A stretch of 55,618 nt of DNA from an uncultured Clostridia bacterium. Its GTDB lineage: Bacteria; Bacillota; Clostridia; Christensenellales; Borkfalkiaceae. The stretch lies in NCBI GenBank assembly GCA_904374385.1, contig CAJFGA010000003.1:1-55618 (forward strand), read 5' to 3'. The notes under the pieces were generated by a model. It worked only from the letters and a program-made list of their open reading frames with translations, was not told the origin of the DNA and made no database searches. Made by a program: the position numbers and the translations under genes. This document shows, piece by piece, positions 1 through 55,618 of the stretch (its first letter is position 1; each line of letters begins with the position of its first letter).

Positions 1-4
1 ATAT

Positions 5-724
5 TCAGTTTTCAAGGAGCCGCCCGTCCGTCGTAACGGTGATGACCTGCCACGGGATCATCTTGCCGCTCGCCTGTAAAGCGCGCGTCACGGCATTTAC
101 GATGCCGCCGCAGCAGGGCACCTCCATGCGCACGACGGTCACGTTCACGATGTCGTTGTGCTTAAAAATTTCCGTCAGTTTTTCGGCGTAATCCCCCTCG
201 TCCAGTTTTGGGCAGCCGATCAGCGCTACGCGGTTGCGTATGAATTTTTGATGGAAATTGCCGTATGCGTATGCCGTGCAGTCCGCCGCGATCAACAGCC
301 GTGCGCCGTCAAAGTAGGGCGCGCGAACAGGCACCAGTTTGATCTGAACCGGCCACTGCGAAAGTTCGCTTTCCGCCTCTGCCGCCTGCAGCTGGGCGTT
401 TGCAGGGTTTTTACGCTCGATGCGCTTAGACTGCGATCCGGGGCATCCGCAGGGCAGGGCGCCTTCCCCCTTTGCCTCCTGAAATTTTTTGAGTTTTGCC
501 GCGCGCACCGCCGCCTCGTCGTAGGCGGGCGCCTCTCTTTCCTCAAAGGAGATCGCCCCCGTCGGGCATGCGGGCAGGCAGTCGCCCAAGCCGTCGCAAT
601 AATCCTCTCGCAGCAGCCTCGCCTTGCCGTTCACCATGCCGATCGCGCCTTCGTGGCAGGCTGCCGCGCATAGCCCGCAGCCGTTGCACTTTTCTTCGTC
701 TATCTTAATGATCTTTCTTTTCAT
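5..724 (-). CDS. 4Fe-4S ferredoxin-type protein, 239 aa
   Basis: Iron-sulfur protein with two ferredoxin-type clusters at the N-terminus: a CxxCxxCxxxC motif at about residues 13-23, and a second Cys set ending in CPTGAI at about 43-54. The remaining ~180 residues are an unassigned domain with further cysteines (GCP near the middle, PCCGG near the end) that could hold another cluster. No signal peptide or membrane segment, so probably a cytoplasmic electron carrier. I chose the ATG at 724 because GGAGG lies just upstream and the predicted transcript starts near 752. A longer in-frame ATG at 760 would overlap the -10 box. The gene diverges from a Crp/Fnr regulator across a palindrome, an arrangement seen for HcpR-type nitrosative or redox stress units. 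No hcp gene is present. The function of the C-terminal domain is unknown. Confidence 0.85.
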   Translation of the reverse strand: MKRKIIKIDEEKCNGCGLCAAACHEGAIGMVNGKARLLREDYCDGLGDCLPACPTGAISFEEREAPAYDEAAVRAAKLKKFQEAKGEGALPCGCPGSQSKRIERKNPANAQLQAAEAESELSQWPVQIKLVPVRAPYFDGARLLIAADCTAYAYGNFHQKFIRNRVALIGCPKLDEGDYAEKLTEIFKHNDIVNVTVVRMEVPCCGGIVNAVTRALQASGKMIPWQVITVTTDGRLLEN

Positions 725-758
725 ACGATCCTCCGTTTTTTCTTGCTTTTCTGCCATC

Positions 759-787
759 ATTATAGTAAAATATAAAGAAAAATTCCG
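759..787 (-). promoter_or_regulatory. Promoter of the ferredoxin gene
   Basis: The minus strand carries a perfect TATAAT at 764-759. The matching -35 position (787-782) reads CGGAAT, which is poor and lies in the edge of the 783-804 palindrome. A perfect -10 with a weak -35 fits a promoter that needs an activator. Confidence 0.65.
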
Positions 788-804
788 TTGTAATTACAAC
801 GGAA
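783..804. promoter_or_regulatory. Crp/Fnr-type operator, perfect 22-bp palindrome
   Basis: A perfect dyad with half-site TTCCGTTGTAA followed by its exact reverse complement. The inner TTGTAA/TTACAA resembles sites of HcpR-like members of the Crp/Fnr family. Its centre (793.5) is 41.5 bp upstream of the start predicted from the ferredoxin -10 box, the class II activator position. It also lies 10 bp before the regulator's start codon, so the same protein could repress its own gene. Confidence 0.75.
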
Positions 805-814
805 CAGTAAAGAT

Positions 815-1456
815 ATGATCGATTTTCAGCAAAACGAAGGGCAGGCGATCCTTTCGCTGCCCCTGTGGGAGGGCATTTCCGACCCGCAGAACGCCCTCCT
901 CTCCCTCTTGCCCGAGGAAAAATCCTATCCCAAGGGCGCGCGCATTTTAACGGCGGGCGAACGCTGCAAAAAGGTGGGGGTGCTCCTTGCCGGCAGCGCC
1001 GCGATCGTCAAAGAGGATGAAGGCGGAAACCCCGCCACCGTGGCAAAATTGGAAAAGGGAAGCATGTTTGCCGAGGCGTTTGCCTTTTCGGGCGAGCCGC
1101 TCGCGGTCAGCGTCTATGCGTCATCCGCCTGCCGCGTGCTGTGGCTGGACGGAAACAAGATCGCCGCAAACGGCGCGCTCGCCGCCAATGCGCTCAAGAT
1201 ATTCTCGCGCAAAAATATCTTTTTGACGGAGCGGGTGGAGCATCTTTCCAAGCATACCCTGCGGGGCAAAGTGCTCTCCTACCTGACGACCGTGCGGCGC
1301 AAAACGGGCAAAAACACCTTTTCGGTGCCCTTTAACAGGCAGGGCCTTGCCGACTATTTGGGGTGCGACCGCAGCGCGCTCTCTCTCGTCCTATCCAAAC
1401 TAAAGGCGGAAGGAGTGCTCGACTGGCACAAAAACACCTTCCGCCTGTTGCCGTAA
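815..1456 (+). CDS. Crp/Fnr family transcriptional regulator, 213 aa
   Basis: Cyclic-nucleotide-binding-type beta-barrel (about residues 15-120), a dimerisation helix, then a winged helix-turn-helix with the family signature near the end (GLADYLGCDRSALSLVLSKL). Length is typical. The N-terminal Fnr cysteine ladder is absent, so a 4Fe-4S Fnr sensor is unlikely; haem or another ligand, as in HcpR, is possible. The ribosome site is weak. The gene diverges from a ferredoxin gene across a perfect palindrome that is its obvious binding site. It ends 10 bp from the convergent nitroreductase gene. Family certain; signal unknown. Confidence 0.9.
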   Translation: MIDFQQNEGQAILSLPLWEGISDPQNALLSLLPEEKSYPKGARILTAGERCKKVGVLLAGSAAIVKEDEGGNPATVAKLEKGSMFAEAFAFSGEPLAVSVYASSACRVLWLDGNKIAANGALAANALKIFSRKNIFLTERVEHLSKHTLRGKVLSYLTTVRRKTGKNTFSVPFNRQGLADYLGCDRSALSLVLSKLKAEGVLDWHKNTFRLLP

Positions 1457-1466
1457 AAGAGCGGCG

Positions 1467-1967
1467 TTAAATAAATTTGACTTTTGCCGCATCATAAAAT
1501 CCCTTTGCGGCGGGCTCTTCATCGGGGATGCCTACCGCTATCAGGGCAATGGGAACGGAATCGCAGCCGAGCACTTTTTTAACCTCGTCCGTGCGCGGTT
1601 GGGTGGGGTAACAGCCGCACCAACAGGTGCCCAAACCCAAGCCCTTTGCCGCGAGCAGGATGTTTTCTGCCGCCGCGGCACAGTCCTGCTGCCAATAGTT
1701 GTGGCGGGGCTGCAGGTCGGGCCGGGCGCACACAGCGATGACCCAGCTCGCCGTTTCCAGCATGCGGCTGGCGGGGTGCGCCGCCATGAGGGCGGTTTTT
1801 ACCTCTTCCTTATCCGAACAATAAAACTCCCACGGGCGGCTGTTTACAGCGCTCGGGGCGTGCATCGCCGCATCTAAAAGTTTTTCGATATTTTCTCGGG
1901 GAATATGCGCTCCCTTTTGATATCTGCGCACGCTGCGGCGGGATGCGATCGCTTCCAAAACGTCCAT
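1467..1967 (-). CDS. Nitroreductase family protein, 166 aa
   Basis: FMN-dependent NAD(P)H oxidoreductase of the nitroreductase superfamily. The N-terminus (MDVLEAIASRRSVRRY) has the classic RRSVRxY FMN-phosphate motif. The APSAxNxRPW motif follows at about residues 37-46, and the C-terminal half has the GLGLGTCWCG segment. At 166 residues it belongs to the short clade. I chose the start at 1967 because a GGGAG site precedes it and the -35 box of its promoter overlaps the longer alternative start at 2024. The physiological substrate cannot be told from sequence. Single gene, convergent with the Crp/Fnr regulator. Confidence 0.88.
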   Translation of the reverse strand: MDVLEAIASRRSVRRYQKGAHIPRENIEKLLDAAMHAPSAVNSRPWEFYCSDKEEVKTALMAAHPASRMLETASWVIAVCARPDLQPRHNYWQQDCAAAAENILLAAKGLGLGTCWCGCYPTQPRTDEVKKVLGCDSVPIALIAVGIPDEEPAAKGFYDAAKVKFI

Positions 1968-1995
1968 ATGGTTTATTTCTCCCTTTTTTTCTATT

Positions 1996-2024
1996 ATTAT
2001 AAATCGTATACGGCGCTTTGTCAA
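1996..2024 (-). promoter_or_regulatory. Sigma-A promoter of the nitroreductase gene
   Basis: The minus strand reads TTGACA (2024-2019), a 17-bp spacer, then TATAAT (2001-1996). Both hexamers are consensus. Confidence 0.9.
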
Positions 2025-2037
2025 CCGCCGTTTTTGT

Positions 2038-2066
2038 TTGTAATTTGTTTCGCTTTATGGTATGAT
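2038..2066 (+). promoter_or_regulatory. Promoter of the trmN6-rsmI operon
   Basis: TTGTAA (2038-2043), 17-bp spacer, TATGAT (2061-2066), followed about 30 bp later by the GGAGG site of the first gene. Confidence 0.65.
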
Positions 2067-2101
2067 GTTAGGGAAAGATCGCTTTAAAACGGGAGGTCTA
2101 T

Positions 2102-2779
2102 GTGCTCAAAGAGGGAGAAGTCGTCGAAGAATTGTTGGAGGGCGGCTTAAAGATCATTCAAAATACGGCACTGTACCGCTTTACGAGCGATTCGGTGCTT
2201 TTGACCCGCTTTGTCAAGGGCAAAAAGCGGGACGTCGTCGCCGACTTTTGTGCGGGCAGCGGCATCGTCGGGCTGCACTTTTTTGCGCTTAATCCGCACA
2301 TCTCTTCCGTCACTCTTTTCGAAATGCAGCGGGAACTTTCCGACATGAGCGCCTGCTCGATCGAATGCAACGGGCTAAAAAATTTTTCCGCCGTATGCTG
2401 CAGAATCCAGGATATCGGCAGGGAATATGACGACAAATTTTCTTTAATCTTGTGCAATCCGCCGTATGAGACGGGCGGATTTGCCAACGACGATTATAAA
2501 AAGGCGATCTGCCGCAAGGAAATCACCGTCACCCTTTCCGAGATCGTAGAAGCCGCCTATAAAAAACTGAAATTCGGCGGCAGGCTCGCCCTCGTCAACC
2601 GTGCGGACAGGCTTGCCGAAGTCCTTTTTGCAATGAAATCGCGCGGCATCGAACCGAAGCGCCTGCAATTTGTCCGCGGCAGGGAAGGGGCAAAGCCTTA
2701 CCTGATCCTCGTCGAGGGCACAAAGGGGGCCAAGGAGGGCATCGATATTTTGCCTGACGCCGTCAATATAAAAAACTGA
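2102..2779 (+). CDS. trmN6: tRNA1(Val) (adenine37-N6)-methyltransferase family, 225 aa
   Basis: SAM-dependent methyltransferase of the YfiC/TrmN6 (Bacillus YabB) family, predicted to methylate N6 of adenine 37 in tRNA. Visible are the SAM-binding motif I (ADFCAGSGIVGL, about residues 48-59), the adenine N6-methyltransferase catalytic NPPY (near residue 120), and the family N-terminus containing GGLKIIQNTALYRFTSDSVLL. I chose the GTG at 2102 because GGAGG lies 5 nt upstream and the family N-terminus fits. The next gene, rsmI, follows 28 bp later; the same pair is adjacent in Bacillus, which supports the call. Confidence 0.88.
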   Translation: MLKEGEVVEELLEGGLKIIQNTALYRFTSDSVLLTRFVKGKKRDVVADFCAGSGIVGLHFFALNPHISSVTLFEMQRELSDMSACSIECNGLKNFSAVCCRIQDIGREYDDKFSLILCNPPYETGGFANDDYKKAICRKEITVTLSEIVEAAYKKLKFGGRLALVNRADRLAEVLFAMKSRGIEPKRLQFVRGREGAKPYLILVEGTKGAKEGIDILPDAVNIKN

Positions 2780-2807
2780 GCCGCCGGGCGGCTTGGGGAG
2801 AAACATT

Positions 2808-3620
2808 ATGGTTACTTTCGTCGCGACGCCGATCGGAAACCTCGGCGATATTACGCTGCGCGCGCTCGACGCGCTCCGCGAAGCGGACGTCATCTTTTGC
2901 GAGGACACCCGCCATTCGCTGAAACTTTTCAATCACTATCAAATCAAAAAACCCCTCGTGGCCTGCCATAAATTCAATGAAAGCGCGGCGGCAGAAAAGC
3001 TCGCCGCCCTCGCGGCGGAGGGAAAAAAGGTCGCCGTCGTCACCGATGCGGGCACGCCCGTCATCTCCGACCCGGGCAATATCCTCGTCAGAACATTGCG
3101 CGAAAAAGGCATCCCGTATACCATTGCGCCGGGCGCATGTGCCTTTGTGGCGGCTCTGGTGCTTTCCGGATTTGCGGCAGATCGGTTCGCTTTTTTGGGC
3201 TTTTTGCGGGGCAAAGCGGGGGAAAAGCGCGCATATTTGAAGGAAAATGCCGATTTTTGCGGCACACTCGCCCTGTATTCGGCCCCGCAGGACGTAGATG
3301 CGGATATCGCGCTGCTGTATGAAATGTTCGGCGATCGCGAGGCTTGCGCCGTGCGTGAGATCACCAAAGTGCATGAAAGCGTCGAATATTTTCGTCTTTC
3401 CGCGGGGCTTCCCGGTGAAAAACGAGGGGAATATGTGTTGTTGGTAAAGGGGGCGGAAAAGAAGGAGAATCCGCTCAACGCCCTTTCGGAACGGGAACAT
3501 ATCGCCCACTATGTCGCTGCGGGCATGAGCGAAAAGGAAGCGCTCAAAGCGGCCGCCAAAGACAGGGGCGTATCCAAAAGCACTCTGTACAAATTTACGA
3601 TCAAAACAAAGGATGCGTGA
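2808..3620 (+). CDS. rsmI: 16S rRNA (cytidine1402-2'-O)-methyltransferase RsmI, 270 aa
   Basis: Tetrapyrrole-methylase-fold enzyme that 2'-O-methylates C1402 in the ribosomal P site. Family motifs are clear: VATPIGNLGDITLRAL at the start, CEDTRHS near residue 35, VTDAGTPVISDPG around 80-92, and APGACAFVAAL. The C-terminal ~50 residues form the usual small helical domain. Length is normal. I chose the ATG at 2808 because a GGGGAG site sits 7 nt upstream. It is cotranscribed with trmN6 and followed by a strong bidirectional hairpin. Confidence 0.93.
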   Translation: MVTFVATPIGNLGDITLRALDALREADVIFCEDTRHSLKLFNHYQIKKPLVACHKFNESAAAEKLAALAAEGKKVAVVTDAGTPVISDPGNILVRTLREKGIPYTIAPGACAFVAALVLSGFAADRFAFLGFLRGKAGEKRAYLKENADFCGTLALYSAPQDVDADIALLYEMFGDREACAVREITKVHESVEYFRLSAGLPGEKRGEYVLLVKGAEKKENPLNALSEREHIAHYVAAGMSEKEALKAAAKDRGVSKSTLYKFTIKTKDA

Positions 3621-3694
3621 AGTTTATGTGTGCAGGCTGGTATCAATGTGCGTTTTTTGAAAAAATGGGGAGAGATGATTTTTTAAAAATGAAA

Positions 3695-3737
3695 GCGCGC
3701 AGCATGCCGAATGTTCGGCATGCTGCGCGCTTTTTTT
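3695..3737. terminator. Bidirectional rho-independent terminator
   Basis: A perfect 16-bp stem (3695-3710 with 3715-3730) and an ATGT loop, followed by seven T on the plus strand and preceded by A-rich sequence. It serves rsmI and the convergent PHP gene; its T run reaches the latter's stop codon. Confidence 0.92.
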
Positions 3738-4560
3738 ACAGTTCTTCGGCAATGTATTGCCCGCGCACAGGCAAAGTAATATGGGTAAAGCCGATCTGTT
3801 TAAGCGCGGCGGAAACGAGATCGCGCTTGTCCGCAATGCGCGTTTCGTCGTGTGCGTCTGAAGAGAAAATGACCCGCCTTCCTCCCAGCGCAAAATATCT
3901 TTTTAAAATGTCGGTATCGGGGATAAAGGGGCTGCCCGCCGTCTTGGCAGAGGTGTTTACTTCCAAAATTTTACCCTTTTGTACAATTTTTTTCAAAATT
4001 GCGTCCAAAATATCGGCAAACTCCTCGTAGCGCAGTTTGGGGTCGGCATAGGTCGCGTTGCGCGAACAGTAGCCGATGTGCGCCACGATATCAAAGGGAT
4101 AGGGCGCCTCTAAACTTTCCAAAATGCGGTATAGGTAAGCGTTGTAGGCATATTCTTTGCTTTTTCCTTCGAAAAAATCGGGGAAGTAACAGTCTTTGCC
4201 GAGGCAAGTGTGCACGCTGTTGATAATATAGTCCGGAGAAAACTTTTCGCAGATCTCGCCGTATCGATCTTGTATGCCGGTATCGTCGTCATAGGCGAAC
4301 TCACAGCCGGCAAGGTAGGTTATTTTATTTTTGTATTCGGCCTGCAACTGCCGTGCGCGTGCAAAGTAAGCGTTTGCGTCAATTTGGCGCATCTCTCTTC
4401 CTTGGATTTTCAAGTTTTTGGCGATGTAGTCGTAATCGAAATGTTCGCTCGTTCCGTAATAGAGAAGCCCGAGGGAAATCGCCTTTTCTATCATGACGCG
4501 CATATCTTGCCGCCCGTCATCTGAAAAAAATGTATGTGTGTGTAGATCGCTTTTTATCAT
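3736..4560 (-). CDS. PHP-domain histidinol-phosphatase family protein, 274 aa
   Basis: Metal-dependent phosphoesterase of the PHP superfamily, HisK/histidinol-phosphatase type. The N-terminal DLHTHTFFSDDG holds the first metal ligands, SEHFDYDY follows near residue 40, and FSSDAHDE near the C-terminus supplies the last Asp-x-His pair. Length matches HisK. Histidinol phosphate is the family substrate, but no other his gene is nearby, so the true substrate is open. I chose the start at 4560 because the promoter's -10 box lies at 4587-4592, which rules out the longer start at 4608. Single gene. Confidence 0.82.
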   Translation of the reverse strand: MIKSDLHTHTFFSDDGRQDMRVMIEKAISLGLLYYGTSEHFDYDYIAKNLKIQGREMRQIDANAYFARARQLQAEYKNKITYLAGCEFAYDDDTGIQDRYGEICEKFSPDYIINSVHTCLGKDCYFPDFFEGKSKEYAYNAYLYRILESLEAPYPFDIVAHIGYCSRNATYADPKLRYEEFADILDAILKKIVQKGKILEVNTSAKTAGSPFIPDTDILKRYFALGGRRVIFSSDAHDETRIADKRDLVSAALKQIGFTHITLPVRGQYIAEEL

Positions 4561-4586
4561 AATGCTGCAGCCTCGCTTTCGGCAAT

Positions 4587-4615
4587 ATGATAAAACATTT
4601 TTATGCAATTGTCAA
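4587..4615 (-). promoter_or_regulatory. Sigma-A promoter of the PHP gene
   Basis: The minus strand has TTGACA (4615-4610), a 17-bp spacer and TATCAT (4592-4587). Confidence 0.85.
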
Positions 4616-4684
4616 GCGGCGGTTTGTACGCGCATATGCGGAGGCCGTTTTACGGTAAACTATGTACTAATAGAAAACGTTCAA

Positions 4685-4713
4685 AAGCGGAAGGGCCGTG
4701 GACCCTTCCGCTT
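4685..4713 (-). terminator. Terminator of the collagen-like gene
   Basis: An 11-bp perfect stem (AAGCGGAAGGG and its complement) with a 7-nt loop, 13 bp beyond the stop codon of the collagen-like 3' part. The T tract on the minus strand is short and interrupted. Confidence 0.65.
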
Positions 4714-4725
4714 CGCATACAGCGA

Positions 4726-5346
4726 TCAGATCTTAAAGATGTTCATCGCCGTGTTGGAATAGATAAAATCGCCGCCGGAAGATACGATCTGCAATGTGGA
4801 CGGTGTGCTCGTGACCGTAAAAATCTGCGCAGCCGACTGCGCCGAAGTTTCATTTGCAGTCGTAAAAACGTGCTGCGTCGCCGCGCCGGTCAACGTTGTG
4901 CCGTTTAAAGTAAAGACAAGCAGATTGGTTTCGGGCAGGGATGCGTTTTGCTGCGGATATGCCGTGCCGTTATAGATGGCAACGTAGGTGCCGGGCTCGT
5001 CAATATTAAAGTCCGCAGAGTTGTTTGCGTGCGAGATCGCCGTGCCTTCCTGCGTGGAAGTGCGGTCAAAAATAAGCGCCTGACCGCTCGTTACAGGTGC
5101 GGCGGGCGTCGAATACGCCGTCAAAGCCTGCGTTTCCGCGGCGGCACCCGTAGCGCCCGTTGCCCCCGTTGCCCCCGTGGGGCCTGTAGGTCCGGTCGGA
5201 CCCGTAGGACCGGTAGCGCCGGTAGCGCCCGTGCCCGTTGCCCCCGTCGCGCCCGTGGGACCTGTAGGTCCGGTCGGACCCGTAGGACCGGTGGCGCCGA
5301 TAGCGCCCGTGCCTGTCGCCCCCGTGGGGCCTGTGGGGCAGGTAAC
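4726..5346 (-). pseudogene. Collagen-like protein, 3' part (split by the island)
   Basis: C-terminal part of a collagen-like surface protein. Downstream of the attachment site it has about 22 Gly-X-Thr triplets (mostly GPT and GAT), then [14 protein letters not shown] and a ~130-residue C-terminal domain rich in Thr/Ser/Asn, similar in layout to BclA/exosporium-type trimerisation domains. It has no start codon or ribosome site of its own. Its frame runs straight back into the TAA of the serine recombinase. The missing N-terminus is at 39842-40168. Joining 40168-39846 to 5341-4726 gives 939 nt, exactly 313 codons with no internal stop. It is therefore a displaced half of an otherwise intact gene rather than a decayed one. 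Confidence 0.85.
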
Positions 5347-5360
5347 ATATGGGAATTATT
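5329..5360. other. Left attachment junction (attL)
   Basis: Host half-site GCCTGTGGGGCAG (5329-5341), core GTAAC (5342-5346), element half-site ATATGGGAATTATT (5347-5360). The element half-site is the near-perfect inverse of AATAATTCCCTTAT at the right end, and the core is identical and directly repeated there. The recombinase stop codon (5356-5358) lies inside the half-site. Confidence 0.85.
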
Positions 5361-6966
5361 TTGTGGTCTGCCCGCTAGATATAAATTTGTAATAGATATG
5401 AATTTGCCGCGGCGTGTCGTCCGTGACTTTTTCGCCTATGGCAATAAACTCAATAAGCTGCAAGCACATTTCACGCGTCAGTTCTTCGCACTTGGCATAC
5501 CGTTTCAACCGCGTTATGTATTCTTCGACTTCTGCGTCTATGCAGTCTGTCTCGGCAAGCCGTTTTTCAAGCTCGGCGATTTGCCGTTCCGCTCCTTCCT
5601 TTTCAAGCTGATACTTCTCGCATAAACTTTTGCACACGCTTTCAGGGAGGTTTCCGAGAACCTTCTCTTCAAACACAGATTGTATCAGCTTATCTAATTC
5701 CGCGAGTCTGTTCACAAGAGCGCGAAGCTGTTTTCCGTCGGACAGCCTGTTTTGTTCGCCGCATTTTGTCCGTTCACGCAAAAAGTATTCTTTTGCTTTT
5801 TTCTCGTCGATTTTCACATCGCCGAGCATGGAACGGATATCTTGCAGTACGATACTTTCGATCTGCTTTTCGGTAACGGAATGCGACGTGCAGTACTTCT
5901 TGCCGAGGTCAATATAGGTGCGGCAGGAATACATATACGTTTTATTGCTGCCGGCGCTTTTGCCTTTCAGTTTTTTGCCGCAGTCGGCACACACGAGCAA
6001 GCCGGATAACGGATGCACCCGGTTTGCCTTGTCTGCCCGTCCCTGTGCATTTCTGCTGTTTATTGCCTGCACATTTTTCCACATATCTCGGTCAATGATC
6101 GCTTCATGCGCGTTTTCCCTGACGATTTGCTCATTTTGCGGCACGTTCAGCACTTTATGATTTTTATAGGAAAAGCGCGTCGTGCGGTGCTGCGTGAGCG
6201 TACCGATATAGGTCGAGTCTTTCAGAATATCCGAAACGGTCTTCGGCGACCAGTAGGGCGAACCTTGACGGTCAGATTTTTTTCCGTCCAGCCGCGTATA
6301 GTATGCCGTGGGATTGGGGATCCCCTCGTCGGTGAGTGCCCGCGCGATCGTCCTTACGGAATTTCCCTGCAAACGCATATCGTAGATACGCCGCACAATT
6401 TTAGCCGCTTCCTCGTCGATGACCGCCGTGCGGTTTTCGTCCGTCCCCGCTTTATAGCCGTAGGGGTACGCCCAGTTTGTGTACTTGCCCGCCTGCCATT
6501 TGGCTTCCAGCACGGCGCGTATTTTTTTGGAAGTATTCGCCGCGTGCCACTCGTTGAACACGTTCATGATGGGCATCATATCCATGCCCGAACTGCAACG
6601 GTCTGCCGTATCCACGTTGTCCGAAAGGGCGATAAAGCGTATGCCGTAGGCGGGAAAGATATAGTCAATATACTGCCCGACCTGAATATAGTTGCGTCCG
6701 AACCGCGACAGGTCTTTTACGACGATGGTATCGATCTTTCCGTTTTTGGCGTCTTCCAACAGGCGTTTGATCCCGGGGCGTTCGAAGTCGGTGCCCGACC
6801 AGCCGTCGTCGATGTACTCGTCCACGATGGTACCGCCGTTTTCCTCTATGAATTTACGCAGGATAATGCGCTGATTCTCGATCGACATGGACTCGCCCGC
6901 CTTTTCGTCATCCCGCGATAGGCGAAGGTAAATGGCCGTCCTAAGCAGATGTATTTGCTTTGACAT
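5356..6966 (-). CDS. Large serine recombinase (site-specific integrase/resolvase), 536 aa
   Basis: Catalyses integration and excision through a serine-DNA linkage. The resolvase domain spans about residues 9-155, with the catalytic Ser17 in YLRLSRDDE and the arginines of DLSRFGRN (88 and 91). The recombinase domain covers about 165-300, and a zinc ribbon uses Cys326, Cys329, Cys348 and Cys359. A coiled-coil-rich region (about 400-480) follows, then a family C-terminus ending in IHIYYKF. All domains are complete, so the enzyme looks active. The start has a GAGG site 4-5 nt upstream. It follows a 61-residue gene by 8 bp. Its stop codon lies in the attachment half-site, as expected when the integrase is the terminal gene of its element. 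Confidence 0.95.
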   Translation of the reverse strand: MSKQIHLLRTAIYLRLSRDDEKAGESMSIENQRIILRKFIEENGGTIVDEYIDDGWSGTDFERPGIKRLLEDAKNGKIDTIVVKDLSRFGRNYIQVGQYIDYIFPAYGIRFIALSDNVDTADRCSSGMDMMPIMNVFNEWHAANTSKKIRAVLEAKWQAGKYTNWAYPYGYKAGTDENRTAVIDEEAAKIVRRIYDMRLQGNSVRTIARALTDEGIPNPTAYYTRLDGKKSDRQGSPYWSPKTVSDILKDSTYIGTLTQHRTTRFSYKNHKVLNVPQNEQIVRENAHEAIIDRDMWKNVQAINSRNAQGRADKANRVHPLSGLLVCADCGKKLKGKSAGSNKTYMYSCRTYIDLGKKYCTSHSVTEKQIESIVLQDIRSMLGDVKIDEKKAKEYFLRERTKCGEQNRLSDGKQLRALVNRLAELDKLIQSVFEEKVLGNLPESVCKSLCEKYQLEKEGAERQIAELEKRLAETDCIDAEVEEYITRLKRYAKCEELTREMCLQLIEFIAIGEKVTDDTPRQIHIYYKFISSGQTTK

Positions 6967-6974
6967 GATACCTC

Positions 6975-7160
6975 TTATGGAATATTCGATTCTCGACTGG
7001 CCTGTTTTTGGGCGATTTCCAATATTGCGTCACGGATTTCTTTTTTCCCCGTAAAGTGTCGAGTGACGGTATATTTTTTCCCGTCCGCCGTATATTCACC
7101 TTTCGCAGTGGGACAAGAGGCAAACAGTTCCCTCCATTTTTCCGTTGAACGTTGTATCAA
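6975..7160 (-). CDS. Small protein encoded with the recombinase (TnpW-like), 61 aa
   Basis: Starts at TTG 7160 with GGAGG 5 nt upstream and ends 8 bp before the recombinase ATG, so the two are cotranscribed. The central part (GKKYTVTRHFTGKKEIRDAILEI) resembles the short TnpW-type proteins found beside serine recombinases in Tn4451-like elements (pattern: G-x-Y-x-V-x-x-HF, then I-x-D-x-I-L). No enzymatic motif is visible. Candidate roles are a recombination directionality factor or a DNA-binding accessory protein; neither is demonstrated by the sequence. The operon diverges from the lacI-type gene. Confidence 0.65.
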   Translation of the reverse strand: MIQRSTEKWRELFASCPTAKGEYTADGKKYTVTRHFTGKKEIRDAILEIAQKQASRESNIP

Positions 7161-7272
7161 TTTGTCCTCCGATACGATTTATCGATCAGCCTACCTCATA
7201 TATATGACGGAACATATTCAACTTGCGTCATCAGGTTTTTCAAAAAGAAAATAAGAAATTTAAAAAAAGGTA

Positions 7273-7320
7273 TTGACAAACCAAAAAACGTGTGATAATA
7301 TATAAACATGAAACGATTCA
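7273..7320 (+). promoter_or_regulatory. Promoter and LacI-type operator of the lacI gene
   Basis: TTGACA (7273-7278), 17-bp spacer, TAATAT (7296-7301). TGAAACGATTCA (7309-7320) overlaps the predicted start point. It is an imperfect dyad around a central CG, as in LacI/GalR operators, and nearly matches the site at 8403-8414. Autorepression is likely. Confidence 0.75.
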
Positions 7321-7342
7321 TTTTCATGAATTGAGGGGCCAT

Positions 7343-8365
7343 ATGGGAAAAGCGACGATCAAAGATGTAGCAGAGTTATCAGGGCTTGCAATCGGAACGG
7401 TATCTAAATATTTAAATGGAGGAAGGCTCAAAAAGGATAACCGCGCCCGCGTAGAGGAGGCGATCGAAAAGCTCGGATATCAGGTGGATGAGTACGCCCG
7501 CGGACTGATCACCCATAAGACCAAAACAGTAGGGATACTGCTGCCGGAATTAGATAATGCTTTTTACGGAAAGATCGTTTCTAAAATCGAAGAAAATTTA
7601 AGCCGCTGCGGATATGTTGCCGTCGTGCGTGACAGCCGTCGGGATCACGAAAGCGAATTGAAAAGTATCCGTTGGTTTGCTTCCAGGCGCGTAGACGGGA
7701 TCATCATGGTGCCCTGTTGCAATCGGGCGGAAGATTATGCCTTGCTCCATAATATCGGTATTCCCATATTGTTTTTGGATATGTATGTCGAAGGGCTGGA
7801 TGTTGAATTTGTGATCGTCGATAACTGTACGATTGCCAAAAAAGGCGTCAGCTACCTTCTCGATCGGGGGCACAGGGAAATTGCCGTCGTGTGCGCCCCG
7901 GAAGGAGTTTATACGGCGGACAGGCGGTTGGAAGGATATCGGCAGGCTTTCGCCGAAAAGGGAATTTCTTTCAGAGAGGAAAATATTTATCGGGTAGAGG
8001 AAGACGTCGACAAGGCGTACCGTTTGATACGGGATATTTTTCGTAAAAAAGGATGCACCGCTCTGTTTGCATCCAATTTGCCGAGTTTATACGGCGCACT
8101 GTTTGCCGTGAATGAATTGAAGTTGAATATTCCCAGGGATATTTCGCTGCTCGGATTTGACGATATGATGTTTACCAAAATCGTGCGCCCCAAGCCGACG
8201 ATCATCGATCAACCGATCGATAAAATCGCAGAGGTAGCAGGGCGGAGGATCGTGCAGCTGATCGGTCAAAGCGGCAAATACGAATATGGCATGAATTGCT
8301 TGGAATGCAGCCTCAATTTAGGGGAATCTGTGTCCGATCTGCGGACAGAGGGCGGCATGCTTTGA
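7343..8365 (+). CDS. LacI family transcriptional repressor, 340 aa
   Basis: An N-terminal LacI helix-turn-helix (TIKDVAELSGLAIGTVSKYLNG, residues 4-25) with the hinge helix, then a periplasmic-binding-protein-like effector domain (about 60-335) for a sugar ligand. Length is standard. I chose the ATG at 7343 because MGKATIKDVA is the canonical LacI N-terminus and a GAGGGG site precedes it; the predicted transcript starts near 7308, after the longer in-frame start at 7292. Directly downstream is the FucI-type operon with the second TGAAACG operator, so this protein probably senses the sugar, or a phosphorylated intermediate, of that pathway. Confidence 0.92.
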   Translation: MGKATIKDVAELSGLAIGTVSKYLNGGRLKKDNRARVEEAIEKLGYQVDEYARGLITHKTKTVGILLPELDNAFYGKIVSKIEENLSRCGYVAVVRDSRRDHESELKSIRWFASRRVDGIIMVPCCNRAEDYALLHNIGIPILFLDMYVEGLDVEFVIVDNCTIAKKGVSYLLDRGHREIAVVCAPEGVYTADRRLEGYRQAFAEKGISFREENIYRVEEDVDKAYRLIRDIFRKKGCTALFASNLPSLYGALFAVNELKLNIPRDISLLGFDDMMFTKIVRPKPTIIDQPIDKIAEVAGRRIVQLIGQSGKYEYGMNCLECSLNLGESVSDLRTEGGML

Positions 8366-8402
8366 TGCAGAAAAAAGTCGCCCTATGTTTTCCGATAAAA
8401 AA

Positions 8403-8414
8403 TGAAACGTTTCG
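8403..8414. promoter_or_regulatory. LacI-type operator before the isomerase operon
   Basis: TGAAACGTTTCG is an 11/12 palindrome centred on CG and shares TGAAACG with the lacI operator. A weak candidate promoter (TTGATG 8362-8367, 16-bp spacer, TATGTT 8384-8389) would place it just downstream of the transcription start, consistent with repression. Confidence 0.6.
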
Positions 8415-8451
8415 TATTCAACAATAATTTCAAATGCAAGAGAGGAGTTTT

Positions 8452-10206
8452 ATGAAAGGAAAAATCGGTATTCGCCCTGTCATCGATCCGCGCCCGGGGG
8501 CAAGGGAAAGCGTGGAAGGCAAAGCCATGACGATGGCATTAAAGGCAAAAGAACTGATTGAAAAGAATGTATTTTACATGGACGGAACGCCTGCAGAGTG
8601 TGTGATCGCCGAAACGCCGATTGCGGGCTGTGCCGATGCGGTGCGCGTGGCAGAGCAGTTTTCTAAAGAAAACATCGTTGCGACCCTTACGGTTACACCT
8701 ATTTTCTGTTACGGGACGGAAACGTTTGACATGGATCCGTATACGCTGAAAGCGGTATGGGGATTCAATGGGACCGAGCGGCCCGGGGCGGTTTATCTCG
8801 CCTGCGCTATGAGCGGGTATGCGGAACGGGGTCTTCCCGCCTTTTCGGTCTATGGGAAAGATGTGCGCGACCTCGACGACGACGAGATCCCCGACGATGT
8901 GCGCCAACATTTGCTGCGCTTTGCGCGCGGCGCGGTCGCGGTCGGGCAGATGCGCAATACAAGTTACGTTTCCATCGGGAATGTGGCGATGGGGATCCCC
9001 GGCAGCATGATGGAGCCGCAGATTTTGCAGGAATACTTCGGCATGCGTGCGGAATGGGTGGATATGGTAGAGGTCCTACGCCGTATCGAAAAGGGGATCT
9101 ATGACGAAAGTGAATTTCGTAAAGCGCTTTCTTGGGTAAAGTCACATATCCGCGAGGGAAAAGATATCTGCAATCCCGCGGGGAAGGGTCACGACAGGGC
9201 CGCCCTCGATCGGGATTGGGAATTTTCCGTCAAGATGGCGCTCGTCTTCCGCGACATATTATGCGGCAATCCGGTGCTTGCAAAGATGGGGTATAAAGAA
9301 GAGAGTCTCGGTCGCGGGGCGATTGCAGGCGGCTTTCAGGGGCAGAGGCAATGGACGGATTTTCTTCCCAACGGCGATTTTGCGGAGAGTATTCTCAATT
9401 CATCTTTCGATTGGAACGGCGCACGCCGACCGATCGCCTTTGCTACCGAAAACGATACGCTCAACGGGATCACGATGCTTTTGCAGCAGCTTCTGACCGG
9501 ACAGGCGAGCGTTTTTGCGGATGTGCGAACCTATTGGAGCCCCGCATCGGTCGAACGCGCGACGGGGGTACGCCTCAGCGGAAAAGCGGCGGGCGGGTTC
9601 ATACACATGAACAATTCCGGCGCGGCGGCGCTGGACGGGGCTGGCGCCATGAAGAAGGACGGCATCCCCCTTATGAAAAGATGGTGGGAGGTGACGGATG
9701 CAGATATATCGAGCACCCTTGCAGAAGTAACCTACAGTCCCGCAAAACTCGAATATTTCCGCGGCGGCGGCTTCAGCAGTCATTTTGTGACCCGTGCAGA
9801 AATGCCCATGACGATGATGCGCCTCAACCGCATTTATGGAGCGGGGCCCGTGTTGCAGGTAGTCGAGGGGTATTCCGTCGAATTGCCCGAAAGGGTTTCC
9901 GCGGCGATCGAAGCGCGCACCGACCCGTCTTGGCCGACAACTTTTTTTGCCCCTCGTCCTGCAGCCGGAATGGAAGATGCTTACGAAGTCATGGCCAAAT
10001 GGGGCGCAAACCATTGCTGCCTGACGTACGGGCATATCGGCGCGGATGTATTGACGCTTGCGAGCATGCTTCGTATCCCCGTCTGCATGCACAATGTGGA
10101 TCGTAAGGATATTTTCCGTCCGCATGTTTGGGATGCATTCGGCACAAAAAATGCGGAGGGCGCGGATTTTGCCGCATGTAAGGCGTTCGGCCCCCTTTAT
10201 AGGTGA
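8452..10206 (+). CDS. fucI: L-fucose/D-arabinose isomerase FucI family, 584 aa
   Basis: Mn-dependent aldose-ketose isomerase converting L-fucose to L-fuculose; family members also act on D-arabinose (to D-ribulose) and D-altrose. The protein matches FucI along its full length, starting with IGIRPVIDPRPGARE and with the FNGTERPGAVYLA segment. The metal ligands of the E. coli enzyme have clear counterparts: Glu333 (FATEND), Asp357 (FADVR) and His528 (GHIGAD). Cytoplasmic. The ATG at 8452 has a GAGGAG site. It heads an operon with an epimerase and a PfkB kinase instead of the usual fuculokinase and fuculose-phosphate aldolase, so the physiological substrate may not be fucose. Confidence 0.93.
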   Translation: MKGKIGIRPVIDPRPGARESVEGKAMTMALKAKELIEKNVFYMDGTPAECVIAETPIAGCADAVRVAEQFSKENIVATLTVTPIFCYGTETFDMDPYTLKAVWGFNGTERPGAVYLACAMSGYAERGLPAFSVYGKDVRDLDDDEIPDDVRQHLLRFARGAVAVGQMRNTSYVSIGNVAMGIPGSMMEPQILQEYFGMRAEWVDMVEVLRRIEKGIYDESEFRKALSWVKSHIREGKDICNPAGKGHDRAALDRDWEFSVKMALVFRDILCGNPVLAKMGYKEESLGRGAIAGGFQGQRQWTDFLPNGDFAESILNSSFDWNGARRPIAFATENDTLNGITMLLQQLLTGQASVFADVRTYWSPASVERATGVRLSGKAAGGFIHMNNSGAAALDGAGAMKKDGIPLMKRWWEVTDADISSTLAEVTYSPAKLEYFRGGGFSSHFVTRAEMPMTMMRLNRIYGAGPVLQVVEGYSVELPERVSAAIEARTDPSWPTTFFAPRPAAGMEDAYEVMAKWGANHCCLTYGHIGADVLTLASMLRIPVCMHNVDRKDIFRPHVWDAFGTKNAEGADFAACKAFGPLYR

Positions 10207-10210
10207 TGCG

Positions 10211-10894
10211 ATGCTAAAAGGAAAAATTTCCGCTTCGCTGATGTGCAGCGATTTGACAGATGTCCGGACCGGGCTGAAAGCACTGGAAGAGGGCGGCGTC
10301 GAATTCCTTCATGTCGATGTGATGGACGGGGTGTTTGTTCCCAATATCATGCTCAGCGAATCGGTCGTCAAACAATACCGTCCCTTGACGGAAATACCGT
10401 TTGACTATCATTTAATGATTACCGAGCCGGAGCAAAAACTTAGTTGGTTTGGATTTCGCGAGGGCGACATGGTATCCGTCCATTTTGAAAGCACGCCTAA
10501 TATTTGCAGGGCGGTACGCGCCTTGCGTACCCTCGGTGTCAGGACGGGGCTCGCGCTCAATCCGGCAACGCCCGTCACGTCGGCAGAATACCTTCTTCCT
10601 TATCTCGACTTTTTGTTGATCATGACGGTGGATCCGGGATTTGCGGGGCAGCCGCTTGTGGAAACAGCGCTCGAAAAAATTGCTTTTGCCCGAAGGTTTT
10701 TGGACGAAAGGGGGCATGAAAATATTATGATCGAAGTAGATGGGAATGTCAGCTTTGAAAATGCCGCAAAGATGCGCCGCGCCGGCGCAGATATCTTTGT
10801 CGCCGGTACGAGCAGCGTATATGCCAAAGGCCTTACCGTAACGGAAGGAGTGGATAAGCTGCGCAAAAGTATCGGCGGGGAGGGCGTCTTTTGA
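10211..10894 (+). CDS. Ketose-phosphate 3-epimerase, AlsE/Rpe family, 227 aa
   Basis: TIM-barrel epimerase that inverts C3 of a ketose phosphate. Motifs are ISASLMCSDL at the start, HVDVMDGVFVPN (metal His and catalytic Asp), LNPATPV in the middle, MTVDPGFAGQP, and EVDGNVS with the second catalytic Asp. The SLMC, LNPxTPV and TVDPGFAGQ forms are closer to D-allulose-6-phosphate 3-epimerase (AlsE) than to housekeeping Rpe. Likely reactions are therefore ribulose-5-P to xylulose-5-P or allulose-6-P to fructose-6-P. It starts 4 bp after the isomerase stop codon and overlaps the kinase gene by 4 bp, showing tight coupling. Confidence 0.85.
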   Translation: MLKGKISASLMCSDLTDVRTGLKALEEGGVEFLHVDVMDGVFVPNIMLSESVVKQYRPLTEIPFDYHLMITEPEQKLSWFGFREGDMVSVHFESTPNICRAVRALRTLGVRTGLALNPATPVTSAEYLLPYLDFLLIMTVDPGFAGQPLVETALEKIAFARRFLDERGHENIMIEVDGNVSFENAAKMRRAGADIFVAGTSSVYAKGLTVTEGVDKLRKSIGGEGVF

Positions 10895-11799
10895 AAAATA
10901 TTTTTGTCATCGGAAGCGTCAATACCGACATCACGCTGACCGTTTCACGGCTCCCGCAGCTCGGAGAATCTGTGCGGGGCAACGGGATCCTCACGGCACA
11001 GGGGGGCAAAGGTGCCAATCAAGCGATTGCCTGTGCCAAGTTGGGGGGCGAACGGGTGCACTTTGTCGGTGCCGTCGGCACAGATGAGCGGGGCGATGCC
11101 CTGTTAAAATCAGTTTCCGATTACGGCGTCCTTACGGAAGGCTGTGTTCGTGTGCATGGTGCGGAAAGCGGAATATGCGTCATTCTGTTTGATGAGGGCG
11201 CAAACGACAATATGCTCGTGGTCGAGGAAGGAGCGAATGCACTGCTTTCGCCCGATATCGCGGAAGCCTATCTGAAAAAAAATGCAAAAGAAGGCGATAT
11301 TCTCCTCGTGCAGTTGGAAATTTCGTCTGCAGCGGTGCAAGCGGCGCTTAAAACAGGGAAACGCTTGGGATTGTATACCATTTTAAATCCCGCGCCCGCC
11401 CGTGCAGTCGAAGAGGAAATCTTTAAAAATGTCGACCTGCTGATTCCCAATGAAACGGAGTTTCGTGCATTTACAGGAATTGAGGCGAACAACAGCGAGA
11501 ACATTTTAAGGGGATACCAAATTTTGAAAAAGAAGGGGGTGGAGGCATTAATCGTTACGCGTGGAAGATACGGCAGCACCTATGTAGGGGAAGAACAGTT
11601 CGATGTCGCTGCGGTTCCCGTAAAAGCGGTAGACACGACCGCCGCCGGCGACACTTTTATCGGCGCATTGAGCGTTTGTTTGGCGAAAGGCAGCGGAATG
11701 AAAGAGGCGATGCTGTTTGCTTCGCGCTGTGCATCCGTGACGGTTTCAAGAAAAGGGGCGTCACAAAGTATCCCTTATCGGGATGAAATAATCGGCTAA
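10891..11799 (+). CDS. rbsK: Ribokinase-type PfkB sugar kinase, 302 aa
   Basis: ATP-dependent carbohydrate kinase of the PfkB family. The N-terminal signature (GGKGANQAIACAKLG, about residues 35-49) and the C-terminal signature (DTTAAGDTFIGAL, about 249-261, with the catalytic Asp in AAGD) are both present. The closest pattern is ribokinase. Next to a FucI-type isomerase and a ketose-phosphate epimerase it more likely phosphorylates the ketose made by the isomerase (D-ribulose or D-allulose) than ribose; this is inferred from context. The start is TTG at 10891 with GGAGGG upstream, overlapping the epimerase stop codon. Confidence 0.88.
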   Translation: MKNIFVIGSVNTDITLTVSRLPQLGESVRGNGILTAQGGKGANQAIACAKLGGERVHFVGAVGTDERGDALLKSVSDYGVLTEGCVRVHGAESGICVILFDEGANDNMLVVEEGANALLSPDIAEAYLKKNAKEGDILLVQLEISSAAVQAALKTGKRLGLYTILNPAPARAVEEEIFKNVDLLIPNETEFRAFTGIEANNSENILRGYQILKKKGVEALIVTRGRYGSTYVGEEQFDVAAVPVKAVDTTAAGDTFIGALSVCLAKGSGMKEAMLFASRCASVTVSRKGASQSIPYRDEIIG

Positions 11800-11835
11800 G
11801 AATGATAAAAATAAGATTACGGAGGAAACATTGCA

Positions 11836-14724
11836 ATGAAAAAGAGGTTGTTGTCGCTTGCGGTGATCATGGTGTTTGTCGCCACGGCGATGTTCGGAGT
11901 ATTGCCGGTGCAGGCGTCTACCGTAGAGGAAGGGGAAGGACACAATGTTCTGAAAAATTTTATTTCCGTCCTTTATGATGTACCCGCCGAAACGGAAGGT
12001 TGGCAGCTCGACGGTTCCTTTCGCGTGACGACGTCGGGCCATAAAATAGGTAATTGGGGGGCTTACGATGGTTGGAAGATCGTGTCCGGCGAAGACGGCG
12101 GCGCGATGCAGTACGATTTTCAGGGGACGGAGGAAATCGCCCGCATCTCACAGTTTTATACGATGATCAGCAACTATACGAAAGGGCTGACGCGCATCAC
12201 ACTTGAAATAGAAAAACTGCAGGCGGGCGAAATTCTCGATCTCGGCATCAAATTTTATGACGTGGTCTCCGCATCCAATACGGGGGAAACGGATTTCACC
12301 CAAGAATACAACGCTGCTCCTGTCGGTGAAACGGTCAAACTTACCGAATATGTCGATTTGAGCCTGATCGGTTCCCCCGATAGTTTTATCGTGTGGGCCA
12401 AGGCGGATACGGCGGCCGTACAATTCCAATTGAAAGGCGTAACGCTCGAATGGGGCAATACGGCAATCGCGACGGCAGACGGTTATTTCAGAGGGCTCGA
12501 CAGCGGATTTAATATCCTTTTCGATAAACTGGCGCGGAGCGGGCAAAGCAAAAACTTTGTCGGAATGCCCGTCAATGGATATTCTACGGAAATCGGCGCA
12601 GGGTACGATTCCGGCATCCACGGCGACTACGGTTTCAATCACGGCGGGATTAAGGCGTACAACGACGAGCAGGGAGAATATCTCGGCTTTGGCGAAGGAG
12701 AGGGCGAAGGAGCCAACTCTGTTTCCGGTATTTGGATCAAGTTTCCTCTCGATCTTTCCCGCGAAAAGGTGAATCTGCGCTTCACGATCATGAAAAAAGT
12801 CGAAGGCGCGTGCAATGAGGTCAAATTTGAATTTTGTTCCGCAGGCGAAGGCGGCAGCAATGTGGCCGTTGCCATCGGCAACAATCATAGCTATGAAGGC
12901 ATTCCGCAGCTGAACGATGTCCCCGCGGGCGAATGGGTCACATACGACATTAAAGATGTCGATCTCACCGCTATCGCTACGTTCGACGGGCTGGGCATCT
13001 GGGTAGATGCAACCGGCGCAGAGGGGCAGGAGATATTTATCCGCAATCTGTCTATCTATTATGACGAATGCGGTGCCGATCGCTCCTTTGCTCTTACCGA
13101 GGAGGATAACGAAGTCAACGGGTTGACATTCTCTGCTCCTGCGGGCGTTACGGTGCAGAGCGATTATCGGGCTGCCCAGTATTTGACGTTTGACTATGCT
13201 GCGGCAAACGGTACCGTTTCCGCTTCCTATGACGAAGAATTGTCGGCCGGCAGATACCGCGCTTATCTTGCCTTCAGAAAGGGCGCGGCTCTCTCCGACG
13301 AGCTTTCATTTTCTGTAACGGCCGGCGGGCATGAATTTGATCTGTCATCGGATATTGCGGCGGGGCAGACCGATGAATGGACGGTCGCCGAAAGCGAGAT
13401 CGTAGAACTTGCAGACGGGACAGACGGATTTACGATAAAAACTTCATGCGCGGCGGGCAGCCTTGACGTGGCATACGTCGCACTCGTACAGGAAGAGGAA
13501 TATATCGGCCAGGATACGGCATTCGGCGTCTCTAACGTGTTGGTGCGCGATTTTACGGCAATGAATAACATGGGAGTCGACGAATATGACTTTTCGCAGA
13601 ACGGATTCCCCGAAATCGGCAATTGGTCAGATTCTTTCCCCGACCTTCGTTCGCAGGGACAAAAGGTCGTGCGCGATACCGATGGTACGCCCGTCATGAA
13701 GATTTACCGCAGGTCACAGGCGGAAATCGAAGAGGCCAAGGAACTCTACGATTGGCCGGAGGGAACAAACTATGTACCCAACGATCAGTCGCACTTCTTT
13801 GTGACCGCTCCCGTCAGTGCGGGATACTTCCAGCTGCAGGTCACTGTCAAAAAGGGCGATAACTTTAAGGGTACGGCAGATTTCAGCATGGAAGGCTATA
13901 CGGGCAGTGAACCGTGGTGGGATCTTGCGAACTTTACCGCTGCGCTTGCCGAAGCGGAAGCGAATACATGGGTCACCTTTACGGCCGACGTATATCTGCC
14001 TCGGGCAATCGACAGTATAAAAATATGTACGGAAACGCGGTACGAGGACAGCGATCTGTTCATCAAGGATTTGAAAGTCATTCGCAAACAGACCTCGGCA
14101 GACGGTTACTATGCCGCGGATGAAGGGGCGGATCTGACGTGGAACATCATTGCGGGAGAAGGTGCGATCGATACGGTGACGCTTGACGGGGCGGCCGTGC
14201 CGGAATCCGCATATACGCTTACCGCCGACGCATTCACGCTCAAAAAAGATTATCTTGCGACGCTCGCGAACGGCACATTCGAATTTGTGCTGTCCGGCGA
14301 CGAGGGAGCGATCTCGCTAACCGTTTATGTAAGTAAAGTGAGTCCGGTGATCGGCACGAAAAATATTTCCGTCAACTTAAAAAATCTCAAAGACTTGACC
14401 ATCGACGTCGATTTCAAAGGATCGGGCGTATCCTATATTGAACTGAACGGCAGGGAGCTCGAAGAGGATGTCGACTATATCCTCGATGCCGATGCGGGAA
14501 AGCTGACGCTGAAACCTTCCGCGTTTGACGGCGTTGCGGAAGGGGAGGCAACTCTCGTCATCAACACGAGGGCGGGGCAGGCGCAGACGACGATTGCCGT
14601 CGAAAGCAAGGGAGCAAATACCGGGCTGATCGTCGGGCTCAGCGTAGGCGGGGCTGTCGTCGTGGCGGGCATTATAGTCATTGCCGTGGTGCTTGCCAAG
14701 AAAAAAAAGAATGCGCAGCATTGA
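11836..14724 (+). CDS. Secreted, membrane-anchored surface protein with X2-like domains, 962 aa
   Basis: An N-terminal signal peptide (about residues 1-28, ending VQASTVEE) and a C-terminal membrane helix (GLIVGLSVGGAVVVAGIIVIAVVLA) with a KKKK stop-transfer tail place it on the outer face of the cytoplasmic membrane. The ectodomain is rich in beta-strand and acidic, and looks like several beta-sandwich modules of the kind used for carbohydrate binding. Before the anchor are two ~85-residue Ig-like modules, each with the X2 pattern of an alternating tyrosine/leucine stretch ending in a strand pair (about 750-835 and 838-925). No catalytic motif was recognised. Placed between the sugar kinase and the sugar-binding lipoprotein, it probably holds the glycan at the surface. 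Confidence 0.7.
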   Translation: MKKRLLSLAVIMVFVATAMFGVLPVQASTVEEGEGHNVLKNFISVLYDVPAETEGWQLDGSFRVTTSGHKIGNWGAYDGWKIVSGEDGGAMQYDFQGTEEIARISQFYTMISNYTKGLTRITLEIEKLQAGEILDLGIKFYDVVSASNTGETDFTQEYNAAPVGETVKLTEYVDLSLIGSPDSFIVWAKADTAAVQFQLKGVTLEWGNTAIATADGYFRGLDSGFNILFDKLARSGQSKNFVGMPVNGYSTEIGAGYDSGIHGDYGFNHGGIKAYNDEQGEYLGFGEGEGEGANSVSGIWIKFPLDLSREKVNLRFTIMKKVEGACNEVKFEFCSAGEGGSNVAVAIGNNHSYEGIPQLNDVPAGEWVTYDIKDVDLTAIATFDGLGIWVDATGAEGQEIFIRNLSIYYDECGADRSFALTEEDNEVNGLTFSAPAGVTVQSDYRAAQYLTFDYAAANGTVSASYDEELSAGRYRAYLAFRKGAALSDELSFSVTAGGHEFDLSSDIAAGQTDEWTVAESEIVELADGTDGFTIKTSCAAGSLDVAYVALVQEEEYIGQDTAFGVSNVLVRDFTAMNNMGVDEYDFSQNGFPEIGNWSDSFPDLRSQGQKVVRDTDGTPVMKIYRRSQAEIEEAKELYDWPEGTNYVPNDQSHFFVTAPVSAGYFQLQVTVKKGDNFKGTADFSMEGYTGSEPWWDLANFTAALAEAEANTWVTFTADVYLPRAIDSIKICTETRYEDSDLFIKDLKVIRKQTSADGYYAADEGADLTWNIIAGEGAIDTVTLDGAAVPESAYTLTADAFTLKKDYLATLANGTFEFVLSGDEGAISLTVYVSKVSPVIGTKNISVNLKNLKDLTIDVDFKGSGVSYIELNGRELEEDVDYILDADAGKLTLKPSAFDGVAEGEATLVINTRAGQAQTTIAVESKGANTGLIVGLSVGGAVVVAGIIVIAVVLAKKKKNAQH

Positions 14725-14741
14725 TCGATAAGGAGTGAATC

Positions 14742-16121
14742 ATGAAGGGTAAATTGAAACAAATAGCTGCGGCCGGATTGGCCCTTTGCATGGTGTTCGG
14801 GCTGGCGGCGTGCGGCGGGGGCGAAGACCCTGCCGACGCCTCGGCAGTCAAGCTGACGATGTACATGTATCAGCCGGAAGATTGGGCAGTCGATTATGTA
14901 CAGGATACCATTGCGGCGTTTAATGAAGAATATAAAGGCAAGATCAAAGTCGATCCTAAGTTTTTCTTCGGTACGCAGTACAATGCGAATTTGGCTTCGG
15001 CAATCGAAAACGGAAACTGTCCGGATATCTTCACGCTGTCCAACAGCAATCTCGCGGCAAACGTGCAAAACGGATATTTAGAGCCGCTCAATGACTATTT
15101 TACGCAGGAACAATGGGATGACGTGATCCCCCAGGCAATGGAGCAGATCAAATTTAATGATGATATTTACGCTTATCCCTGGTATATGGAGCCTTCGACC
15201 TTTCTCTTCTACCGCAAAGATATCGTCGAGGATGAACTTGGCTTTACGGCCGAAGATTTGATGACGTATGAGGGCATTTATGAAGTCTGCCGCGCTATGG
15301 TGAATCAGAACAAGGTGCCCCGTGCAGGTTTCCCCATGTATATTCCTGTGGGGATCCCGCGCGGCTGGGCGACCATCGGCATGCAATACAATTGCATGGA
15401 GGGGAAATATGCCGTCAGCGACGACTGGACGACGAGCAACCTCAACGAGCAGGGAATGAAAGACTTGAATGAGTTCTACTTTACGATCGGTTCAAACGGT
15501 TGGTGCCCCCAGCAGGATATGACGGAGCGCGGTTACGAAGATGCCGTCGTGGGACTCTGCGAAGAATATTGGCTGATGAATCTCGGCGGTTCGTGGGATA
15601 TCACCGTCATAATGCGCGATTATCCGGAAATGAAAGATAAGATCGGCATCGTGCCTGCGCCTACCTCGACACAAGAACGCAACGGCTATGAATATACGAC
15701 GGCGACCAACGGCGGATGGAATTTTGTGATATCTTCCGATTCGAGCAGCACGAAAAAGCAGACGGCGGCCACGTTTATAAAATTTGTTATGACAGACAAT
15801 GTGGAACGCACGGCGCAATACTTTATTGATTCGTATAACAGCCGGTTTGCGACGACAAAGACGGTGCAGGCGTACCTCGATACTGTAGAAACAGAAACGC
15901 CCTCCGAATGGCTGGACATCGTGGCCACGGTCGCCGAACTCGGCATACCCGAACCGCGCTATTCTTGGGATATCATCAATCTCGTAAATGATATGCTTTC
16001 ACTGTCTATGGCTTGCGGGCGCGGATCTGATTTCAATACAGAATACTCGAAGATCCTCGCCGATGCGAACGCAAAGATGCAGACGATCCTCAACAGAGGG
16101 GAAGTCAATCCTTTTATTTGA
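14742..16121 (+). CDS. ABC importer sugar-binding lipoprotein (family 1), 459 aa
   Basis: Extracellular solute-binding protein. The signal peptide ends in the lipobox LAAC-GGG, so it is anchored by the cysteine near residue 24. The mature part is of the MalE/UgpB family 1 type: an early MYMYQPEDWAVDYVQDTIAAFN segment, then PDIFTLSNSNLA and the hinge region with repeated Trp/Tyr residues that stack on sugars. It binds the oligosaccharide for the permeases encoded at 18534 and 19453. It lies 17 bp after the anchored protein, with AAGGAG before its ATG. The ligand cannot be deduced. Confidence 0.9.
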   Translation: MKGKLKQIAAAGLALCMVFGLAACGGGEDPADASAVKLTMYMYQPEDWAVDYVQDTIAAFNEEYKGKIKVDPKFFFGTQYNANLASAIENGNCPDIFTLSNSNLAANVQNGYLEPLNDYFTQEQWDDVIPQAMEQIKFNDDIYAYPWYMEPSTFLFYRKDIVEDELGFTAEDLMTYEGIYEVCRAMVNQNKVPRAGFPMYIPVGIPRGWATIGMQYNCMEGKYAVSDDWTTSNLNEQGMKDLNEFYFTIGSNGWCPQQDMTERGYEDAVVGLCEEYWLMNLGGSWDITVIMRDYPEMKDKIGIVPAPTSTQERNGYEYTTATNGGWNFVISSDSSSTKKQTAATFIKFVMTDNVERTAQYFIDSYNSRFATTKTVQAYLDTVETETPSEWLDIVATVAELGIPEPRYSWDIINLVNDMLSLSMACGRGSDFNTEYSKILADANAKMQTILNRGEVNPFI

Positions 16122-16173
16122 TCTACGGAGGAGGGGAATGCCTTCGGGTATTCCCCTCGCCGGCGGAGGAAAC

Positions 16174-18531
16174 ATGAAGAAAAAATTGTGCGTTTTGATC
16201 GCTTTTCTGATAATCGTTGCGGGGGTTTTCGGCATGGTGACAGGCTGCGGCAATTCGGTCGTTTCGCAAGGAGATTTACAGCTTTCGCAAAACGATCAAG
16301 AAATTTCGCTGGAAAATGAAAAAATACGCATCTCATTCAATAAATCGAACGGCTCGATCCGCGAGGTATATAATAAAATAAGTGACATTTTGTTGGTTTC
16401 CGAAAACGATGATGCGGAAGCGGTCTCGCTGCGCGTCAAAGGGGAAACGCTCATGGTAAACCAGCAGCCCGAAAAATCCGGATTTGAGTATACGATCGAA
16501 GAAAACGGGGCAGAGGAAAAGCGCGTTGCTTTTTCTTGGCGGTTTCCCGTCGGCGCAACGGTTACGGCAACGGTTTCCCTCTCTTCCGGGTCGGACGAGA
16601 TTGTGTTCCGCGTGCGTATCGACGACATAGAACGGGATGTATATGCCGTGCAGTATCCTATCGTCGACAATATCGGCGCCATTACGGGCGACGGGGAAAA
16701 CGACTATCTTGTCAGCCCGTTTGCGACCGGGTATTTGTTTCAAAACCCGCAAAGCAATTTTATGCGTTACGGGCAGGATTTGAGCGGACAGAGCGCGCTC
16801 ACGCCTTCGGGATTCGGCAGTACGATGCAATTTTACGGCTATTATACCGAAGGGAAAGGGGGCTTTTATTGGCAGACAAAAGACGGCGGCAATACCGTCA
16901 AAGATTTTGTTTTCAAAAATGACGGCGGGAGCTTGCAGGCGGAGATCGGACACTATGTGAGCGATATGTCTCGGGCGGCCGCGCAGTTTGATTACGATAT
17001 CGTGCTGACAAATTTGTACGAGGGGAATTGGTACGAAGCCGCAGAGCGCTACAAGGCCTGGGCCGTGGAACAGCCGTGGGTTAAATATCACGGGCGGAAT
17101 TCCGAGAGGGAAGATCTGAATAAAGACGTATATGAAAACAGTGTGCTCGCCAATTTTATCGCTCCCGCAAAAAAGGATCAGGCCGATTATGCGCTTGCCC
17201 TCTACGAAAAGATCCGTGAAAATATAACGACGCCCGGTTCAAAAATTTTGACGGTGCCTTTCTATTATTCAATTCCGCAGGAAGTGGGCCCGGATGACGA
17301 TATCAACGCATATTTTGAAACCTGGAAAGATGAAGCCTTTTATGAGGCGCTTGCCGAAAACGGGGAACCGATCGCGCAGTTTGAGTATACCGATCTGCAA
17401 AAGGAATCCAAAATGACGGCGCTCCCTTCATGGATCACGGACAACAGGGTCAAAAAGGAACACGGGGAATATTGGAACATTATGTTCGCTGAAAATTGGC
17501 AGTATCTTTGCGGCGGCAGCGAGCGATGGGTCAATCTCGTTACGGACAGGCAGCGCGAGCAGTTTGAAAAGATGGGAATGCAGGGTATTTATAACGATCT
17601 CGGCGTGTGTGCCGTACATCCGCTGCAGTGTTTTGATACCTCGCATGATCACGGATGGGAAGTCAACGTCCTCGATGATTATCTTGCTCTTTTGGAAAAG
17701 TCATACAATATTTCCCGTGAATATACGGTAGACGAGTCCGGGAATAACGGTTTTACCGGGCAGGAAATGATCACCGAAAATGCAATTCCGTTTGTAGACG
17801 TATATTAAGCCCGCGCCAATGCGGGCGAAATGAGCGGCATGGAGCACGACGAGATCATGCGCCTTGTGCAGAACGACGTGGCGGAAAAGATACCGCTGTT
17901 TGAATATGTTTATCATGAATATTCGGGCGTGCGCATGGACGGCTTCACGCTGCCCGTATCTTCCGTCGGCGTTCCCTATTACTATACGATGGCTTATACT
18001 GCACTCAACGGCGGAATCCCCGAATTCAACTATGAGTGCTACGATCATAGTGCCTTCGCCGAGCTTGTAGGGCAATTGGACACGGATATGATCCGCTTTA
18101 TCGATACGCTCGGCAAAGCGCGCGTCGATTACGCGAAAAATTTTCTTGTATACGGCAGCATGGCGCGCAGTCCCTATCTTGGCTTGGAAAAACAGAGTTA
18201 TTCTTATGAAACGCCCATCGTGATCAATTGGGGCAGCGTCGGCGGTTTAAAGAGCGGCGAAATGCTGCTTTCTCCCGTCGTGGTAAGCGCGTTCCGCTAT
18301 GGGGAAGAGGTGGCGGTTTTTCTATGCAATATAACAGGGGAGGAGATCGACCTTTCCTTTACGCTCGATGCCCTTTCCCTTTACGGTATGGCCTCCGGCG
18401 AAGCAACGATTATAAAAGACGGGGTCGAAGTCTCTGCAGGCAGCCTTACAGAAGGGAAATACGCCTTTTCGGAGAAATTGGAAAGCTGCAGTGTTTATAT
18501 GATTGCCTTAACGCCGGGGCAAGGAGCATAA
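16174..18531 (+). pseudogene. DUF6259-like secreted lipoprotein, interrupted by an in-frame TAA
   Basis: The frame from ATG 16174 (GGAGGA upstream) runs 544 codons to a TAA at 17806-17808, then continues in the same frame to 18531 with clear family sequence (ARANAGEMSGMEHDEI onwards); 786 codons in total. A single C-to-T change (CAA to TAA) would explain the stop. A lipobox (VTGC) near residue 26 predicts a membrane-anchored extracellular protein. The N-terminal half has the beta-sandwich start typical of DUF6259 proteins (LENEKIRISFNKSNGSIREVYN), and the rest looks like a TIM-barrel glycosidase. The catalytic activity is not known to me. The downstream piece has an ATG at 17830 without a good ribosome site, so a separate protein is unlikely. 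Confidence 0.75.
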
Positions 18532-18533
18532 AA

Positions 18534-19451
18534 ATGGAATTAAAATCGTTTGGAAAAGAAGCGCTGGCAGCGCGCCGCCGATTTAAATATCGCGGCGCAT
18601 TGAGCGGATATCTGTGCATCCTTCCCGCAATGCTGTTTTTGGCGACTTTTAGCTTTGCGCCGCTCATACTTTCCGTGACGCGCAGCTTTCGTTCCTATTC
18701 TACCGGAGAATTTGTGGCGCTGGAAAACTTTAAATTTATTTTGCAGACGCCCACTTTCGTCAAGTCTTTTGCCAATGTATTGATTTTGGCCGGGATCGTA
18801 GTCGTCACGCAGATGGTCATCAGTTTTTTAATGGCGCACCTGATCATCAAATTGCCCTTAAAACTTGCGGGGGTCGTCAAAATCGGCATCTATATTCCCT
18901 GCATGATGTCGGGCGTCATAACCTCGGTCATTTTCAATTTGTTTCTGCGCTATAACCGCGGCTTTTTGGATGCGATCATGATTGCAATGGGCAAAGACCC
19001 GATCTATTTCGCGCAGGACGGCATATGGCCGTACATCAGTATAATCGTGCCTACCCTTTGGCTGGGATTCGGCTATAATACGCTCGTCATGCTTGCAGGA
19101 AGATTGAACGTACCGCGCGAATACTACGAGGCGGCAAAGATTGACGGCGCCGGGGTTTTTGCGACTATGTTCAAGATCACCATTCCCAATATGGGGAACT
19201 TTTTTATACTTCTGCTCGTCAATTTGATCATCAACAATCTGCAAATGCTGGAGATCCCCATGTTCATCACGGGCGGGGGACCGCATGAAAAGACGATCAC
19301 CCCCTGTATGTATCTGTTTCAGTCTTTCAACGATATGATGCGTGACAGAAATATTACCATAGCGGGAAGCCTGTTGGTCATGATCCCCATCGTGCTTCTC
19401 AACTTGGTTGCGTTTGTGTTGATCCGCTCGAAGGGCTCGGAGGATGCGTGA
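18534..19451 (+). CDS. ABC sugar permease, UgpA/LacF type, 305 aa
   Basis: Integral membrane permease of a carbohydrate ABC importer with six predicted helices, the first at about residues 25-48. The cytoplasmic EAA loop (EYYEAAKIDGAGVFATMFKITIPNM, about 203-227) couples to the ATPase. Length is normal. The ATG at 18534 has an AAGGAG site. It pairs with the following permease and the binding protein at 14742. No ATP-binding subunit is encoded nearby, as is common for Bacillota sugar importers that share an MsmX-type ATPase. Confidence 0.93.
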   Translation: MELKSFGKEALAARRRFKYRGALSGYLCILPAMLFLATFSFAPLILSVTRSFRSYSTGEFVALENFKFILQTPTFVKSFANVLILAGIVVVTQMVISFLMAHLIIKLPLKLAGVVKIGIYIPCMMSGVITSVIFNLFLRYNRGFLDAIMIAMGKDPIYFAQDGIWPYISIIVPTLWLGFGYNTLVMLAGRLNVPREYYEAAKIDGAGVFATMFKITIPNMGNFFILLLVNLIINNLQMLEIPMFITGGGPHEKTITPCMYLFQSFNDMMRDRNITIAGSLLVMIPIVLLNLVAFVLIRSKGSEDA

Positions 19452-19452
19452 T

Positions 19453-20307
19453 ATGGTCAATACGGCAAAGGTATAAAAGAAGGCGGCCCGTGCGGCGTTT
19501 ATTGCAGGCGGCACCTTAATCTTTCTTCTCATAATTTTTCCGTTCGTTTGGATGATACCGGCTTCTCTTAAAGGAACGGATGATATTTGGAGCATTCCGC
19601 CCAAGTGGCTGCCCTCTCAATGGGAATGGTCGAATTTTGCGGCACTGCTCGAACAGGATATCAACGGCGGTTACTTTTTTCGTTCGATCGGCGTGACGCT
19701 CATCGTCGGCGTATCCGCCACCTTTCTCAATCTTGTGATCAATATTTTGGCGGCATACGGTTTTGCGCGGCACGAATTTCCCGGGAAACGAATTTTATGG
19801 GCGATCTTCTTATTCACAATGTTCGTTCCGGGGATCACGGTACAGATCACGTCCATCCAGGTCGTGACCAAGCTCAATTTGACAAACACTCTTTTCGTGC
19901 TGATTTTGCCTACGGCAGCCAACGCGTATAACATTTTCTTTTTCCGCCAATTCTACCTCATGATCCCTGACAGCTTGGAAGAATCGGCCATGCTCGACGG
20001 CGCGAACAGGGCGCAGATCTTGCTTAAAATATTTTTGCCTCTTTCGGTTACGCCTATTGTCGTTACGGGGGTCGGCTGTTTTATCGGTCATTGGAATTCT
20101 TATATTTGGCCGACGCTTACCATCGTTGAAAACCAAGATAAGTACAGTCAGATCATGCAATTTGTATATATGCTGAGTACGAACGAGCCGCGCGACTACG
20201 GAAAGGTTGTCGCCGCAACGCTCGTAACCATGCTCATACCGTTGGCGGTATTCTCAGTCTTCCAAAAGAAGATCGTAGAAGGGGTCGCCATTTCCGGACT
20301 AAAATAA
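19453..20307 (+). pseudogene. ABC sugar permease, UgpE/LacG type, TAA at codon 8
   Basis: Partner permease of the importer. ATG 19453 has GGAGG 9 nt upstream and opens MVNTAKV, then TAA at 19474-19476, then an uninterrupted frame to 20307 that begins with the expected first membrane helix (KKAARAAFIAGGTLIFLLIIFPFVWMI, in parts). The EAA loop (DSLEESAMLDGANRAQILLKIFLPL) and the C-terminus (KKIVEGVAISGLK) are normal. A CAA-to-TAA change would explain the stop. Restart at the next ATG (19552) would lose helix 1 and probably give an inactive subunit. The importer is functional only if this stop is suppressed, is a sequencing error, or varies among cells. Confidence 0.8.
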
Positions 20308-20318
20308 GAGGTAAAGCG

Positions 20319-21401
20319 ATGTTAGATTTTTTGATGATGCAGGCAGGGGTAAAAACGCGCATGTTTTCTGCCGAAAATCCGGAGGGGAAAAAGGGGGGAG
20401 GATGCCGTGCCGTTCCCGACCCCGATAGTCCCGAATATGTACACGCGCGCAAAGCGGCGCATTACGGCGAGGGATGGAAAGTGCGCCCGTTTATCCGTAT
20501 GGAAGGCGGCGAAACGGTCACGCTCGCCGCAGTGGAAGGGAGCGGCGTGATCACACAGCTTTTCATAACGAGCGATAAAAAGAATTTTTCCGATCTCGTT
20601 TTAAGGATGTATTGGGATGGAGAAAGTCAGCCCAGTGTCGAAGTCCCCGTCGGAGCGTTTTTCTGTATGGGGCATAACGAACAGCCGCAAGAGGTTTTTT
20701 CCCTTCCGATCACGGTTGCTCCCAGCCGCGGCTGCAACTGTTATTTTCAAATGCCCTTTCGTAAGGGGGCTCGCATAACACTCACCAACGAAGGCGGCCC
20801 CGCAGAGATCATTGCTTATAAAGTGTTGGTGCATGAACAGCCCGTGCCGGAAGGCGCCGCCTATTTCCACGCACAGTATCGGCGCACGGCGACGACGGAA
20901 GAATCCGCTGAGCACGTCATTCTCGACGGGGTTAAGGGCAGAGGCGTTTATGTCGGAACTTACCTTGCGTGGACCAACTTAAACAAAGGCTGGTGGGGCG
21001 AGGGCGAAGTGAAATTTTTTATCGACGGCGACGGTAAATATCCCACGATTTGTGACAACGGCACGGAGGATTATTTCGGCGGGGCATGGAACTTCGGCGG
21101 TTGCGACTGGTTGGGCAAAGACGTACACGAGCAGGTTTTTCATTCTCCGTTTCTCGGCCTTGCGCAATTTTCCCATTCATTAAATGCGCCCAAAAGGATA
21201 GGAATGTATCGTTTTCATGTTTATGACGGCATCGGGTTTGAAAAAGATTTGAGAGTTACGGTGCAAACGCTCGGTTGGCGCGACGACGGCGTTTATAAAA
21301 AACTGGCAGAAGATGTCGCTTCGGTCGCCTATTGGTATCAGTTAGAACCTCATTTCCATTTTCCCGCTCTTCCGCCATGCGAAAAGCGATGGGATCGGTA
21401 A
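20319..21401 (+). CDS. GH172 (DUF2961) glycoside hydrolase, 360 aa
   Basis: Full-length DUF2961 protein, now glycoside hydrolase family 172. Characterised members hydrolyse alpha-D-fructofuranosides (difructose dianhydride I) or alpha-D-arabinofuranosides of mycobacterial arabinan. Visible family motifs are the start (SAENPEGKKGGGCRA, with ARKAAHYGEGWKVRPF), and CDNGTEDYFGGAWNF with the conserved acid Glu250. No signal peptide, so it probably trims imported oligosaccharides in the cytoplasm. It is the last gene of the LacI operon. A D-arabinofuranosidase would release exactly the sugar the FucI-type isomerase can use; this is inference. Confidence 0.88.
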   Translation: MLDFLMMQAGVKTRMFSAENPEGKKGGGCRAVPDPDSPEYVHARKAAHYGEGWKVRPFIRMEGGETVTLAAVEGSGVITQLFITSDKKNFSDLVLRMYWDGESQPSVEVPVGAFFCMGHNEQPQEVFSLPITVAPSRGCNCYFQMPFRKGARITLTNEGGPAEIIAYKVLVHEQPVPEGAAYFHAQYRRTATTEESAEHVILDGVKGRGVYVGTYLAWTNLNKGWWGEGEVKFFIDGDGKYPTICDNGTEDYFGGAWNFGGCDWLGKDVHEQVFHSPFLGLAQFSHSLNAPKRIGMYRFHVYDGIGFEKDLRVTVQTLGWRDDGVYKKLAEDVASVAYWYQLEPHFHFPALPPCEKRWDR

Positions 21402-21434
21402 AAACGGTATATATCAAAAAATTTTTAAAGTATA

Positions 21435-21477
21435 AACGGAAAGGGAGCCGCATAATTCGCGCTGCTCCCTTTTCGTT
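21435..21477. terminator. Hairpin after the LacI operon
   Basis: A 14-nt inverted repeat (AACGGAAAGGGAGC at 21435-21448 with 21464-21477, one mismatch) and a 15-nt loop, 34 bp after the GH172 stop codon. The T tract is weak, so termination is likely but not certain. The rest of the 375-bp gap holds only the promoter below. Confidence 0.5.
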
Positions 21478-21695
21478 ATCGTCTGCAAGTGATTGACCGG
21501 ACATCAATTCACAGATATGAGTTTGTTTCGGGGAGGCCTGTGGGCATTTTTTGATTGTAAGCGTGTGTAATCAGATTTTTTGGTACGAGTATATCCTGCA
21601 AAAGGCGCTTCATATTGCCGGCGAGATAAGGCGGAATGTCAATTTTTTGCACTTAAAGGTTAACAGAACGCGTAGAAACGGCGCATTTTTTTTGC

Positions 21696-21701
21696 TATAA
21701 T
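21696..21701 (+). promoter_or_regulatory. -10 box before the GH78-GH35 operon
   Basis: A perfect TATAAT, 75 bp before the ATG. The -35 position (TAGAAA at 21673-21678 with a 17-bp spacer) is poor, so an activator, perhaps the nearby AraC-type protein, may be required. No TGAAACG operator is present here. Confidence 0.5.
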
Positions 21702-21776
21702 TTTATTGTAAACTTAAGGATGCGTCGGCAGATGTTTTAGAGGGAATGACGTCGTCGCAATTAAGAAGGAGTTTTT

Positions 21777-24065
21777 ATGCGTTTCCAAAAGGCTGTCCCC
21801 GTTTGGCTGAAAAATGAAGAAAAGTCGCTGAATAGTATATGCGCTTTTTGTGTAATGTTCGGGGAATTGAAAAGTGCAGAACTGTACATCACGGCGAACA
21901 ATTGCTATAAGGTCTATCTAAACGGGGAATTTTTGGGGTTCGGACCCGCGCGAGCGGCACATGGACATTATCGTATCGACGTGCTTCCTCTCAAAAATCT
22001 AAAAAAGCAAAACGTTCTCTTTATTGAGGCGGCAGGTTATAATACCATGAATTACTGGGTGTTGGATATGCCTGCATTTTTGCAGGCAGAAATTATGGAA
22101 AACGGAGAGGCGCGTCATTGGACGGGTAAGGACTTTTATGTGAGGCGTTATACCGAGCGTCTGCGCAAAGTCAGTCGTTTCAGCTATCAGCGTGCATTTA
22201 CGGAAAGTTATGTGTTCCGTGAATCGCCTGAAAAAACTTATGCCGAGTACTTTGGAGATGGCGCCGAACTGCCGGCGCGCGTTACTTCGGGGAAGTTTTT
22301 GCCGAGAGAAACGGCTTATCCGACCTATGGGATGCTTTGGGGGAATAAAACCGAAAACGGGACATTTACTCTGGGGCAAGGATTGCCTTACCGCAATATT
22401 TGTATGGAAATTGAAAAGTTAAGGATCTTTCCCATTGAAGAATGGGAAAGTAACCCGTCAGACTTTATCTGCAATCTTGTATATGAAAAGTCGGCGCCCA
22501 AAACGAGTTTTTCGGGCGGAGAATATGCGGTTTTTGATTTTCAGAGGGCGGAAACCGGCTTTATTGGAACAGAACTTATCGCCGAAGAAGATTCGCATAT
22601 ATGTTTACTATTCGATGAGATGGATCTTCGAAAGTCGCCAAATGAACCATCCGAAATTTTTCCCTACCGCAACGGATGCGTTAATATCATAGAATATCGG
22701 TTTGTTAAGGGCATACACAGGCATTTCACGTTTGAACCTTATACGGCCCGCTATGTCAAGGCGGTGATCTGCGAAGGCTCTGTCCGCTCTCTGCGCATAT
22801 CTATGCGCAAATTTGAAAACCCGGAAGCGGATCGTTTTTCTTTTTGGTGTTCCGACGAGCGGCTGAACGCCATCGTTGATGCCGCTCAGCGTACCTTTCG
22901 TCACAATTCTGTCGATCTTCTGACCGATTGCCCTTCGAGGGAACGCGCCGGCTGGCTCTGCGATTCGTTTTTCTCAGCAAGGGCGGAACAGCTGTTTACG
23001 GGCAGGAACAGGGCCGAAAATGCCTTTCTGTATAATTATGCGCTTTGTCCGCAATTGCCGTATCTTCCAAACAGGATGATCCCGATGTGTTATCCGGCCG
23101 ATTTTGAAAGCGCACAATATATTCCGAATTGGGCAATGTGGTATATCATCGAGTTATACGATCATTTTCTCCGCTGCGGAGATTTTAACATTGCGCAAAA
23201 GAGCCGTGAGAAAGTATATGGTATACTGGAGTTTTTGGAAGGCTACCGAAACGAAATGGGGCTTTTAGAAAATTTAGAGGGGTGGGTATTTGTCGAGTGG
23301 AGCAAAGCAAACGATCCCGGGTTTATAGAAGGCATTAATTTCCCGTCGAATATGCTGTTTTCTAAGGCGTTGGAAAGTGCAGGGCTCTTATATAAGGAAA
23401 ATAAATTCCTGCGTCGGGCGGAAGATGTGCGCGATGCGGTGCGCAAATATTCCTTTAACGGGATCTTTTTTGAAGACAACCGCATCCGCAGCGAAGACGG
23501 TACAAAGCTGACGGGGCATATCACAGAAACCTGCCAATATTATGCATTTTTTTCGGGGGTGGCCTCGCCGCACTTGTATCCTGCGTTGTTTGAATTATTA
23601 ACGGAAAAATTCGGGCCTTTGCGCGATGCAACAACTGTATACCCGCATGTACATAAATCGAACGCATTTATTGGAAATTATTTGCGACTGATCATGTTGG
23701 CCGATTCGGACAAAAAGGGAAAACTTCGACAAGAGTGTGTCGATTTCTTTTTTAATATGGCACAGAGCACGGGAACCCTTTGGGAAAACAGCGATCCGTA
23801 CGGAAGCCTCGATCATGGGTTTGCCTCATATGCGGCGAATTTACTCGTCAGATATATCAGCGGATTTATCGCGGCTCATGGAAAAAAACTGCTCTTTACG
23901 GAAGCGACTGAAAAGATAGACTGCGCCATCCGAATTCCCGTCGGAGACGAAGAATTGCTTTTTGAGCGCAAGGGCGGGAAAGAAAATTTGCGCATACCGC
24001 AGGGGTACGAGTGTGTGCGTCAGGCCGATGAGCGCGGGAAAGTACGTTCGGAGGCTGTAGTATGA
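21777..24065 (+). CDS. Alpha-L-rhamnosidase-like protein (GH78 fold), 762 aa
   Basis: Layout of the GH78 family: N-terminal beta-sandwich modules (residues 1-350, with YKVYLNGEFLGFGPARAAHG), an (alpha/alpha)6 barrel (about 350-690) and a short C-terminal beta domain. The barrel starts with the signature LLTDCPSRERAGWLCDS and later has TGHITETCQYYAFFSG and ENSDPYGSLDHGFAS, where GH78 acids lie. The classical DCPQRDER acid pattern is altered to DCPSRERA, so the specificity may differ from rhamnosidase. No signal peptide: cytoplasmic. It overlaps the GH35 gene by 4 bp (ATGA), so the pair is translationally coupled. Confidence 0.75.
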   Translation: MRFQKAVPVWLKNEEKSLNSICAFCVMFGELKSAELYITANNCYKVYLNGEFLGFGPARAAHGHYRIDVLPLKNLKKQNVLFIEAAGYNTMNYWVLDMPAFLQAEIMENGEARHWTGKDFYVRRYTERLRKVSRFSYQRAFTESYVFRESPEKTYAEYFGDGAELPARVTSGKFLPRETAYPTYGMLWGNKTENGTFTLGQGLPYRNICMEIEKLRIFPIEEWESNPSDFICNLVYEKSAPKTSFSGGEYAVFDFQRAETGFIGTELIAEEDSHICLLFDEMDLRKSPNEPSEIFPYRNGCVNIIEYRFVKGIHRHFTFEPYTARYVKAVICEGSVRSLRISMRKFENPEADRFSFWCSDERLNAIVDAAQRTFRHNSVDLLTDCPSRERAGWLCDSFFSARAEQLFTGRNRAENAFLYNYALCPQLPYLPNRMIPMCYPADFESAQYIPNWAMWYIIELYDHFLRCGDFNIAQKSREKVYGILEFLEGYRNEMGLLENLEGWVFVEWSKANDPGFIEGINFPSNMLFSKALESAGLLYKENKFLRRAEDVRDAVRKYSFNGIFFEDNRIRSEDGTKLTGHITETCQYYAFFSGVASPHLYPALFELLTEKFGPLRDATTVYPHVHKSNAFIGNYLRLIMLADSDKKGKLRQECVDFFFNMAQSTGTLWENSDPYGSLDHGFASYAANLLVRYISGFIAAHGKKLLFTEATEKIDCAIRIPVGDEELLFERKGGKENLRIPQGYECVRQADERGKVRSEAVV

Positions 24066-26131
24066 TCACATACGATACACGAAGTTTTTTTAAAGACGGC
24101 AAACCTTGGTTCCCGGTGATGGGCGAATATCCATACAGCCGCAACAACTGCGCTTTCTGGAAGGAAGGTCTCGGCAAGATGAAGGCATTGGGTATAGATA
24201 TCGTCTCTTCGTATTGCTGTTGGATACACCACGAGGAGATGGAAGGTCATTACAATTTCAGAGGGAACAACAACCTTCGCCGGTTCGCGAAAGAAGTGAA
24301 GGCGGCCGGAATGTACTTGTGCCTGCGCGTTGGCCCCTGGATCCACGCAGAGGTACGCAACGGAGGTTTCCCAGACTGGGTCGAAAAAAAATACGGCAGC
24401 AGAGCCCGCTCCAACGATGCGGAATATATGGCCGATGTCGGCCGGTATTTTTCTCAGCTTTGCCGGCAGTGCGAGGGATTGACGTATAAAGAAGGCGGCC
24501 CGATCGTCGCCGTACAGGTCGAAAACGAATATTCCCAATGGGGCGTGCAGGGCAAGGGGATAGGCGACGAGCATATAAACGCCCTGATCGGAATGCTGAA
24601 AGACAAGGGGCTCGACGTTCCCCTGTACTTTGCGACCGGCTGGGGAGCTGCGGCTACTGGAGAGGCGATCCCCGTTTGGGGCAATTACTGCGAGGCGCCA
24701 TGGGAGAACGAATACGGCGAACTGCCGCCGATGGACGGATATCTGTTTACCGACAATCCGAACGATGCCAATATCGGAAGCGACACGGGCAAAAAAGAAA
24801 TGAAGGCAGCCATTTCACGTGCGTCTTACCCTTATGTGACGGTCGAACTCGGGTCCGGTATTCAGGTCACAGAGGCGAGACGCCCCGTCGTCACCGCGAA
24901 AGACTGCGGCGCAATGGCGCTTTGCAAGCTCGGCAGCGGCGTCTCTCTGCTGGGTTATTATGTCTTTCACGGAGGGGCAAATCCCGCGGGCGCGCTCTCT
25001 TCGATGCAGGAATACCGTGACGGGAACAATCTTCGTGCGGGATTCTGCTGCGATCTCCCGGTGTTCAATTACGATTTCCAGGCACCGATCGGTCAATACG
25101 GGGAAATGCGTCCCTGCGCGCGCGAGCTGAAACTCTGGAATTATTTTATAAAATATTTCGGGGAAGATCTTTGCAGATTGTCAGTGTGTCTGCCCGTTGA
25201 AAACGGTTCGGATCCGTCAGATCTGTCATCCCCTCGGCTGGCGATTCGGGAAAGCGGCGGCCGTGGATATGTGTTTTTCAACAATTATGTACGCCATTAT
25301 CCCATGCCGGAACGCAAATATACGCGCTTTTCTCCGGCGGAAGGAACGGTATTTTCAGATTTTATTCTCAAAGATGGGCAATATTGTGCTTTTCCGTTCG
25401 GTATGGATATCGGAGGTGCGGTATTAAAATATGCCGAAGCGACGCCGTTTTGTATCCTGAACGGAGAAGATTACGTCTTTTGGGCGTACGACGGACAGGG
25501 GTGTACAGAGATCGAGGGCGAGCCCCGTGGTAAAATCATTGTTTTGAACAGGGAAGATGCACTGGATTGTTTTTGCTGCCGCTATGCAGGGAAGGATCGC
25601 CTATTTTGTACGGACGGAGAAATATACGAAAGGGATGGCGCTATCGAGCTTATCTGCGGAAATTCCGCTCGGCTGAAAATTTATCCTGCACCGGAGGCTC
25701 CGCCCTGCGGATTCCGTGAAGCGGGAAAAGAGGGGATCTTTACCGTTTACTTAATGGAAACAAAAGTCAGCCCCCCGGCGTTGGAAATCAGTACGGCAGA
25801 AAAAAAGCAGGGCTTTGCGGAGTATGCGCTGTCTTTGGAATATTCCGGACAGACCCCGCACAGCGCATGGCTGGAAATCGGCTATGAGGGTAACGGATTG
25901 GAAATACTGCTGGACGGCGAAAAGGTCGCCGACGATCTCTACACAGGCAGACCGTATGTATTCGGACTGCGCGATTACGGATATCCTTCGCGCGTGACCG
26001 TACGGGTCTTGGAGATGTGCCGTGGCAAAAATGTCTATCTGGAGCGTTCTCCTTCGTGTACGGAGGGAAAAGTGTGTCGGCTCACGGACGTACGCGCCGT
26101 TGCCAAGACGTGCATACGTGTGGAACAATAA
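24062..26131 (+). CDS. Glycoside hydrolase family 35-like (beta-galactosidase type), 689 aa
   Basis: An N-terminal TIM barrel of GH35: EGHYNFRGNNNLRRF, LRVGPWIHAEVRNGGFPDW, the acid/base Glu156 in VQVENEYSQWG, and the probable nucleophile Glu262 in VTVELGSG. The C-terminal ~350 residues are beta-rich domains. No signal peptide, so it acts on imported oligosaccharides. Galactose-specific residues cannot be judged by eye, and several GH35-like proteins have other specificities. It overlaps the preceding GH78-like gene and is the last gene of its operon, convergent with the AraC gene. Confidence 0.85.
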   Translation: MITYDTRSFFKDGKPWFPVMGEYPYSRNNCAFWKEGLGKMKALGIDIVSSYCCWIHHEEMEGHYNFRGNNNLRRFAKEVKAAGMYLCLRVGPWIHAEVRNGGFPDWVEKKYGSRARSNDAEYMADVGRYFSQLCRQCEGLTYKEGGPIVAVQVENEYSQWGVQGKGIGDEHINALIGMLKDKGLDVPLYFATGWGAAATGEAIPVWGNYCEAPWENEYGELPPMDGYLFTDNPNDANIGSDTGKKEMKAAISRASYPYVTVELGSGIQVTEARRPVVTAKDCGAMALCKLGSGVSLLGYYVFHGGANPAGALSSMQEYRDGNNLRAGFCCDLPVFNYDFQAPIGQYGEMRPCARELKLWNYFIKYFGEDLCRLSVCLPVENGSDPSDLSSPRLAIRESGGRGYVFFNNYVRHYPMPERKYTRFSPAEGTVFSDFILKDGQYCAFPFGMDIGGAVLKYAEATPFCILNGEDYVFWAYDGQGCTEIEGEPRGKIIVLNREDALDCFCCRYAGKDRLFCTDGEIYERDGAIELICGNSARLKIYPAPEAPPCGFREAGKEGIFTVYLMETKVSPPALEISTAEKKQGFAEYALSLEYSGQTPHSAWLEIGYEGNGLEILLDGEKVADDLYTGRPYVFGLRDYGYPSRVTVRVLEMCRGKNVYLERSPSCTEGKVCRLTDVRAVAKTCIRVEQ

Positions 26132-26146
26132 GCGGAAACGGGCGTG

Positions 26147-26170
26147 AAAAAACGGCCGCAGCGCGGCCGT
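26147..26170 (-). terminator. Terminator of the araC-type gene
   Basis: An 8-bp GC stem (ACGGCCGC/GCGGCCGT) with a 3-nt loop, followed on the minus strand by six T. It starts 10 bp after the AraC stop codon. Confidence 0.85.
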
Positions 26171-26180
26171 CCGAAATCGG

Positions 26181-27029
26181 TCATGTTTCTCCGAACATCC
26201 GGGTACGCCATTTATGGGGAGAAACCTGATAAACTTTTTTGAATGCATTGATGTATGCACTTTGCGAGTTATAATTGAGTCGCATCGCAATATCCAAAAT
26301 AGAAAGCGAATTGTCCAGAAGCAGGACGGTGGAGTATGCGACGCGGCTTTCGTTGAGGCACTGCACCATCGTTTTGCCGACGTATTTTTTGAATTCGCGG
26401 CAGATATAACCGTGACTGTAGTGAATTTCGCTAATGATTTCCTCAATATCGCGGCACAGGAAAGATTCCAATTTGAGATTGTCGAAAAAATTTTCGATCC
26501 ATTCAGGATATTCTCTTTTTTGTCGGATTTGATGCTTCAACATAATACCCAAAAGCTGAAAGATCACCGTGGTATGCAGTTGTTCAAACAGATCCATATG
26601 GGTAGAAAAGGTGCTTTCATAGACGTTGAAATGATCGAGCGTATGCTCGAACGATTCTATATTTTCATTCTTCACGTCGATGACGGTGACGGGTGAGTCG
26701 AAAAGCCGCGCATATAACTCTTTGTCGAGAAGAGAACAAATCTTTTTCATCTTATCTACCGTGACGTAGATATTTCTGTGTTGCGGAGGCGAGGAAACGG
26801 AAGGCTGAATTTTAGGCATCATCTCGTGTGTAACGCCTGGTTTAATGAGAATGATTTTTGAAAGAGGATTGCATTCCACGGGTTCGCCATTTACATAATT
26901 GATCACGGATCCGTTTACGGCGTAGGTGAACTCCCAAAAAAAATGCGTGTGCGGAGGAATGTGTTGATTAAAAAGCAACGCCGTATAGGGAGAGTTTGCT
27001 ACCGTTTCTGCCGTATAGTTTTCTATCAT
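26181..27029 (-). CDS. AraC family transcriptional regulator, 282 aa
   Basis: An N-terminal cupin-type sensor (about residues 1-110; PPHTHFFWEFTYAVNG carries the typical PHxHxFxE pattern) and a C-terminal double helix-turn-helix (about 180-280; CLNESRVAYSTVLLLDNSLSILDIAMRLNYNSQSAYINAFKKVYQVSP, in parts). I chose the start at 27029 because GGAGGT lies 6 nt upstream and the promoter (27077-27049) excludes the start at 27110. It diverges from the LplB/LplC importer operon across about 170 bp and most likely activates it in response to a sugar; it may also act on the GH78-GH35 operon. Confidence 0.9.
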   Translation of the reverse strand: MIENYTAETVANSPYTALLFNQHIPPHTHFFWEFTYAVNGSVINYVNGEPVECNPLSKIILIKPGVTHEMMPKIQPSVSSPPQHRNIYVTVDKMKKICSLLDKELYARLFDSPVTVIDVKNENIESFEHTLDHFNVYESTFSTHMDLFEQLHTTVIFQLLGIMLKHQIRQKREYPEWIENFFDNLKLESFLCRDIEEIISEIHYSHGYICREFKKYVGKTMVQCLNESRVAYSTVLLLDNSLSILDIAMRLNYNSQSAYINAFKKVYQVSPHKWRTRMFGET

Positions 27030-27048
27030 TAGGCTACCTCCGTCCTTC

Positions 27049-27077
27049 ATTATAACGTATTTTTGTTTGGATTTCAA
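27049..27077 (-). promoter_or_regulatory. Promoter of the araC-type gene
   Basis: The minus strand has TTGAAA (27077-27072), a 17-bp spacer and TATAAT (27054-27049). Confidence 0.8.
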
Positions 27078-27153
27078 GGTTTGCTTGTAAGAAAAATTAA
27101 AAATTTGCAATTTTAAGATAAAAGACGGGGTAGATTTTTGAAAAAATATCTGT

Positions 27154-27159
27154 TATAAT
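27154..27159 (+). promoter_or_regulatory. -10 box of the importer operon
   Basis: A perfect TATAAT, 45 bp before the first gene, with no good -35 at 17 bp (TAGATT). This is the usual form of an AraC-activated promoter. Confidence 0.55.
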
Positions 27160-27198
27160 GCAGAAAAAGGATAAAAAATTGCAATGTCGGGGAAAAGG

Positions 27199-28152
27199 AT
27201 GAAAAGGATAAAAGCGTTTGAATTGTCTGTACTGCTGCTATGTGTAGCGTTAGCGTTTGTCTTCGGCTGTGGTTTCAGCGTAGAAACGAGCGCGACGGTC
27301 TATCACAACGGTAAAGGCAGCGCTCTGCTGACGATCGAAAGCGAGCTTGCGCCCGATGCATTTGAACAGTCGCTATCCGAATATCTGCAGGGATTCAACA
27401 TTGTGTCCGGCGACGACGACATGCTCGTGGCGGAATCTATAGTGCAGGTGGATGATGGGTATGAGGTGCGGATCGCTTTTCGCCGCCTGGACAAAATTAA
27501 AGTGAACGGTGATTTTTATCTGCAGCCATGGGCGGAATTTGTACAGGACGGAAGCGAATCTTTGGCCTTGTTAGAAAAGTTGGACAGAGGCAATCTTAGC
27601 TGTACAGTATCAGCTCATTACGACGGGATTTTGGGTCAGATTACGATACCCAGATCAGAGGATGCCCCCATATCTCCGTTCAACGGCGCAGGGGAAGAGA
27701 TCCCGTTGCAGGCGTTTGTCGAGGAGGGCGCTGCATCTTCGGAAAGCTCAAAAATTCTGTTGTTCCGCCTGTTTGATCTGGACGGCGTCACGCGGATGCG
27801 CATCACGGTTCCCGGGAAACTCCGTGCGGCAGGCGGAAATATTCGATTGATTGCGGATGACACTTTTGAAGTTACGCCCGACCAAATCGGTGCGACGGTA
27901 CTTCGGAACAAGATCGTCGTAGACGAGAACGGTACGCAGAGGATCGAACCGGAGGTCACTTCAGAGGAGATCCCGGCTATGGTCGGGTACGTCGTCTTTG
28001 ACGAAAGCGTAAATCCCGCGGTATATTGGACCATCGGTATCGCGGCGGCGATTGTTTTGGGGCTGTGCGTTGCCGTATATATTCATTTCAGGCGGGCCGG
28101 CATGAAGATATTAAAAGAGCAGGCCCGAATCGGCGAGGGGGATGAAAAATGA
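27199..28152 (+). CDS. Predicted secreted/membrane protein of unknown function, 317 aa
   Basis: I do not recognise a family. An N-terminal hydrophobic segment (about residues 3-25, KRIKAFELSVLLLCVALAF) ends near FGCG, which may be a lipobox. The middle ~230 residues are acidic and soluble with beta character and contain no catalytic motif. A C-terminal membrane helix (AVYWTIGIAAAIVLGLCVAVYIHF) is followed by a short charged cytoplasmic tail. The topology fits an ectodomain held between two membrane anchors. The ATG at 27199 has GGGG 6 nt upstream; ATG 27184 is an in-frame alternative. It overlaps the LplB-type permease gene by 4 bp (ATGA), so it probably belongs to the importer. Confidence 0.65.
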   Translation: MKRIKAFELSVLLLCVALAFVFGCGFSVETSATVYHNGKGSALLTIESELAPDAFEQSLSEYLQGFNIVSGDDDMLVAESIVQVDDGYEVRIAFRRLDKIKVNGDFYLQPWAEFVQDGSESLALLEKLDRGNLSCTVSAHYDGILGQITIPRSEDAPISPFNGAGEEIPLQAFVEEGAASSESSKILLFRLFDLDGVTRMRITVPGKLRAAGGNIRLIADDTFEVTPDQIGATVLRNKIVVDENGTQRIEPEVTSEEIPAMVGYVVFDESVNPAVYWTIGIAAAIVLGLCVAVYIHFRRAGMKILKEQARIGEGDEK

Positions 28153-29144
28153 AGACGGAAAATGTCACGCGAGCGGTAAAAACTAAAGGGCGTAGTCCTT
28201 TTCTTACGGGAGTCAATGCTTTTTTTCACGGTAAAACCTGGCGCGGGATCATGCGGCATAAGATGCTTTACGCATTGTTGTTGCCTGCAGTCGTGCTTAT
28301 TTGCATTTTCTGTTATGCGCCGATGTTCGGCGTGATCATCGCATTTCAGGATTTTAGGCTGACGGAAGGCGTATTCGGAAGCGAATTTATCGGCTTCAAG
28401 ATGTTTTACAAAATTCTTTTCGATCCCGAAAGCGCAAGTTATTTGGAATTCCGCAATACGATCTACATATCGCTGATACGTATCGTCACAAATTTTCCCA
28501 TTATTCTTATATTTACCCTTCTTCTCCGCGAAATTCGCGATCGCCGTGTGCGCGGCATAGTGCAGGCGGTGGCTTACATTCCATACTTTATTTCCTGGAT
28601 ATCCGTCGGCGGCATGGCGTACAATTTGTTCGCGGTAGACGGAGGTATTTTAAATCAGATACTGTCGGCATTCGGAAAAGAGCCGATTACTTGGTATTCC
28701 GAAGAAAAATATTGGTGGGCGATTTTGACTATATCGTCGCTGTGGAAGGGCATGGGGTGGTCAACCCTTATCTACATGTCCAGCCTGGGCTCTATAGACG
28801 AAGAACTGTACGATGCCTGTGTAATCGACGGAGGTGGCAGATTTCGGCAGATGATTACAGTCACGCTGCCGGGGATCATGAACGTCATTATGCTGCAGAT
28901 TATTCTCGACGTCGGCGGGATCATGTCCGACAATTACGACCAGATTTTGGCGATGATCAACGGATCGCAGTCGCTCAACAATGTGACGCGCGTCGTGGGG
29001 ACGCTCGAATATGAGGCGATCACAGGGGGCAGCCAGTATTCTAAAGCCACAGCGTACAGCTTACTGCGCGGACTGATCGGCATGGCTCTAGTACTTATTG
29101 CAAACAGGGTCGCGAAAAAGTCGGACAACGAGGGGATATTGTGA
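28149..29144 (+). CDS. ABC polysaccharide permease, LplB type, 331 aa
   Basis: Inner-membrane subunit of an LplABC/YtcQP-type sugar importer. The N-terminus has an extra ~35-residue cytoplasmic stretch before HKMLYALLLPAVVLICIFCYAPMFGVIIAFQDF, the family signature. Six helices are predicted. The EAA loop (ELYDACVIDGGGRFRQMITVTLPGI, about residues 218-242) is present. Translationally coupled to both neighbours. This class usually imports oligosaccharides from complex plant or host glycans. Confidence 0.92.
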   Translation: MKTENVTRAVKTKGRSPFLTGVNAFFHGKTWRGIMRHKMLYALLLPAVVLICIFCYAPMFGVIIAFQDFRLTEGVFGSEFIGFKMFYKILFDPESASYLEFRNTIYISLIRIVTNFPIILIFTLLLREIRDRRVRGIVQAVAYIPYFISWISVGGMAYNLFAVDGGILNQILSAFGKEPITWYSEEKYWWAILTISSLWKGMGWSTLIYMSSLGSIDEELYDACVIDGGGRFRQMITVTLPGIMNVIMLQIILDVGGIMSDNYDQILAMINGSQSLNNVTRVVGTLEYEAITGGSQYSKATAYSLLRGLIGMALVLIANRVAKKSDNEGIL

Positions 29145-30022
29145 TGGCCGGAGAAAAGAAAATTGATCTGTTTACCGTCATCAACGGATGTATCATGGTG
29201 CTGCTCATGGCGGCGTTCATTCTGCCCTTTTGGATCATCCTTACGGCGTCCCTCAGCGACAATGCCAGGGTACAGGCCAACGGAATATCGCTGTGGTTCC
29301 AAGGGTTTACATTCGAAGGGTATAAATTCCTGTTCGGCATGAGCGATATCTTTATCCGCTCGCTTGGGATTTCTCTGCTGACCTCGTTCGCGGCTGCCGC
29401 GTTTTCCGTTATCGTATGCACGGCGGCGGCTTATGCACTCTCAAAAAAATACCTTGTCGGCAGAAAATTTTTCAACGTGTTTCTGATGATCACCATGTTT
29501 TTCAGCGGCGGAACGATCCCTCTTTACCTGGTTATCCGCGGCATCGGGATTTATGACACGATTTGGGCGCTCATTTTACCGGGCGTAGCTTCCACCTACA
29601 GCATACTGTTGCTGCGCAATTACTTTTACGGAATACCCGCCGCGCTGGAAGAAGCGGCGTATCTGGACGGCGCGAGCGATCTGAAATTGCTGATTTATAT
29701 CTTCGTACCTCTTTCCACGCCGATGATGTTTACCATAGGGATCATGACGTTTGTGGGTAAGTGGAATGAATGGCTGCCCTCGTTGTTGTATCTTGGGGCG
29801 ACCAACAGATCTCTGTGGACGGCGCAATATGTACTGCGCCAGATGCTGCGGGATATGCAGACGCTGTACGGCAGCGCATCGACGGGCTCCGTGAGCAATG
29901 CGCCGCTCATTACGGCAAAAAATGCGGGCATTGTGATCATCGTTTTGCCGTTGATCGTAATGTCTCCGGTGCTGCATAAGTATTTTGCGTCCGGACTTGT
30001 TGCCGGATCGGTAAAGGGCTGA
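29144..30022 (+). CDS. ABC polysaccharide permease, LplC/YtcP type, 292 aa
   Basis: Second permease of the importer with six predicted helices. The EAA loop (ALEEAAYLDGASDLKLLIYIFVPLSTP) lies at about residues 165-191, and the family C-terminus is HKYFASGLVAGSVKG. The ATG at 29144 overlaps the preceding TGA by one base; GTG 29141 is an equally placed alternative. AGGGG lies 5-8 nt upstream. No ATPase gene follows, so it must use a shared one. Confidence 0.92.
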   Translation: MAGEKKIDLFTVINGCIMVLLMAAFILPFWIILTASLSDNARVQANGISLWFQGFTFEGYKFLFGMSDIFIRSLGISLLTSFAAAAFSVIVCTAAAYALSKKYLVGRKFFNVFLMITMFFSGGTIPLYLVIRGIGIYDTIWALILPGVASTYSILLLRNYFYGIPAALEEAAYLDGASDLKLLIYIFVPLSTPMMFTIGIMTFVGKWNEWLPSLLYLGATNRSLWTAQYVLRQMLRDMQTLYGSASTGSVSNAPLITAKNAGIVIIVLPLIVMSPVLHKYFASGLVAGSVKG

Positions 30023-30101
30023 CAACGGAGGCGCTGCCGGAAACGTGTCAAGTACGGCGGCAGCTTCCGCGGAAATAAATTTATCAAATAAGGAGCAGGG
30101 A

Positions 30102-31769
30102 ATGAAGAAAAGAATTTTAGGTTTGATTGCGTGCCTCATGACGACAGCGATGGTGTTCGGAACGGCCGGATGCGGTGGCGGCGGAACGACGGAAACGCCG
30201 AGCGGCGGGGCCAATACGGAGCGCCCCGCGGGGACAAAGATCGTCGTTTATGCGGGCGGGTCGAGCGAATTTTCCTGGATAGCGGGGAGCGAGGAAACAC
30301 AGGTCATCGACTATATTGAAAACGCATACTGGGAAGATACCGGGAAATCTTTGGATTTTGACATCGCGTATCTCGGCGAAGATATGCAGACCAAACTTTC
30401 CAGCGAACTTGCGGCGGGATCGCAGATAGACATCGTTATATCGCATACCCGCGGCGGCGTGGGCGTCGATGACAAACTGAAGGGCGAAGATTCGCACTAC
30501 AATCTGTACGACGCTCTGTACGACTATGCGCCGAATCTTTACGAAAAGGTCAAGGGCGCGCCCCTCAATTGTCTCACAACGGTGAACAACGACGTGGTTG
30601 GCATTCCGTCGGTCATCAGCCCGTACAAATTCGGGATACTTGTCCGCAAAGATTATATGGAAGCGTGCGGCTATACGGACGATCCCGACAAAGCCGGTAC
30701 GCCTTTCAAAGACGGACAGAATTACCAGCTGGTCGATAATCTCGATACGTTTGCAGAGATGTGCCGCGCGATGAACTCGATTACGGGCAGCAGTTATGCC
30801 GTCACGGGCGCCGCGTGGGATCTGGAAAAAGTGCTTACGCTCGGCGCTTATGCGGATGCGGGATACTTTTCAAGCGCTCTCGTGGAAGAAAACGGCAGGG
30901 AACTCATCATGACAGGCGGCAGCACGCAGGCTTATAAAGATGTGCTTGCGCTGGAATACCAATGGGCTATGACGGGCGTGATCTCCAAGGATGCAAACTC
31001 CATACTTCTGGAAGAAGGGGAATCCAACTTTATTTCAGGAAAGACGGGCGTTTTCGTGCAGGATCCTACCATCCAGCACCTGATCAAAGTTTCCCGCATG
31101 ACAAAAGCGCGCGATCCCGAGGCGGAATTTACGGTGCTCGGGCCGCTGAAAGCGCACAAAGACAGCCCGGACGATCAGAAAGGCTTTATGCGCAATCCGG
31201 AAGCAACATTTGCGGCGGTCATACCCAAGTCGAGTACGAATGTGACGGCGATTATGGGATTTTTGAATTGGGTCTATGCGAACGAAGACAATTACAACCT
31301 GTGCCGCTACGGTATAGAGGGTACGCATTGGGTAGATAACGGAGACGGGACCTATTCTTATCCGGAAGGCAAAGAAAACTATGCTACCCAGCCGCCTTAT
31401 TCCGGAATTCTTACTCTGGTCGAAAATCAGAACATGAGCAACCTGATTTACGAAGGATATTCGGAAGAGGAACTCCGCTGGATCAATGAGATCGCCGGAA
31501 ATCCTGAAAATTATATCGACAATGATGTAATGGATTATTTGTTCGTATCGACTGACCGGTACAATACGATCATGGCGAATGCGGCAGATCAGCTTTACAG
31601 CATGGCGGTCGATGCCTGGACGGGAAAAAGCGATCCGCTGAGCCTTACGACATCGGGCGAAACGGTCTATGATTCCATAGTATCTGCTTACAACCGCTCC
31701 GTCGAAGAGGTGCAGGAATATTATACCACGCAGTACAAAACGATGAAGGCGCAGCGGGAGACCGATTAA
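30102..31769 (+). CDS. Extracellular solute-binding lipoprotein, LplA/LipO type, 555 aa
   Basis: Binding protein of the LplB/LplC importer. The signal peptide ends at the lipobox TAGC-GGGG (Cys near residue 24), followed by a Gly/Thr linker. The length (555) is typical of the large binding proteins paired with LplBC, which bind longer oligosaccharides than MalE-type proteins. The C-terminal third has several Trp/Tyr residues likely to stack on sugar. The start is preceded by AGGAG. The ligand is unknown. Confidence 0.9.
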   Translation: MKKRILGLIACLMTTAMVFGTAGCGGGGTTETPSGGANTERPAGTKIVVYAGGSSEFSWIAGSEETQVIDYIENAYWEDTGKSLDFDIAYLGEDMQTKLSSELAAGSQIDIVISHTRGGVGVDDKLKGEDSHYNLYDALYDYAPNLYEKVKGAPLNCLTTVNNDVVGIPSVISPYKFGILVRKDYMEACGYTDDPDKAGTPFKDGQNYQLVDNLDTFAEMCRAMNSITGSSYAVTGAAWDLEKVLTLGAYADAGYFSSALVEENGRELIMTGGSTQAYKDVLALEYQWAMTGVISKDANSILLEEGESNFISGKTGVFVQDPTIQHLIKVSRMTKARDPEAEFTVLGPLKAHKDSPDDQKGFMRNPEATFAAVIPKSSTNVTAIMGFLNWVYANEDNYNLCRYGIEGTHWVDNGDGTYSYPEGKENYATQPPYSGILTLVENQNMSNLIYEGYSEEELRWINEIAGNPENYIDNDVMDYLFVSTDRYNTIMANAADQLYSMAVDAWTGKSDPLSLTTSGETVYDSIVSAYNRSVEEVQEYYTTQYKTMKAQRETD

Positions 31770-31770
31770 A

Positions 31771-32256
31771 ATGATTGGTTGGATCATCTTTCTTGCATAC
31801 ATGGAGCTGTACTCCGCGGGCGTGATGCTTTTGGCAAAAAAGTGCGGGATCGGAAGATACGGGTTGTGTCTGATTCCTTTCGTTTCCTTCTTTTTTGTTG
31901 ACCGCATCACGGGCGGGTTCAGCGTCTGCGGCATACGCGTCTCAAAATGGGGGAGACAGGTGATCGTGCTTGCGGTCATTTCACTGTGCGCAACAGCATA
32001 TGCCCTTTGGGGCGTATCACACCTGACGGCGGATAACAGCGCGCCTCTGGTACAGGTGATGTGGGTCCCTATTGCGTTCTGCATCCTCGTCTTCTGGCTG
32101 GGAACGGCGTTTTCCGCGGTCCGGATACTCTTTTTGCTGAACGCGAGTTTCCGTCTGGATTGGCTGGTCTGCGCTCTGTTTATAACGGTACCGTTTTTGT
32201 TCATGTTCGTCCGCAATCGCGGAGAGCGGTTTGCGGGCGCGGCATTCTGTGCCTGA
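31771..32256 (+). CDS. Small integral membrane protein, unknown function, 161 aa
   Basis: Four to five predicted membrane helices cover most of the protein (about residues 3-20, 28-46, 65-83, 95-115 and 128-145). Very few charged residues lie in the helices, and there are several cysteines. No family recognised. The ATG follows the binding-protein stop codon by one base, with GGGAG inside the upstream gene, so it is cotranslated with the importer. It could be an accessory membrane subunit. The resemblance to uncharacterised small proteins often placed after solute-binding genes is only one of topology. Confidence 0.6.
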   Translation: MIGWIIFLAYMELYSAGVMLLAKKCGIGRYGLCLIPFVSFFFVDRITGGFSVCGIRVSKWGRQVIVLAVISLCATAYALWGVSHLTADNSAPLVQVMWVPIAFCILVFWLGTAFSAVRILFLLNASFRLDWLVCALFITVPFLFMFVRNRGERFAGAAFCA

Positions 32257-32286
32257 GCATAAATATTTTGAAAATAAGGAGGAAAT

Positions 32287-34134
32287 ATGAAGTTTTTTTC
32301 AAAGATGCTGAGCATTGCTTTCGCGGCGCTGCTGTTGCTGGCGTCTGCGGCCTGTTCGCAGGGAACGCCGAAAGAGGAGGATAAGCCGGATCCCGGAGAA
32401 GTGGATCCGCCCGTACAGACGCAGTATCTGGGGAAGGAAAAATCTCCGGACTATCCGGAGATCTCGGATGATGTCGATTACACCGTTTATTATTTTGATC
32501 CCGAATCGGGCGACGACGCCGAAGACGGGCTGAGCGAAGAAACTGCCAAGGCATCTTTGTCAGAGGCGATGCGGCTGGTTTCGGCCGTAGAGGAAAAAAC
32601 GCCGACAAAGATTCTTTTTAAAGCCGGCAGCGAATACAGCGGTACGCTCACGCTGACCGGGTTTGATGCGAAAGAGGAATCTCCTCTGATCGTCAGTGTT
32701 TACGATCAAACGGAAGAAGATCGATATGTAAAAATCGTCGGCCCGGAGTCGGGCAACTGTGTGGAGATCAAAAGCGGCAATATCCGTGTCAGCTATCTGG
32801 AATGCACCTCGCCTTTAGGCCACCGCGGCATCCATGTGACGACGAACGCCGCCGGAGCGATGAAGAATATCGTCGTTTCCGATTGTTATGTGCATGATAT
32901 TAATTATAATTTGGAAGGAGTCACGTTGCCGGAAGGTGACGAAATGCCGGATACGGCGACGGTACAGCAGATTTGCCCGGACGGGAGGTTCTCTTACAAT
33001 TGCGGCGGGATCATCTTTGAAGCGGATACGCCCAAGGCGAAAGGGCCGAGCTGGTATGAAAACGTATGGGTGGATAACAACATCATCGATAAAGTGGCGC
33101 GCACGGGAATCTGGGTGTTTTCCAACTGGGCGCAGCGCCCGGGCGTTGACTGGGGCAGGAACCCTTATTACGACGATGAAACCAACTGGTTCCACCATTC
33201 CAACGTCAATATCCGCGGCAACCTCATTACATACCCCGGCGGCGACGGGATCATCCTCGGTGTTACGGTGGGCGGTTTTATCGAATACAATACCTGTTAT
33301 CACGCGCAGTATTTGGGCAGGGCGAATTATTATTGTGCGGCGATCTGGTCGCATTCCTGCAAAAATCTGGTGTTCCAGTACAACGAGGCGGCCTATACCC
33401 ATACCGGAAGAGACGGACAGGGGTTCGATATCGATATCGGCAATTCCAACATCCTGTTTCAGTACAATTACAGCCATCACAATGACGGCGGCGGGGTGCT
33501 GTGCTGCCATACTTCTACCAATATCGCGCAGTATGACAAAGAGGGCAATCTTGTTTTGGACGAAGACGGACTGCCAATCATAGAAAAGAGATTTTCCGAT
33601 TGGTCGAACATCATCATCCGCAATAACGTGTTTGCGGACAATGATGTGGCGGATCTGATTTTGAGCGGCCCTGTCCGTGACGTTTGGTTTGAAAACAATA
33701 CGGTCATCAAGAGCGGCATCATCGAAAACGAAAAGATCGTTGATACGAAAGATTTCGGCGGCACGATGTTGCCGGGAGAAAATTTCAATATATCTAACAA
33801 CATCTTTTACAGCCGAAAGGAAAATACGGCGCGCTTTGCAATGGAATTCACCAAATCGTATAACATAGACAACAATGTATATTACGGGTTCGGAGACGCA
33901 TTTGAAACGTACATGCGCGACGAGATAGGGGAAGAGAATTATATTTCCATCGATCCCGGATTCGGGTCTGATCTCGCGGCGAACATCGGATACGAAAGCG
34001 CGATGGTTTTCGTGCCGACTAATGCGGCGCTGTTTGCCAATGCAAAGACGCTCGAAGAGATGCTGAAATATGATTTTGCAGGCAAAGACGTAGAGGGCGA
34101 ACATTATTACGGCGCTTTCGGAACGGCGGCGTGA
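32287..34134 (+). CDS. Right-handed parallel beta-helix lipoprotein, 615 aa
   Basis: A lipobox (SAAC-SQG) near residue 22 anchors it outside the cell, followed by an acidic Pro-rich linker. From about residue 65 (YYFDPESGDDAEDGLSEETAK, the common start of beta-helix polysaccharide enzymes) the sequence has repeated short Asn/Gly-rich strands typical of a right-handed beta-helix: IVVSDCYVHDI, VWVDNNIIDKV, VNIRGNLIT, ILFQYNYSHHNDGGG and WFENNTVI. Such folds serve polysaccharide lyases and several glycosidases. The catalytic residues cannot be assigned by eye. It probably cuts or binds the glycan before import. Confidence 0.8.
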   Translation: MKFFSKMLSIAFAALLLLASAACSQGTPKEEDKPDPGEVDPPVQTQYLGKEKSPDYPEISDDVDYTVYYFDPESGDDAEDGLSEETAKASLSEAMRLVSAVEEKTPTKILFKAGSEYSGTLTLTGFDAKEESPLIVSVYDQTEEDRYVKIVGPESGNCVEIKSGNIRVSYLECTSPLGHRGIHVTTNAAGAMKNIVVSDCYVHDINYNLEGVTLPEGDEMPDTATVQQICPDGRFSYNCGGIIFEADTPKAKGPSWYENVWVDNNIIDKVARTGIWVFSNWAQRPGVDWGRNPYYDDETNWFHHSNVNIRGNLITYPGGDGIILGVTVGGFIEYNTCYHAQYLGRANYYCAAIWSHSCKNLVFQYNEAAYTHTGRDGQGFDIDIGNSNILFQYNYSHHNDGGGVLCCHTSTNIAQYDKEGNLVLDEDGLPIIEKRFSDWSNIIIRNNVFADNDVADLILSGPVRDVWFENNTVIKSGIIENEKIVDTKDFGGTMLPGENFNISNNIFYSRKENTARFAMEFTKSYNIDNNVYYGFGDAFETYMRDEIGEENYISIDPGFGSDLAANIGYESAMVFVPTNAALFANAKTLEEMLKYDFAGKDVEGEHYYGAFGTAA

Positions 34135-34159
34135 GCGGAGGCATTAAAGGGAGGTAAAT

Positions 34160-37100
34160 ATGAGAAAAAGAATATATCTTTGCATAGCCGCGCTCGTCCT
34201 CATGTTTGCGGCGGCGGTCGGATTTACCGCTTGCGGCGGTCAGACGACGGGCGGATCGGACGGTTTTTTGCTGGCTGAAGGCGCAAATATGGTATGGCTG
34301 GACCGCTATGAAGAAGCGGATGTGGTTTTGGCGAGCGGAGACTCCGCCTCATTGGACTGGAAATCTTCGGACGAAAGCATCGTGACCGTACAAAGCGGGC
34401 TGTTGATCGCACAGGGAGAAGGAGAAACGACGGTCACGGTATCGGACGGCAATAAGACGGAGACGATCACCGTCAGAGTGCGCGATTCGGGCATTAAGCC
34501 CAGGTTTTCCTTTGACGAAGCGGACGCGTTTTTGGGCGAATCGGTTTCTTTCCCGAACACCATCACGTATAACGACAAAATTTATACGCCCGAACTGGAG
34601 TTTGAGATCTCATTTGCCGACGATTCCTACGCCTCTTTTGAAAACGGCAAAATAACCGGGATGAAACTCGGCTCAACCACGGCAACGGTTTCGGCTCCGT
34701 ACAAGGGGATTACTTTGGAAAAGACGATTGCGATCAACGTCAAGGAACCGCTGAATATCGTCGTCGAGTCCTCTGAGGTGGAAATCTACAATGTGGAAGG
34801 TAAATTCGGCGAGGCGGAGCTGGTCGCAAGAGCGATGTACCTCGGCGAAGAAGTGAGCGGCGCCAAGATCACATACAGCGCAGTCAGCGGCGCGGACTGC
34901 GTGACGATCGACGGCAGTACGGTAAAGGCAGAAAAGGAAGGAGCCGCTGTCATTCAGGCATCGTATTCAGACGGCGACACTACCGCAACGGCGCAAATTT
35001 CCGTAACAATACTGCCGAACTACGTAGAAACGACTTATGAGAACGTGAGCTTTCATGATATCACGTGGAAAGAATATGACGGGGAGATCGGCGGCCGTAC
35101 GGGCGTGATCGAATACAAGGCCGGCGCCGACATTACGCCGGACACCTGTTTCGATCATCGCGTGGCGGAAGCGCACGCGGGCGATAAGCTGCTCACACTT
35201 TATGCGCAGGGCTACCGCTATTTTACATACGATCTGTATTATACGAGCAATCAGAACCTGATGATCGGTACAGGCCCGTTTACCTCGTGGATATCGGTAG
35301 GAGACTTTTTCCGCAAAGATTATTTCAAAATAATTTCCGACGGAAAAGTGACCAATATCCTCGAAAAAGATACGTGGATGACGATGGTTTACGACCTGAA
35401 GGCGTTATGGATGTCGGATATCGGCATGACAGCAGATTTCTTCTTCTTTGTCAACGATGCAACGACTTCGCAGTATATCACCGATGTGCGTTTCTACATG
35501 GACGACGCTTTTATTCCGAGCGAAAATCTCGTATATGAAGACTGCGGCGATTATGTGCAGGCCACGAACGACGAATTCGACGTGATGATCCCCGTTTCGC
35601 GCAATTACAGCATGGATACGGGGCTGCCTTCGACAGTGGTGAATCCGGGAGAAGCGCCTGAGTATGGCGAATACGGCGGCACCGTCGGCGGCCGCAACGG
35701 TGCCTATGTGTACCGCACGAACATTTCGGACGGTTGGAAAAATTCGCTCATCGTAGCAACGTCTATGAATCAGACGTATGACGACAGCATGTACGCGCTC
35801 AACAGCCGCGGATCATATCTGACCTTCGATATTTATCCGGAAGAGGCGGATACGCTCATTTTCCGCATCAACCATCTCTCTGATACGGCGACGATAAAGG
35901 TCGGTTCGACCAATCTCGGACAGTTTGACGGCTGGCTGTACGTGATCAGGGACGGAAAGATACAAAATACGATTGAAGCGGGCGTATGGCAGACTGTCTG
36001 CCTCGCGTACAGCGACAATTACAGGGAAGACTGCGTTGGCGGATCGATAACCTTTTCTGCCGAAACGTCGGGCAGCGTCATATTTATCGACGACGTCCGC
36101 TACCGCAAAACGTCCGATTTCCTTCCGGAAGAATTTGCGGAAGAGACATATGCGCCTGTATTGGACAACGCGGCGCAGAACGTATCTCTGGAGCGCGTGA
36201 CCGCAGGAGAATTCAAGGGTGCGTACAAATATGAAAACGGGACGGGATCGGCAGACGCGGAAAACGGCCTGACATTCAAAAATCTGTTGAATTCTGACGG
36301 AACGGCAGGGGAATTTTTCACGGACGGGTATCAGTATATCCGTATGCAGTTATATCTGTCCGATAGTGTATCGTCGATCGTGCTGAACGTTTCGGGCGAC
36401 GGATTGGAAGCCTATCGGAAGGAGATCAGACCGGGAGAAGCGTTTGACGGAATCCCCGTCTTTACGCAGGATGAAAGGCAGACGAAGACGATCTCTGCCG
36501 GGGTATGGTATGACTTTTATATACCCGTATCCTGTCAGGGCTCCGTTTCCGCTGAAGCGGATGTGCGTCTGGTCGCTGTGGGCAGCGGAAGCACCCCGGC
36601 TGCGCTGTATCTTAAAAACGTCAGCTTTGAAGTGAGCGTTCAGACTCCTTACCTGCGCGAAGGCACCGGCGGCGTTTCGCTGGAACTGCTGACGAGCGGA
36701 GAGTTTAAGGGCGCATGGAAGTATGTCAACCGTACCAGCGGCGAAGAAGTCGGCGAAGGGCAGAACTGGGGCGAAAGCGGCGTGCTGTTCAGCAGAGTGA
36801 CGCAGCCGGACGGCAGCGGGCCTGCGGCGTTCTTCAACGAGGGATATCACTGGATCAAGGTGGATATCTATGCGGCGGAAAACATCAGTTCCCTGTCCGT
36901 GCGCAGCACCGCGGACAGAAATTATAATTCGTACTGGGAACGCGAAGTATCCGTCGGCACATCGCTGTATAACTTCTCTCTGTATCTGTTCGACGCTTCC
37001 GGCGATCGGGCAAACAGGTTTGAGCGCAATACCTGGTACACGCTGTACATCCCCGTAGATTATTCTTCCCTGGATATCGGGTACGTATATATCATGCTGT

Positions 37101-39763
37101 ACTCCAACGGCGGAAGCAGTGCGGCTCCTTCGGTCATGTACCTTAAGAATATAGAATATCTTGAAAACTTTACCGTTCCCGATCTCGTCATCCCCGACGG
37201 CACGCCCATCGTGCGCGATACGGCAGACTATATCGATTATGTGACGGTCGAAGAACAGACATCCGGACACTTTGAAGGCTCATATAAATATACGAACACG
37301 TCCGGCGGGCAGGACGAGAGCGGAAGCAAGCCTAACTACGGCGAAAGCGGCGTATATTTCTGGAATGTAGTCAATCCGAATACGGGAGAAGCGGGCGCAT
37401 TCTTTACGCAGGGATATAAATGGCTGAAAGTACCGGTGTATATCGAAAGCGGCGCAGAATCGATTTCCATCCGCGTCAGTGCGCAGTGGAATCTCACGCA
37501 GTATTGGCCGCAGAACATTCCCGTCGGCGAAGAGTTTTCGCCCGAGATTCTCGGTCAGGCATATATCTGCGATGCGGACGGCGTACGGGTAAGCCTCATC
37601 GAAACGGGCGTCTGGTACGATATATTCATCCCAGTAGATTATACCGATACGGAAGTAGGCATCGCTTACGTATGCATATACTCCAACGGGGGAACGGCCG
37701 AAGAACCGTCCGTCATGTATATAAAGAAAGCAGAATTCCTCAAAACGTTTGACGTGCCGGAGTATCCGGCGGAAGAACCCGCCGATCCGAGCGTAGGCAA
37801 CCTCTATGTGCGCGACGATCAAAAGGACAAAGCGAGCGTCGTTAAAGATGAAGAAGGCGTGTGGACCTACACGAACAAGTCTGGCGGACTCAAAGATGCA
37901 AATCCGACTTACGGCGAAACGGGCGTGTTCTTTATGGAAGTTTCGGCGGGCAGTTTCGATTACAGGCTCGTCCGCACGGAAATCAAAATCGGCGAAAATG
38001 TTTCATCCATAACTCTGCGTTTCGGCGAGCTGACGATGGGGCAATCGTATTGGGTGGAAGAGATCATGGTCGGAGAGGCCCTGCCCGCGCGGACGATCTA
38101 TCTGTACGACGAGTCGGGCAATATGGCGGAGAGTCTGGAGCGCGGCGTCTGGTATACGCTGTATGTTCCCGTAGATCTTGCATCGCTCAACAGCATTCAG
38201 GCGAACGGCGGCAGCGAAGCGGCGCCTGCGGTGATATATCTGAAAAACATCCGCTATGTAAACGAAATCAGCGAAACGTCTTCCTATGTTTTCGGCGATA
38301 CGGTTACGCAGGATTCCGGCATGAAGAAGTTTGTTTCGTCCGGTACGGAGAGGATGTATGTCAACGGCGTTTCTCGCGGCGGCGTCAGTACTGAATTTGA
38401 AAGCACGGGCGAATTTTTCCGGGCGGGATTCCACGTCGTGAAGATGGATGTCATGTTTTCGGATAACGCATCATCGCTGACGTTTGTGTTCGGCGGAAAT
38501 GCAAACGGCGGACAGACGAGCGAATATACGTTTACGGTAGGCAGCGGCGCCATTGGAAACGCAAAGATATTGGATGCGGATGGCAGAGCGGTCGCAACGA
38601 TCGAAAGCGGCGTCTGGTACAGCGTTTTCGTATATCTCGATTATACGCAGACGACGGGCTGGACCGACTTTTATGCGACGCTCGGCGGCGGATCGGCGGA
38701 CGCTGCGGCGGTTCTGTACGTGAAAGACGCAGAATTTATGAAGGAGTTCCCCGCAGAAGAACCGCAGACGAAAGAGGGCAACCTTTTCGTTCGCGATGAT
38801 TATGCCGACAGGGCAAGTGTTGTGAAGGGCGAAGACGGAGTATGGACTTATACGAACCGTACCAGCGGCATAAAGGAAGGAAATTCTCAGAATTGGGGCG
38901 AAGCCGGCGTATTCTTTACCGAAGTCACGGGTGACGGGACCGGAGGAGAGTTTTTTGAAGAGGGGTACCGCCTCATCCGAATGGAAATTAAGATCGGCGA
39001 AAACGTTTCTTCCATAACCCTGCGCTTTGGCGCCAGCACGAGCAGCTCTTATTGGATAGAAGAGATCATGGTCGGAGCGGCGCTTCCCGGCCGTACGATT
39101 TATCTGTACGACGAATCGGGCAACATGGCGGAGAGCCTGGAGCGCGGCGTCTGGTACGTTTTGTATATTCCCGTCGAAGACGCAACGGCTCTGAACAGCC
39201 TTCTTTCCAACGGCGGCGGCGAAACGGCCCCGGCGGTGATGTATCTGAAAAATATCACGTATGTGAACCAGATCAGCGAAACGTCTTCCTATGTGTTCGG
39301 CGATACGGTTACGCAGGACACCGATGCGAAAAAGTTCACCTCTTCGGGTGAGGAAAAAATGTTTGTAAACGGCGTTACGCGCAGTAATGTCAATACGGCA
39401 TTTGAAAGCACGGGCGAATTTTTCCGGGCAGGATTCCATGTCGTGAGGATGCAAGTGCGGTTCGCGGAAAACGTATCCGCAATGACATTCACTTTTGCGG
39501 GAGATGTCAACGACTGGTCGCAGGCTGTCTCTTCTGTAACGGTAGGCGGAGGAATTTCTGGCACGGCGGCCGTCTTTGATGAAAGCGGAGCGGCTGTCGA
39601 AACAATCGAGCGCGGCGTTTGGTATACCGTTTGTGTTTCTCTCGATTATACGCAAACGACGGGCTGGTCGGAGTTTGCCGTCACGCTCAGCGGCGGTACA
39701 GCAGACGCGCCTGCCGTCATATATGTAGGCGAAGTAGAATTTTTGAAACAGATGCCTCAATAA
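34160..39763 (+). CDS. Giant multimodular surface lipoprotein, 1867 aa
   Basis: A lipobox (TAC-GGQ) near residue 26. Residues 30-115 form a bacterial Ig-like (Big2) module (SLDWKSSDESIVTVQSG), and two more Ig-like stretches follow to about 300. The rest is a series of ~150-residue beta-sandwich modules with a shared plan: a start such as GEFKGAWKYVNRTSG, then NWGESGVLF, a FFxEGYxxIxxxIY strand, SSIxL, and GVWYxLYIPVD near the end. The last two ~320-residue blocks are near copies. No catalytic motif was seen. The plan suggests repeated carbohydrate-binding modules that give avidity for a polymer. It is the last gene of the island at this end and has GGGAGG before its ATG. Confidence 0.8.
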   Translation: MRKRIYLCIAALVLMFAAAVGFTACGGQTTGGSDGFLLAEGANMVWLDRYEEADVVLASGDSASLDWKSSDESIVTVQSGLLIAQGEGETTVTVSDGNKTETITVRVRDSGIKPRFSFDEADAFLGESVSFPNTITYNDKIYTPELEFEISFADDSYASFENGKITGMKLGSTTATVSAPYKGITLEKTIAINVKEPLNIVVESSEVEIYNVEGKFGEAELVARAMYLGEEVSGAKITYSAVSGADCVTIDGSTVKAEKEGAAVIQASYSDGDTTATAQISVTILPNYVETTYENVSFHDITWKEYDGEIGGRTGVIEYKAGADITPDTCFDHRVAEAHAGDKLLTLYAQGYRYFTYDLYYTSNQNLMIGTGPFTSWISVGDFFRKDYFKIISDGKVTNILEKDTWMTMVYDLKALWMSDIGMTADFFFFVNDATTSQYITDVRFYMDDAFIPSENLVYEDCGDYVQATNDEFDVMIPVSRNYSMDTGLPSTVVNPGEAPEYGEYGGTVGGRNGAYVYRTNISDGWKNSLIVATSMNQTYDDSMYALNSRGSYLTFDIYPEEADTLIFRINHLSDTATIKVGSTNLGQFDGWLYVIRDGKIQNTIEAGVWQTVCLAYSDNYREDCVGGSITFSAETSGSVIFIDDVRYRKTSDFLPEEFAEETYAPVLDNAAQNVSLERVTAGEFKGAYKYENGTGSADAENGLTFKNLLNSDGTAGEFFTDGYQYIRMQLYLSDSVSSIVLNVSGDGLEAYRKEIRPGEAFDGIPVFTQDERQTKTISAGVWYDFYIPVSCQGSVSAEADVRLVAVGSGSTPAALYLKNVSFEVSVQTPYLREGTGGVSLELLTSGEFKGAWKYVNRTSGEEVGEGQNWGESGVLFSRVTQPDGSGPAAFFNEGYHWIKVDIYAAENISSLSVRSTADRNYNSYWEREVSVGTSLYNFSLYLFDASGDRANRFERNTWYTLYIPVDYSSLDIGYVYIMLYSNGGSSAAPSVMYLKNIEYLENFTVPDLVIPDGTPIVRDTADYIDYVTVEEQTSGHFEGSYKYTNTSGGQDESGSKPNYGESGVYFWNVVNPNTGEAGAFFTQGYKWLKVPVYIESGAESISIRVSAQWNLTQYWPQNIPVGEEFSPEILGQAYICDADGVRVSLIETGVWYDIFIPVDYTDTEVGIAYVCIYSNGGTAEEPSVMYIKKAEFLKTFDVPEYPAEEPADPSVGNLYVRDDQKDKASVVKDEEGVWTYTNKSGGLKDANPTYGETGVFFMEVSAGSFDYRLVRTEIKIGENVSSITLRFGELTMGQSYWVEEIMVGEALPARTIYLYDESGNMAESLERGVWYTLYVPVDLASLNSIQANGGSEAAPAVIYLKNIRYVNEISETSSYVFGDTVTQDSGMKKFVSSGTERMYVNGVSRGGVSTEFESTGEFFRAGFHVVKMDVMFSDNASSLTFVFGGNANGGQTSEYTFTVGSGAIGNAKILDADGRAVATIESGVWYSVFVYLDYTQTTGWTDFYATLGGGSADAAAVLYVKDAEFMKEFPAEEPQTKEGNLFVRDDYADRASVVKGEDGVWTYTNRTSGIKEGNSQNWGEAGVFFTEVTGDGTGGEFFEEGYRLIRMEIKIGENVSSITLRFGASTSSSYWIEEIMVGAALPGRTIYLYDESGNMAESLERGVWYVLYIPVEDATALNSLLSNGGGETAPAVMYLKNITYVNQISETSSYVFGDTVTQDTDAKKFTSSGEEKMFVNGVTRSNVNTAFESTGEFFRAGFHVVRMQVRFAENVSAMTFTFAGDVNDWSQAVSSVTVGGGISGTAAVFDESGAAVETIERGVWYTVCVSLDYTQTTGWSEFAVTLSGGTADAPAVIYVGEVEFLKQMPQ
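37798..39751 (+). repeat. Tandem duplication of a ~970-bp coding block
   Basis: Block 1 (about 37798-38757) and block 2 (about 38779-39751) encode two near-identical double modules. Long exact stretches recur about 980-1020 bp apart, for example the segments encoding YLYDESGNMAESLERGVWY, SETSSYVFGDTVTQD and FESTGEFFRAGFHVV. Block 1 lacks about six residues where block 2 has GDGTGGEFFEEGY. Confidence 0.8.
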
Positions 39764-39772
39764 GTAACAGCG

Positions 39773-39798
39773 AGCGCCGCCGGATATCCGGCGGCGCT
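39773..39798. terminator. Perfect 26-bp palindrome after the giant gene
   Basis: AGCGCCGCCGGAT and its exact complement, 10 bp after the stop codon. No T run follows, so it may be a weak terminator or an mRNA-stabilising hairpin. It lies 34 bp from the right attachment half-site. Confidence 0.5.
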
Positions 39799-39831
39799 TA
39801 GAACTAAAAATACAGTATGGAATGGCTCTGT

Positions 39832-39866
39832 AATAATTCCCTTATGTAACCTGCTCTGTAGGTCCG
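39832..39866. other. Right attachment junction (attR)
   Basis: Element half-site AATAATTCCCTTAT (39832-39845), core GTAAC (39846-39850), host half-site CTGCTCTGTAGGTCC (39851-39865). The element half-site is the inverse of the left one (13 of 14 positions). The host half-sites of the two ends also form an imperfect inverted pair. Confidence 0.85.
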
Positions 39867-40168
39867 GTCGGGCCCGTTGAACCGGTGGCGCCGGTAGCGC
39901 CCGTGCCCGTTGCCCCCGTCGCGCCTGTGGGACCGGTAGGTCCGGTCGGCCCCGTAGGACCGGTGGCGCCGGTAGCGCCCGTGCCTGTCGCCCCCGTCGC
40001 GCCCGTAGGACCGGTAGGCCCGGTGGGGCCGCGCTGTCCGGCAGGGCCCTGCGGGCCTGTGGGGCCTGCCGGCCCCATATTGCCGCGCACAACGACCGTT
40101 TCAGTGTTTACAACACAGCTGCAGCAGGTGTGGCAGGTGTTTTTTTCTTCGTCATAAAAACAGCTCAT
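39842..40168 (-). pseudogene. Collagen-like protein, 5' part (split by the island)
   Basis: The N-terminal 108 codons of the split gene: a Cys-rich leader ([18 protein letters not shown]), then [19 protein letters not shown] and GPT/GAT triplets, ending EQVT and a TAA contributed by the island half-site. Its start overlaps the glycosyltransferase stop codon (ATGA), so the two form an operon and the glycosyltransferase probably glycosylates the threonines of the collagen-like part. As it stands the cell can make only a truncated stalk without the C-terminal domain. Confidence 0.85.
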
Positions 40169-41244
40169 AAGTTTTTTCCTTTGCTTTTTAATAGATTTTC
40201 GAAATAAAGTTTGTTGTGAAGATAACTTTTGTCTGACGGCTTATACTGCCCCGCCAGCGCATTGTAGGCCGCGGCGCGTTCGTATTCGCCCAGTTTGTCG
40301 TAGCAAACGGCAAGCCAAATGCAGGGAAGAAACCCGCTGCAATCGGGCAGCACAAAGCCGCCCGCCTTGGCGTCCGCTTTTTCATTCAGCGCGAGCTTAT
40401 ACCAAAAGATTGCCTGACGGAAATCTCCCTCCTCAAAGAAGGCTGCCCCAAGGTCGCAGCAGATCTCCGGCCGAGGCGGCGCATATTCAAAACTTTTGAA
40501 CAGCGCCACTAAACTTTTGCGGCGCCTGCCCAAGGCTTTGTAACAAGCGGCAAGATCGCGGCACGCGCAAATTTTATTTTCTATCCAGCCGTCTCCGCGC
40601 AAAAACCATTCATACGCAGAGGCAGCCGTATCGTACAGCCCGTTGTCTTTCAATTCCCGCGCGAAATAAAATTTTTGCCTTTCGTCCGGCGTCTTGCCGC
40701 GCGAAAACTGCTTGGCATAGATGCATAAATTGCGGCAGGTCGCTCTGCGCCCCTGCGGCTTTTTGTGGGTCACGACGGCGTCAGCATATTCGATTTTTCC
40801 CGAAACGGGGATCACCTCGTGTACCGCGCCCGTCCATAAAAAACCGCAGGCACGCCTGACGATGCGCTCGCGGTAATACAGAAGCGCATCCCGTTCTTCT
40901 CCCATGCGATAGGGCAGCATATAGGCGTCTACTGTGCCGTCTAACTTCTCTTTAAGGGAAAGCAGTGCCGCTCTGTCGCCGGGCAGCAGCACGTCGTCTG
41001 CGTCCAGCCACATGATATAGTCCGCTTTCGACAGAGAGAAAGAAAAATTTCTTGCCGCGGCAAAGTCGTCCTGCCATAAAAAATCGGCAACGACGTCCGC
41101 ATATTTGCTCGCGATTTCTTTTGTGTCGTCTTTTGAGCCGGTATCGGCCACGGCGATATGGTCAAAAATGCCCGATGCGCTCTGCAGGCAACGCGCAAGT
41201 ACACCTTCTTCGTCTTTGACGATCATGCATAAGCCGAGTGTCAT
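40165..41244 (-). CDS. Family 2 glycosyltransferase with TPR-like C-terminus, 359 aa
   Basis: An N-terminal GT-A domain of family 2 ([20 protein letters not shown]; DxD motif DAD at residues 81-83 in MWLDADDVL), then an acceptor-side region with WTGAVHEVI. From about residue 205 there are TPR-like helix pairs ([53 protein letters not shown]). Such SunS/TPR glycosyltransferases transfer sugar to proteins. It is cotranscribed and translationally coupled with the collagen-like gene, its likely target. GAGG lies before the ATG. Cytoplasmic. Confidence 0.88.
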
Positions 41245-41295
41245 GTCTTCCTCTTCCGTATTTCTTTTGCGGGGCGCGCTGTGCGCCCGTATTTA

Positions 41296-41324
41296 CATAA
41301 TATGCAACTTTTTTTGGATTCGGT
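41296..41324 (-). promoter_or_regulatory. Possible sporulation-sigma promoter of the glycosyltransferase-collagen operon
   Basis: The minus strand has ACC (41324-41322), 17 nt, then CATATTATG (41304-41296), close to the sigma-K pattern AC-N16/17-CATAnnnTA (last base differs). No sigma-A promoter is seen in this 150-bp gap on this strand. Speculative. Confidence 0.3.
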
Positions 41325-41334
41325 GAATTTTTCT

Positions 41335-41363
41335 TTGTGTTTTTTTAAAATCTTTGCTATAAT
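41335..41363 (+). promoter_or_regulatory. Promoter of tRNA-Arg
   Basis: TTGTGT (41335-41340), 17-bp spacer, TATAAT (41358-41363), about 30 bp before the tRNA. Confidence 0.7.
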
Positions 41364-41393
41364 AATGCGGTACAGGCAAGTGCCGAAGCATAC

Positions 41394-41468
41394 GCACTCG
41401 TAGTATAACGGATAGAACGGTGGCCTCCGGAGCCGCAGATCCGGGTTCGATTCCCGGCGAGTGTACCA
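41394..41468 (+). tRNA. tRNA-Arg (anticodon CCG)
   Basis: Acceptor stem GCACTCG/CGAGTGT (one G-U pair at the end). The anticodon stem GTGGC/GCCGC encloses the loop CTCCGGA, whose centre CCG reads CGG. The T-arm is CCGGG-TTCGATT-CCCGG. CCA is encoded. The D-arm is GTAT with GGAT in the loop. 75 nt. Confidence 0.93.
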
Positions 41469-41495
41469 TGATTCGCGGTGAAAAATGCTGCGGAC

Positions 41496-41540
41496 AAAAC
41501 ACCTTAAAAAACGGTAAGTTTTTCAAGGTGTTTTGCTTTT
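41496..41540 (+). terminator. Terminator after tRNA-Arg
   Basis: A 10-bp stem AAAACACCTT/AAGGTGTTTT around a 19-nt loop, followed by GCTTTTT. Confidence 0.8.
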
Positions 41541-41942
41541 TAACGGGTAAAAACAGGCCTTTGGCAAAATTTGGAGTTGCTATGTTTTTAACGTTATTTC
41601 AAAAATCGGGAAGCAAATTCACAAGGTCTCATAGGTAAGAGTTTAGGCTCCGCCGTTAGACGATCTGTAAATTTAGATTTCACTTGACACATCGACGTTT
41701 TGGTAATATGAAGAGTTTATATAAATAGTGTTTGCCGAATAAAGAGATTTAAATTAAATGTGTAAAATAGTCGGTAAATAAATTGGATTAGATTAAATTT
41801 TTTAGAAATGACAATATGCTTTTTTTGATCAGCAAAATTATAAACATTGGGGGGGTTCCAATGAATGGTTTTTAAGTGCGGAGCATAACTTTATGTATTC
41901 TTCCGTACTTTCATATTTTTAAGATAAAGGAGGGAATCGATT
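41541..41942. other. AT-rich intergenic region after tRNA-Arg
   Basis: About 400 bp, clearly richer in A+T than the surroundings. It holds a candidate promoter (TTGACA 41684-41689, 17-bp spacer, TATGAA 41707-41712), about 230 bp before the lipoprotein gene. I found no copy of the tRNA 3' end that would mark a second integration site. Confidence 0.5.
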
Positions 41943-42470
41943 ATGAATAAACTTTTAGTGACGGTAATATTGCTCTTTGCCTTTGCGCTTGCCGGCTGTG
42001 CGGACGATACTCCTTTGCTTGAATATGGCTTTGACGGTTCAAGCGCAACCGATCCGCCGCAAATCTCCTACAAATGCGGATATGTTTTGCCGCAAACGGA
42101 GTTTGAAAAGGATAATGTTTTTATCGATGTGTATTACGGTGAGATAGATGGTGGATCTTTAGAAAATAATCAAACAATGAGATTATACTTTATTGGAGCA
42201 GAACCAACTGACCCGTGGTACGAAGACGATAATGCTTGCTTTATTAAAGAATTGAGTAGCGAAGAATTCAACTCGGATAAATATATATGGAAAGGAAAAG
42301 ACGGCTATCACGAAAGAATGGTCATTCCGGAAGAATTATTTGACCGCCAAGAAGGTTTCATTACTTTTATAATGGTGAACTATGATGCTGGTTTCAAAAG
42401 TCGTCAAAGTTTTCGAGTCAATTTTAATTTGGAAGACGATATCGTTACATTAACTGTTCCAACGAGATGA
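41943..42470 (+). CDS. Hypothetical lipoprotein, 175 aa
   Basis: The signal peptide (MNKLLVTVILLFAFALAGC) has a clear lipobox LAGC at residue 19, so the protein is anchored on the outer membrane face. The mature part is acidic, with several Tyr/Trp/Asp-rich stretches, and ends in strands (RQSFRVNFNLEDDIVTLTVP), suggesting a single beta-sandwich. No family recognised. A strong AAAGGAGGG site precedes the ATG. Its codon use is more A/T-rich than its neighbours, and it sits in an AT-rich patch beside a tRNA, which hints at acquisition. Confidence 0.75.
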   Translation: MNKLLVTVILLFAFALAGCADDTPLLEYGFDGSSATDPPQISYKCGYVLPQTEFEKDNVFIDVYYGEIDGGSLENNQTMRLYFIGAEPTDPWYEDDNACFIKELSSEEFNSDKYIWKGKDGYHERMVIPEELFDRQEGFITFIMVNYDAGFKSRQSFRVNFNLEDDIVTLTVPTR

Positions 42471-42541
42471 TTTTACGCTTTTGTGTCAGAAACGGTATTC
42501 GTCGGTCACGGAAGAGATAACAGAAGACAATTTTACCGTAA

Positions 42542-42588
42542 AGCCCACAAACGGGGCGGCAGATAAAACTGCCGCCCCGTTGTGGGCT
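42542..42588. repeat. Long hairpin (20-bp stem)
   Basis: An inverted repeat starting AGCCCACAAACGGGGCGGCAG, with one bulged base and a 6-nt loop (ATAAAA). No T run follows on either strand. It lies in the 540-bp gene-free stretch 42471-43009, with the repeat unit and terminator listed next. Confidence 0.75.
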
Positions 42589-42709
42589 GAAAGAGACGTT
42601 GAAACAGCCCGAGAAGCCGTCCGCTTTTTGTATAATAAAAGTCCCGCGATCTTCGCGGAGTCCAAAAGGGGATTAGCCGATGAACAGAAAAACAGGCGTT
42701 CACCTGACA

Positions 42710-42773
42710 GAAAGCGACCGATAATAAAGGCTTCCCCTTGGGGAAAGCTGTCGCCGAAGGTGACAGAGGAGAG
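42710..42773. repeat. Dispersed intergenic repeat, copy 1
   Basis: Starts GAAAGCGACCGATAATAAAGG, then a CCCCTTGGGG inverted core, then GTCGCCGAAGGTGACAG. Nearly the same series occurs at 51115-51178. Surrounding sequence (CGCCTTCCCGTCGGGAGAAGGC) has the same style of nested short palindromes. Confidence 0.75.
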
Positions 42774-42917
42774 GGACGGCAAAAGGATAAATATGCGAGC
42801 GCCTTCCCGTCGGGAGAAGGCAAAGAGCGCGCCCGTTTACGGACAGTGAGCAACAACCTCGCGGCATCGTAAGCGCGGCCTGCGCGCCGCGGGCAGTGTC
42901 AGGATTTACAGCGCGAA

Positions 42918-42954
42918 AACAAACATCCGCCGGCTTTGCCGGCGGACGTTTGTT
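42918..42954 (-). terminator. Terminator of the MATE gene
   Basis: A 17-bp stem (AACAAACATCCGCCGGC with its complement, one mismatch) around TTT; on the minus strand the stem end is followed by TTTTCGC. It lies 55 bp after the MATE stop codon. Confidence 0.75.
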
Positions 42955-43009
42955 GCGTTAAGTATCTTTCAATACAAAAAATTTAGGTTCGGAGCGAATC
43001 TTATATCGA

Positions 43010-44326
43010 TCAAACGGCCTCCTTTACAGAACTGTTTACCCGATCGTTTTTTCTGCTGACGATCAGCAAAAGCAGCGCGATGTCTGCCGTGAGGATCTGC
43101 GCGGAAACGGCGCTCCACCAGACGCCCGCCTGCCCCATAAAGAGCGGCAGGATAAACAAAAGCACGAGCATCAGCAGCGGTTCGGCATACACGCAAAGAT
43201 AGGAAAAAGCCGTCTTTTCCGTAGCGTAAAATCCCGCCGTCGTAATGCGGGAAAAGGCGTAAAACAGCAAGCCAATCAGAAAAATCGGCAATACCTGTGC
43301 CACGTCCTCTCCGACGCTCGCCGAAGAGCCGAACAGCGGCCCCACGGCATGGCGGGCAAAAAATAAGATCAGGCAGCAGAGCGCGGCGAGAATGCCGGCG
43401 GCCGCATAGGCAATCTTTTTGATTTTACCGCTCGTTAAAAGCTGTCCCTGTCCGTAATACTGGCTCATCAGCGGCTGGCTTCCGTCGCCCACGCCCTGTA
43501 TCAGCATCTGCGCGATCGTCATGGCATAGGCGATACAGGCATAGCACGCCACGGCGGCTTCGCCGCCGTGCATCATGCAAAAGCGGTTGATCAGCATTAG
43601 AGAGATCATCGGGGAAAGGGTCAGTCCGAAGGGCGCGATGCCCACCTTTGCGATCCTCGCCGCACATTTTCCGAAAGACGCGAAGGAGCCGAACAGGGGG
43701 AGTTTTTTGAACAGCAGATAGGCAAAGGCCTCGATCGCCGTGATCGCCTGTCCGAGGATGGTCGCGATCGCCGCGCCCTCTGTCCCGCGGTGCAATACCC
43801 ACACGAACAGATAATCGAGCAGGATATTTGCGGCAAAGCCGGACATCATGGTGATGAATGCGAATACCGAACCGCCGTTGTTGCGGATAATGGGAACGAT
43901 CCCCGTGGCAAAGATCTGAAAGGCCGCTCCCAGCACGATGACGTCGAGGTAATCTTTCCCCAGCGCAAGCACATCACCCTCGGCGCCGAATAGCCGCAGG
44001 ATAGGTTCTGTAATAAAGATAAACGCCGTCATCACGATGCCGGCAAACAGAAGGAGGTAGAGCGCGGCGCGGATATATCGGTTCGCCGATTCGGTATCCC
44101 CATTCCCCCTTTTTACAGACCAAATCACGGCGCCGCCCATGCCGATGCCCGTGCCGAGCGATTGGATCAGCGCCGCGACGGGGAAAGCGATATTGATCGC
44201 GGAAAGGCCCGCGTCTCCCATGCTCTGTCCGACAAAAAATCCGTCCACGATCGCATAGACGCCCGACAGGGCGAACGCCAATACGGAGGGGACGACGTAT
44301 TTTGCAAATATTTTGTATAGGTTCAT
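43010..44326 (-). CDS. MATE family efflux transporter, 438 aa
   Basis: Twelve predicted membrane helices, starting VVPSVLAFALSGVYAIVDGFFVGQSMG, a hallmark MATE N-terminus; the second six-helix half begins around residue 230. It exports cationic compounds or drugs using the sodium or proton gradient; the substrate is unknown. The start at 44326 has GAGGG 4 nt upstream; the in-frame extension to 44563 runs back through the promoter and is rejected. Single gene, divergent from the P-type ATPase. Confidence 0.92.
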   Translation of the reverse strand: MNLYKIFAKYVVPSVLAFALSGVYAIVDGFFVGQSMGDAGLSAINIAFPVAALIQSLGTGIGMGGAVIWSVKRGNGDTESANRYIRAALYLLLFAGIVMTAFIFITEPILRLFGAEGDVLALGKDYLDVIVLGAAFQIFATGIVPIIRNNGGSVFAFITMMSGFAANILLDYLFVWVLHRGTEGAAIATILGQAITAIEAFAYLLFKKLPLFGSFASFGKCAARIAKVGIAPFGLTLSPMISLMLINRFCMMHGGEAAVACYACIAYAMTIAQMLIQGVGDGSQPLMSQYYGQGQLLTSGKIKKIAYAAAGILAALCCLILFFARHAVGPLFGSSASVGEDVAQVLPIFLIGLLFYAFSRITTAGFYATEKTAFSYLCVYAEPLLMLVLLFILPLFMGQAGVWWSAVSAQILTADIALLLLIVSRKNDRVNSSVKEAV

Positions 44327-44386
44327 AGATCCCTCAATTTTACAGTTTGCGCAGCGCGCCGAACCGCATACCGAAGTGCTTTTACT

Positions 44387-44416
44387 ATTATAATATAGGC
44401 AGGGGAAAATTGTCAA
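44387..44416 (-). promoter_or_regulatory. Promoter of the MATE gene
   Basis: The minus strand has TTGACA (44416-44411), an 18-bp spacer and TATAAT (44392-44387). Confidence 0.85.
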
Positions 44417-44526
44417 TGATATCGGACCGCTGTACTGCCCGCGCGTGGAAAAAAGGCATAGGGAAATTGCCCCTTTGTATTTTCCTAAAAAAATAGTGAA
44501 ATAATAATAATTAAGCGGAAAACAAT

Positions 44527-44556
44527 TTGAAAAAAGAGGCATGCCTATGCTATAAT
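44527..44556 (+). promoter_or_regulatory. Promoter of the P-type ATPase gene
   Basis: TTGAAA (44527-44532), 18-bp spacer, TATAAT (44551-44556). Confidence 0.8.
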
Positions 44557-44615
44557 AAATCACCCAAGCAAATTTGTACAGACTGAGGCGGTCAAAAAAT
44601 CATAAGGGAGGAAAC

Positions 44616-47276
44616 ATGCGGGGAAATTATCAAAAAAGGCAGGAAGAGATCTTGCGCGATTTACAGGTGACGCGCGAGAGCGGGCTCACTTCTTCGGAAG
44701 CGGAACGGCGCCGGCAGGAATACGGCAAGAACGTCTTCGAAAAGCAAAAAAAGCAGAAGCTGATCTATATGATCCTTGCACAATTCAAGGATGTATCCGT
44801 GATCATCCTGTTGATCGCGGGGATCCTCAGCCTCGTCATGTCGATCGTCGAGGGGAGCGGCTTTGTGGAGCCGGTCGTCGTCTTTGCCGTCATCGCCATG
44901 AACGTCATTCTCGCCGTGACGCAAGAGAGGAGTGCGGAAAACGCTTTGGAAGCGCTCAGCAGTCTGTCTTCCCCCATCTGCCGCGTCGTGCGCGACGGCG
45001 CCGTGCGGGAAATGGATCCCGCCATGCTCGTTCCGGGGGATATCATCCTGTTCAAAATGGGCGACCTCGTGCCGGCAGACGCGCGCCTTCTCGCGTCGGA
45101 AAGCCTTGCGGTGGACGAATCGTCCCTGACGGGGGAAAGCGTTCCCGCTGAAAAGGATGCTTCCGCCCTCTTTGAAGGGGAAATGCCCTTGGGCGATCGC
45201 GTCAACAGCGTCTTTTCGGGCTGCCTCGTCACGGGAGGCAACGGCGTTGCGGTCGTCACAGAGACGGGCATGCAGACGCAGATCGGCAAGATCGCCGGTT
45301 TTTTGAAGGATACAAAACAAAAAAAGACGCCTTTGCAGACCCGCCTCGACAAGGTGGGCAAGGCGATCAGCGGGTTAGCGGTCATCTCCGCCATAGCGCT
45401 GCTCGTCGTTGGGCTGCTACAGGGGCACGGTCTTTGGCATATGGCACTGGTCGCGGTCACGCTCGCCGTCGCTGCCGTGCCGGAAACGCTATCCCTTATC
45501 GTCACCCTCATTTTGACGCAGGGAGCAAAGAAGATGGCGGCAAAGAATGCGCTCATCCGCCAGATGCAGGCGGTCGAAACGCTGGGCAGCACCTCCGTCA
45601 TCTGTTCGGATAAGACGGGAACGCTCACCATGAACAAGATGACGGTCAAGCGGCTGTGGGTATATGGCAGCGGACCTGCAGGGGATGAGGCGGTTTTGAG
45701 CGAAGCGCAGGCGGCGTTTTTAGAGAATCTCTGCCTCGCCTGCGTTGCCACCGTCGGCAAGGACGACGGCGGGCAGGAGCGCATTTTCGGCGACCCGACG
45801 GAAACGGCGATCGTCCGCCTTGCCATGGAAAAGGGCATCGATTACGAGCATTTGGGCGAAAAATTCGAAAAGGTCGGCGAAATACCGTTTTCTTCTTCGA
45901 GGAAGATGATGACGGCGGCGGTCAAATTGCCCGATGGCGGGTATCGTATCCTGACCAAGGGCGCATTCGACCGTTTGCCCATCGTGCGGAAGGAATACGC
46001 TTACGGCAAAGAGCTGGAAGAGATGCACGACGCCTTTGCGCACGATGCGCTGCGCGTCATTGCCTTAGCTTCCAAAAGGGTAGACGAATTGCCCCAAGAC
46101 CCTGCGCAGTGGGAAAAAGATCTGACCTTTGAAGGGTTCGTCGGCATCATTGACCCGGCCCGCCCCGAAGCGGCGGCGGCGATCGCCAAGGCGAAGGCTG
46201 CGGGGATCCGCACCGTCATGATCACGGGCGACCACGCCGCGACGGCGGGCGCCATCGCGCGGGAATTGGGTATCATCACCGCCAACGAAGGCATCATCAC
46301 CGGGCAGCAGCTGCAAAAGCTCTCCGACGAAGAATTTGCCGAAAGCATCGAGTTTTATTCGGTATATGCGCGCGTTTCGCCGGAGGATAAAATACGCATC
46401 GTCAAGGCGTGGCAGGCGCGCGGCGAAGTTGTCGCAATGACGGGCGACGGTGTGAACGATGCCCCCGCGCTCAAAGCTGCGGACGTCGGCGTCGCCATGG
46501 GCATCAACGGCACGGAGGTTTCCAAGAGCGCCGCCAAAATGATTTTGATGGACGATAAATTTTCGACCATCATCGAGGCGGTCGCGGAGGGGAGAAACAT
46601 CTTTTCGAATATCCGCAAGCTCGTCTATTTCCTGCTCGTGTGCAATATTTCCGAAATTATCGTCATGCTGTTCGCGCAGTTTATGAATTGGCCGCTGCCC
46701 CTTTCGCCCATCATGCTGCTCATCATCAATGTTTTGGGCGACGGCATCCCCGGCATGGCGCTCGCGAAGGAAGAGTCGGACAGGCGCATCATGAACCGAA
46801 AGCCCATCTCGCGCAGCGAAAGCTTTTTCGGCGGCGGGCTGATGGAAGTTATCATCCGCCAGACGGTGGTGTTCGCCATCGTATCCCTCGCGGCGTTCTA
46901 TATCGGCTATAATCTCGATTTCGGCATCGCGGGCGTATCTGCCGAGGCGGCGGGCATGACGATGTCCTTTTTGGTCACGGGCTGGACGTCTATCCTGCAT
47001 GTGCTGACCGTGCGCAGCCGTAAAAATATGTATAAATACCGCTTTAAGGATAATCCCCAGCTCTATATCAGCTGTGCCGTCATGTTCGTCATCTTCGCAC
47101 TGCTCGCGCTGATCCCGCCCGTCGCGTCCGCCATCGGCCTGGCGCGGCTCAGCGGCATACAGTGGCTGATCGTCATCGGCTTGACGCTGATCCCTACGCT
47201 CGTCGCCGAATACGGCAAAATGTGGGATGCCATTAAGTCTCGCACGGCGGAAAAAAACCGCGTCAGCCTGCGTTGA
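44616..47276 (+). CDS. Cation-transporting P-type ATPase, type II (Ca2+-ATPase-like), 886 aa
   Basis: Domain order is the cation-ATPase N-domain (residues 1-65), the actuator with SLTGESVPAEK (about 170-180), the phosphorylation Asp332 in SDKTGTLTMNK, the nucleotide domain with FSSSRKMMTAAVK, the hinge TGDGVNDAPALKAADVGVAMG, and six C-terminal helices. This is the SERCA/PMCA type. The helix-4 motif reads VPETLS instead of VPEGLP, and helix 6 has NVLGDGIPG, so the ion may not be calcium. The ATG at 44616 has GGGAGG 4 nt upstream. Single gene ending in a hairpin. Confidence 0.92.
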   Translation: MRGNYQKRQEEILRDLQVTRESGLTSSEAERRRQEYGKNVFEKQKKQKLIYMILAQFKDVSVIILLIAGILSLVMSIVEGSGFVEPVVVFAVIAMNVILAVTQERSAENALEALSSLSSPICRVVRDGAVREMDPAMLVPGDIILFKMGDLVPADARLLASESLAVDESSLTGESVPAEKDASALFEGEMPLGDRVNSVFSGCLVTGGNGVAVVTETGMQTQIGKIAGFLKDTKQKKTPLQTRLDKVGKAISGLAVISAIALLVVGLLQGHGLWHMALVAVTLAVAAVPETLSLIVTLILTQGAKKMAAKNALIRQMQAVETLGSTSVICSDKTGTLTMNKMTVKRLWVYGSGPAGDEAVLSEAQAAFLENLCLACVATVGKDDGGQERIFGDPTETAIVRLAMEKGIDYEHLGEKFEKVGEIPFSSSRKMMTAAVKLPDGGYRILTKGAFDRLPIVRKEYAYGKELEEMHDAFAHDALRVIALASKRVDELPQDPAQWEKDLTFEGFVGIIDPARPEAAAAIAKAKAAGIRTVMITGDHAATAGAIARELGIITANEGIITGQQLQKLSDEEFAESIEFYSVYARVSPEDKIRIVKAWQARGEVVAMTGDGVNDAPALKAADVGVAMGINGTEVSKSAAKMILMDDKFSTIIEAVAEGRNIFSNIRKLVYFLLVCNISEIIVMLFAQFMNWPLPLSPIMLLIINVLGDGIPGMALAKEESDRRIMNRKPISRSESFFGGGLMEVIIRQTVVFAIVSLAAFYIGYNLDFGIAGVSAEAAGMTMSFLVTGWTSILHVLTVRSRKNMYKYRFKDNPQLYISCAVMFVIFALLALIPPVASAIGLARLSGIQWLIVIGLTLIPTLVAEYGKMWDAIKSRTAEKNRVSLR

Positions 47277-47277
47277 T

Positions 47278-47306
47278 AAAATCCACCGGTACAGCCGGTG
47301 GATTTT
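47278..47306. terminator. Terminator between the ATPase and merR-type genes
   Basis: A 12-bp perfect stem AAAATCCACCGG/CCGGTGGATTTT with a 5-nt loop. A and T at the stem ends let it act in both directions. Confidence 0.8.
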
Positions 47307-47343
47307 CAAATTCGGGCGGCCCTGCGGGGCGCGGGCAGGCATT

Positions 47344-48138
47344 TTACAAATCGTTCGATCGTCCGACGTATAGCTGCAGTTGGTAGTTCCATTGCAAAAT
47401 CCCCGATAGAACGACGAGGCATACGGCCGCTTCGGGAACGGCGTCATACTGCTCTTTCGCCCTGCGGCGCAATGCGCCCAGGGCCTTTTCCTTGTCCTCA
47501 TGGCTGCAATCTGCGCATAAATATTTGCCGGCAGGCAAAAATAGCAGCCCTTCCGTTTGTATATATTTTGTACATATTGCGAACATATGCGGCTGTCCGT
47601 CCGCTTCATAAATTCCTGCAACATCTTCGAAGGCGAAGGCGTCCCGCCTGTCTTTCCCTACTTGTTCGTAAAAATGGCGGTGGTAATTCCACAGGTTTTC
47701 CACCGTCGGGGACCTTAGCTTATTTGAAAGCAAAATGGCGCGTTTGGGAAAAATCTGTTCAAAAATACCCCTGCTTTTAGGCTTTTCGCTCGCTTTTCCC
47801 TCATAAAAGCGCCTTGCCCGCCCGATCCGCTCTTTAACGTGCTGCAGTTCGGCTATTTTTTGATCGGCACTCTCCTCGGCGCGCTTTAAAAATGCTATGA
47901 TTTTTTCGAGATCTCCCCAATCGAGCATTTTTTTGATCTCATGCAGGGGAAGATCCATACAGCGCAGCGCGTGGATCGTGTGCAGGCGGACGATTTCCCG
48001 CTCCGAATAGTAGCGATATCCCGTCCATTCGTCCGTTTTACAGGGATGCACCAGCCCGATGCGGTCATAATGGCGCAGCGTTTCCGCCGTCATGCCGACC
48101 ATTTCCGCCGTTTTGCCGATCGAAAAAAATTTTTCCAT
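47344..48138 (-). CDS. MerR family regulator with effector-binding C-terminus, 264 aa
   Basis: An N-terminal MerR winged helix (FSIGKTAEMVGMTAETLRHYDRIGLV, residues 5-30, with YRYYSEREI in the wing), a dimerisation coiled coil (about 75-110), and a ~150-residue C-terminal domain. The layout is that of BmrR-type multidrug sensors with a GyrI-like ligand domain, though that motif is diverged. The ATG at 48138 has AAGGAG. It diverges from a lipoprotein gene whose promoter has the 19-bp spacer that MerR proteins untwist, so that gene is its likely target. Confidence 0.9.
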   Translation of the reverse strand: MEKFFSIGKTAEMVGMTAETLRHYDRIGLVHPCKTDEWTGYRYYSEREIVRLHTIHALRCMDLPLHEIKKMLDWGDLEKIIAFLKRAEESADQKIAELQHVKERIGRARRFYEGKASEKPKSRGIFEQIFPKRAILLSNKLRSPTVENLWNYHRHFYEQVGKDRRDAFAFEDVAGIYEADGQPHMFAICTKYIQTEGLLFLPAGKYLCADCSHEDKEKALGALRRRAKEQYDAVPEAAVCLVVLSGILQWNYQLQLYVGRSNDL

Positions 48139-48153
48139 AGAGGTTATTTCTCC

Positions 48154-48184
48154 TTGACTTTTGTGTTACACAAAGGTTTATACT
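48154..48184 (+). promoter_or_regulatory. MerR-type promoter with 19-bp spacer
   Basis: TTGACT (48154-48159), a 19-bp spacer, TATACT (48179-48184). The spacer holds the dyad TTTGTGT-TACACAAAG, the expected place and form of a MerR operator. Confidence 0.85.
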
Positions 48185-48185
48185 T

Positions 48186-48214
48186 ATTATAACAGCGGCG
48201 GGGCGAAATGTCAA
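48186..48214 (-). promoter_or_regulatory. Promoter of the merR-type gene
   Basis: The minus strand has consensus TTGACA (48214-48209), a 17-bp spacer and consensus TATAAT (48191-48186). Its transcript start (near 48179) falls at the -10 box of the opposing promoter, so the regulator can repress itself from the same site. Confidence 0.85.
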
Positions 48215-48239
48215 TGCTCTGCCGGCAAGGAGGTTTATC

Positions 48240-48908
48240 ATGAAAAAAATAGCTGCAATTTTTTTGGCAGCGGTCGGTTTGGCCGTTTTATTCGCTTTCG
48301 GCGGTTGTTCGGGCGAAGAGGTGTTTACGGAGCGGGAGTACTCTTCCGGCGACGCTCTTGTAAAGTCCGTTTCCGTCGACGCGGAGGACAGAGAGGTATC
48401 GGTCATCCTTTCGGAAGACGGGCAAGTACACGTCAGCGGATGGGAAAGCGAAAAGGAATATTACGAAATCGACCTTTCGCAGGAAGGCGCTTTGACGGTG
48501 ACGCTGCGTTATAACAAGGAGTGGACGGATTTTATCGGGACCAAGCCCTCCGCACAGTACCGCAAGATCGTGTTGGCGGTACCCGATCAGATCCTTTCCT
48601 CTCTGACGGTGACCACGACCAATGAAACGATAGCCCTCGGCGCCCTGTCCTTTGCGGAGAGCGTGTCGCTCGATTCCAACGGCGGCGACGTGCGCTTTGA
48701 ACGGGTCTCGGTCGGAAAAAGTTTGTGCGTCACGGCAAAAAACGGCGATATTGACGGTTCTGTCATCGGCGGGTGGGACGATTTTTCGATCGCCTGCGAG
48801 ATCAAAAAGGGAGACAGCAATCTGCCGGCCAGCAAGGAAGGCGGCCAAAAATCCTTGACGGCAAATTGCAATAACGGGGATATTCATATCGAATTTGTCG
48901 CCGCATAA
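48240..48908 (+). CDS. DUF4097-like (beta-helical) lipoprotein, 222 aa
   Basis: Lipobox FGGC-SG near residue 23. The mature part has the short, repeating strand-turn pattern of DUF4097/putative adhesin proteins, with ladder segments such as SLTVTTTNETIALGALSFAESVSLDSNGGDVRFERVSVGKSLCV (given here only as the position, about residues 120-165) and NGDID and NGDIH turns. It acts outside the membrane, probably in envelope stress sensing or as a structural protein; the role is unknown. It is likely controlled by the divergent MerR protein through the 19-bp-spaced promoter. Confidence 0.75.
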   Translation: MKKIAAIFLAAVGLAVLFAFGGCSGEEVFTEREYSSGDALVKSVSVDAEDREVSVILSEDGQVHVSGWESEKEYYEIDLSQEGALTVTLRYNKEWTDFIGTKPSAQYRKIVLAVPDQILSSLTVTTTNETIALGALSFAESVSLDSNGGDVRFERVSVGKSLCVTAKNGDIDGSVIGGWDDFSIACEIKKGDSNLPASKEGGQKSLTANCNNGDIHIEFVAA

Positions 48909-48997
48909 CGGCGCGGCCGGGCGGCTGTGCGGCGAGTTATTTGTTTTGCTGATACCGTCCTTTCAAAATGATGATATTTCAAAAATCCGTTCTTTGA

Positions 48998-49026
48998 TTG
49001 ACAGGGTGCGCCGGTTGTGCTAAAAT
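48998..49026 (+). promoter_or_regulatory. Promoter of the T-box leader
   Basis: TTGACA (48998-49003), 17-bp spacer, TAAAAT (49021-49026), giving a start near 49033. Confidence 0.85.
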
Positions 49027-49033
49027 CGTACCA

Positions 49034-49298
49034 ATAAAAAAACGCAGCGACCGGGAGAAGTACCGAAAATACCGCCTTGGCAGAGAGCGGCGCGCTTGGC
49101 TGAAAGCGCCGCATGGCGCTTTTCGCGAATAACACCCGCGAGCGGCGGCGGCGAACGCCTTTTACGGTCAGTAGCTTCCGACGGGCGGCCCGTTACAGCC
49201 AAAGCCTTTGACGGAAGGCGGAGACCCGCAAGGGAAAAATCAGGTGGCACCGCGAACAGACAGCCTATTCGCCCTGAAATAAAGGGCGAATAGGCTGT
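49034..49298 (+). promoter_or_regulatory. T-box riboswitch, asparagine-type
   Basis: A tRNA-sensing leader. The stem I region begins AGCGACCGGGAGAAGTA, the conserved T-box bulge AGGTGGCACCGCG lies at 49242-49254, and a strong terminator follows (16-bp stem 49260-49275 with 49283-49298, then TTATTATTTT). The likely specifier is AAC at 49131-49133, in the GAATAACACC context on the 3' side of stem I, which is the asparagine codon. Uncharged tRNA-Asn would favour the antiterminator and turn on the asparagine synthetase gene below. Confidence 0.88.
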
Positions 49299-49347
49299 TA
49301 TTATTTTGTTTTTCCGCAAAAAATACGCGGAAGGGATGGGAGAGCTT

Positions 49348-50931
49348 ATGTGTTCTATATTCTGCTGCACGACCAAAGAGGTCGATTATAAAAAGATGAC
49401 GGAAGGTTTTTACCGCACCGTGTCGCGCGGGCCGGACATGAGCCGCATCGAGCGCACGCCGAACGGCTATATCGCCTTTCACCGCCTCGCCATCATGGGG
49501 TTGAATGCGATGGGCATGCAGCCCTTTTCGATGGGCAAGGATAAACTCGTCTGCAACGGCGAGATCTATGGATTCCGCCCCGTAAAAAAACATTTGGAAG
49601 AGATGGGGTACTCCTTTTTGTCGGACAGCGACTGCGAAATTTTACTGCCCATGTACCGCGAATACGGGCTGAAAATGTTTTCCATGCTGGATGCCGAATT
49701 TGCGCTCGTTCTGTACGACGGGGAAACGGGCGAATATATCGCCGCGCGCGACCCCATAGGCATCCGTCCCCTGTATTATGCCTACCTTAAAAACGGAGCG
49801 GTCGTCTTTGCCAGCGAACCGAAGAATCTCGTCGGCTGGACGCAGGGCGACATCATGCCATTCCCGCCCGGGCACTATTATTATAAGGGAAAATTTCATA
49901 AATTTTGCGATATTGCCGCGGCAGAAGAGGTCTGCCATGATCCGCTCGACGACGTATTGCGCAACATCCGTGAAAAATTGGTCGAGGGCGTCAGAAAGCG
50001 CCTCGATGCGGATGCGCCCGTCGGCTTTCTTCTTTCGGGCGGGCTGGACAGCTCCCTCGTATGCGCGATCAGCGCAAAACTGCTGCGCCGCCCGATCAAG
50101 ACGTTTGCCGTAGGCATGGACAAGGACGCGATCGATCTGAAATATGCGAGGGAAGTCGCAGAATTTATCGGGAGCGAGCATCATGAAATTTTCATGACCA
50201 GAGAAGAGGTGCTCGATTCGCTCGAAACGGTCATCGCTGCGCTGGGCACCTTCGATATCACCACGATACGCGCTTCGATGGGGATGTATCTGATCTGTAA
50301 AAAGATCCATGAAATTTCCGACGTGCGCGTACTTTTGACGGGGGAGATATCCGACGAACTTTTCGGCTACAAATATACCGACTTTGCGCCCGACGCGGCG
50401 GCATTCCAAAAGGAGGCGCAAAAGCGGGTGCGTGAACTGCATATGTACGACGTTTTGCGCGCGGACCGCTGCATCTCCGTTCACTCGATGGAGGCGCGCG
50501 TGCCCTTCGGCGATCTCGACTTCGTGCGATATGTCATGCACATCGATCCCGAAAAAAAGCTGAATACATACGGCAAGGGAAAATATCTGCTGCGCAAAGC
50601 GTTTGAAGGGGATTACCTGCCCGACAATATTCTTTGGAGGGAAAAGGCAGCCTTTTCCGATGCGGTGGGGCACTCTATGGTAGACGATTTAAAGGACTAT
50701 GCCGAGAAAAAGTACGATGAAAACTGGAAAAAAATTGCCGCAAAGTATGCCTATCACGCAAGGCCCTTTACGAAAGAAAGCCTTTTGTACCGCGAGATCT
50801 TTGAAAAATATTACCCGGGCCAGGCGAAGATGGTCAAGGCCTTTTGGATGCCCAATAAAAAGTGGGAAGGCTGCAACGTGAACGATCCGTCCGCGCGCGT
50901 CCTTTCTAACTACGGCGCCAGCGGAGAATAA
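49348..50931 (+). CDS. asnB: Asparagine synthase (glutamine-hydrolysing), 527 aa
   Basis: Makes asparagine from aspartate, ATP and glutamine. The N-terminal class II glutamine amidotransferase domain needs Cys2 as nucleophile. The ATG at 49348 gives MCSIFCC, which sets this start over the one at 49306. RLAIMG and NGEIYG follow as in AsnB. The synthetase domain carries the PP-loop SGGLDSS at about residues 229-235 and GEISDELFGYKY. Length is normal. It lies behind an asparagine T-box and ends in a hairpin terminator, so it forms its own unit. Confidence 0.93.
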   Translation: MCSIFCCTTKEVDYKKMTEGFYRTVSRGPDMSRIERTPNGYIAFHRLAIMGLNAMGMQPFSMGKDKLVCNGEIYGFRPVKKHLEEMGYSFLSDSDCEILLPMYREYGLKMFSMLDAEFALVLYDGETGEYIAARDPIGIRPLYYAYLKNGAVVFASEPKNLVGWTQGDIMPFPPGHYYYKGKFHKFCDIAAAEEVCHDPLDDVLRNIREKLVEGVRKRLDADAPVGFLLSGGLDSSLVCAISAKLLRRPIKTFAVGMDKDAIDLKYAREVAEFIGSEHHEIFMTREEVLDSLETVIAALGTFDITTIRASMGMYLICKKIHEISDVRVLLTGEISDELFGYKYTDFAPDAAAFQKEAQKRVRELHMYDVLRADRCISVHSMEARVPFGDLDFVRYVMHIDPEKKLNTYGKGKYLLRKAFEGDYLPDNILWREKAAFSDAVGHSMVDDLKDYAEKKYDENWKKIAAKYAYHARPFTKESLLYREIFEKYYPGQAKMVKAFWMPNKKWEGCNVNDPSARVLSNYGASGE

Positions 50932-50948
50932 CATAAGACATAAAAGTT

Positions 50949-50984
50949 CCGCCTGCGGCGCAGACTGCGTTGCAGGCGGTTTTT
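50949..50984 (+). terminator. Terminator of asnB
   Basis: Stem CCGCCTGC/GCAGGCGG with a 15-nt loop that folds further, followed by five T. Confidence 0.85.
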
Positions 50985-51358
50985 GTATCAATACCCGATG
51001 GATGTAGCGGAGGCAAAAGCCGATGCGCAAAAACAGAGATTTCCCTTTGCGTTTGTCACGAAAAATGACCGAGCATGCGGCGAACAAAAAAGGCTTCCCC
51101 TTCGGGACGTTACGGAAAGCGACCGATGATAAAGGTTTCCCCTTAGGGGGAGCGGTTGCCGAAGGTGGCAGATGAGGGAGGAGGAAGGTATAGCCTCTCA
51201 TCCACCGCAAGCGGTCCCCTTTCCCCGGGGGGGAGGCACAAATAAAATATAAACGGTTCTCCTCGTATGGGGGAGGCGCAAAGTAAAACGCGAAAGATTC
51301 TCCGTAGGGGAAAAGTTTCGGGCAAAGCAAGCGAAAAGGGGAAAAGTGCCGCGCCGCC
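50985..51358. other. Gene-free stretch with repeat sequence
   Basis: About 370 bp rich in short G/C palindromes, including the second copy of the dispersed repeat and several CCCC-x-GGGG units. No credible reading frame with a ribosome site. Confidence 0.6.
51115..51178. repeat. Dispersed intergenic repeat, copy 2
   Basis: Starts GAAAGCGACCGATGATAAAGG, then CCCCTTAGGGG, then GTTGCCGAAGGTGGCAG. It differs from the copy at 42710-42773 at only a few positions, with compensating changes that keep the short stems. Confidence 0.75.
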
Positions 51359-51387
51359 TTGTCTTTTTTGTCCTTTTGTGCTACAAT
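51359..51387 (+). promoter_or_regulatory. Promoter of queH
   Basis: TTGTCT (51359-51364), 17-bp spacer, TACAAT (51382-51387). The -10 box ends 6 bp before the ATG. Confidence 0.6.
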
Positions 51388-51393
51388 ATCCGC

Positions 51394-51996
51394 ATGAACA
51401 AGCCCGACTATAACAAAAAAATGAAAGAACTCATGCAGCAGGCGGGGCAGGGCGAGCGGCTCTTGCTGCACAGCTGTTGCGGCCCGTGCTCTTCGCGCTG
51501 TCTTGAAGCGCTCAAAGATCGATTTTCCGTCACCGTATTCTATTATAATCCCAATATCACCGATCGCGCCGAATACGAAAAGAGGAAGGGCGAACAGCTT
51601 CGCCTGCTGCGCGAAACGGGTTGGGCGGACTTTATGGAATGCGACTACACGCCCGAAGCCTTTTTTGCCGCCACAAAGGGGCTGGAAAATGAGCGGGAAG
51701 GGGGCGCAAGGTGCTATCGATGCTATGCCATCCGCTTGGAACGCACTGCCGCCGCGGCGAGGGCGAACGGATACGAATGGTTTTGTTCCACCCTTTCGGT
51801 CAGCCCGCACAAGAACGCCGCTTGGCTGAACGAGTTGGGCGAGAAAATGGAAAAACAGTACGGCGTGCGCTGGCTGTACAACGATTTTAAAAAGGAGAAC
51901 GGGTATCTCCGTTCCGTACAGCTCGCGGAGGAACACAAGCTGTACCGCCAGAACTACTGCGGCTGTATTTTTTCCGACTGGACAAAACAGAAATAA
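51394..51996 (+). CDS. queH: Epoxyqueuosine reductase QueH, 200 aa
   Basis: The last step of queuosine biosynthesis: reduces epoxyqueuosine to queuosine in tRNA. The DUF208/QueH signature is complete: HSCCGPCSSRCLE (Cys28, Cys29 and Cys32 for the iron-sulfur and metal site), YYNPNITDRAEYEKR, RCYRCYAIRLERTA, FCSTLSVSPHKN and YCGCIFS. MNKPDYNKKM is the usual family start. No ribosome site precedes this ATG; a GTG at 51346 with AAGGGG in front is an in-frame alternative but would precede the promoter found. Convergent with the XRE gene. Confidence 0.9.
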   Translation: MNKPDYNKKMKELMQQAGQGERLLLHSCCGPCSSRCLEALKDRFSVTVFYYNPNITDRAEYEKRKGEQLRLLRETGWADFMECDYTPEAFFAATKGLENEREGGARCYRCYAIRLERTAAAARANGYEWFCSTLSVSPHKNAAWLNELGEKMEKQYGVRWLYNDFKKENGYLRSVQLAEEHKLYRQNYCGCIFSDWTKQK

Positions 51997-52025
51997 AAAT
52001 TTTGCCCCTATGCCCGATGTGCGCC

Positions 52026-52058
52026 GAGCGCCCCGCAAATATTTGCGGGGCGCTCTTT
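52026..52058. terminator. Terminator between queH and the XRE gene
   Basis: A perfect 30-nt palindrome (GAGCGCCCCGCAAAT and complement) followed by TTT; it serves both convergent genes. Confidence 0.8.
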
Positions 52059-52069
52059 CCGTCCGTTTT

Positions 52070-52438
52070 TTATTCGGTTTTCTCCTCGTTTTCTGCGCGG
52101 TTGAGAGGGGAGTGCATAAAAGCGTTCGCCGTTTCTTGCAGCAGTTTTTTGAGGTCGCCGCCCAGCGAACGGTACACGGCGAGCAGCTTTTGTTCGTCTT
52201 TGGGCGGGGCGTATGTCTCCGCACAGAACATGCCTGCGTCGTCCGTCCTGCCGACCAAATAGTCGAGGCTGCACCCGAAAAAGTCTGCATAGGCGATCAG
52301 GCTGTACAATTGCGGCTCATGCGTTCCGTTTTCATAGGCGGCGACGGTCGTCTGCCCGATGCCGAGTTTTTTGGCGAGTTGGCATTGCGTCAGCCCGCTC
52401 TCCGTGCGCAGATATTTCAGCTTTTCGTGAAGTTTCAT
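52070..52438 (-). CDS. XRE family repressor, 122 aa
   Basis: A Cro/CI-type helix-turn-helix at residues 5-58 (LKYLRTESGLTQCQLAKKLGIGQTTVAAYE, in parts, then SLDYLVGRTDD), followed by a ~60-residue helical tail. Length is typical for small autoregulated repressors. The start at 52438 has AGGAG 6 nt upstream. It diverges from a small membrane-protein gene across a region with three AGCA-N6-TGCT sites, surely its own operators, one lying inside each relevant promoter. Confidence 0.9.
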   Translation of the reverse strand: MKLHEKLKYLRTESGLTQCQLAKKLGIGQTTVAAYENGTHEPQLYSLIAYADFFGCSLDYLVGRTDDAGMFCAETYAPPKDEQKLLAVYRSLGGDLKKLLQETANAFMHSPLNRAENEEKTE

Positions 52439-52460
52439 AGCATTCTCCTGCATTTATATT

Positions 52461-52534
52461 AGCACGAGAATGCTTTAATTTGTTGACATAGCATAATCAT
52501 GCTGATATAATAAAATTATTAGCATGATTGTGCT
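52461..52534. promoter_or_regulatory. Three operators AGCA-N6-TGCT
   Basis: Sites at 52461-52474, 52490-52503 and 52521-52534, centres 29 and 31 bp apart (about three helical turns). The middle one lies between the -35 and -10 boxes of the rightward promoter, the left one next to the start region of the repressor gene, and the right one just after the rightward start point. Confidence 0.88.
52483..52511 (+). promoter_or_regulatory. Consensus promoter of the small membrane-protein gene
   Basis: TTGACA (52483-52488), 17-bp spacer, TATAAT (52506-52511). The operator fills the spacer, so the bound repressor would exclude RNA polymerase. Confidence 0.9.
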
Positions 52535-52546
52535 AATAATGCAGCG

Positions 52547-52762
52547 ATGCAAAACAAAAGTGAAATTTCGGTTATGGTTTTCCTGTGTGTACATAAGGTG
52601 GCGGAAAGTGCGCTCATCGCCGTCATGCTCGCCGCAGCGGGACTGGCGGTGCTGCGGGCGGAAGGGCGGGGGGAACGCCGCGCGGCCGCTGCGGCGATTT
52701 TGCTGTCGGCACTGTGTTTGCTGCCGGTTTTGGCGGCGTTTTCGAGGGCTGTTTTGTTTTGA
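52547..52762 (+). CDS. Small membrane protein under XRE control, 71 aa
   Basis: Two predicted helices (about residues 7-33, VMVFLCVHKVAESALIAVMLAAAGLAV in parts, and 45-69) with a basic/acidic linker (RAEGRGERRA) between them. No family recognised. The ribosome site is weak. The case for a real gene is its consensus promoter, three-operator control and a strong terminator 13 bp after the stop. Small hydrophobic proteins silenced by an XRE repressor include membrane toxins and stress peptides; that role is possible here but unproved. Confidence 0.55.
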   Translation: MQNKSEISVMVFLCVHKVAESALIAVMLAAAGLAVLRAEGRGERRAAAAAILLSALCLLPVLAAFSRAVLF

Positions 52763-52774
52763 AGGATAAGCTCG

Positions 52775-52797
52775 GGGCGGCATTGCCGCCCTTTTTT
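52775..52797 (+). terminator. Terminator of the small membrane-protein gene
   Basis: A 7-bp stem GGGCGGC/GCCGCCC with a 3-nt loop and six T. Confidence 0.85.
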
Positions 52798-52829
52798 CAA
52801 TAAAAAATAGAAAAGATGGGGCAAAACAT

Positions 52830-52880
52830 TTGACGAAGCGCCGCCGTTGCGCTATAATAAATGCAACTAAATTGGTTGCA
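52830..52880 (+). promoter_or_regulatory. Promoter and operator of the isc operon
   Basis: TTGACG (52830-52835), 17-bp spacer, TATAAT (52853-52858). The dyad TGCAAC-N7-GTTGCA (52862-52880) directly follows and covers the start point, so the Rrf2 protein encoded below likely represses its own operon. Confidence 0.8.
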
Positions 52881-52901
52881 ATTAGAGGAGGGACTGATCA
52901 T

Positions 52902-53378
52902 ATGCGTCTATCATCCAAATCGCAGTACGGGCTGAAAGCCTGCTTTATCTTAGCGCAAAATTATCCGGATCGGTGCGTGAGCGCCTCTCATCTGGAAAAG
53001 GAGATCGCCGTTTCCGGCAAATATATCGAAAAGATCATGCGCATGCTTTCGGGTGCGGGCATCGTGACGGCAGAGCGCGGGGTGACGGGCGGCTATAAGC
53101 TCCGCCGTGACCCCGCTTCGATCACGATCGGAGACGTCGCCCGCGCTTTAGAGGACAATATGGAGATCGCCGACTGCATCACGTCTACCTGCGAAAAGTG
53201 CGCCTCGGGCGAGGTATGGCGCAAGCTGTATGCGGGCATCAATGCCGTGCTCGATTCGATGACGCTGCAATCGGTGCTCGACGACCACGTCGAAGTGCGC
53301 GCCTGCAAATGCAACGCGGGCGAACGGGGAGACTGTGCGCCCGACTGCACCTGCGGCTGCAACGCCCAAGCGGTATAA
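52902..53378 (+). CDS. iscR: Rrf2/IscR-type iron-sulfur cluster regulator, 158 aa
   Basis: A winged helix-turn-helix of the Rrf2 family (MRLSSKSQYGLKACFILAQN; VTGGYKL in the wing) and a cluster-binding loop with Cys92, Cys97 and Cys100 (DCITSTCEKC). The C-terminal tail has seven further cysteines (RACKCNAGERGDC, PDCTCGC), unusual for IscR. It heads an iscS-iscU operon, so it most likely senses cluster supply. The ATG at 52902 has GGAGGG. Confidence 0.88.
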   Translation: MRLSSKSQYGLKACFILAQNYPDRCVSASHLEKEIAVSGKYIEKIMRMLSGAGIVTAERGVTGGYKLRRDPASITIGDVARALEDNMEIADCITSTCEKCASGEVWRKLYAGINAVLDSMTLQSVLDDHVEVRACKCNAGERGDCAPDCTCGCNAQAV

Positions 53379-53407
53379 CGGCATGCGGACAAAAAGAAGG
53401 AGATCGA

Positions 53408-54601
53408 ATGGATAAAATTTACTTTGATCACGCGGCGACGACCCCCGTCGATCCCCGCGTTTTAGAAAAGATGCTGCCCTACTTTACGCAAAATTTCGGC
53501 AATCCCAATTCGCAGCACAGCTTCGGGAGGCAGACGGTTTCCGCCGTCGACGACGCGCGCGATGCGATCGCGGCGTGCATCGGCGCAAAGCCTTCCGAAA
53601 TCTATTTTACGTCCGGCGGCACCGAGGCGGACAACTGGGCGCTGCGCGGCGCGGCATACGCCCTGGCCGGGCGCGGAAAACATCTCATCGTCAGCGCCGT
53701 CGAACATCCCGCCATGATTGCCACGGCAAAGGAACTCGCCAAAAAGGGATTTGAAGTTACCTTTGCCGAAGTGGACGAATACGGCACGGTCGACCTCGCA
53801 AAACTTGAAAGGGCGATCCGCCCCGATACCACCTTTGTCGGCGTGATGACGGCGAATAACGAGGTGGGCACTATACAGCCCGTCGGCGAAATCGCCGCGC
53901 TGTGCAAGGCGAAGGGATGCGTATTCTTTACCGACGCGGTACAGGCGGCGGGCGCGATCCCCCTGCGCGTAAAGGATATCGGGGCAGATATGCTTTCCTT
54001 TTCGGCGCATAAGTTTTACGGGCCGAAGGGGATCGGCGCGCTGTATATCCGTTCGGGGCTGAAGATCGAAAAGCTGATCACGGGCGGGCATCAAGAGCGC
54101 AACATGCGCGGCGGCACGACGAATGTGCCCGCCGTCGTCGGCATGGCAGAGGCGCTGCGCATCGCGTCCGAAAATTTGGAGGAAAACGCCGCCTATGTCG
54201 CGTCCCTGCGCGACCGCTTTATCCGCCGCGTGCAGAAGGAGATCCCTTACGTCCGCTGTAACGGGCATCCCGCGCATCGCCTGCCCGCCAACGCGAATTT
54301 TTCCTTCCGCTATATCGAGGGAGAGTCGCTCTTATTCAGCTTAGATCTCAAAGGCATCGCGGTGTCCTCCGGGTCGGCGTGTTCGTCCGGTTCGTTAGAA
54401 CCGTCGCACGTCCTCCTCGCGATGGGGCTGCCCGAAGGGCTGGCACATGGCTCGATCCGCTTTTCTTTCGGCAAAGACAATACCCCCGAACAGGTGGATT
54501 ATGCCGTAGACGCGCTCAAGGAGATCGTGGTCAAACTCAGGGCGCTTTCCCCGCTCTTTCCCAAAGAATTAAAGAACGAAGTTTTTCCAAAGGAGGAATG
54601 A
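53408..54601 (+). CDS. iscS: Cysteine desulfurase, NifS/IscS family, 397 aa
   Basis: A PLP enzyme that takes sulfur from cysteine for iron-sulfur clusters. It begins IYFDHAATTPVDP; PLP-binding Lys202 lies in SAHKFYGPKG, and the active Cys325 in SSGSACSSGS on a short loop as in IscS/NifS. Length is typical of the NifS clade of Clostridia. The ATG at 53408 has AAGGAG 5 nt upstream; the reading frame extending upstream overlaps iscR and is not used. Two bp separate it from iscU. Confidence 0.95.
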   Translation: MDKIYFDHAATTPVDPRVLEKMLPYFTQNFGNPNSQHSFGRQTVSAVDDARDAIAACIGAKPSEIYFTSGGTEADNWALRGAAYALAGRGKHLIVSAVEHPAMIATAKELAKKGFEVTFAEVDEYGTVDLAKLERAIRPDTTFVGVMTANNEVGTIQPVGEIAALCKAKGCVFFTDAVQAAGAIPLRVKDIGADMLSFSAHKFYGPKGIGALYIRSGLKIEKLITGGHQERNMRGGTTNVPAVVGMAEALRIASENLEENAAYVASLRDRFIRRVQKEIPYVRCNGHPAHRLPANANFSFRYIEGESLLFSLDLKGIAVSSGSACSSGSLEPSHVLLAMGLPEGLAHGSIRFSFGKDNTPEQVDYAVDALKEIVVKLRALSPLFPKELKNEVFPKEE

Positions 54602-54602
54602 A

Positions 54603-54974
54603 ATGTATACGCAGAAAGTGATGGAAGCCTTTCAAAACCCCAAAAATGTGGGCGAAATGGAAGATTACGACGGCATGGGCATGATCGGCAGCGAGGCGTG
54701 CGGCGATATCATGCAGGTATTTATCAAGGTAAAGGATAACGTCATTACCGACGCAAAGTTCAAGACGTTCGGCTGTGCCGCAGCGATCGCGACCTCTTCG
54801 ACCGCCACCGAGATGATCAAGGGGATGACGGTAGACGAGGCCTTGGAAGTGACGAATAAAAAGGTCATTGAAGTATTGGGCGGGCTGCCCCCGCAAAAAA
54901 TCCATTGCTCCGTGCTCGCCGAGCAGGCGATCAAAGCGGCGATCGAGGATTACCGAGCCAAGAGCGGGAAGTGA
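54603..54974 (+). CDS. iscU: Iron-sulfur cluster scaffold IscU/NifU N-terminal type, 123 aa
   Basis: Assembles clusters with sulfur from the desulfurase. Ligands Cys33, Asp35, Cys58 and Cys102 are all present (SEACGD, FGCAAAIA, KIHCSVLAEQA). It lacks the HscA-binding LPPVK motif of proteobacterial IscU, and its length matches the scaffold of iscR-iscS-iscU clusters in Clostridia. Confidence 0.94.
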   Translation: MYTQKVMEAFQNPKNVGEMEDYDGMGMIGSEACGDIMQVFIKVKDNVITDAKFKTFGCAAAIATSSTATEMIKGMTVDEALEVTNKKVIEVLGGLPPQKIHCSVLAEQAIKAAIEDYRAKSGK

Positions 54975-54981
54975 GGCCGAT

Positions 54982-55464
54982 ATGCGCAAGGCGGAAAGGG
55001 AAGTGATAGACCCCGCGCAAAAATGGGATATTCTGCTGCGCTGCCCCTACATGGTGCTGGCGATGCAAGGGGAGGGAGCGCCCTACCAAGTGCCGCTGAA
55101 CTTCGGTGCAGAGATGCAAAACGGCAAACTGTATTTGTATTTCCACTGTGCGAACGAGGGGACAAAGCTCTCCTTGCTCCGCAGCAATGCGGCAGTATCC
55201 TTTTGCGCGGCGAATATGCTGCGCGTCTTCAACAAAGGCACCGCTCCCTGCGGCTATACGACGGATTACGAAAGCGTATGCGGGCAGGGCAGGGCGGAAG
55301 TTCTGGAAGGCGAAGCCCGGCTGCACGGGCTGCAGGTTTTGATGGCGCACTATACGAAAGAACCGTTTGCCGCCGGCGCCTTTCAGGCGCACGCCCTCGC
55401 TTTGACGACCGTCGTCAAAATCGAGGTGGAAAGCTGGGCGGCAAAGCGCCTTGTCAGGGAATGA
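54982..55464 (+). CDS. Pyridoxamine 5'-phosphate oxidase-like flavoprotein, 160 aa
   Basis: A split-barrel FMN-binding fold of the PNPOx-like group that includes NimA nitroimidazole-resistance proteins. Visible are PYMVLAMQGEGAPYQVPLNF near the start and LYFHCANEGTKLSLLRSN (the HxAxxGxK phosphate/flavin motif of that group). The role is unspecified: flavin reductase or stress protection. Coupled 7 bp after iscU, so in the same operon. Confidence 0.82.
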   Translation: MRKAEREVIDPAQKWDILLRCPYMVLAMQGEGAPYQVPLNFGAEMQNGKLYLYFHCANEGTKLSLLRSNAAVSFCAANMLRVFNKGTAPCGYTTDYESVCGQGRAEVLEGEARLHGLQVLMAHYTKEPFAAGAFQAHALALTTVVKIEVESWAAKRLVRE

Positions 55465-55544
55465 CCGGGGGTATATTTTGTCGCGGGCAAATTGTAATAA
55501 ATTTGTAATATTTTTATGAGGTTAATAAAATATTAAAAAATGAG

Positions 55545-55573
55545 TTGCGATTATCCGCAAAGTTTGTTATAAT
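55545..55573 (+). promoter_or_regulatory. Promoter at the window edge
   Basis: TTGCGA (55545-55550), 17-bp spacer, TATAAT (55568-55573). It is followed by a dyad TTGATATT-N3-AATATCAA and then AAAGCCGCGGCTTT with a T run. The gene it drives, if any, is outside the window. Confidence 0.6.
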
Positions 55574-55618
55574 GTAAATAATTGATATTATAAATATCAA
55601 AAGCCGCGGCTTTTTTCA

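Follow-up and report, generated by a model that had tools for sequence, protein, structure and literature searches.

Islands of a serine-integrase clade probably use collagen Gly-X-Thr repeat DNA as their landing site

The window analysed here, a stretch of 55,618 nt, is one entire contig (G000:C3) of an uncultured Clostridia bacterium whose genome assembly comprises 1.96 Mb in 101 contigs and is 89.6% complete. On the minus strand, a collagen-like gene is divided into an N-part at 39857-40168 and a C-part at 4726-5334. The N-part matches the Pfam family Collagen and ends at the Thr codon (ACA) within which the crossover described below falls; in the integrated state its frame continues into the element codons EQVT and then a stop. 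The C-part carries the remaining Gly-X-Y repeat (collagen match 5140-5304) and a C-terminal domain, lacks its own start at the junction, and is open in frame, ending at 4726 on the minus strand. A sequence-only reading of this DNA had reported an N-half ORF (39842-40168, minus strand), an open C-half frame, and a serine-integrase island of 34.5 kb inside the gene. Both frames were found again, and the split gene, the island and its intact integrase are all real. No collagen match other than these two halves occurs in the window genome, so that one collagen gene was found there.

Directly upstream of the collagen-like gene is a family-2 glycosyltransferase with TPRs (Pfam; 40165-41244, minus strand), which belongs to the host and not to the island. 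At three other loci (L119, L125 and L126) the ORF beside the collagen gene resembles this glycosyltransferase, as judged by eye. These adjoining genes suggest that the collagen-like protein is glycosylated. A SpoIVA homologue occurs in the window genome and in 33 of the 40 genomes of its genus and, given this homologue, the collagen-like protein may have a role at the spore surface.

The left end of the island holds, as the earlier reading had claimed, a complete large serine recombinase (5356-6966, minus strand; 536 aa) with Resolvase, Recombinase, Zn_ribbon_recom and DUF4368 domains. Because Resolvase, Recombinase and zinc-ribbon domains are combined in a single protein, it qualifies as a large serine recombinase, and residues Y13, R15 and S17 are invariant in the alignment of its clade. 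Among solved structures, the clade profile best matched TnpX of Tn4451-type elements (2mhc, E 2.5e-37, residues 5-115). The best NCBIfam match of the integrase was CcrB, at 138.5 bits and thus far under the cut-off of 900 that would indicate an SCC element, and a match to XisF was similarly weak (110.1 bits, cut-off 375). The best among the matches listed to phage and plasmid records reached 35-36% identity to the integrase.

Cargo genes, assigned by Pfam, occupy positions 7292-39763 on the plus strand, except for an AraC regulator on the minus strand. Beside this and a LacI regulator, they encode a fucose isomerase, a ribulose-phosphate epimerase and a PfkB kinase, a solute-binding protein with permeases and a second permease pair, rhamnosidase-type and GH35 glycosidases, and DUF6259 and DUF2961 proteins. 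A CBM_X2 protein, a beta-helix protein and an 1867-aa protein with an HL_N-beta (hyaluronate-lyase N-terminal) domain complete the set. Judged from the 22 island ORFs that were scanned (four without a family match), the cargo is mostly devoted to sugar import and breakdown, as first described. The same scan agreed with the earlier claim that phage and transfer genes are absent: no phage structural gene, as expected of a prophage, and no relaxase or conjugation gene, as expected of an ICE or IME, appeared among the Pfam matches of these 22 ORFs. A phage origin was also considered and rejected, a viral_contigs scan having given 43 pattern matches and no relative.

The sequence-only reading had taken GTAAC as the crossover core. 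GTAAC is indeed present at both junctions (5342-5346 and 39846-39850), but it is an internal repeat of attP and not the core. Sequence comparison instead places the crossover dinucleotide at the AC of a Thr codon on the minus strand, at plus-strand coordinates 5333-5334 for the C-side junction (attL) and 39858-39859 for the N-side junction (attR), with an island of 34,525 bp between the AC pairs. The attP would then consist of two 26-bp arms: a left arm at 5335-5360 (minus strand), which adjoins the integrase stop and has the spacing CCC-N16-AC, and a right arm at 39832-39857 (minus strand), reading AGAGCAGGTTACATAAGGGAATTATT on that strand. The near-inverse arms that had been noticed beside the GTAAC copies (13 of 14 positions by eye) and the proposed symmetry of attP were borne out, the arms forming a dyad in which 22 of 26 positions are paired; in 2000 shuffles the best dyads averaged 10.8 and the largest was 15.

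Joining the two parts at AC gives, by computation, a 918-nt open frame with an uninterrupted Gly-X-Y repeat. Excision would thus restore the gene in frame, as had been proposed, but the product would be 918 nt and not 939 nt. The 939-nt join is open as stated, but it keeps seven extra codons, EQVTCPT, that interrupt the repeat. The attB, attP and rejoined gene first predicted were misplaced, since EQVT and VTCP, encoded next to the junctions, are the element's own. With the crossover shifted outward to AC, attB becomes ordinary Gly-X-Thr repeat DNA that is present in intact relatives, which explains why the 939-nt site is not found in them. An intact collagen gene occurs in 14 of the 40 genomes of the genus (one of these, G016, also has an element N-end); all 14 genes are built of plain repeats without an EQVTCPT break, and none carries the joined site that had been expected in relatives. 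A search of the 40 genomes with an empty-site pattern returned one unrelated motif in five of them, and a second such search of 398 genomes gave matches in eight, none within a collagen gene.

These searches bear on the model in which GTAAC is the crossover, a unique attB (CAGGTAACCTG) lies in one collagen-like gene and the 939-nt join includes EQVTCPT. That GTAAC is common to both junctions and symmetric in both products speaks for this model, but its site is missing from the intact genes and from collagen genes in both sets of genomes searched, and the ends of other elements do not share GTAAC. Moreover, near-identical elements keep the stretch from GTAAC to AC unchanged although they lie in different genes, so that it belongs to the element. 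We consider this model very improbable. The idea that an ancestral attB contained EQVTC as an in-frame interruption was likewise rejected, because the arms turned out to belong to the element.

The boundary at AC could be followed in L122, L123, L124 and L143, which are nearly the same element in four genomes whose collagen sequences differ. In all six pairwise comparisons the last 200 bp up to AC align without gaps at 98-100% identity, and the first base past AC already differs. Identity is 47-80% over the 30 bp after AC, and over 200 bp it is 73-91% of aligned positions, with 32-126 gap positions. Alignments by blastn do cross the junction in L122/L124 (92%) and in L117/L229 (90%), which counts against a clean break, but they do so because the C-halves are also related.

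We then compared the two ends of 13 elements, with AC-to-AC distances of 3.6 kb (L125), 4.2 kb (G183), 4.4 kb (L111), 5.4 kb (L126), 6.0 kb (L119), 8.4 kb (L131), 10.8 kb (L129 and G135), 11.7 kb (G122), 11.8 kb (G011), 17.3 kb (G034), 34.5 kb (window) and 38.2 kb (G009). A and C are the only adjacent pair identical in all 13; the base before AC matches in eight and the base after in five, and a C at -2 and a G at +3 also match in 13. Together with the break in identity at AC, this points to the 2-bp core that is characteristic of large serine recombinases. The attP dyads span 13-22 of 26 positions across the 13 elements, and the attB dyads are weak (8-16 of 26). Our main junction finders required AC and the Gly phase; a looser scan of 39 integrase rows scored 29 of them, of which 25 showed AC and four had been anchored wrongly on the upstream side.

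The same junction recurs beyond the window. Among 41 integrase rows at least 55.8% identical to the window integrase (the integrase of L111, for example, is 80% identical), 31 have CCC-N16-AC next to a collagen gene, counting distinct integrase rows with the exact spacing and with collagen sequence within 220 bp. No collagen junction was seen in 84 rows at 52.4% identity or less, five of which have less than 70 bp downstream. As for the ten remaining rows, the contig ends first in L113 and L115; L064 has a collagen junction and a broken frame; in L059, L061 and L063 the collagen C-half does not abut the integrase but follows at some distance; and no collagen junction was seen in L091, L127, L098 and L109. 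In a tree of 61 rows (all those longer than 400 aa and more than 55% identical, plus 21 selected distant rows), the 31 collagen-linked rows and seven others form one 38-row clade with support 100/100; L091 and L127 fall within this collagen-linked clade, and L098 and L109 just outside it.

Four of the 18 genera sampled (g1, g3, g8 and g10) contributed the collagen-linked integrases. Rows of g3 and g8 group with rows of the window genus in a supported set of 16 (96/85), the pattern that transfer between genera would give. Counting by hand, we found one or more element ends within collagen genes in 17 of the genus's 40 genomes (G000, G006, G008, G009, G011, G016, G017, G018, G019, G020, G025, G026, G030, G031, G032, G034 and G037). 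To read the island as a single-site case was too narrow: the island belongs to a set of elements that extends through the family, and most of these carry different cargo.

All assemblies are draft or metagenome, repeats break assemblies, and several contigs with junctions end near the site (for instance L006 and L096), so that one might suspect unrelated contigs of having been fused at collagen repeats. However, the same exact junction is found in 31 distinct integrase rows and in many separately assembled genomes, and the long contigs of L129 and L131 hold both ends of their elements. We regard the chance of such an artefact as vanishingly small.

The position of the junction within the codon is also constant. 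All 20 AC-type N-ends accepted as real end at Gly-X-Thr, a result partly built in because the junction finder required AC and the Gly phase. The N-end of G018, read by hand, is one further Gly-X-Thr case, and that of G020 departs from the rule. Between 1 and 61 Gly-X-Y units stand ahead of the junction, and both G183 and L114 have two elements with a piece of collagen gene between them, very short in L114. In the reversed elements L120 and L099/G101, the integrase abuts the N-part read in the opposite direction. These lie at Gly-Ala-Val (L120) and Gly-Pro-Val (L099/G101), where GT on the gene strand is AC on the integrase strand, as a non-palindromic core predicts. At that position the 14 intact genes have one Val to 633 Thr. 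The two Val-codon cases are thus suggestive of an orientation set by the AC core, and suggestive only, because Val is so rare and there are two of them.

The cargo differs between elements, as seen from some ORFs of nine of them. G009 has GH3, LRR, LacI and transglutaminase families and G011 a rhamnosidase and a trehalase. G034 carries genes for nitrogen assimilation (glutamine synthetase III, an ammonium transporter with P-II, parts of glutamate synthase, asparagine synthase) and CTP synthase. L111 encodes a uracil permease and UPRTase, L131 both GajA and GajB of Gabija defence, L119 an M60 peptidase, L125 a DUF4143 ATPase matching a candidate defence family, L129 redoxin proteins, and G020 a histidine kinase and a beta-helix protein. 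For several large ORFs in G009, L129 and G020 there was no family match. Sugar use, nitrogen assimilation, uracil uptake, Gabija defence and a protease are thus all represented.

We conclude that the island very probably belongs to a TnpX-like, DUF4368 clade of large serine integrases whose attB is collagen Gly-X-Thr repeat DNA, and that it splits the collagen gene because the integrase apparently recognises the collagen-repeat DNA itself. The codons of neighbouring triplets (..CCN-AC-NGG..) form an imperfect dyad around the AC of the Thr codon. The integrase would bring attP, in which a 26-bp arm lies on each side of AC, together with a single repeat in a collagen-like gene, cut at AC and exchange strands, and the circle would enter in a fixed codon phase with its orientation given by AC. 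After insertion the N-part would end in element sequence and the C-part would lose its start; excision would rebuild the repeat exactly. Comparison between genomes establishes, as patterns in DNA, the junctions, their spacing, the 2-bp core, the codon phase, the spread over four genera and the varied cargo; enzyme activity, excision, the manner of passage between cells and any benefit or regulation are only inferred.

The usual view of an integrase is of an enzyme that recognises either a single unique sequence or a short, loosely defined motif. This clade seems to target a coding repeat, one that tracks a protein family across genera and offers dozens of equivalent sites per gene with the codon phase fixed. 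This would make the clade a testable case for the evolution of target choice in serine integrases, and the elements a possible route for sugar, nitrogen, nucleobase and defence genes among uncultured bacteria.

A broadly multi-targeting integrase with a loose preference, for which collagen genes are merely frequent landing places, would be another way to explain these sites. Multi-targeting large serine recombinases, defined by one 90%-identity integrase cluster occurring in more than three different target gene clusters, commonly carry DUF4368 according to Durrant et al. 2022 (PMC10083194), and resemble the window clade in domain set, 2-bp core and the use of several target places. The four related integrases that lie elsewhere and the weak attB dyads would also fit this explanation. 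It is nonetheless unlikely, given that 31 of 41 rows are at collagen genes, which are few per genome (one in the window genome), and that codon phase and spacing are always the same. The window clade differs from the recombinases described there (PMC10083194) in that its motif lies in coding DNA, as the repeat of a single type of protein, and is used in a fixed codon phase; the word "collagen" is absent from the main text of that paper. In the accessible portions of the open-licence PMC literature (including PMC10083194 and PMC12884075), we found no description of integrases that target collagen repeats.

Other known systems share some of these properties. In the window clade the core is AC, whereas Tn4451 has a GA core and resistance cargo. 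SCC elements with Ccr are likewise serine-recombinase cassettes with varied adaptive cargo, but their target is rlmH and not a collagen gene. The fdxN element (XisF) and skin elements are also serine-recombinase elements that split a gene which excision would restore, but in the window clade the insertion point and the cargo vary between species.

By analogy with the skin and heterocyst elements, the element might have been domesticated, its programmed excision switching on a collagen-like surface or spore protein. Restoration through the open 918-nt join would be seamless, the collagen gene is the sole one found in a genome that has a SpoIVA homologue, and in 13 C-halves (12 assigned by script and L006 by hand) the frame stays open as far as the usual end, although this test detects only halves that have this C-terminal domain and still match over 100 aa. 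Median pN/pS was 0.469 in the 55 pairs of 11 interrupted genes, 0.415 in the 91 pairs of 14 intact genes and 0.432 in the 154 pairs that join the two groups, dS being undefined in 18, 25 and 39 pairs, respectively. Undecayed C-halves are, however, also explained by recent insertion; recent insertion and occasional excision are both compatible with these halves and with the pN/pS values. Variable insertion points and cargo, near-identical elements in different genomes, and 14 genomes of the same genus with uninterrupted genes all point to ordinary mobility, making domestication improbable. A broader proposal keeps the adoption of the Gly-X-Thr motif as a landing site by the integrase clade and adds that, with the phase locked to the Thr codon and excision seamless, the elements therefore also turn a glycosylated, collagen-like protein of the surface or spore reversibly on and off. 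As a whole this is rather unlikely.

A read-through fusion of the integrase with the C-half was unsupported, since the relative frames differ between elements. Just upstream of the integrase lies a small ORF of about 61 aa with a TTG start (6975-7160, minus strand). No Pfam or NCBIfam family matched it, and an identity with TnpW was suspected and not confirmed. A possible role as an excision helper is a guess. Similar small ORFs with a TRHF-type motif precede the integrase in 13 of the 36 clade members with enough upstream sequence, compared with 1 of 76 others.

Directly upstream of the window integrase, on the same minus strand, lies a small ORF (6975-7160, -) that gave no match to a known family. 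ORFs similar to it, carrying a TRHF-type motif, were found with 13 of 36 members of the clade of related TnpX-like, DUF4368 integrases, compared with 1 of 76 others. A tRNA-Arg gene (CCG; 41394-41468, +), located 1.5 kb from the island, is not the island's target.

Elements of the clade carry other kinds of cargo. An 8.4-kb element (L131) contains a Gabija pair, GajA and GajB (3453-7212, +), that looks complete, and a 17-kb element (L046, genome G034) carries a nitrogen-assimilation cluster (2687-17750, +) comprising GS III, AmtB with P-II, parts of GltB, AsnB and CTP synthase.

At two loci, L225/L096 (genome G183) and L114, a single collagen gene holds two elements with a repeat segment between them; in L114 this segment spans just a few codons. 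In genome G011 (L040), a palindrome resembling attP, with core AG, lies within the island near 10115 (+), immediately past the integrase, and the 3' part of the collagen gene, with its own attL-like arm, is found 6.5 kb beyond it. This arrangement perhaps represents a tandem or rearranged element.
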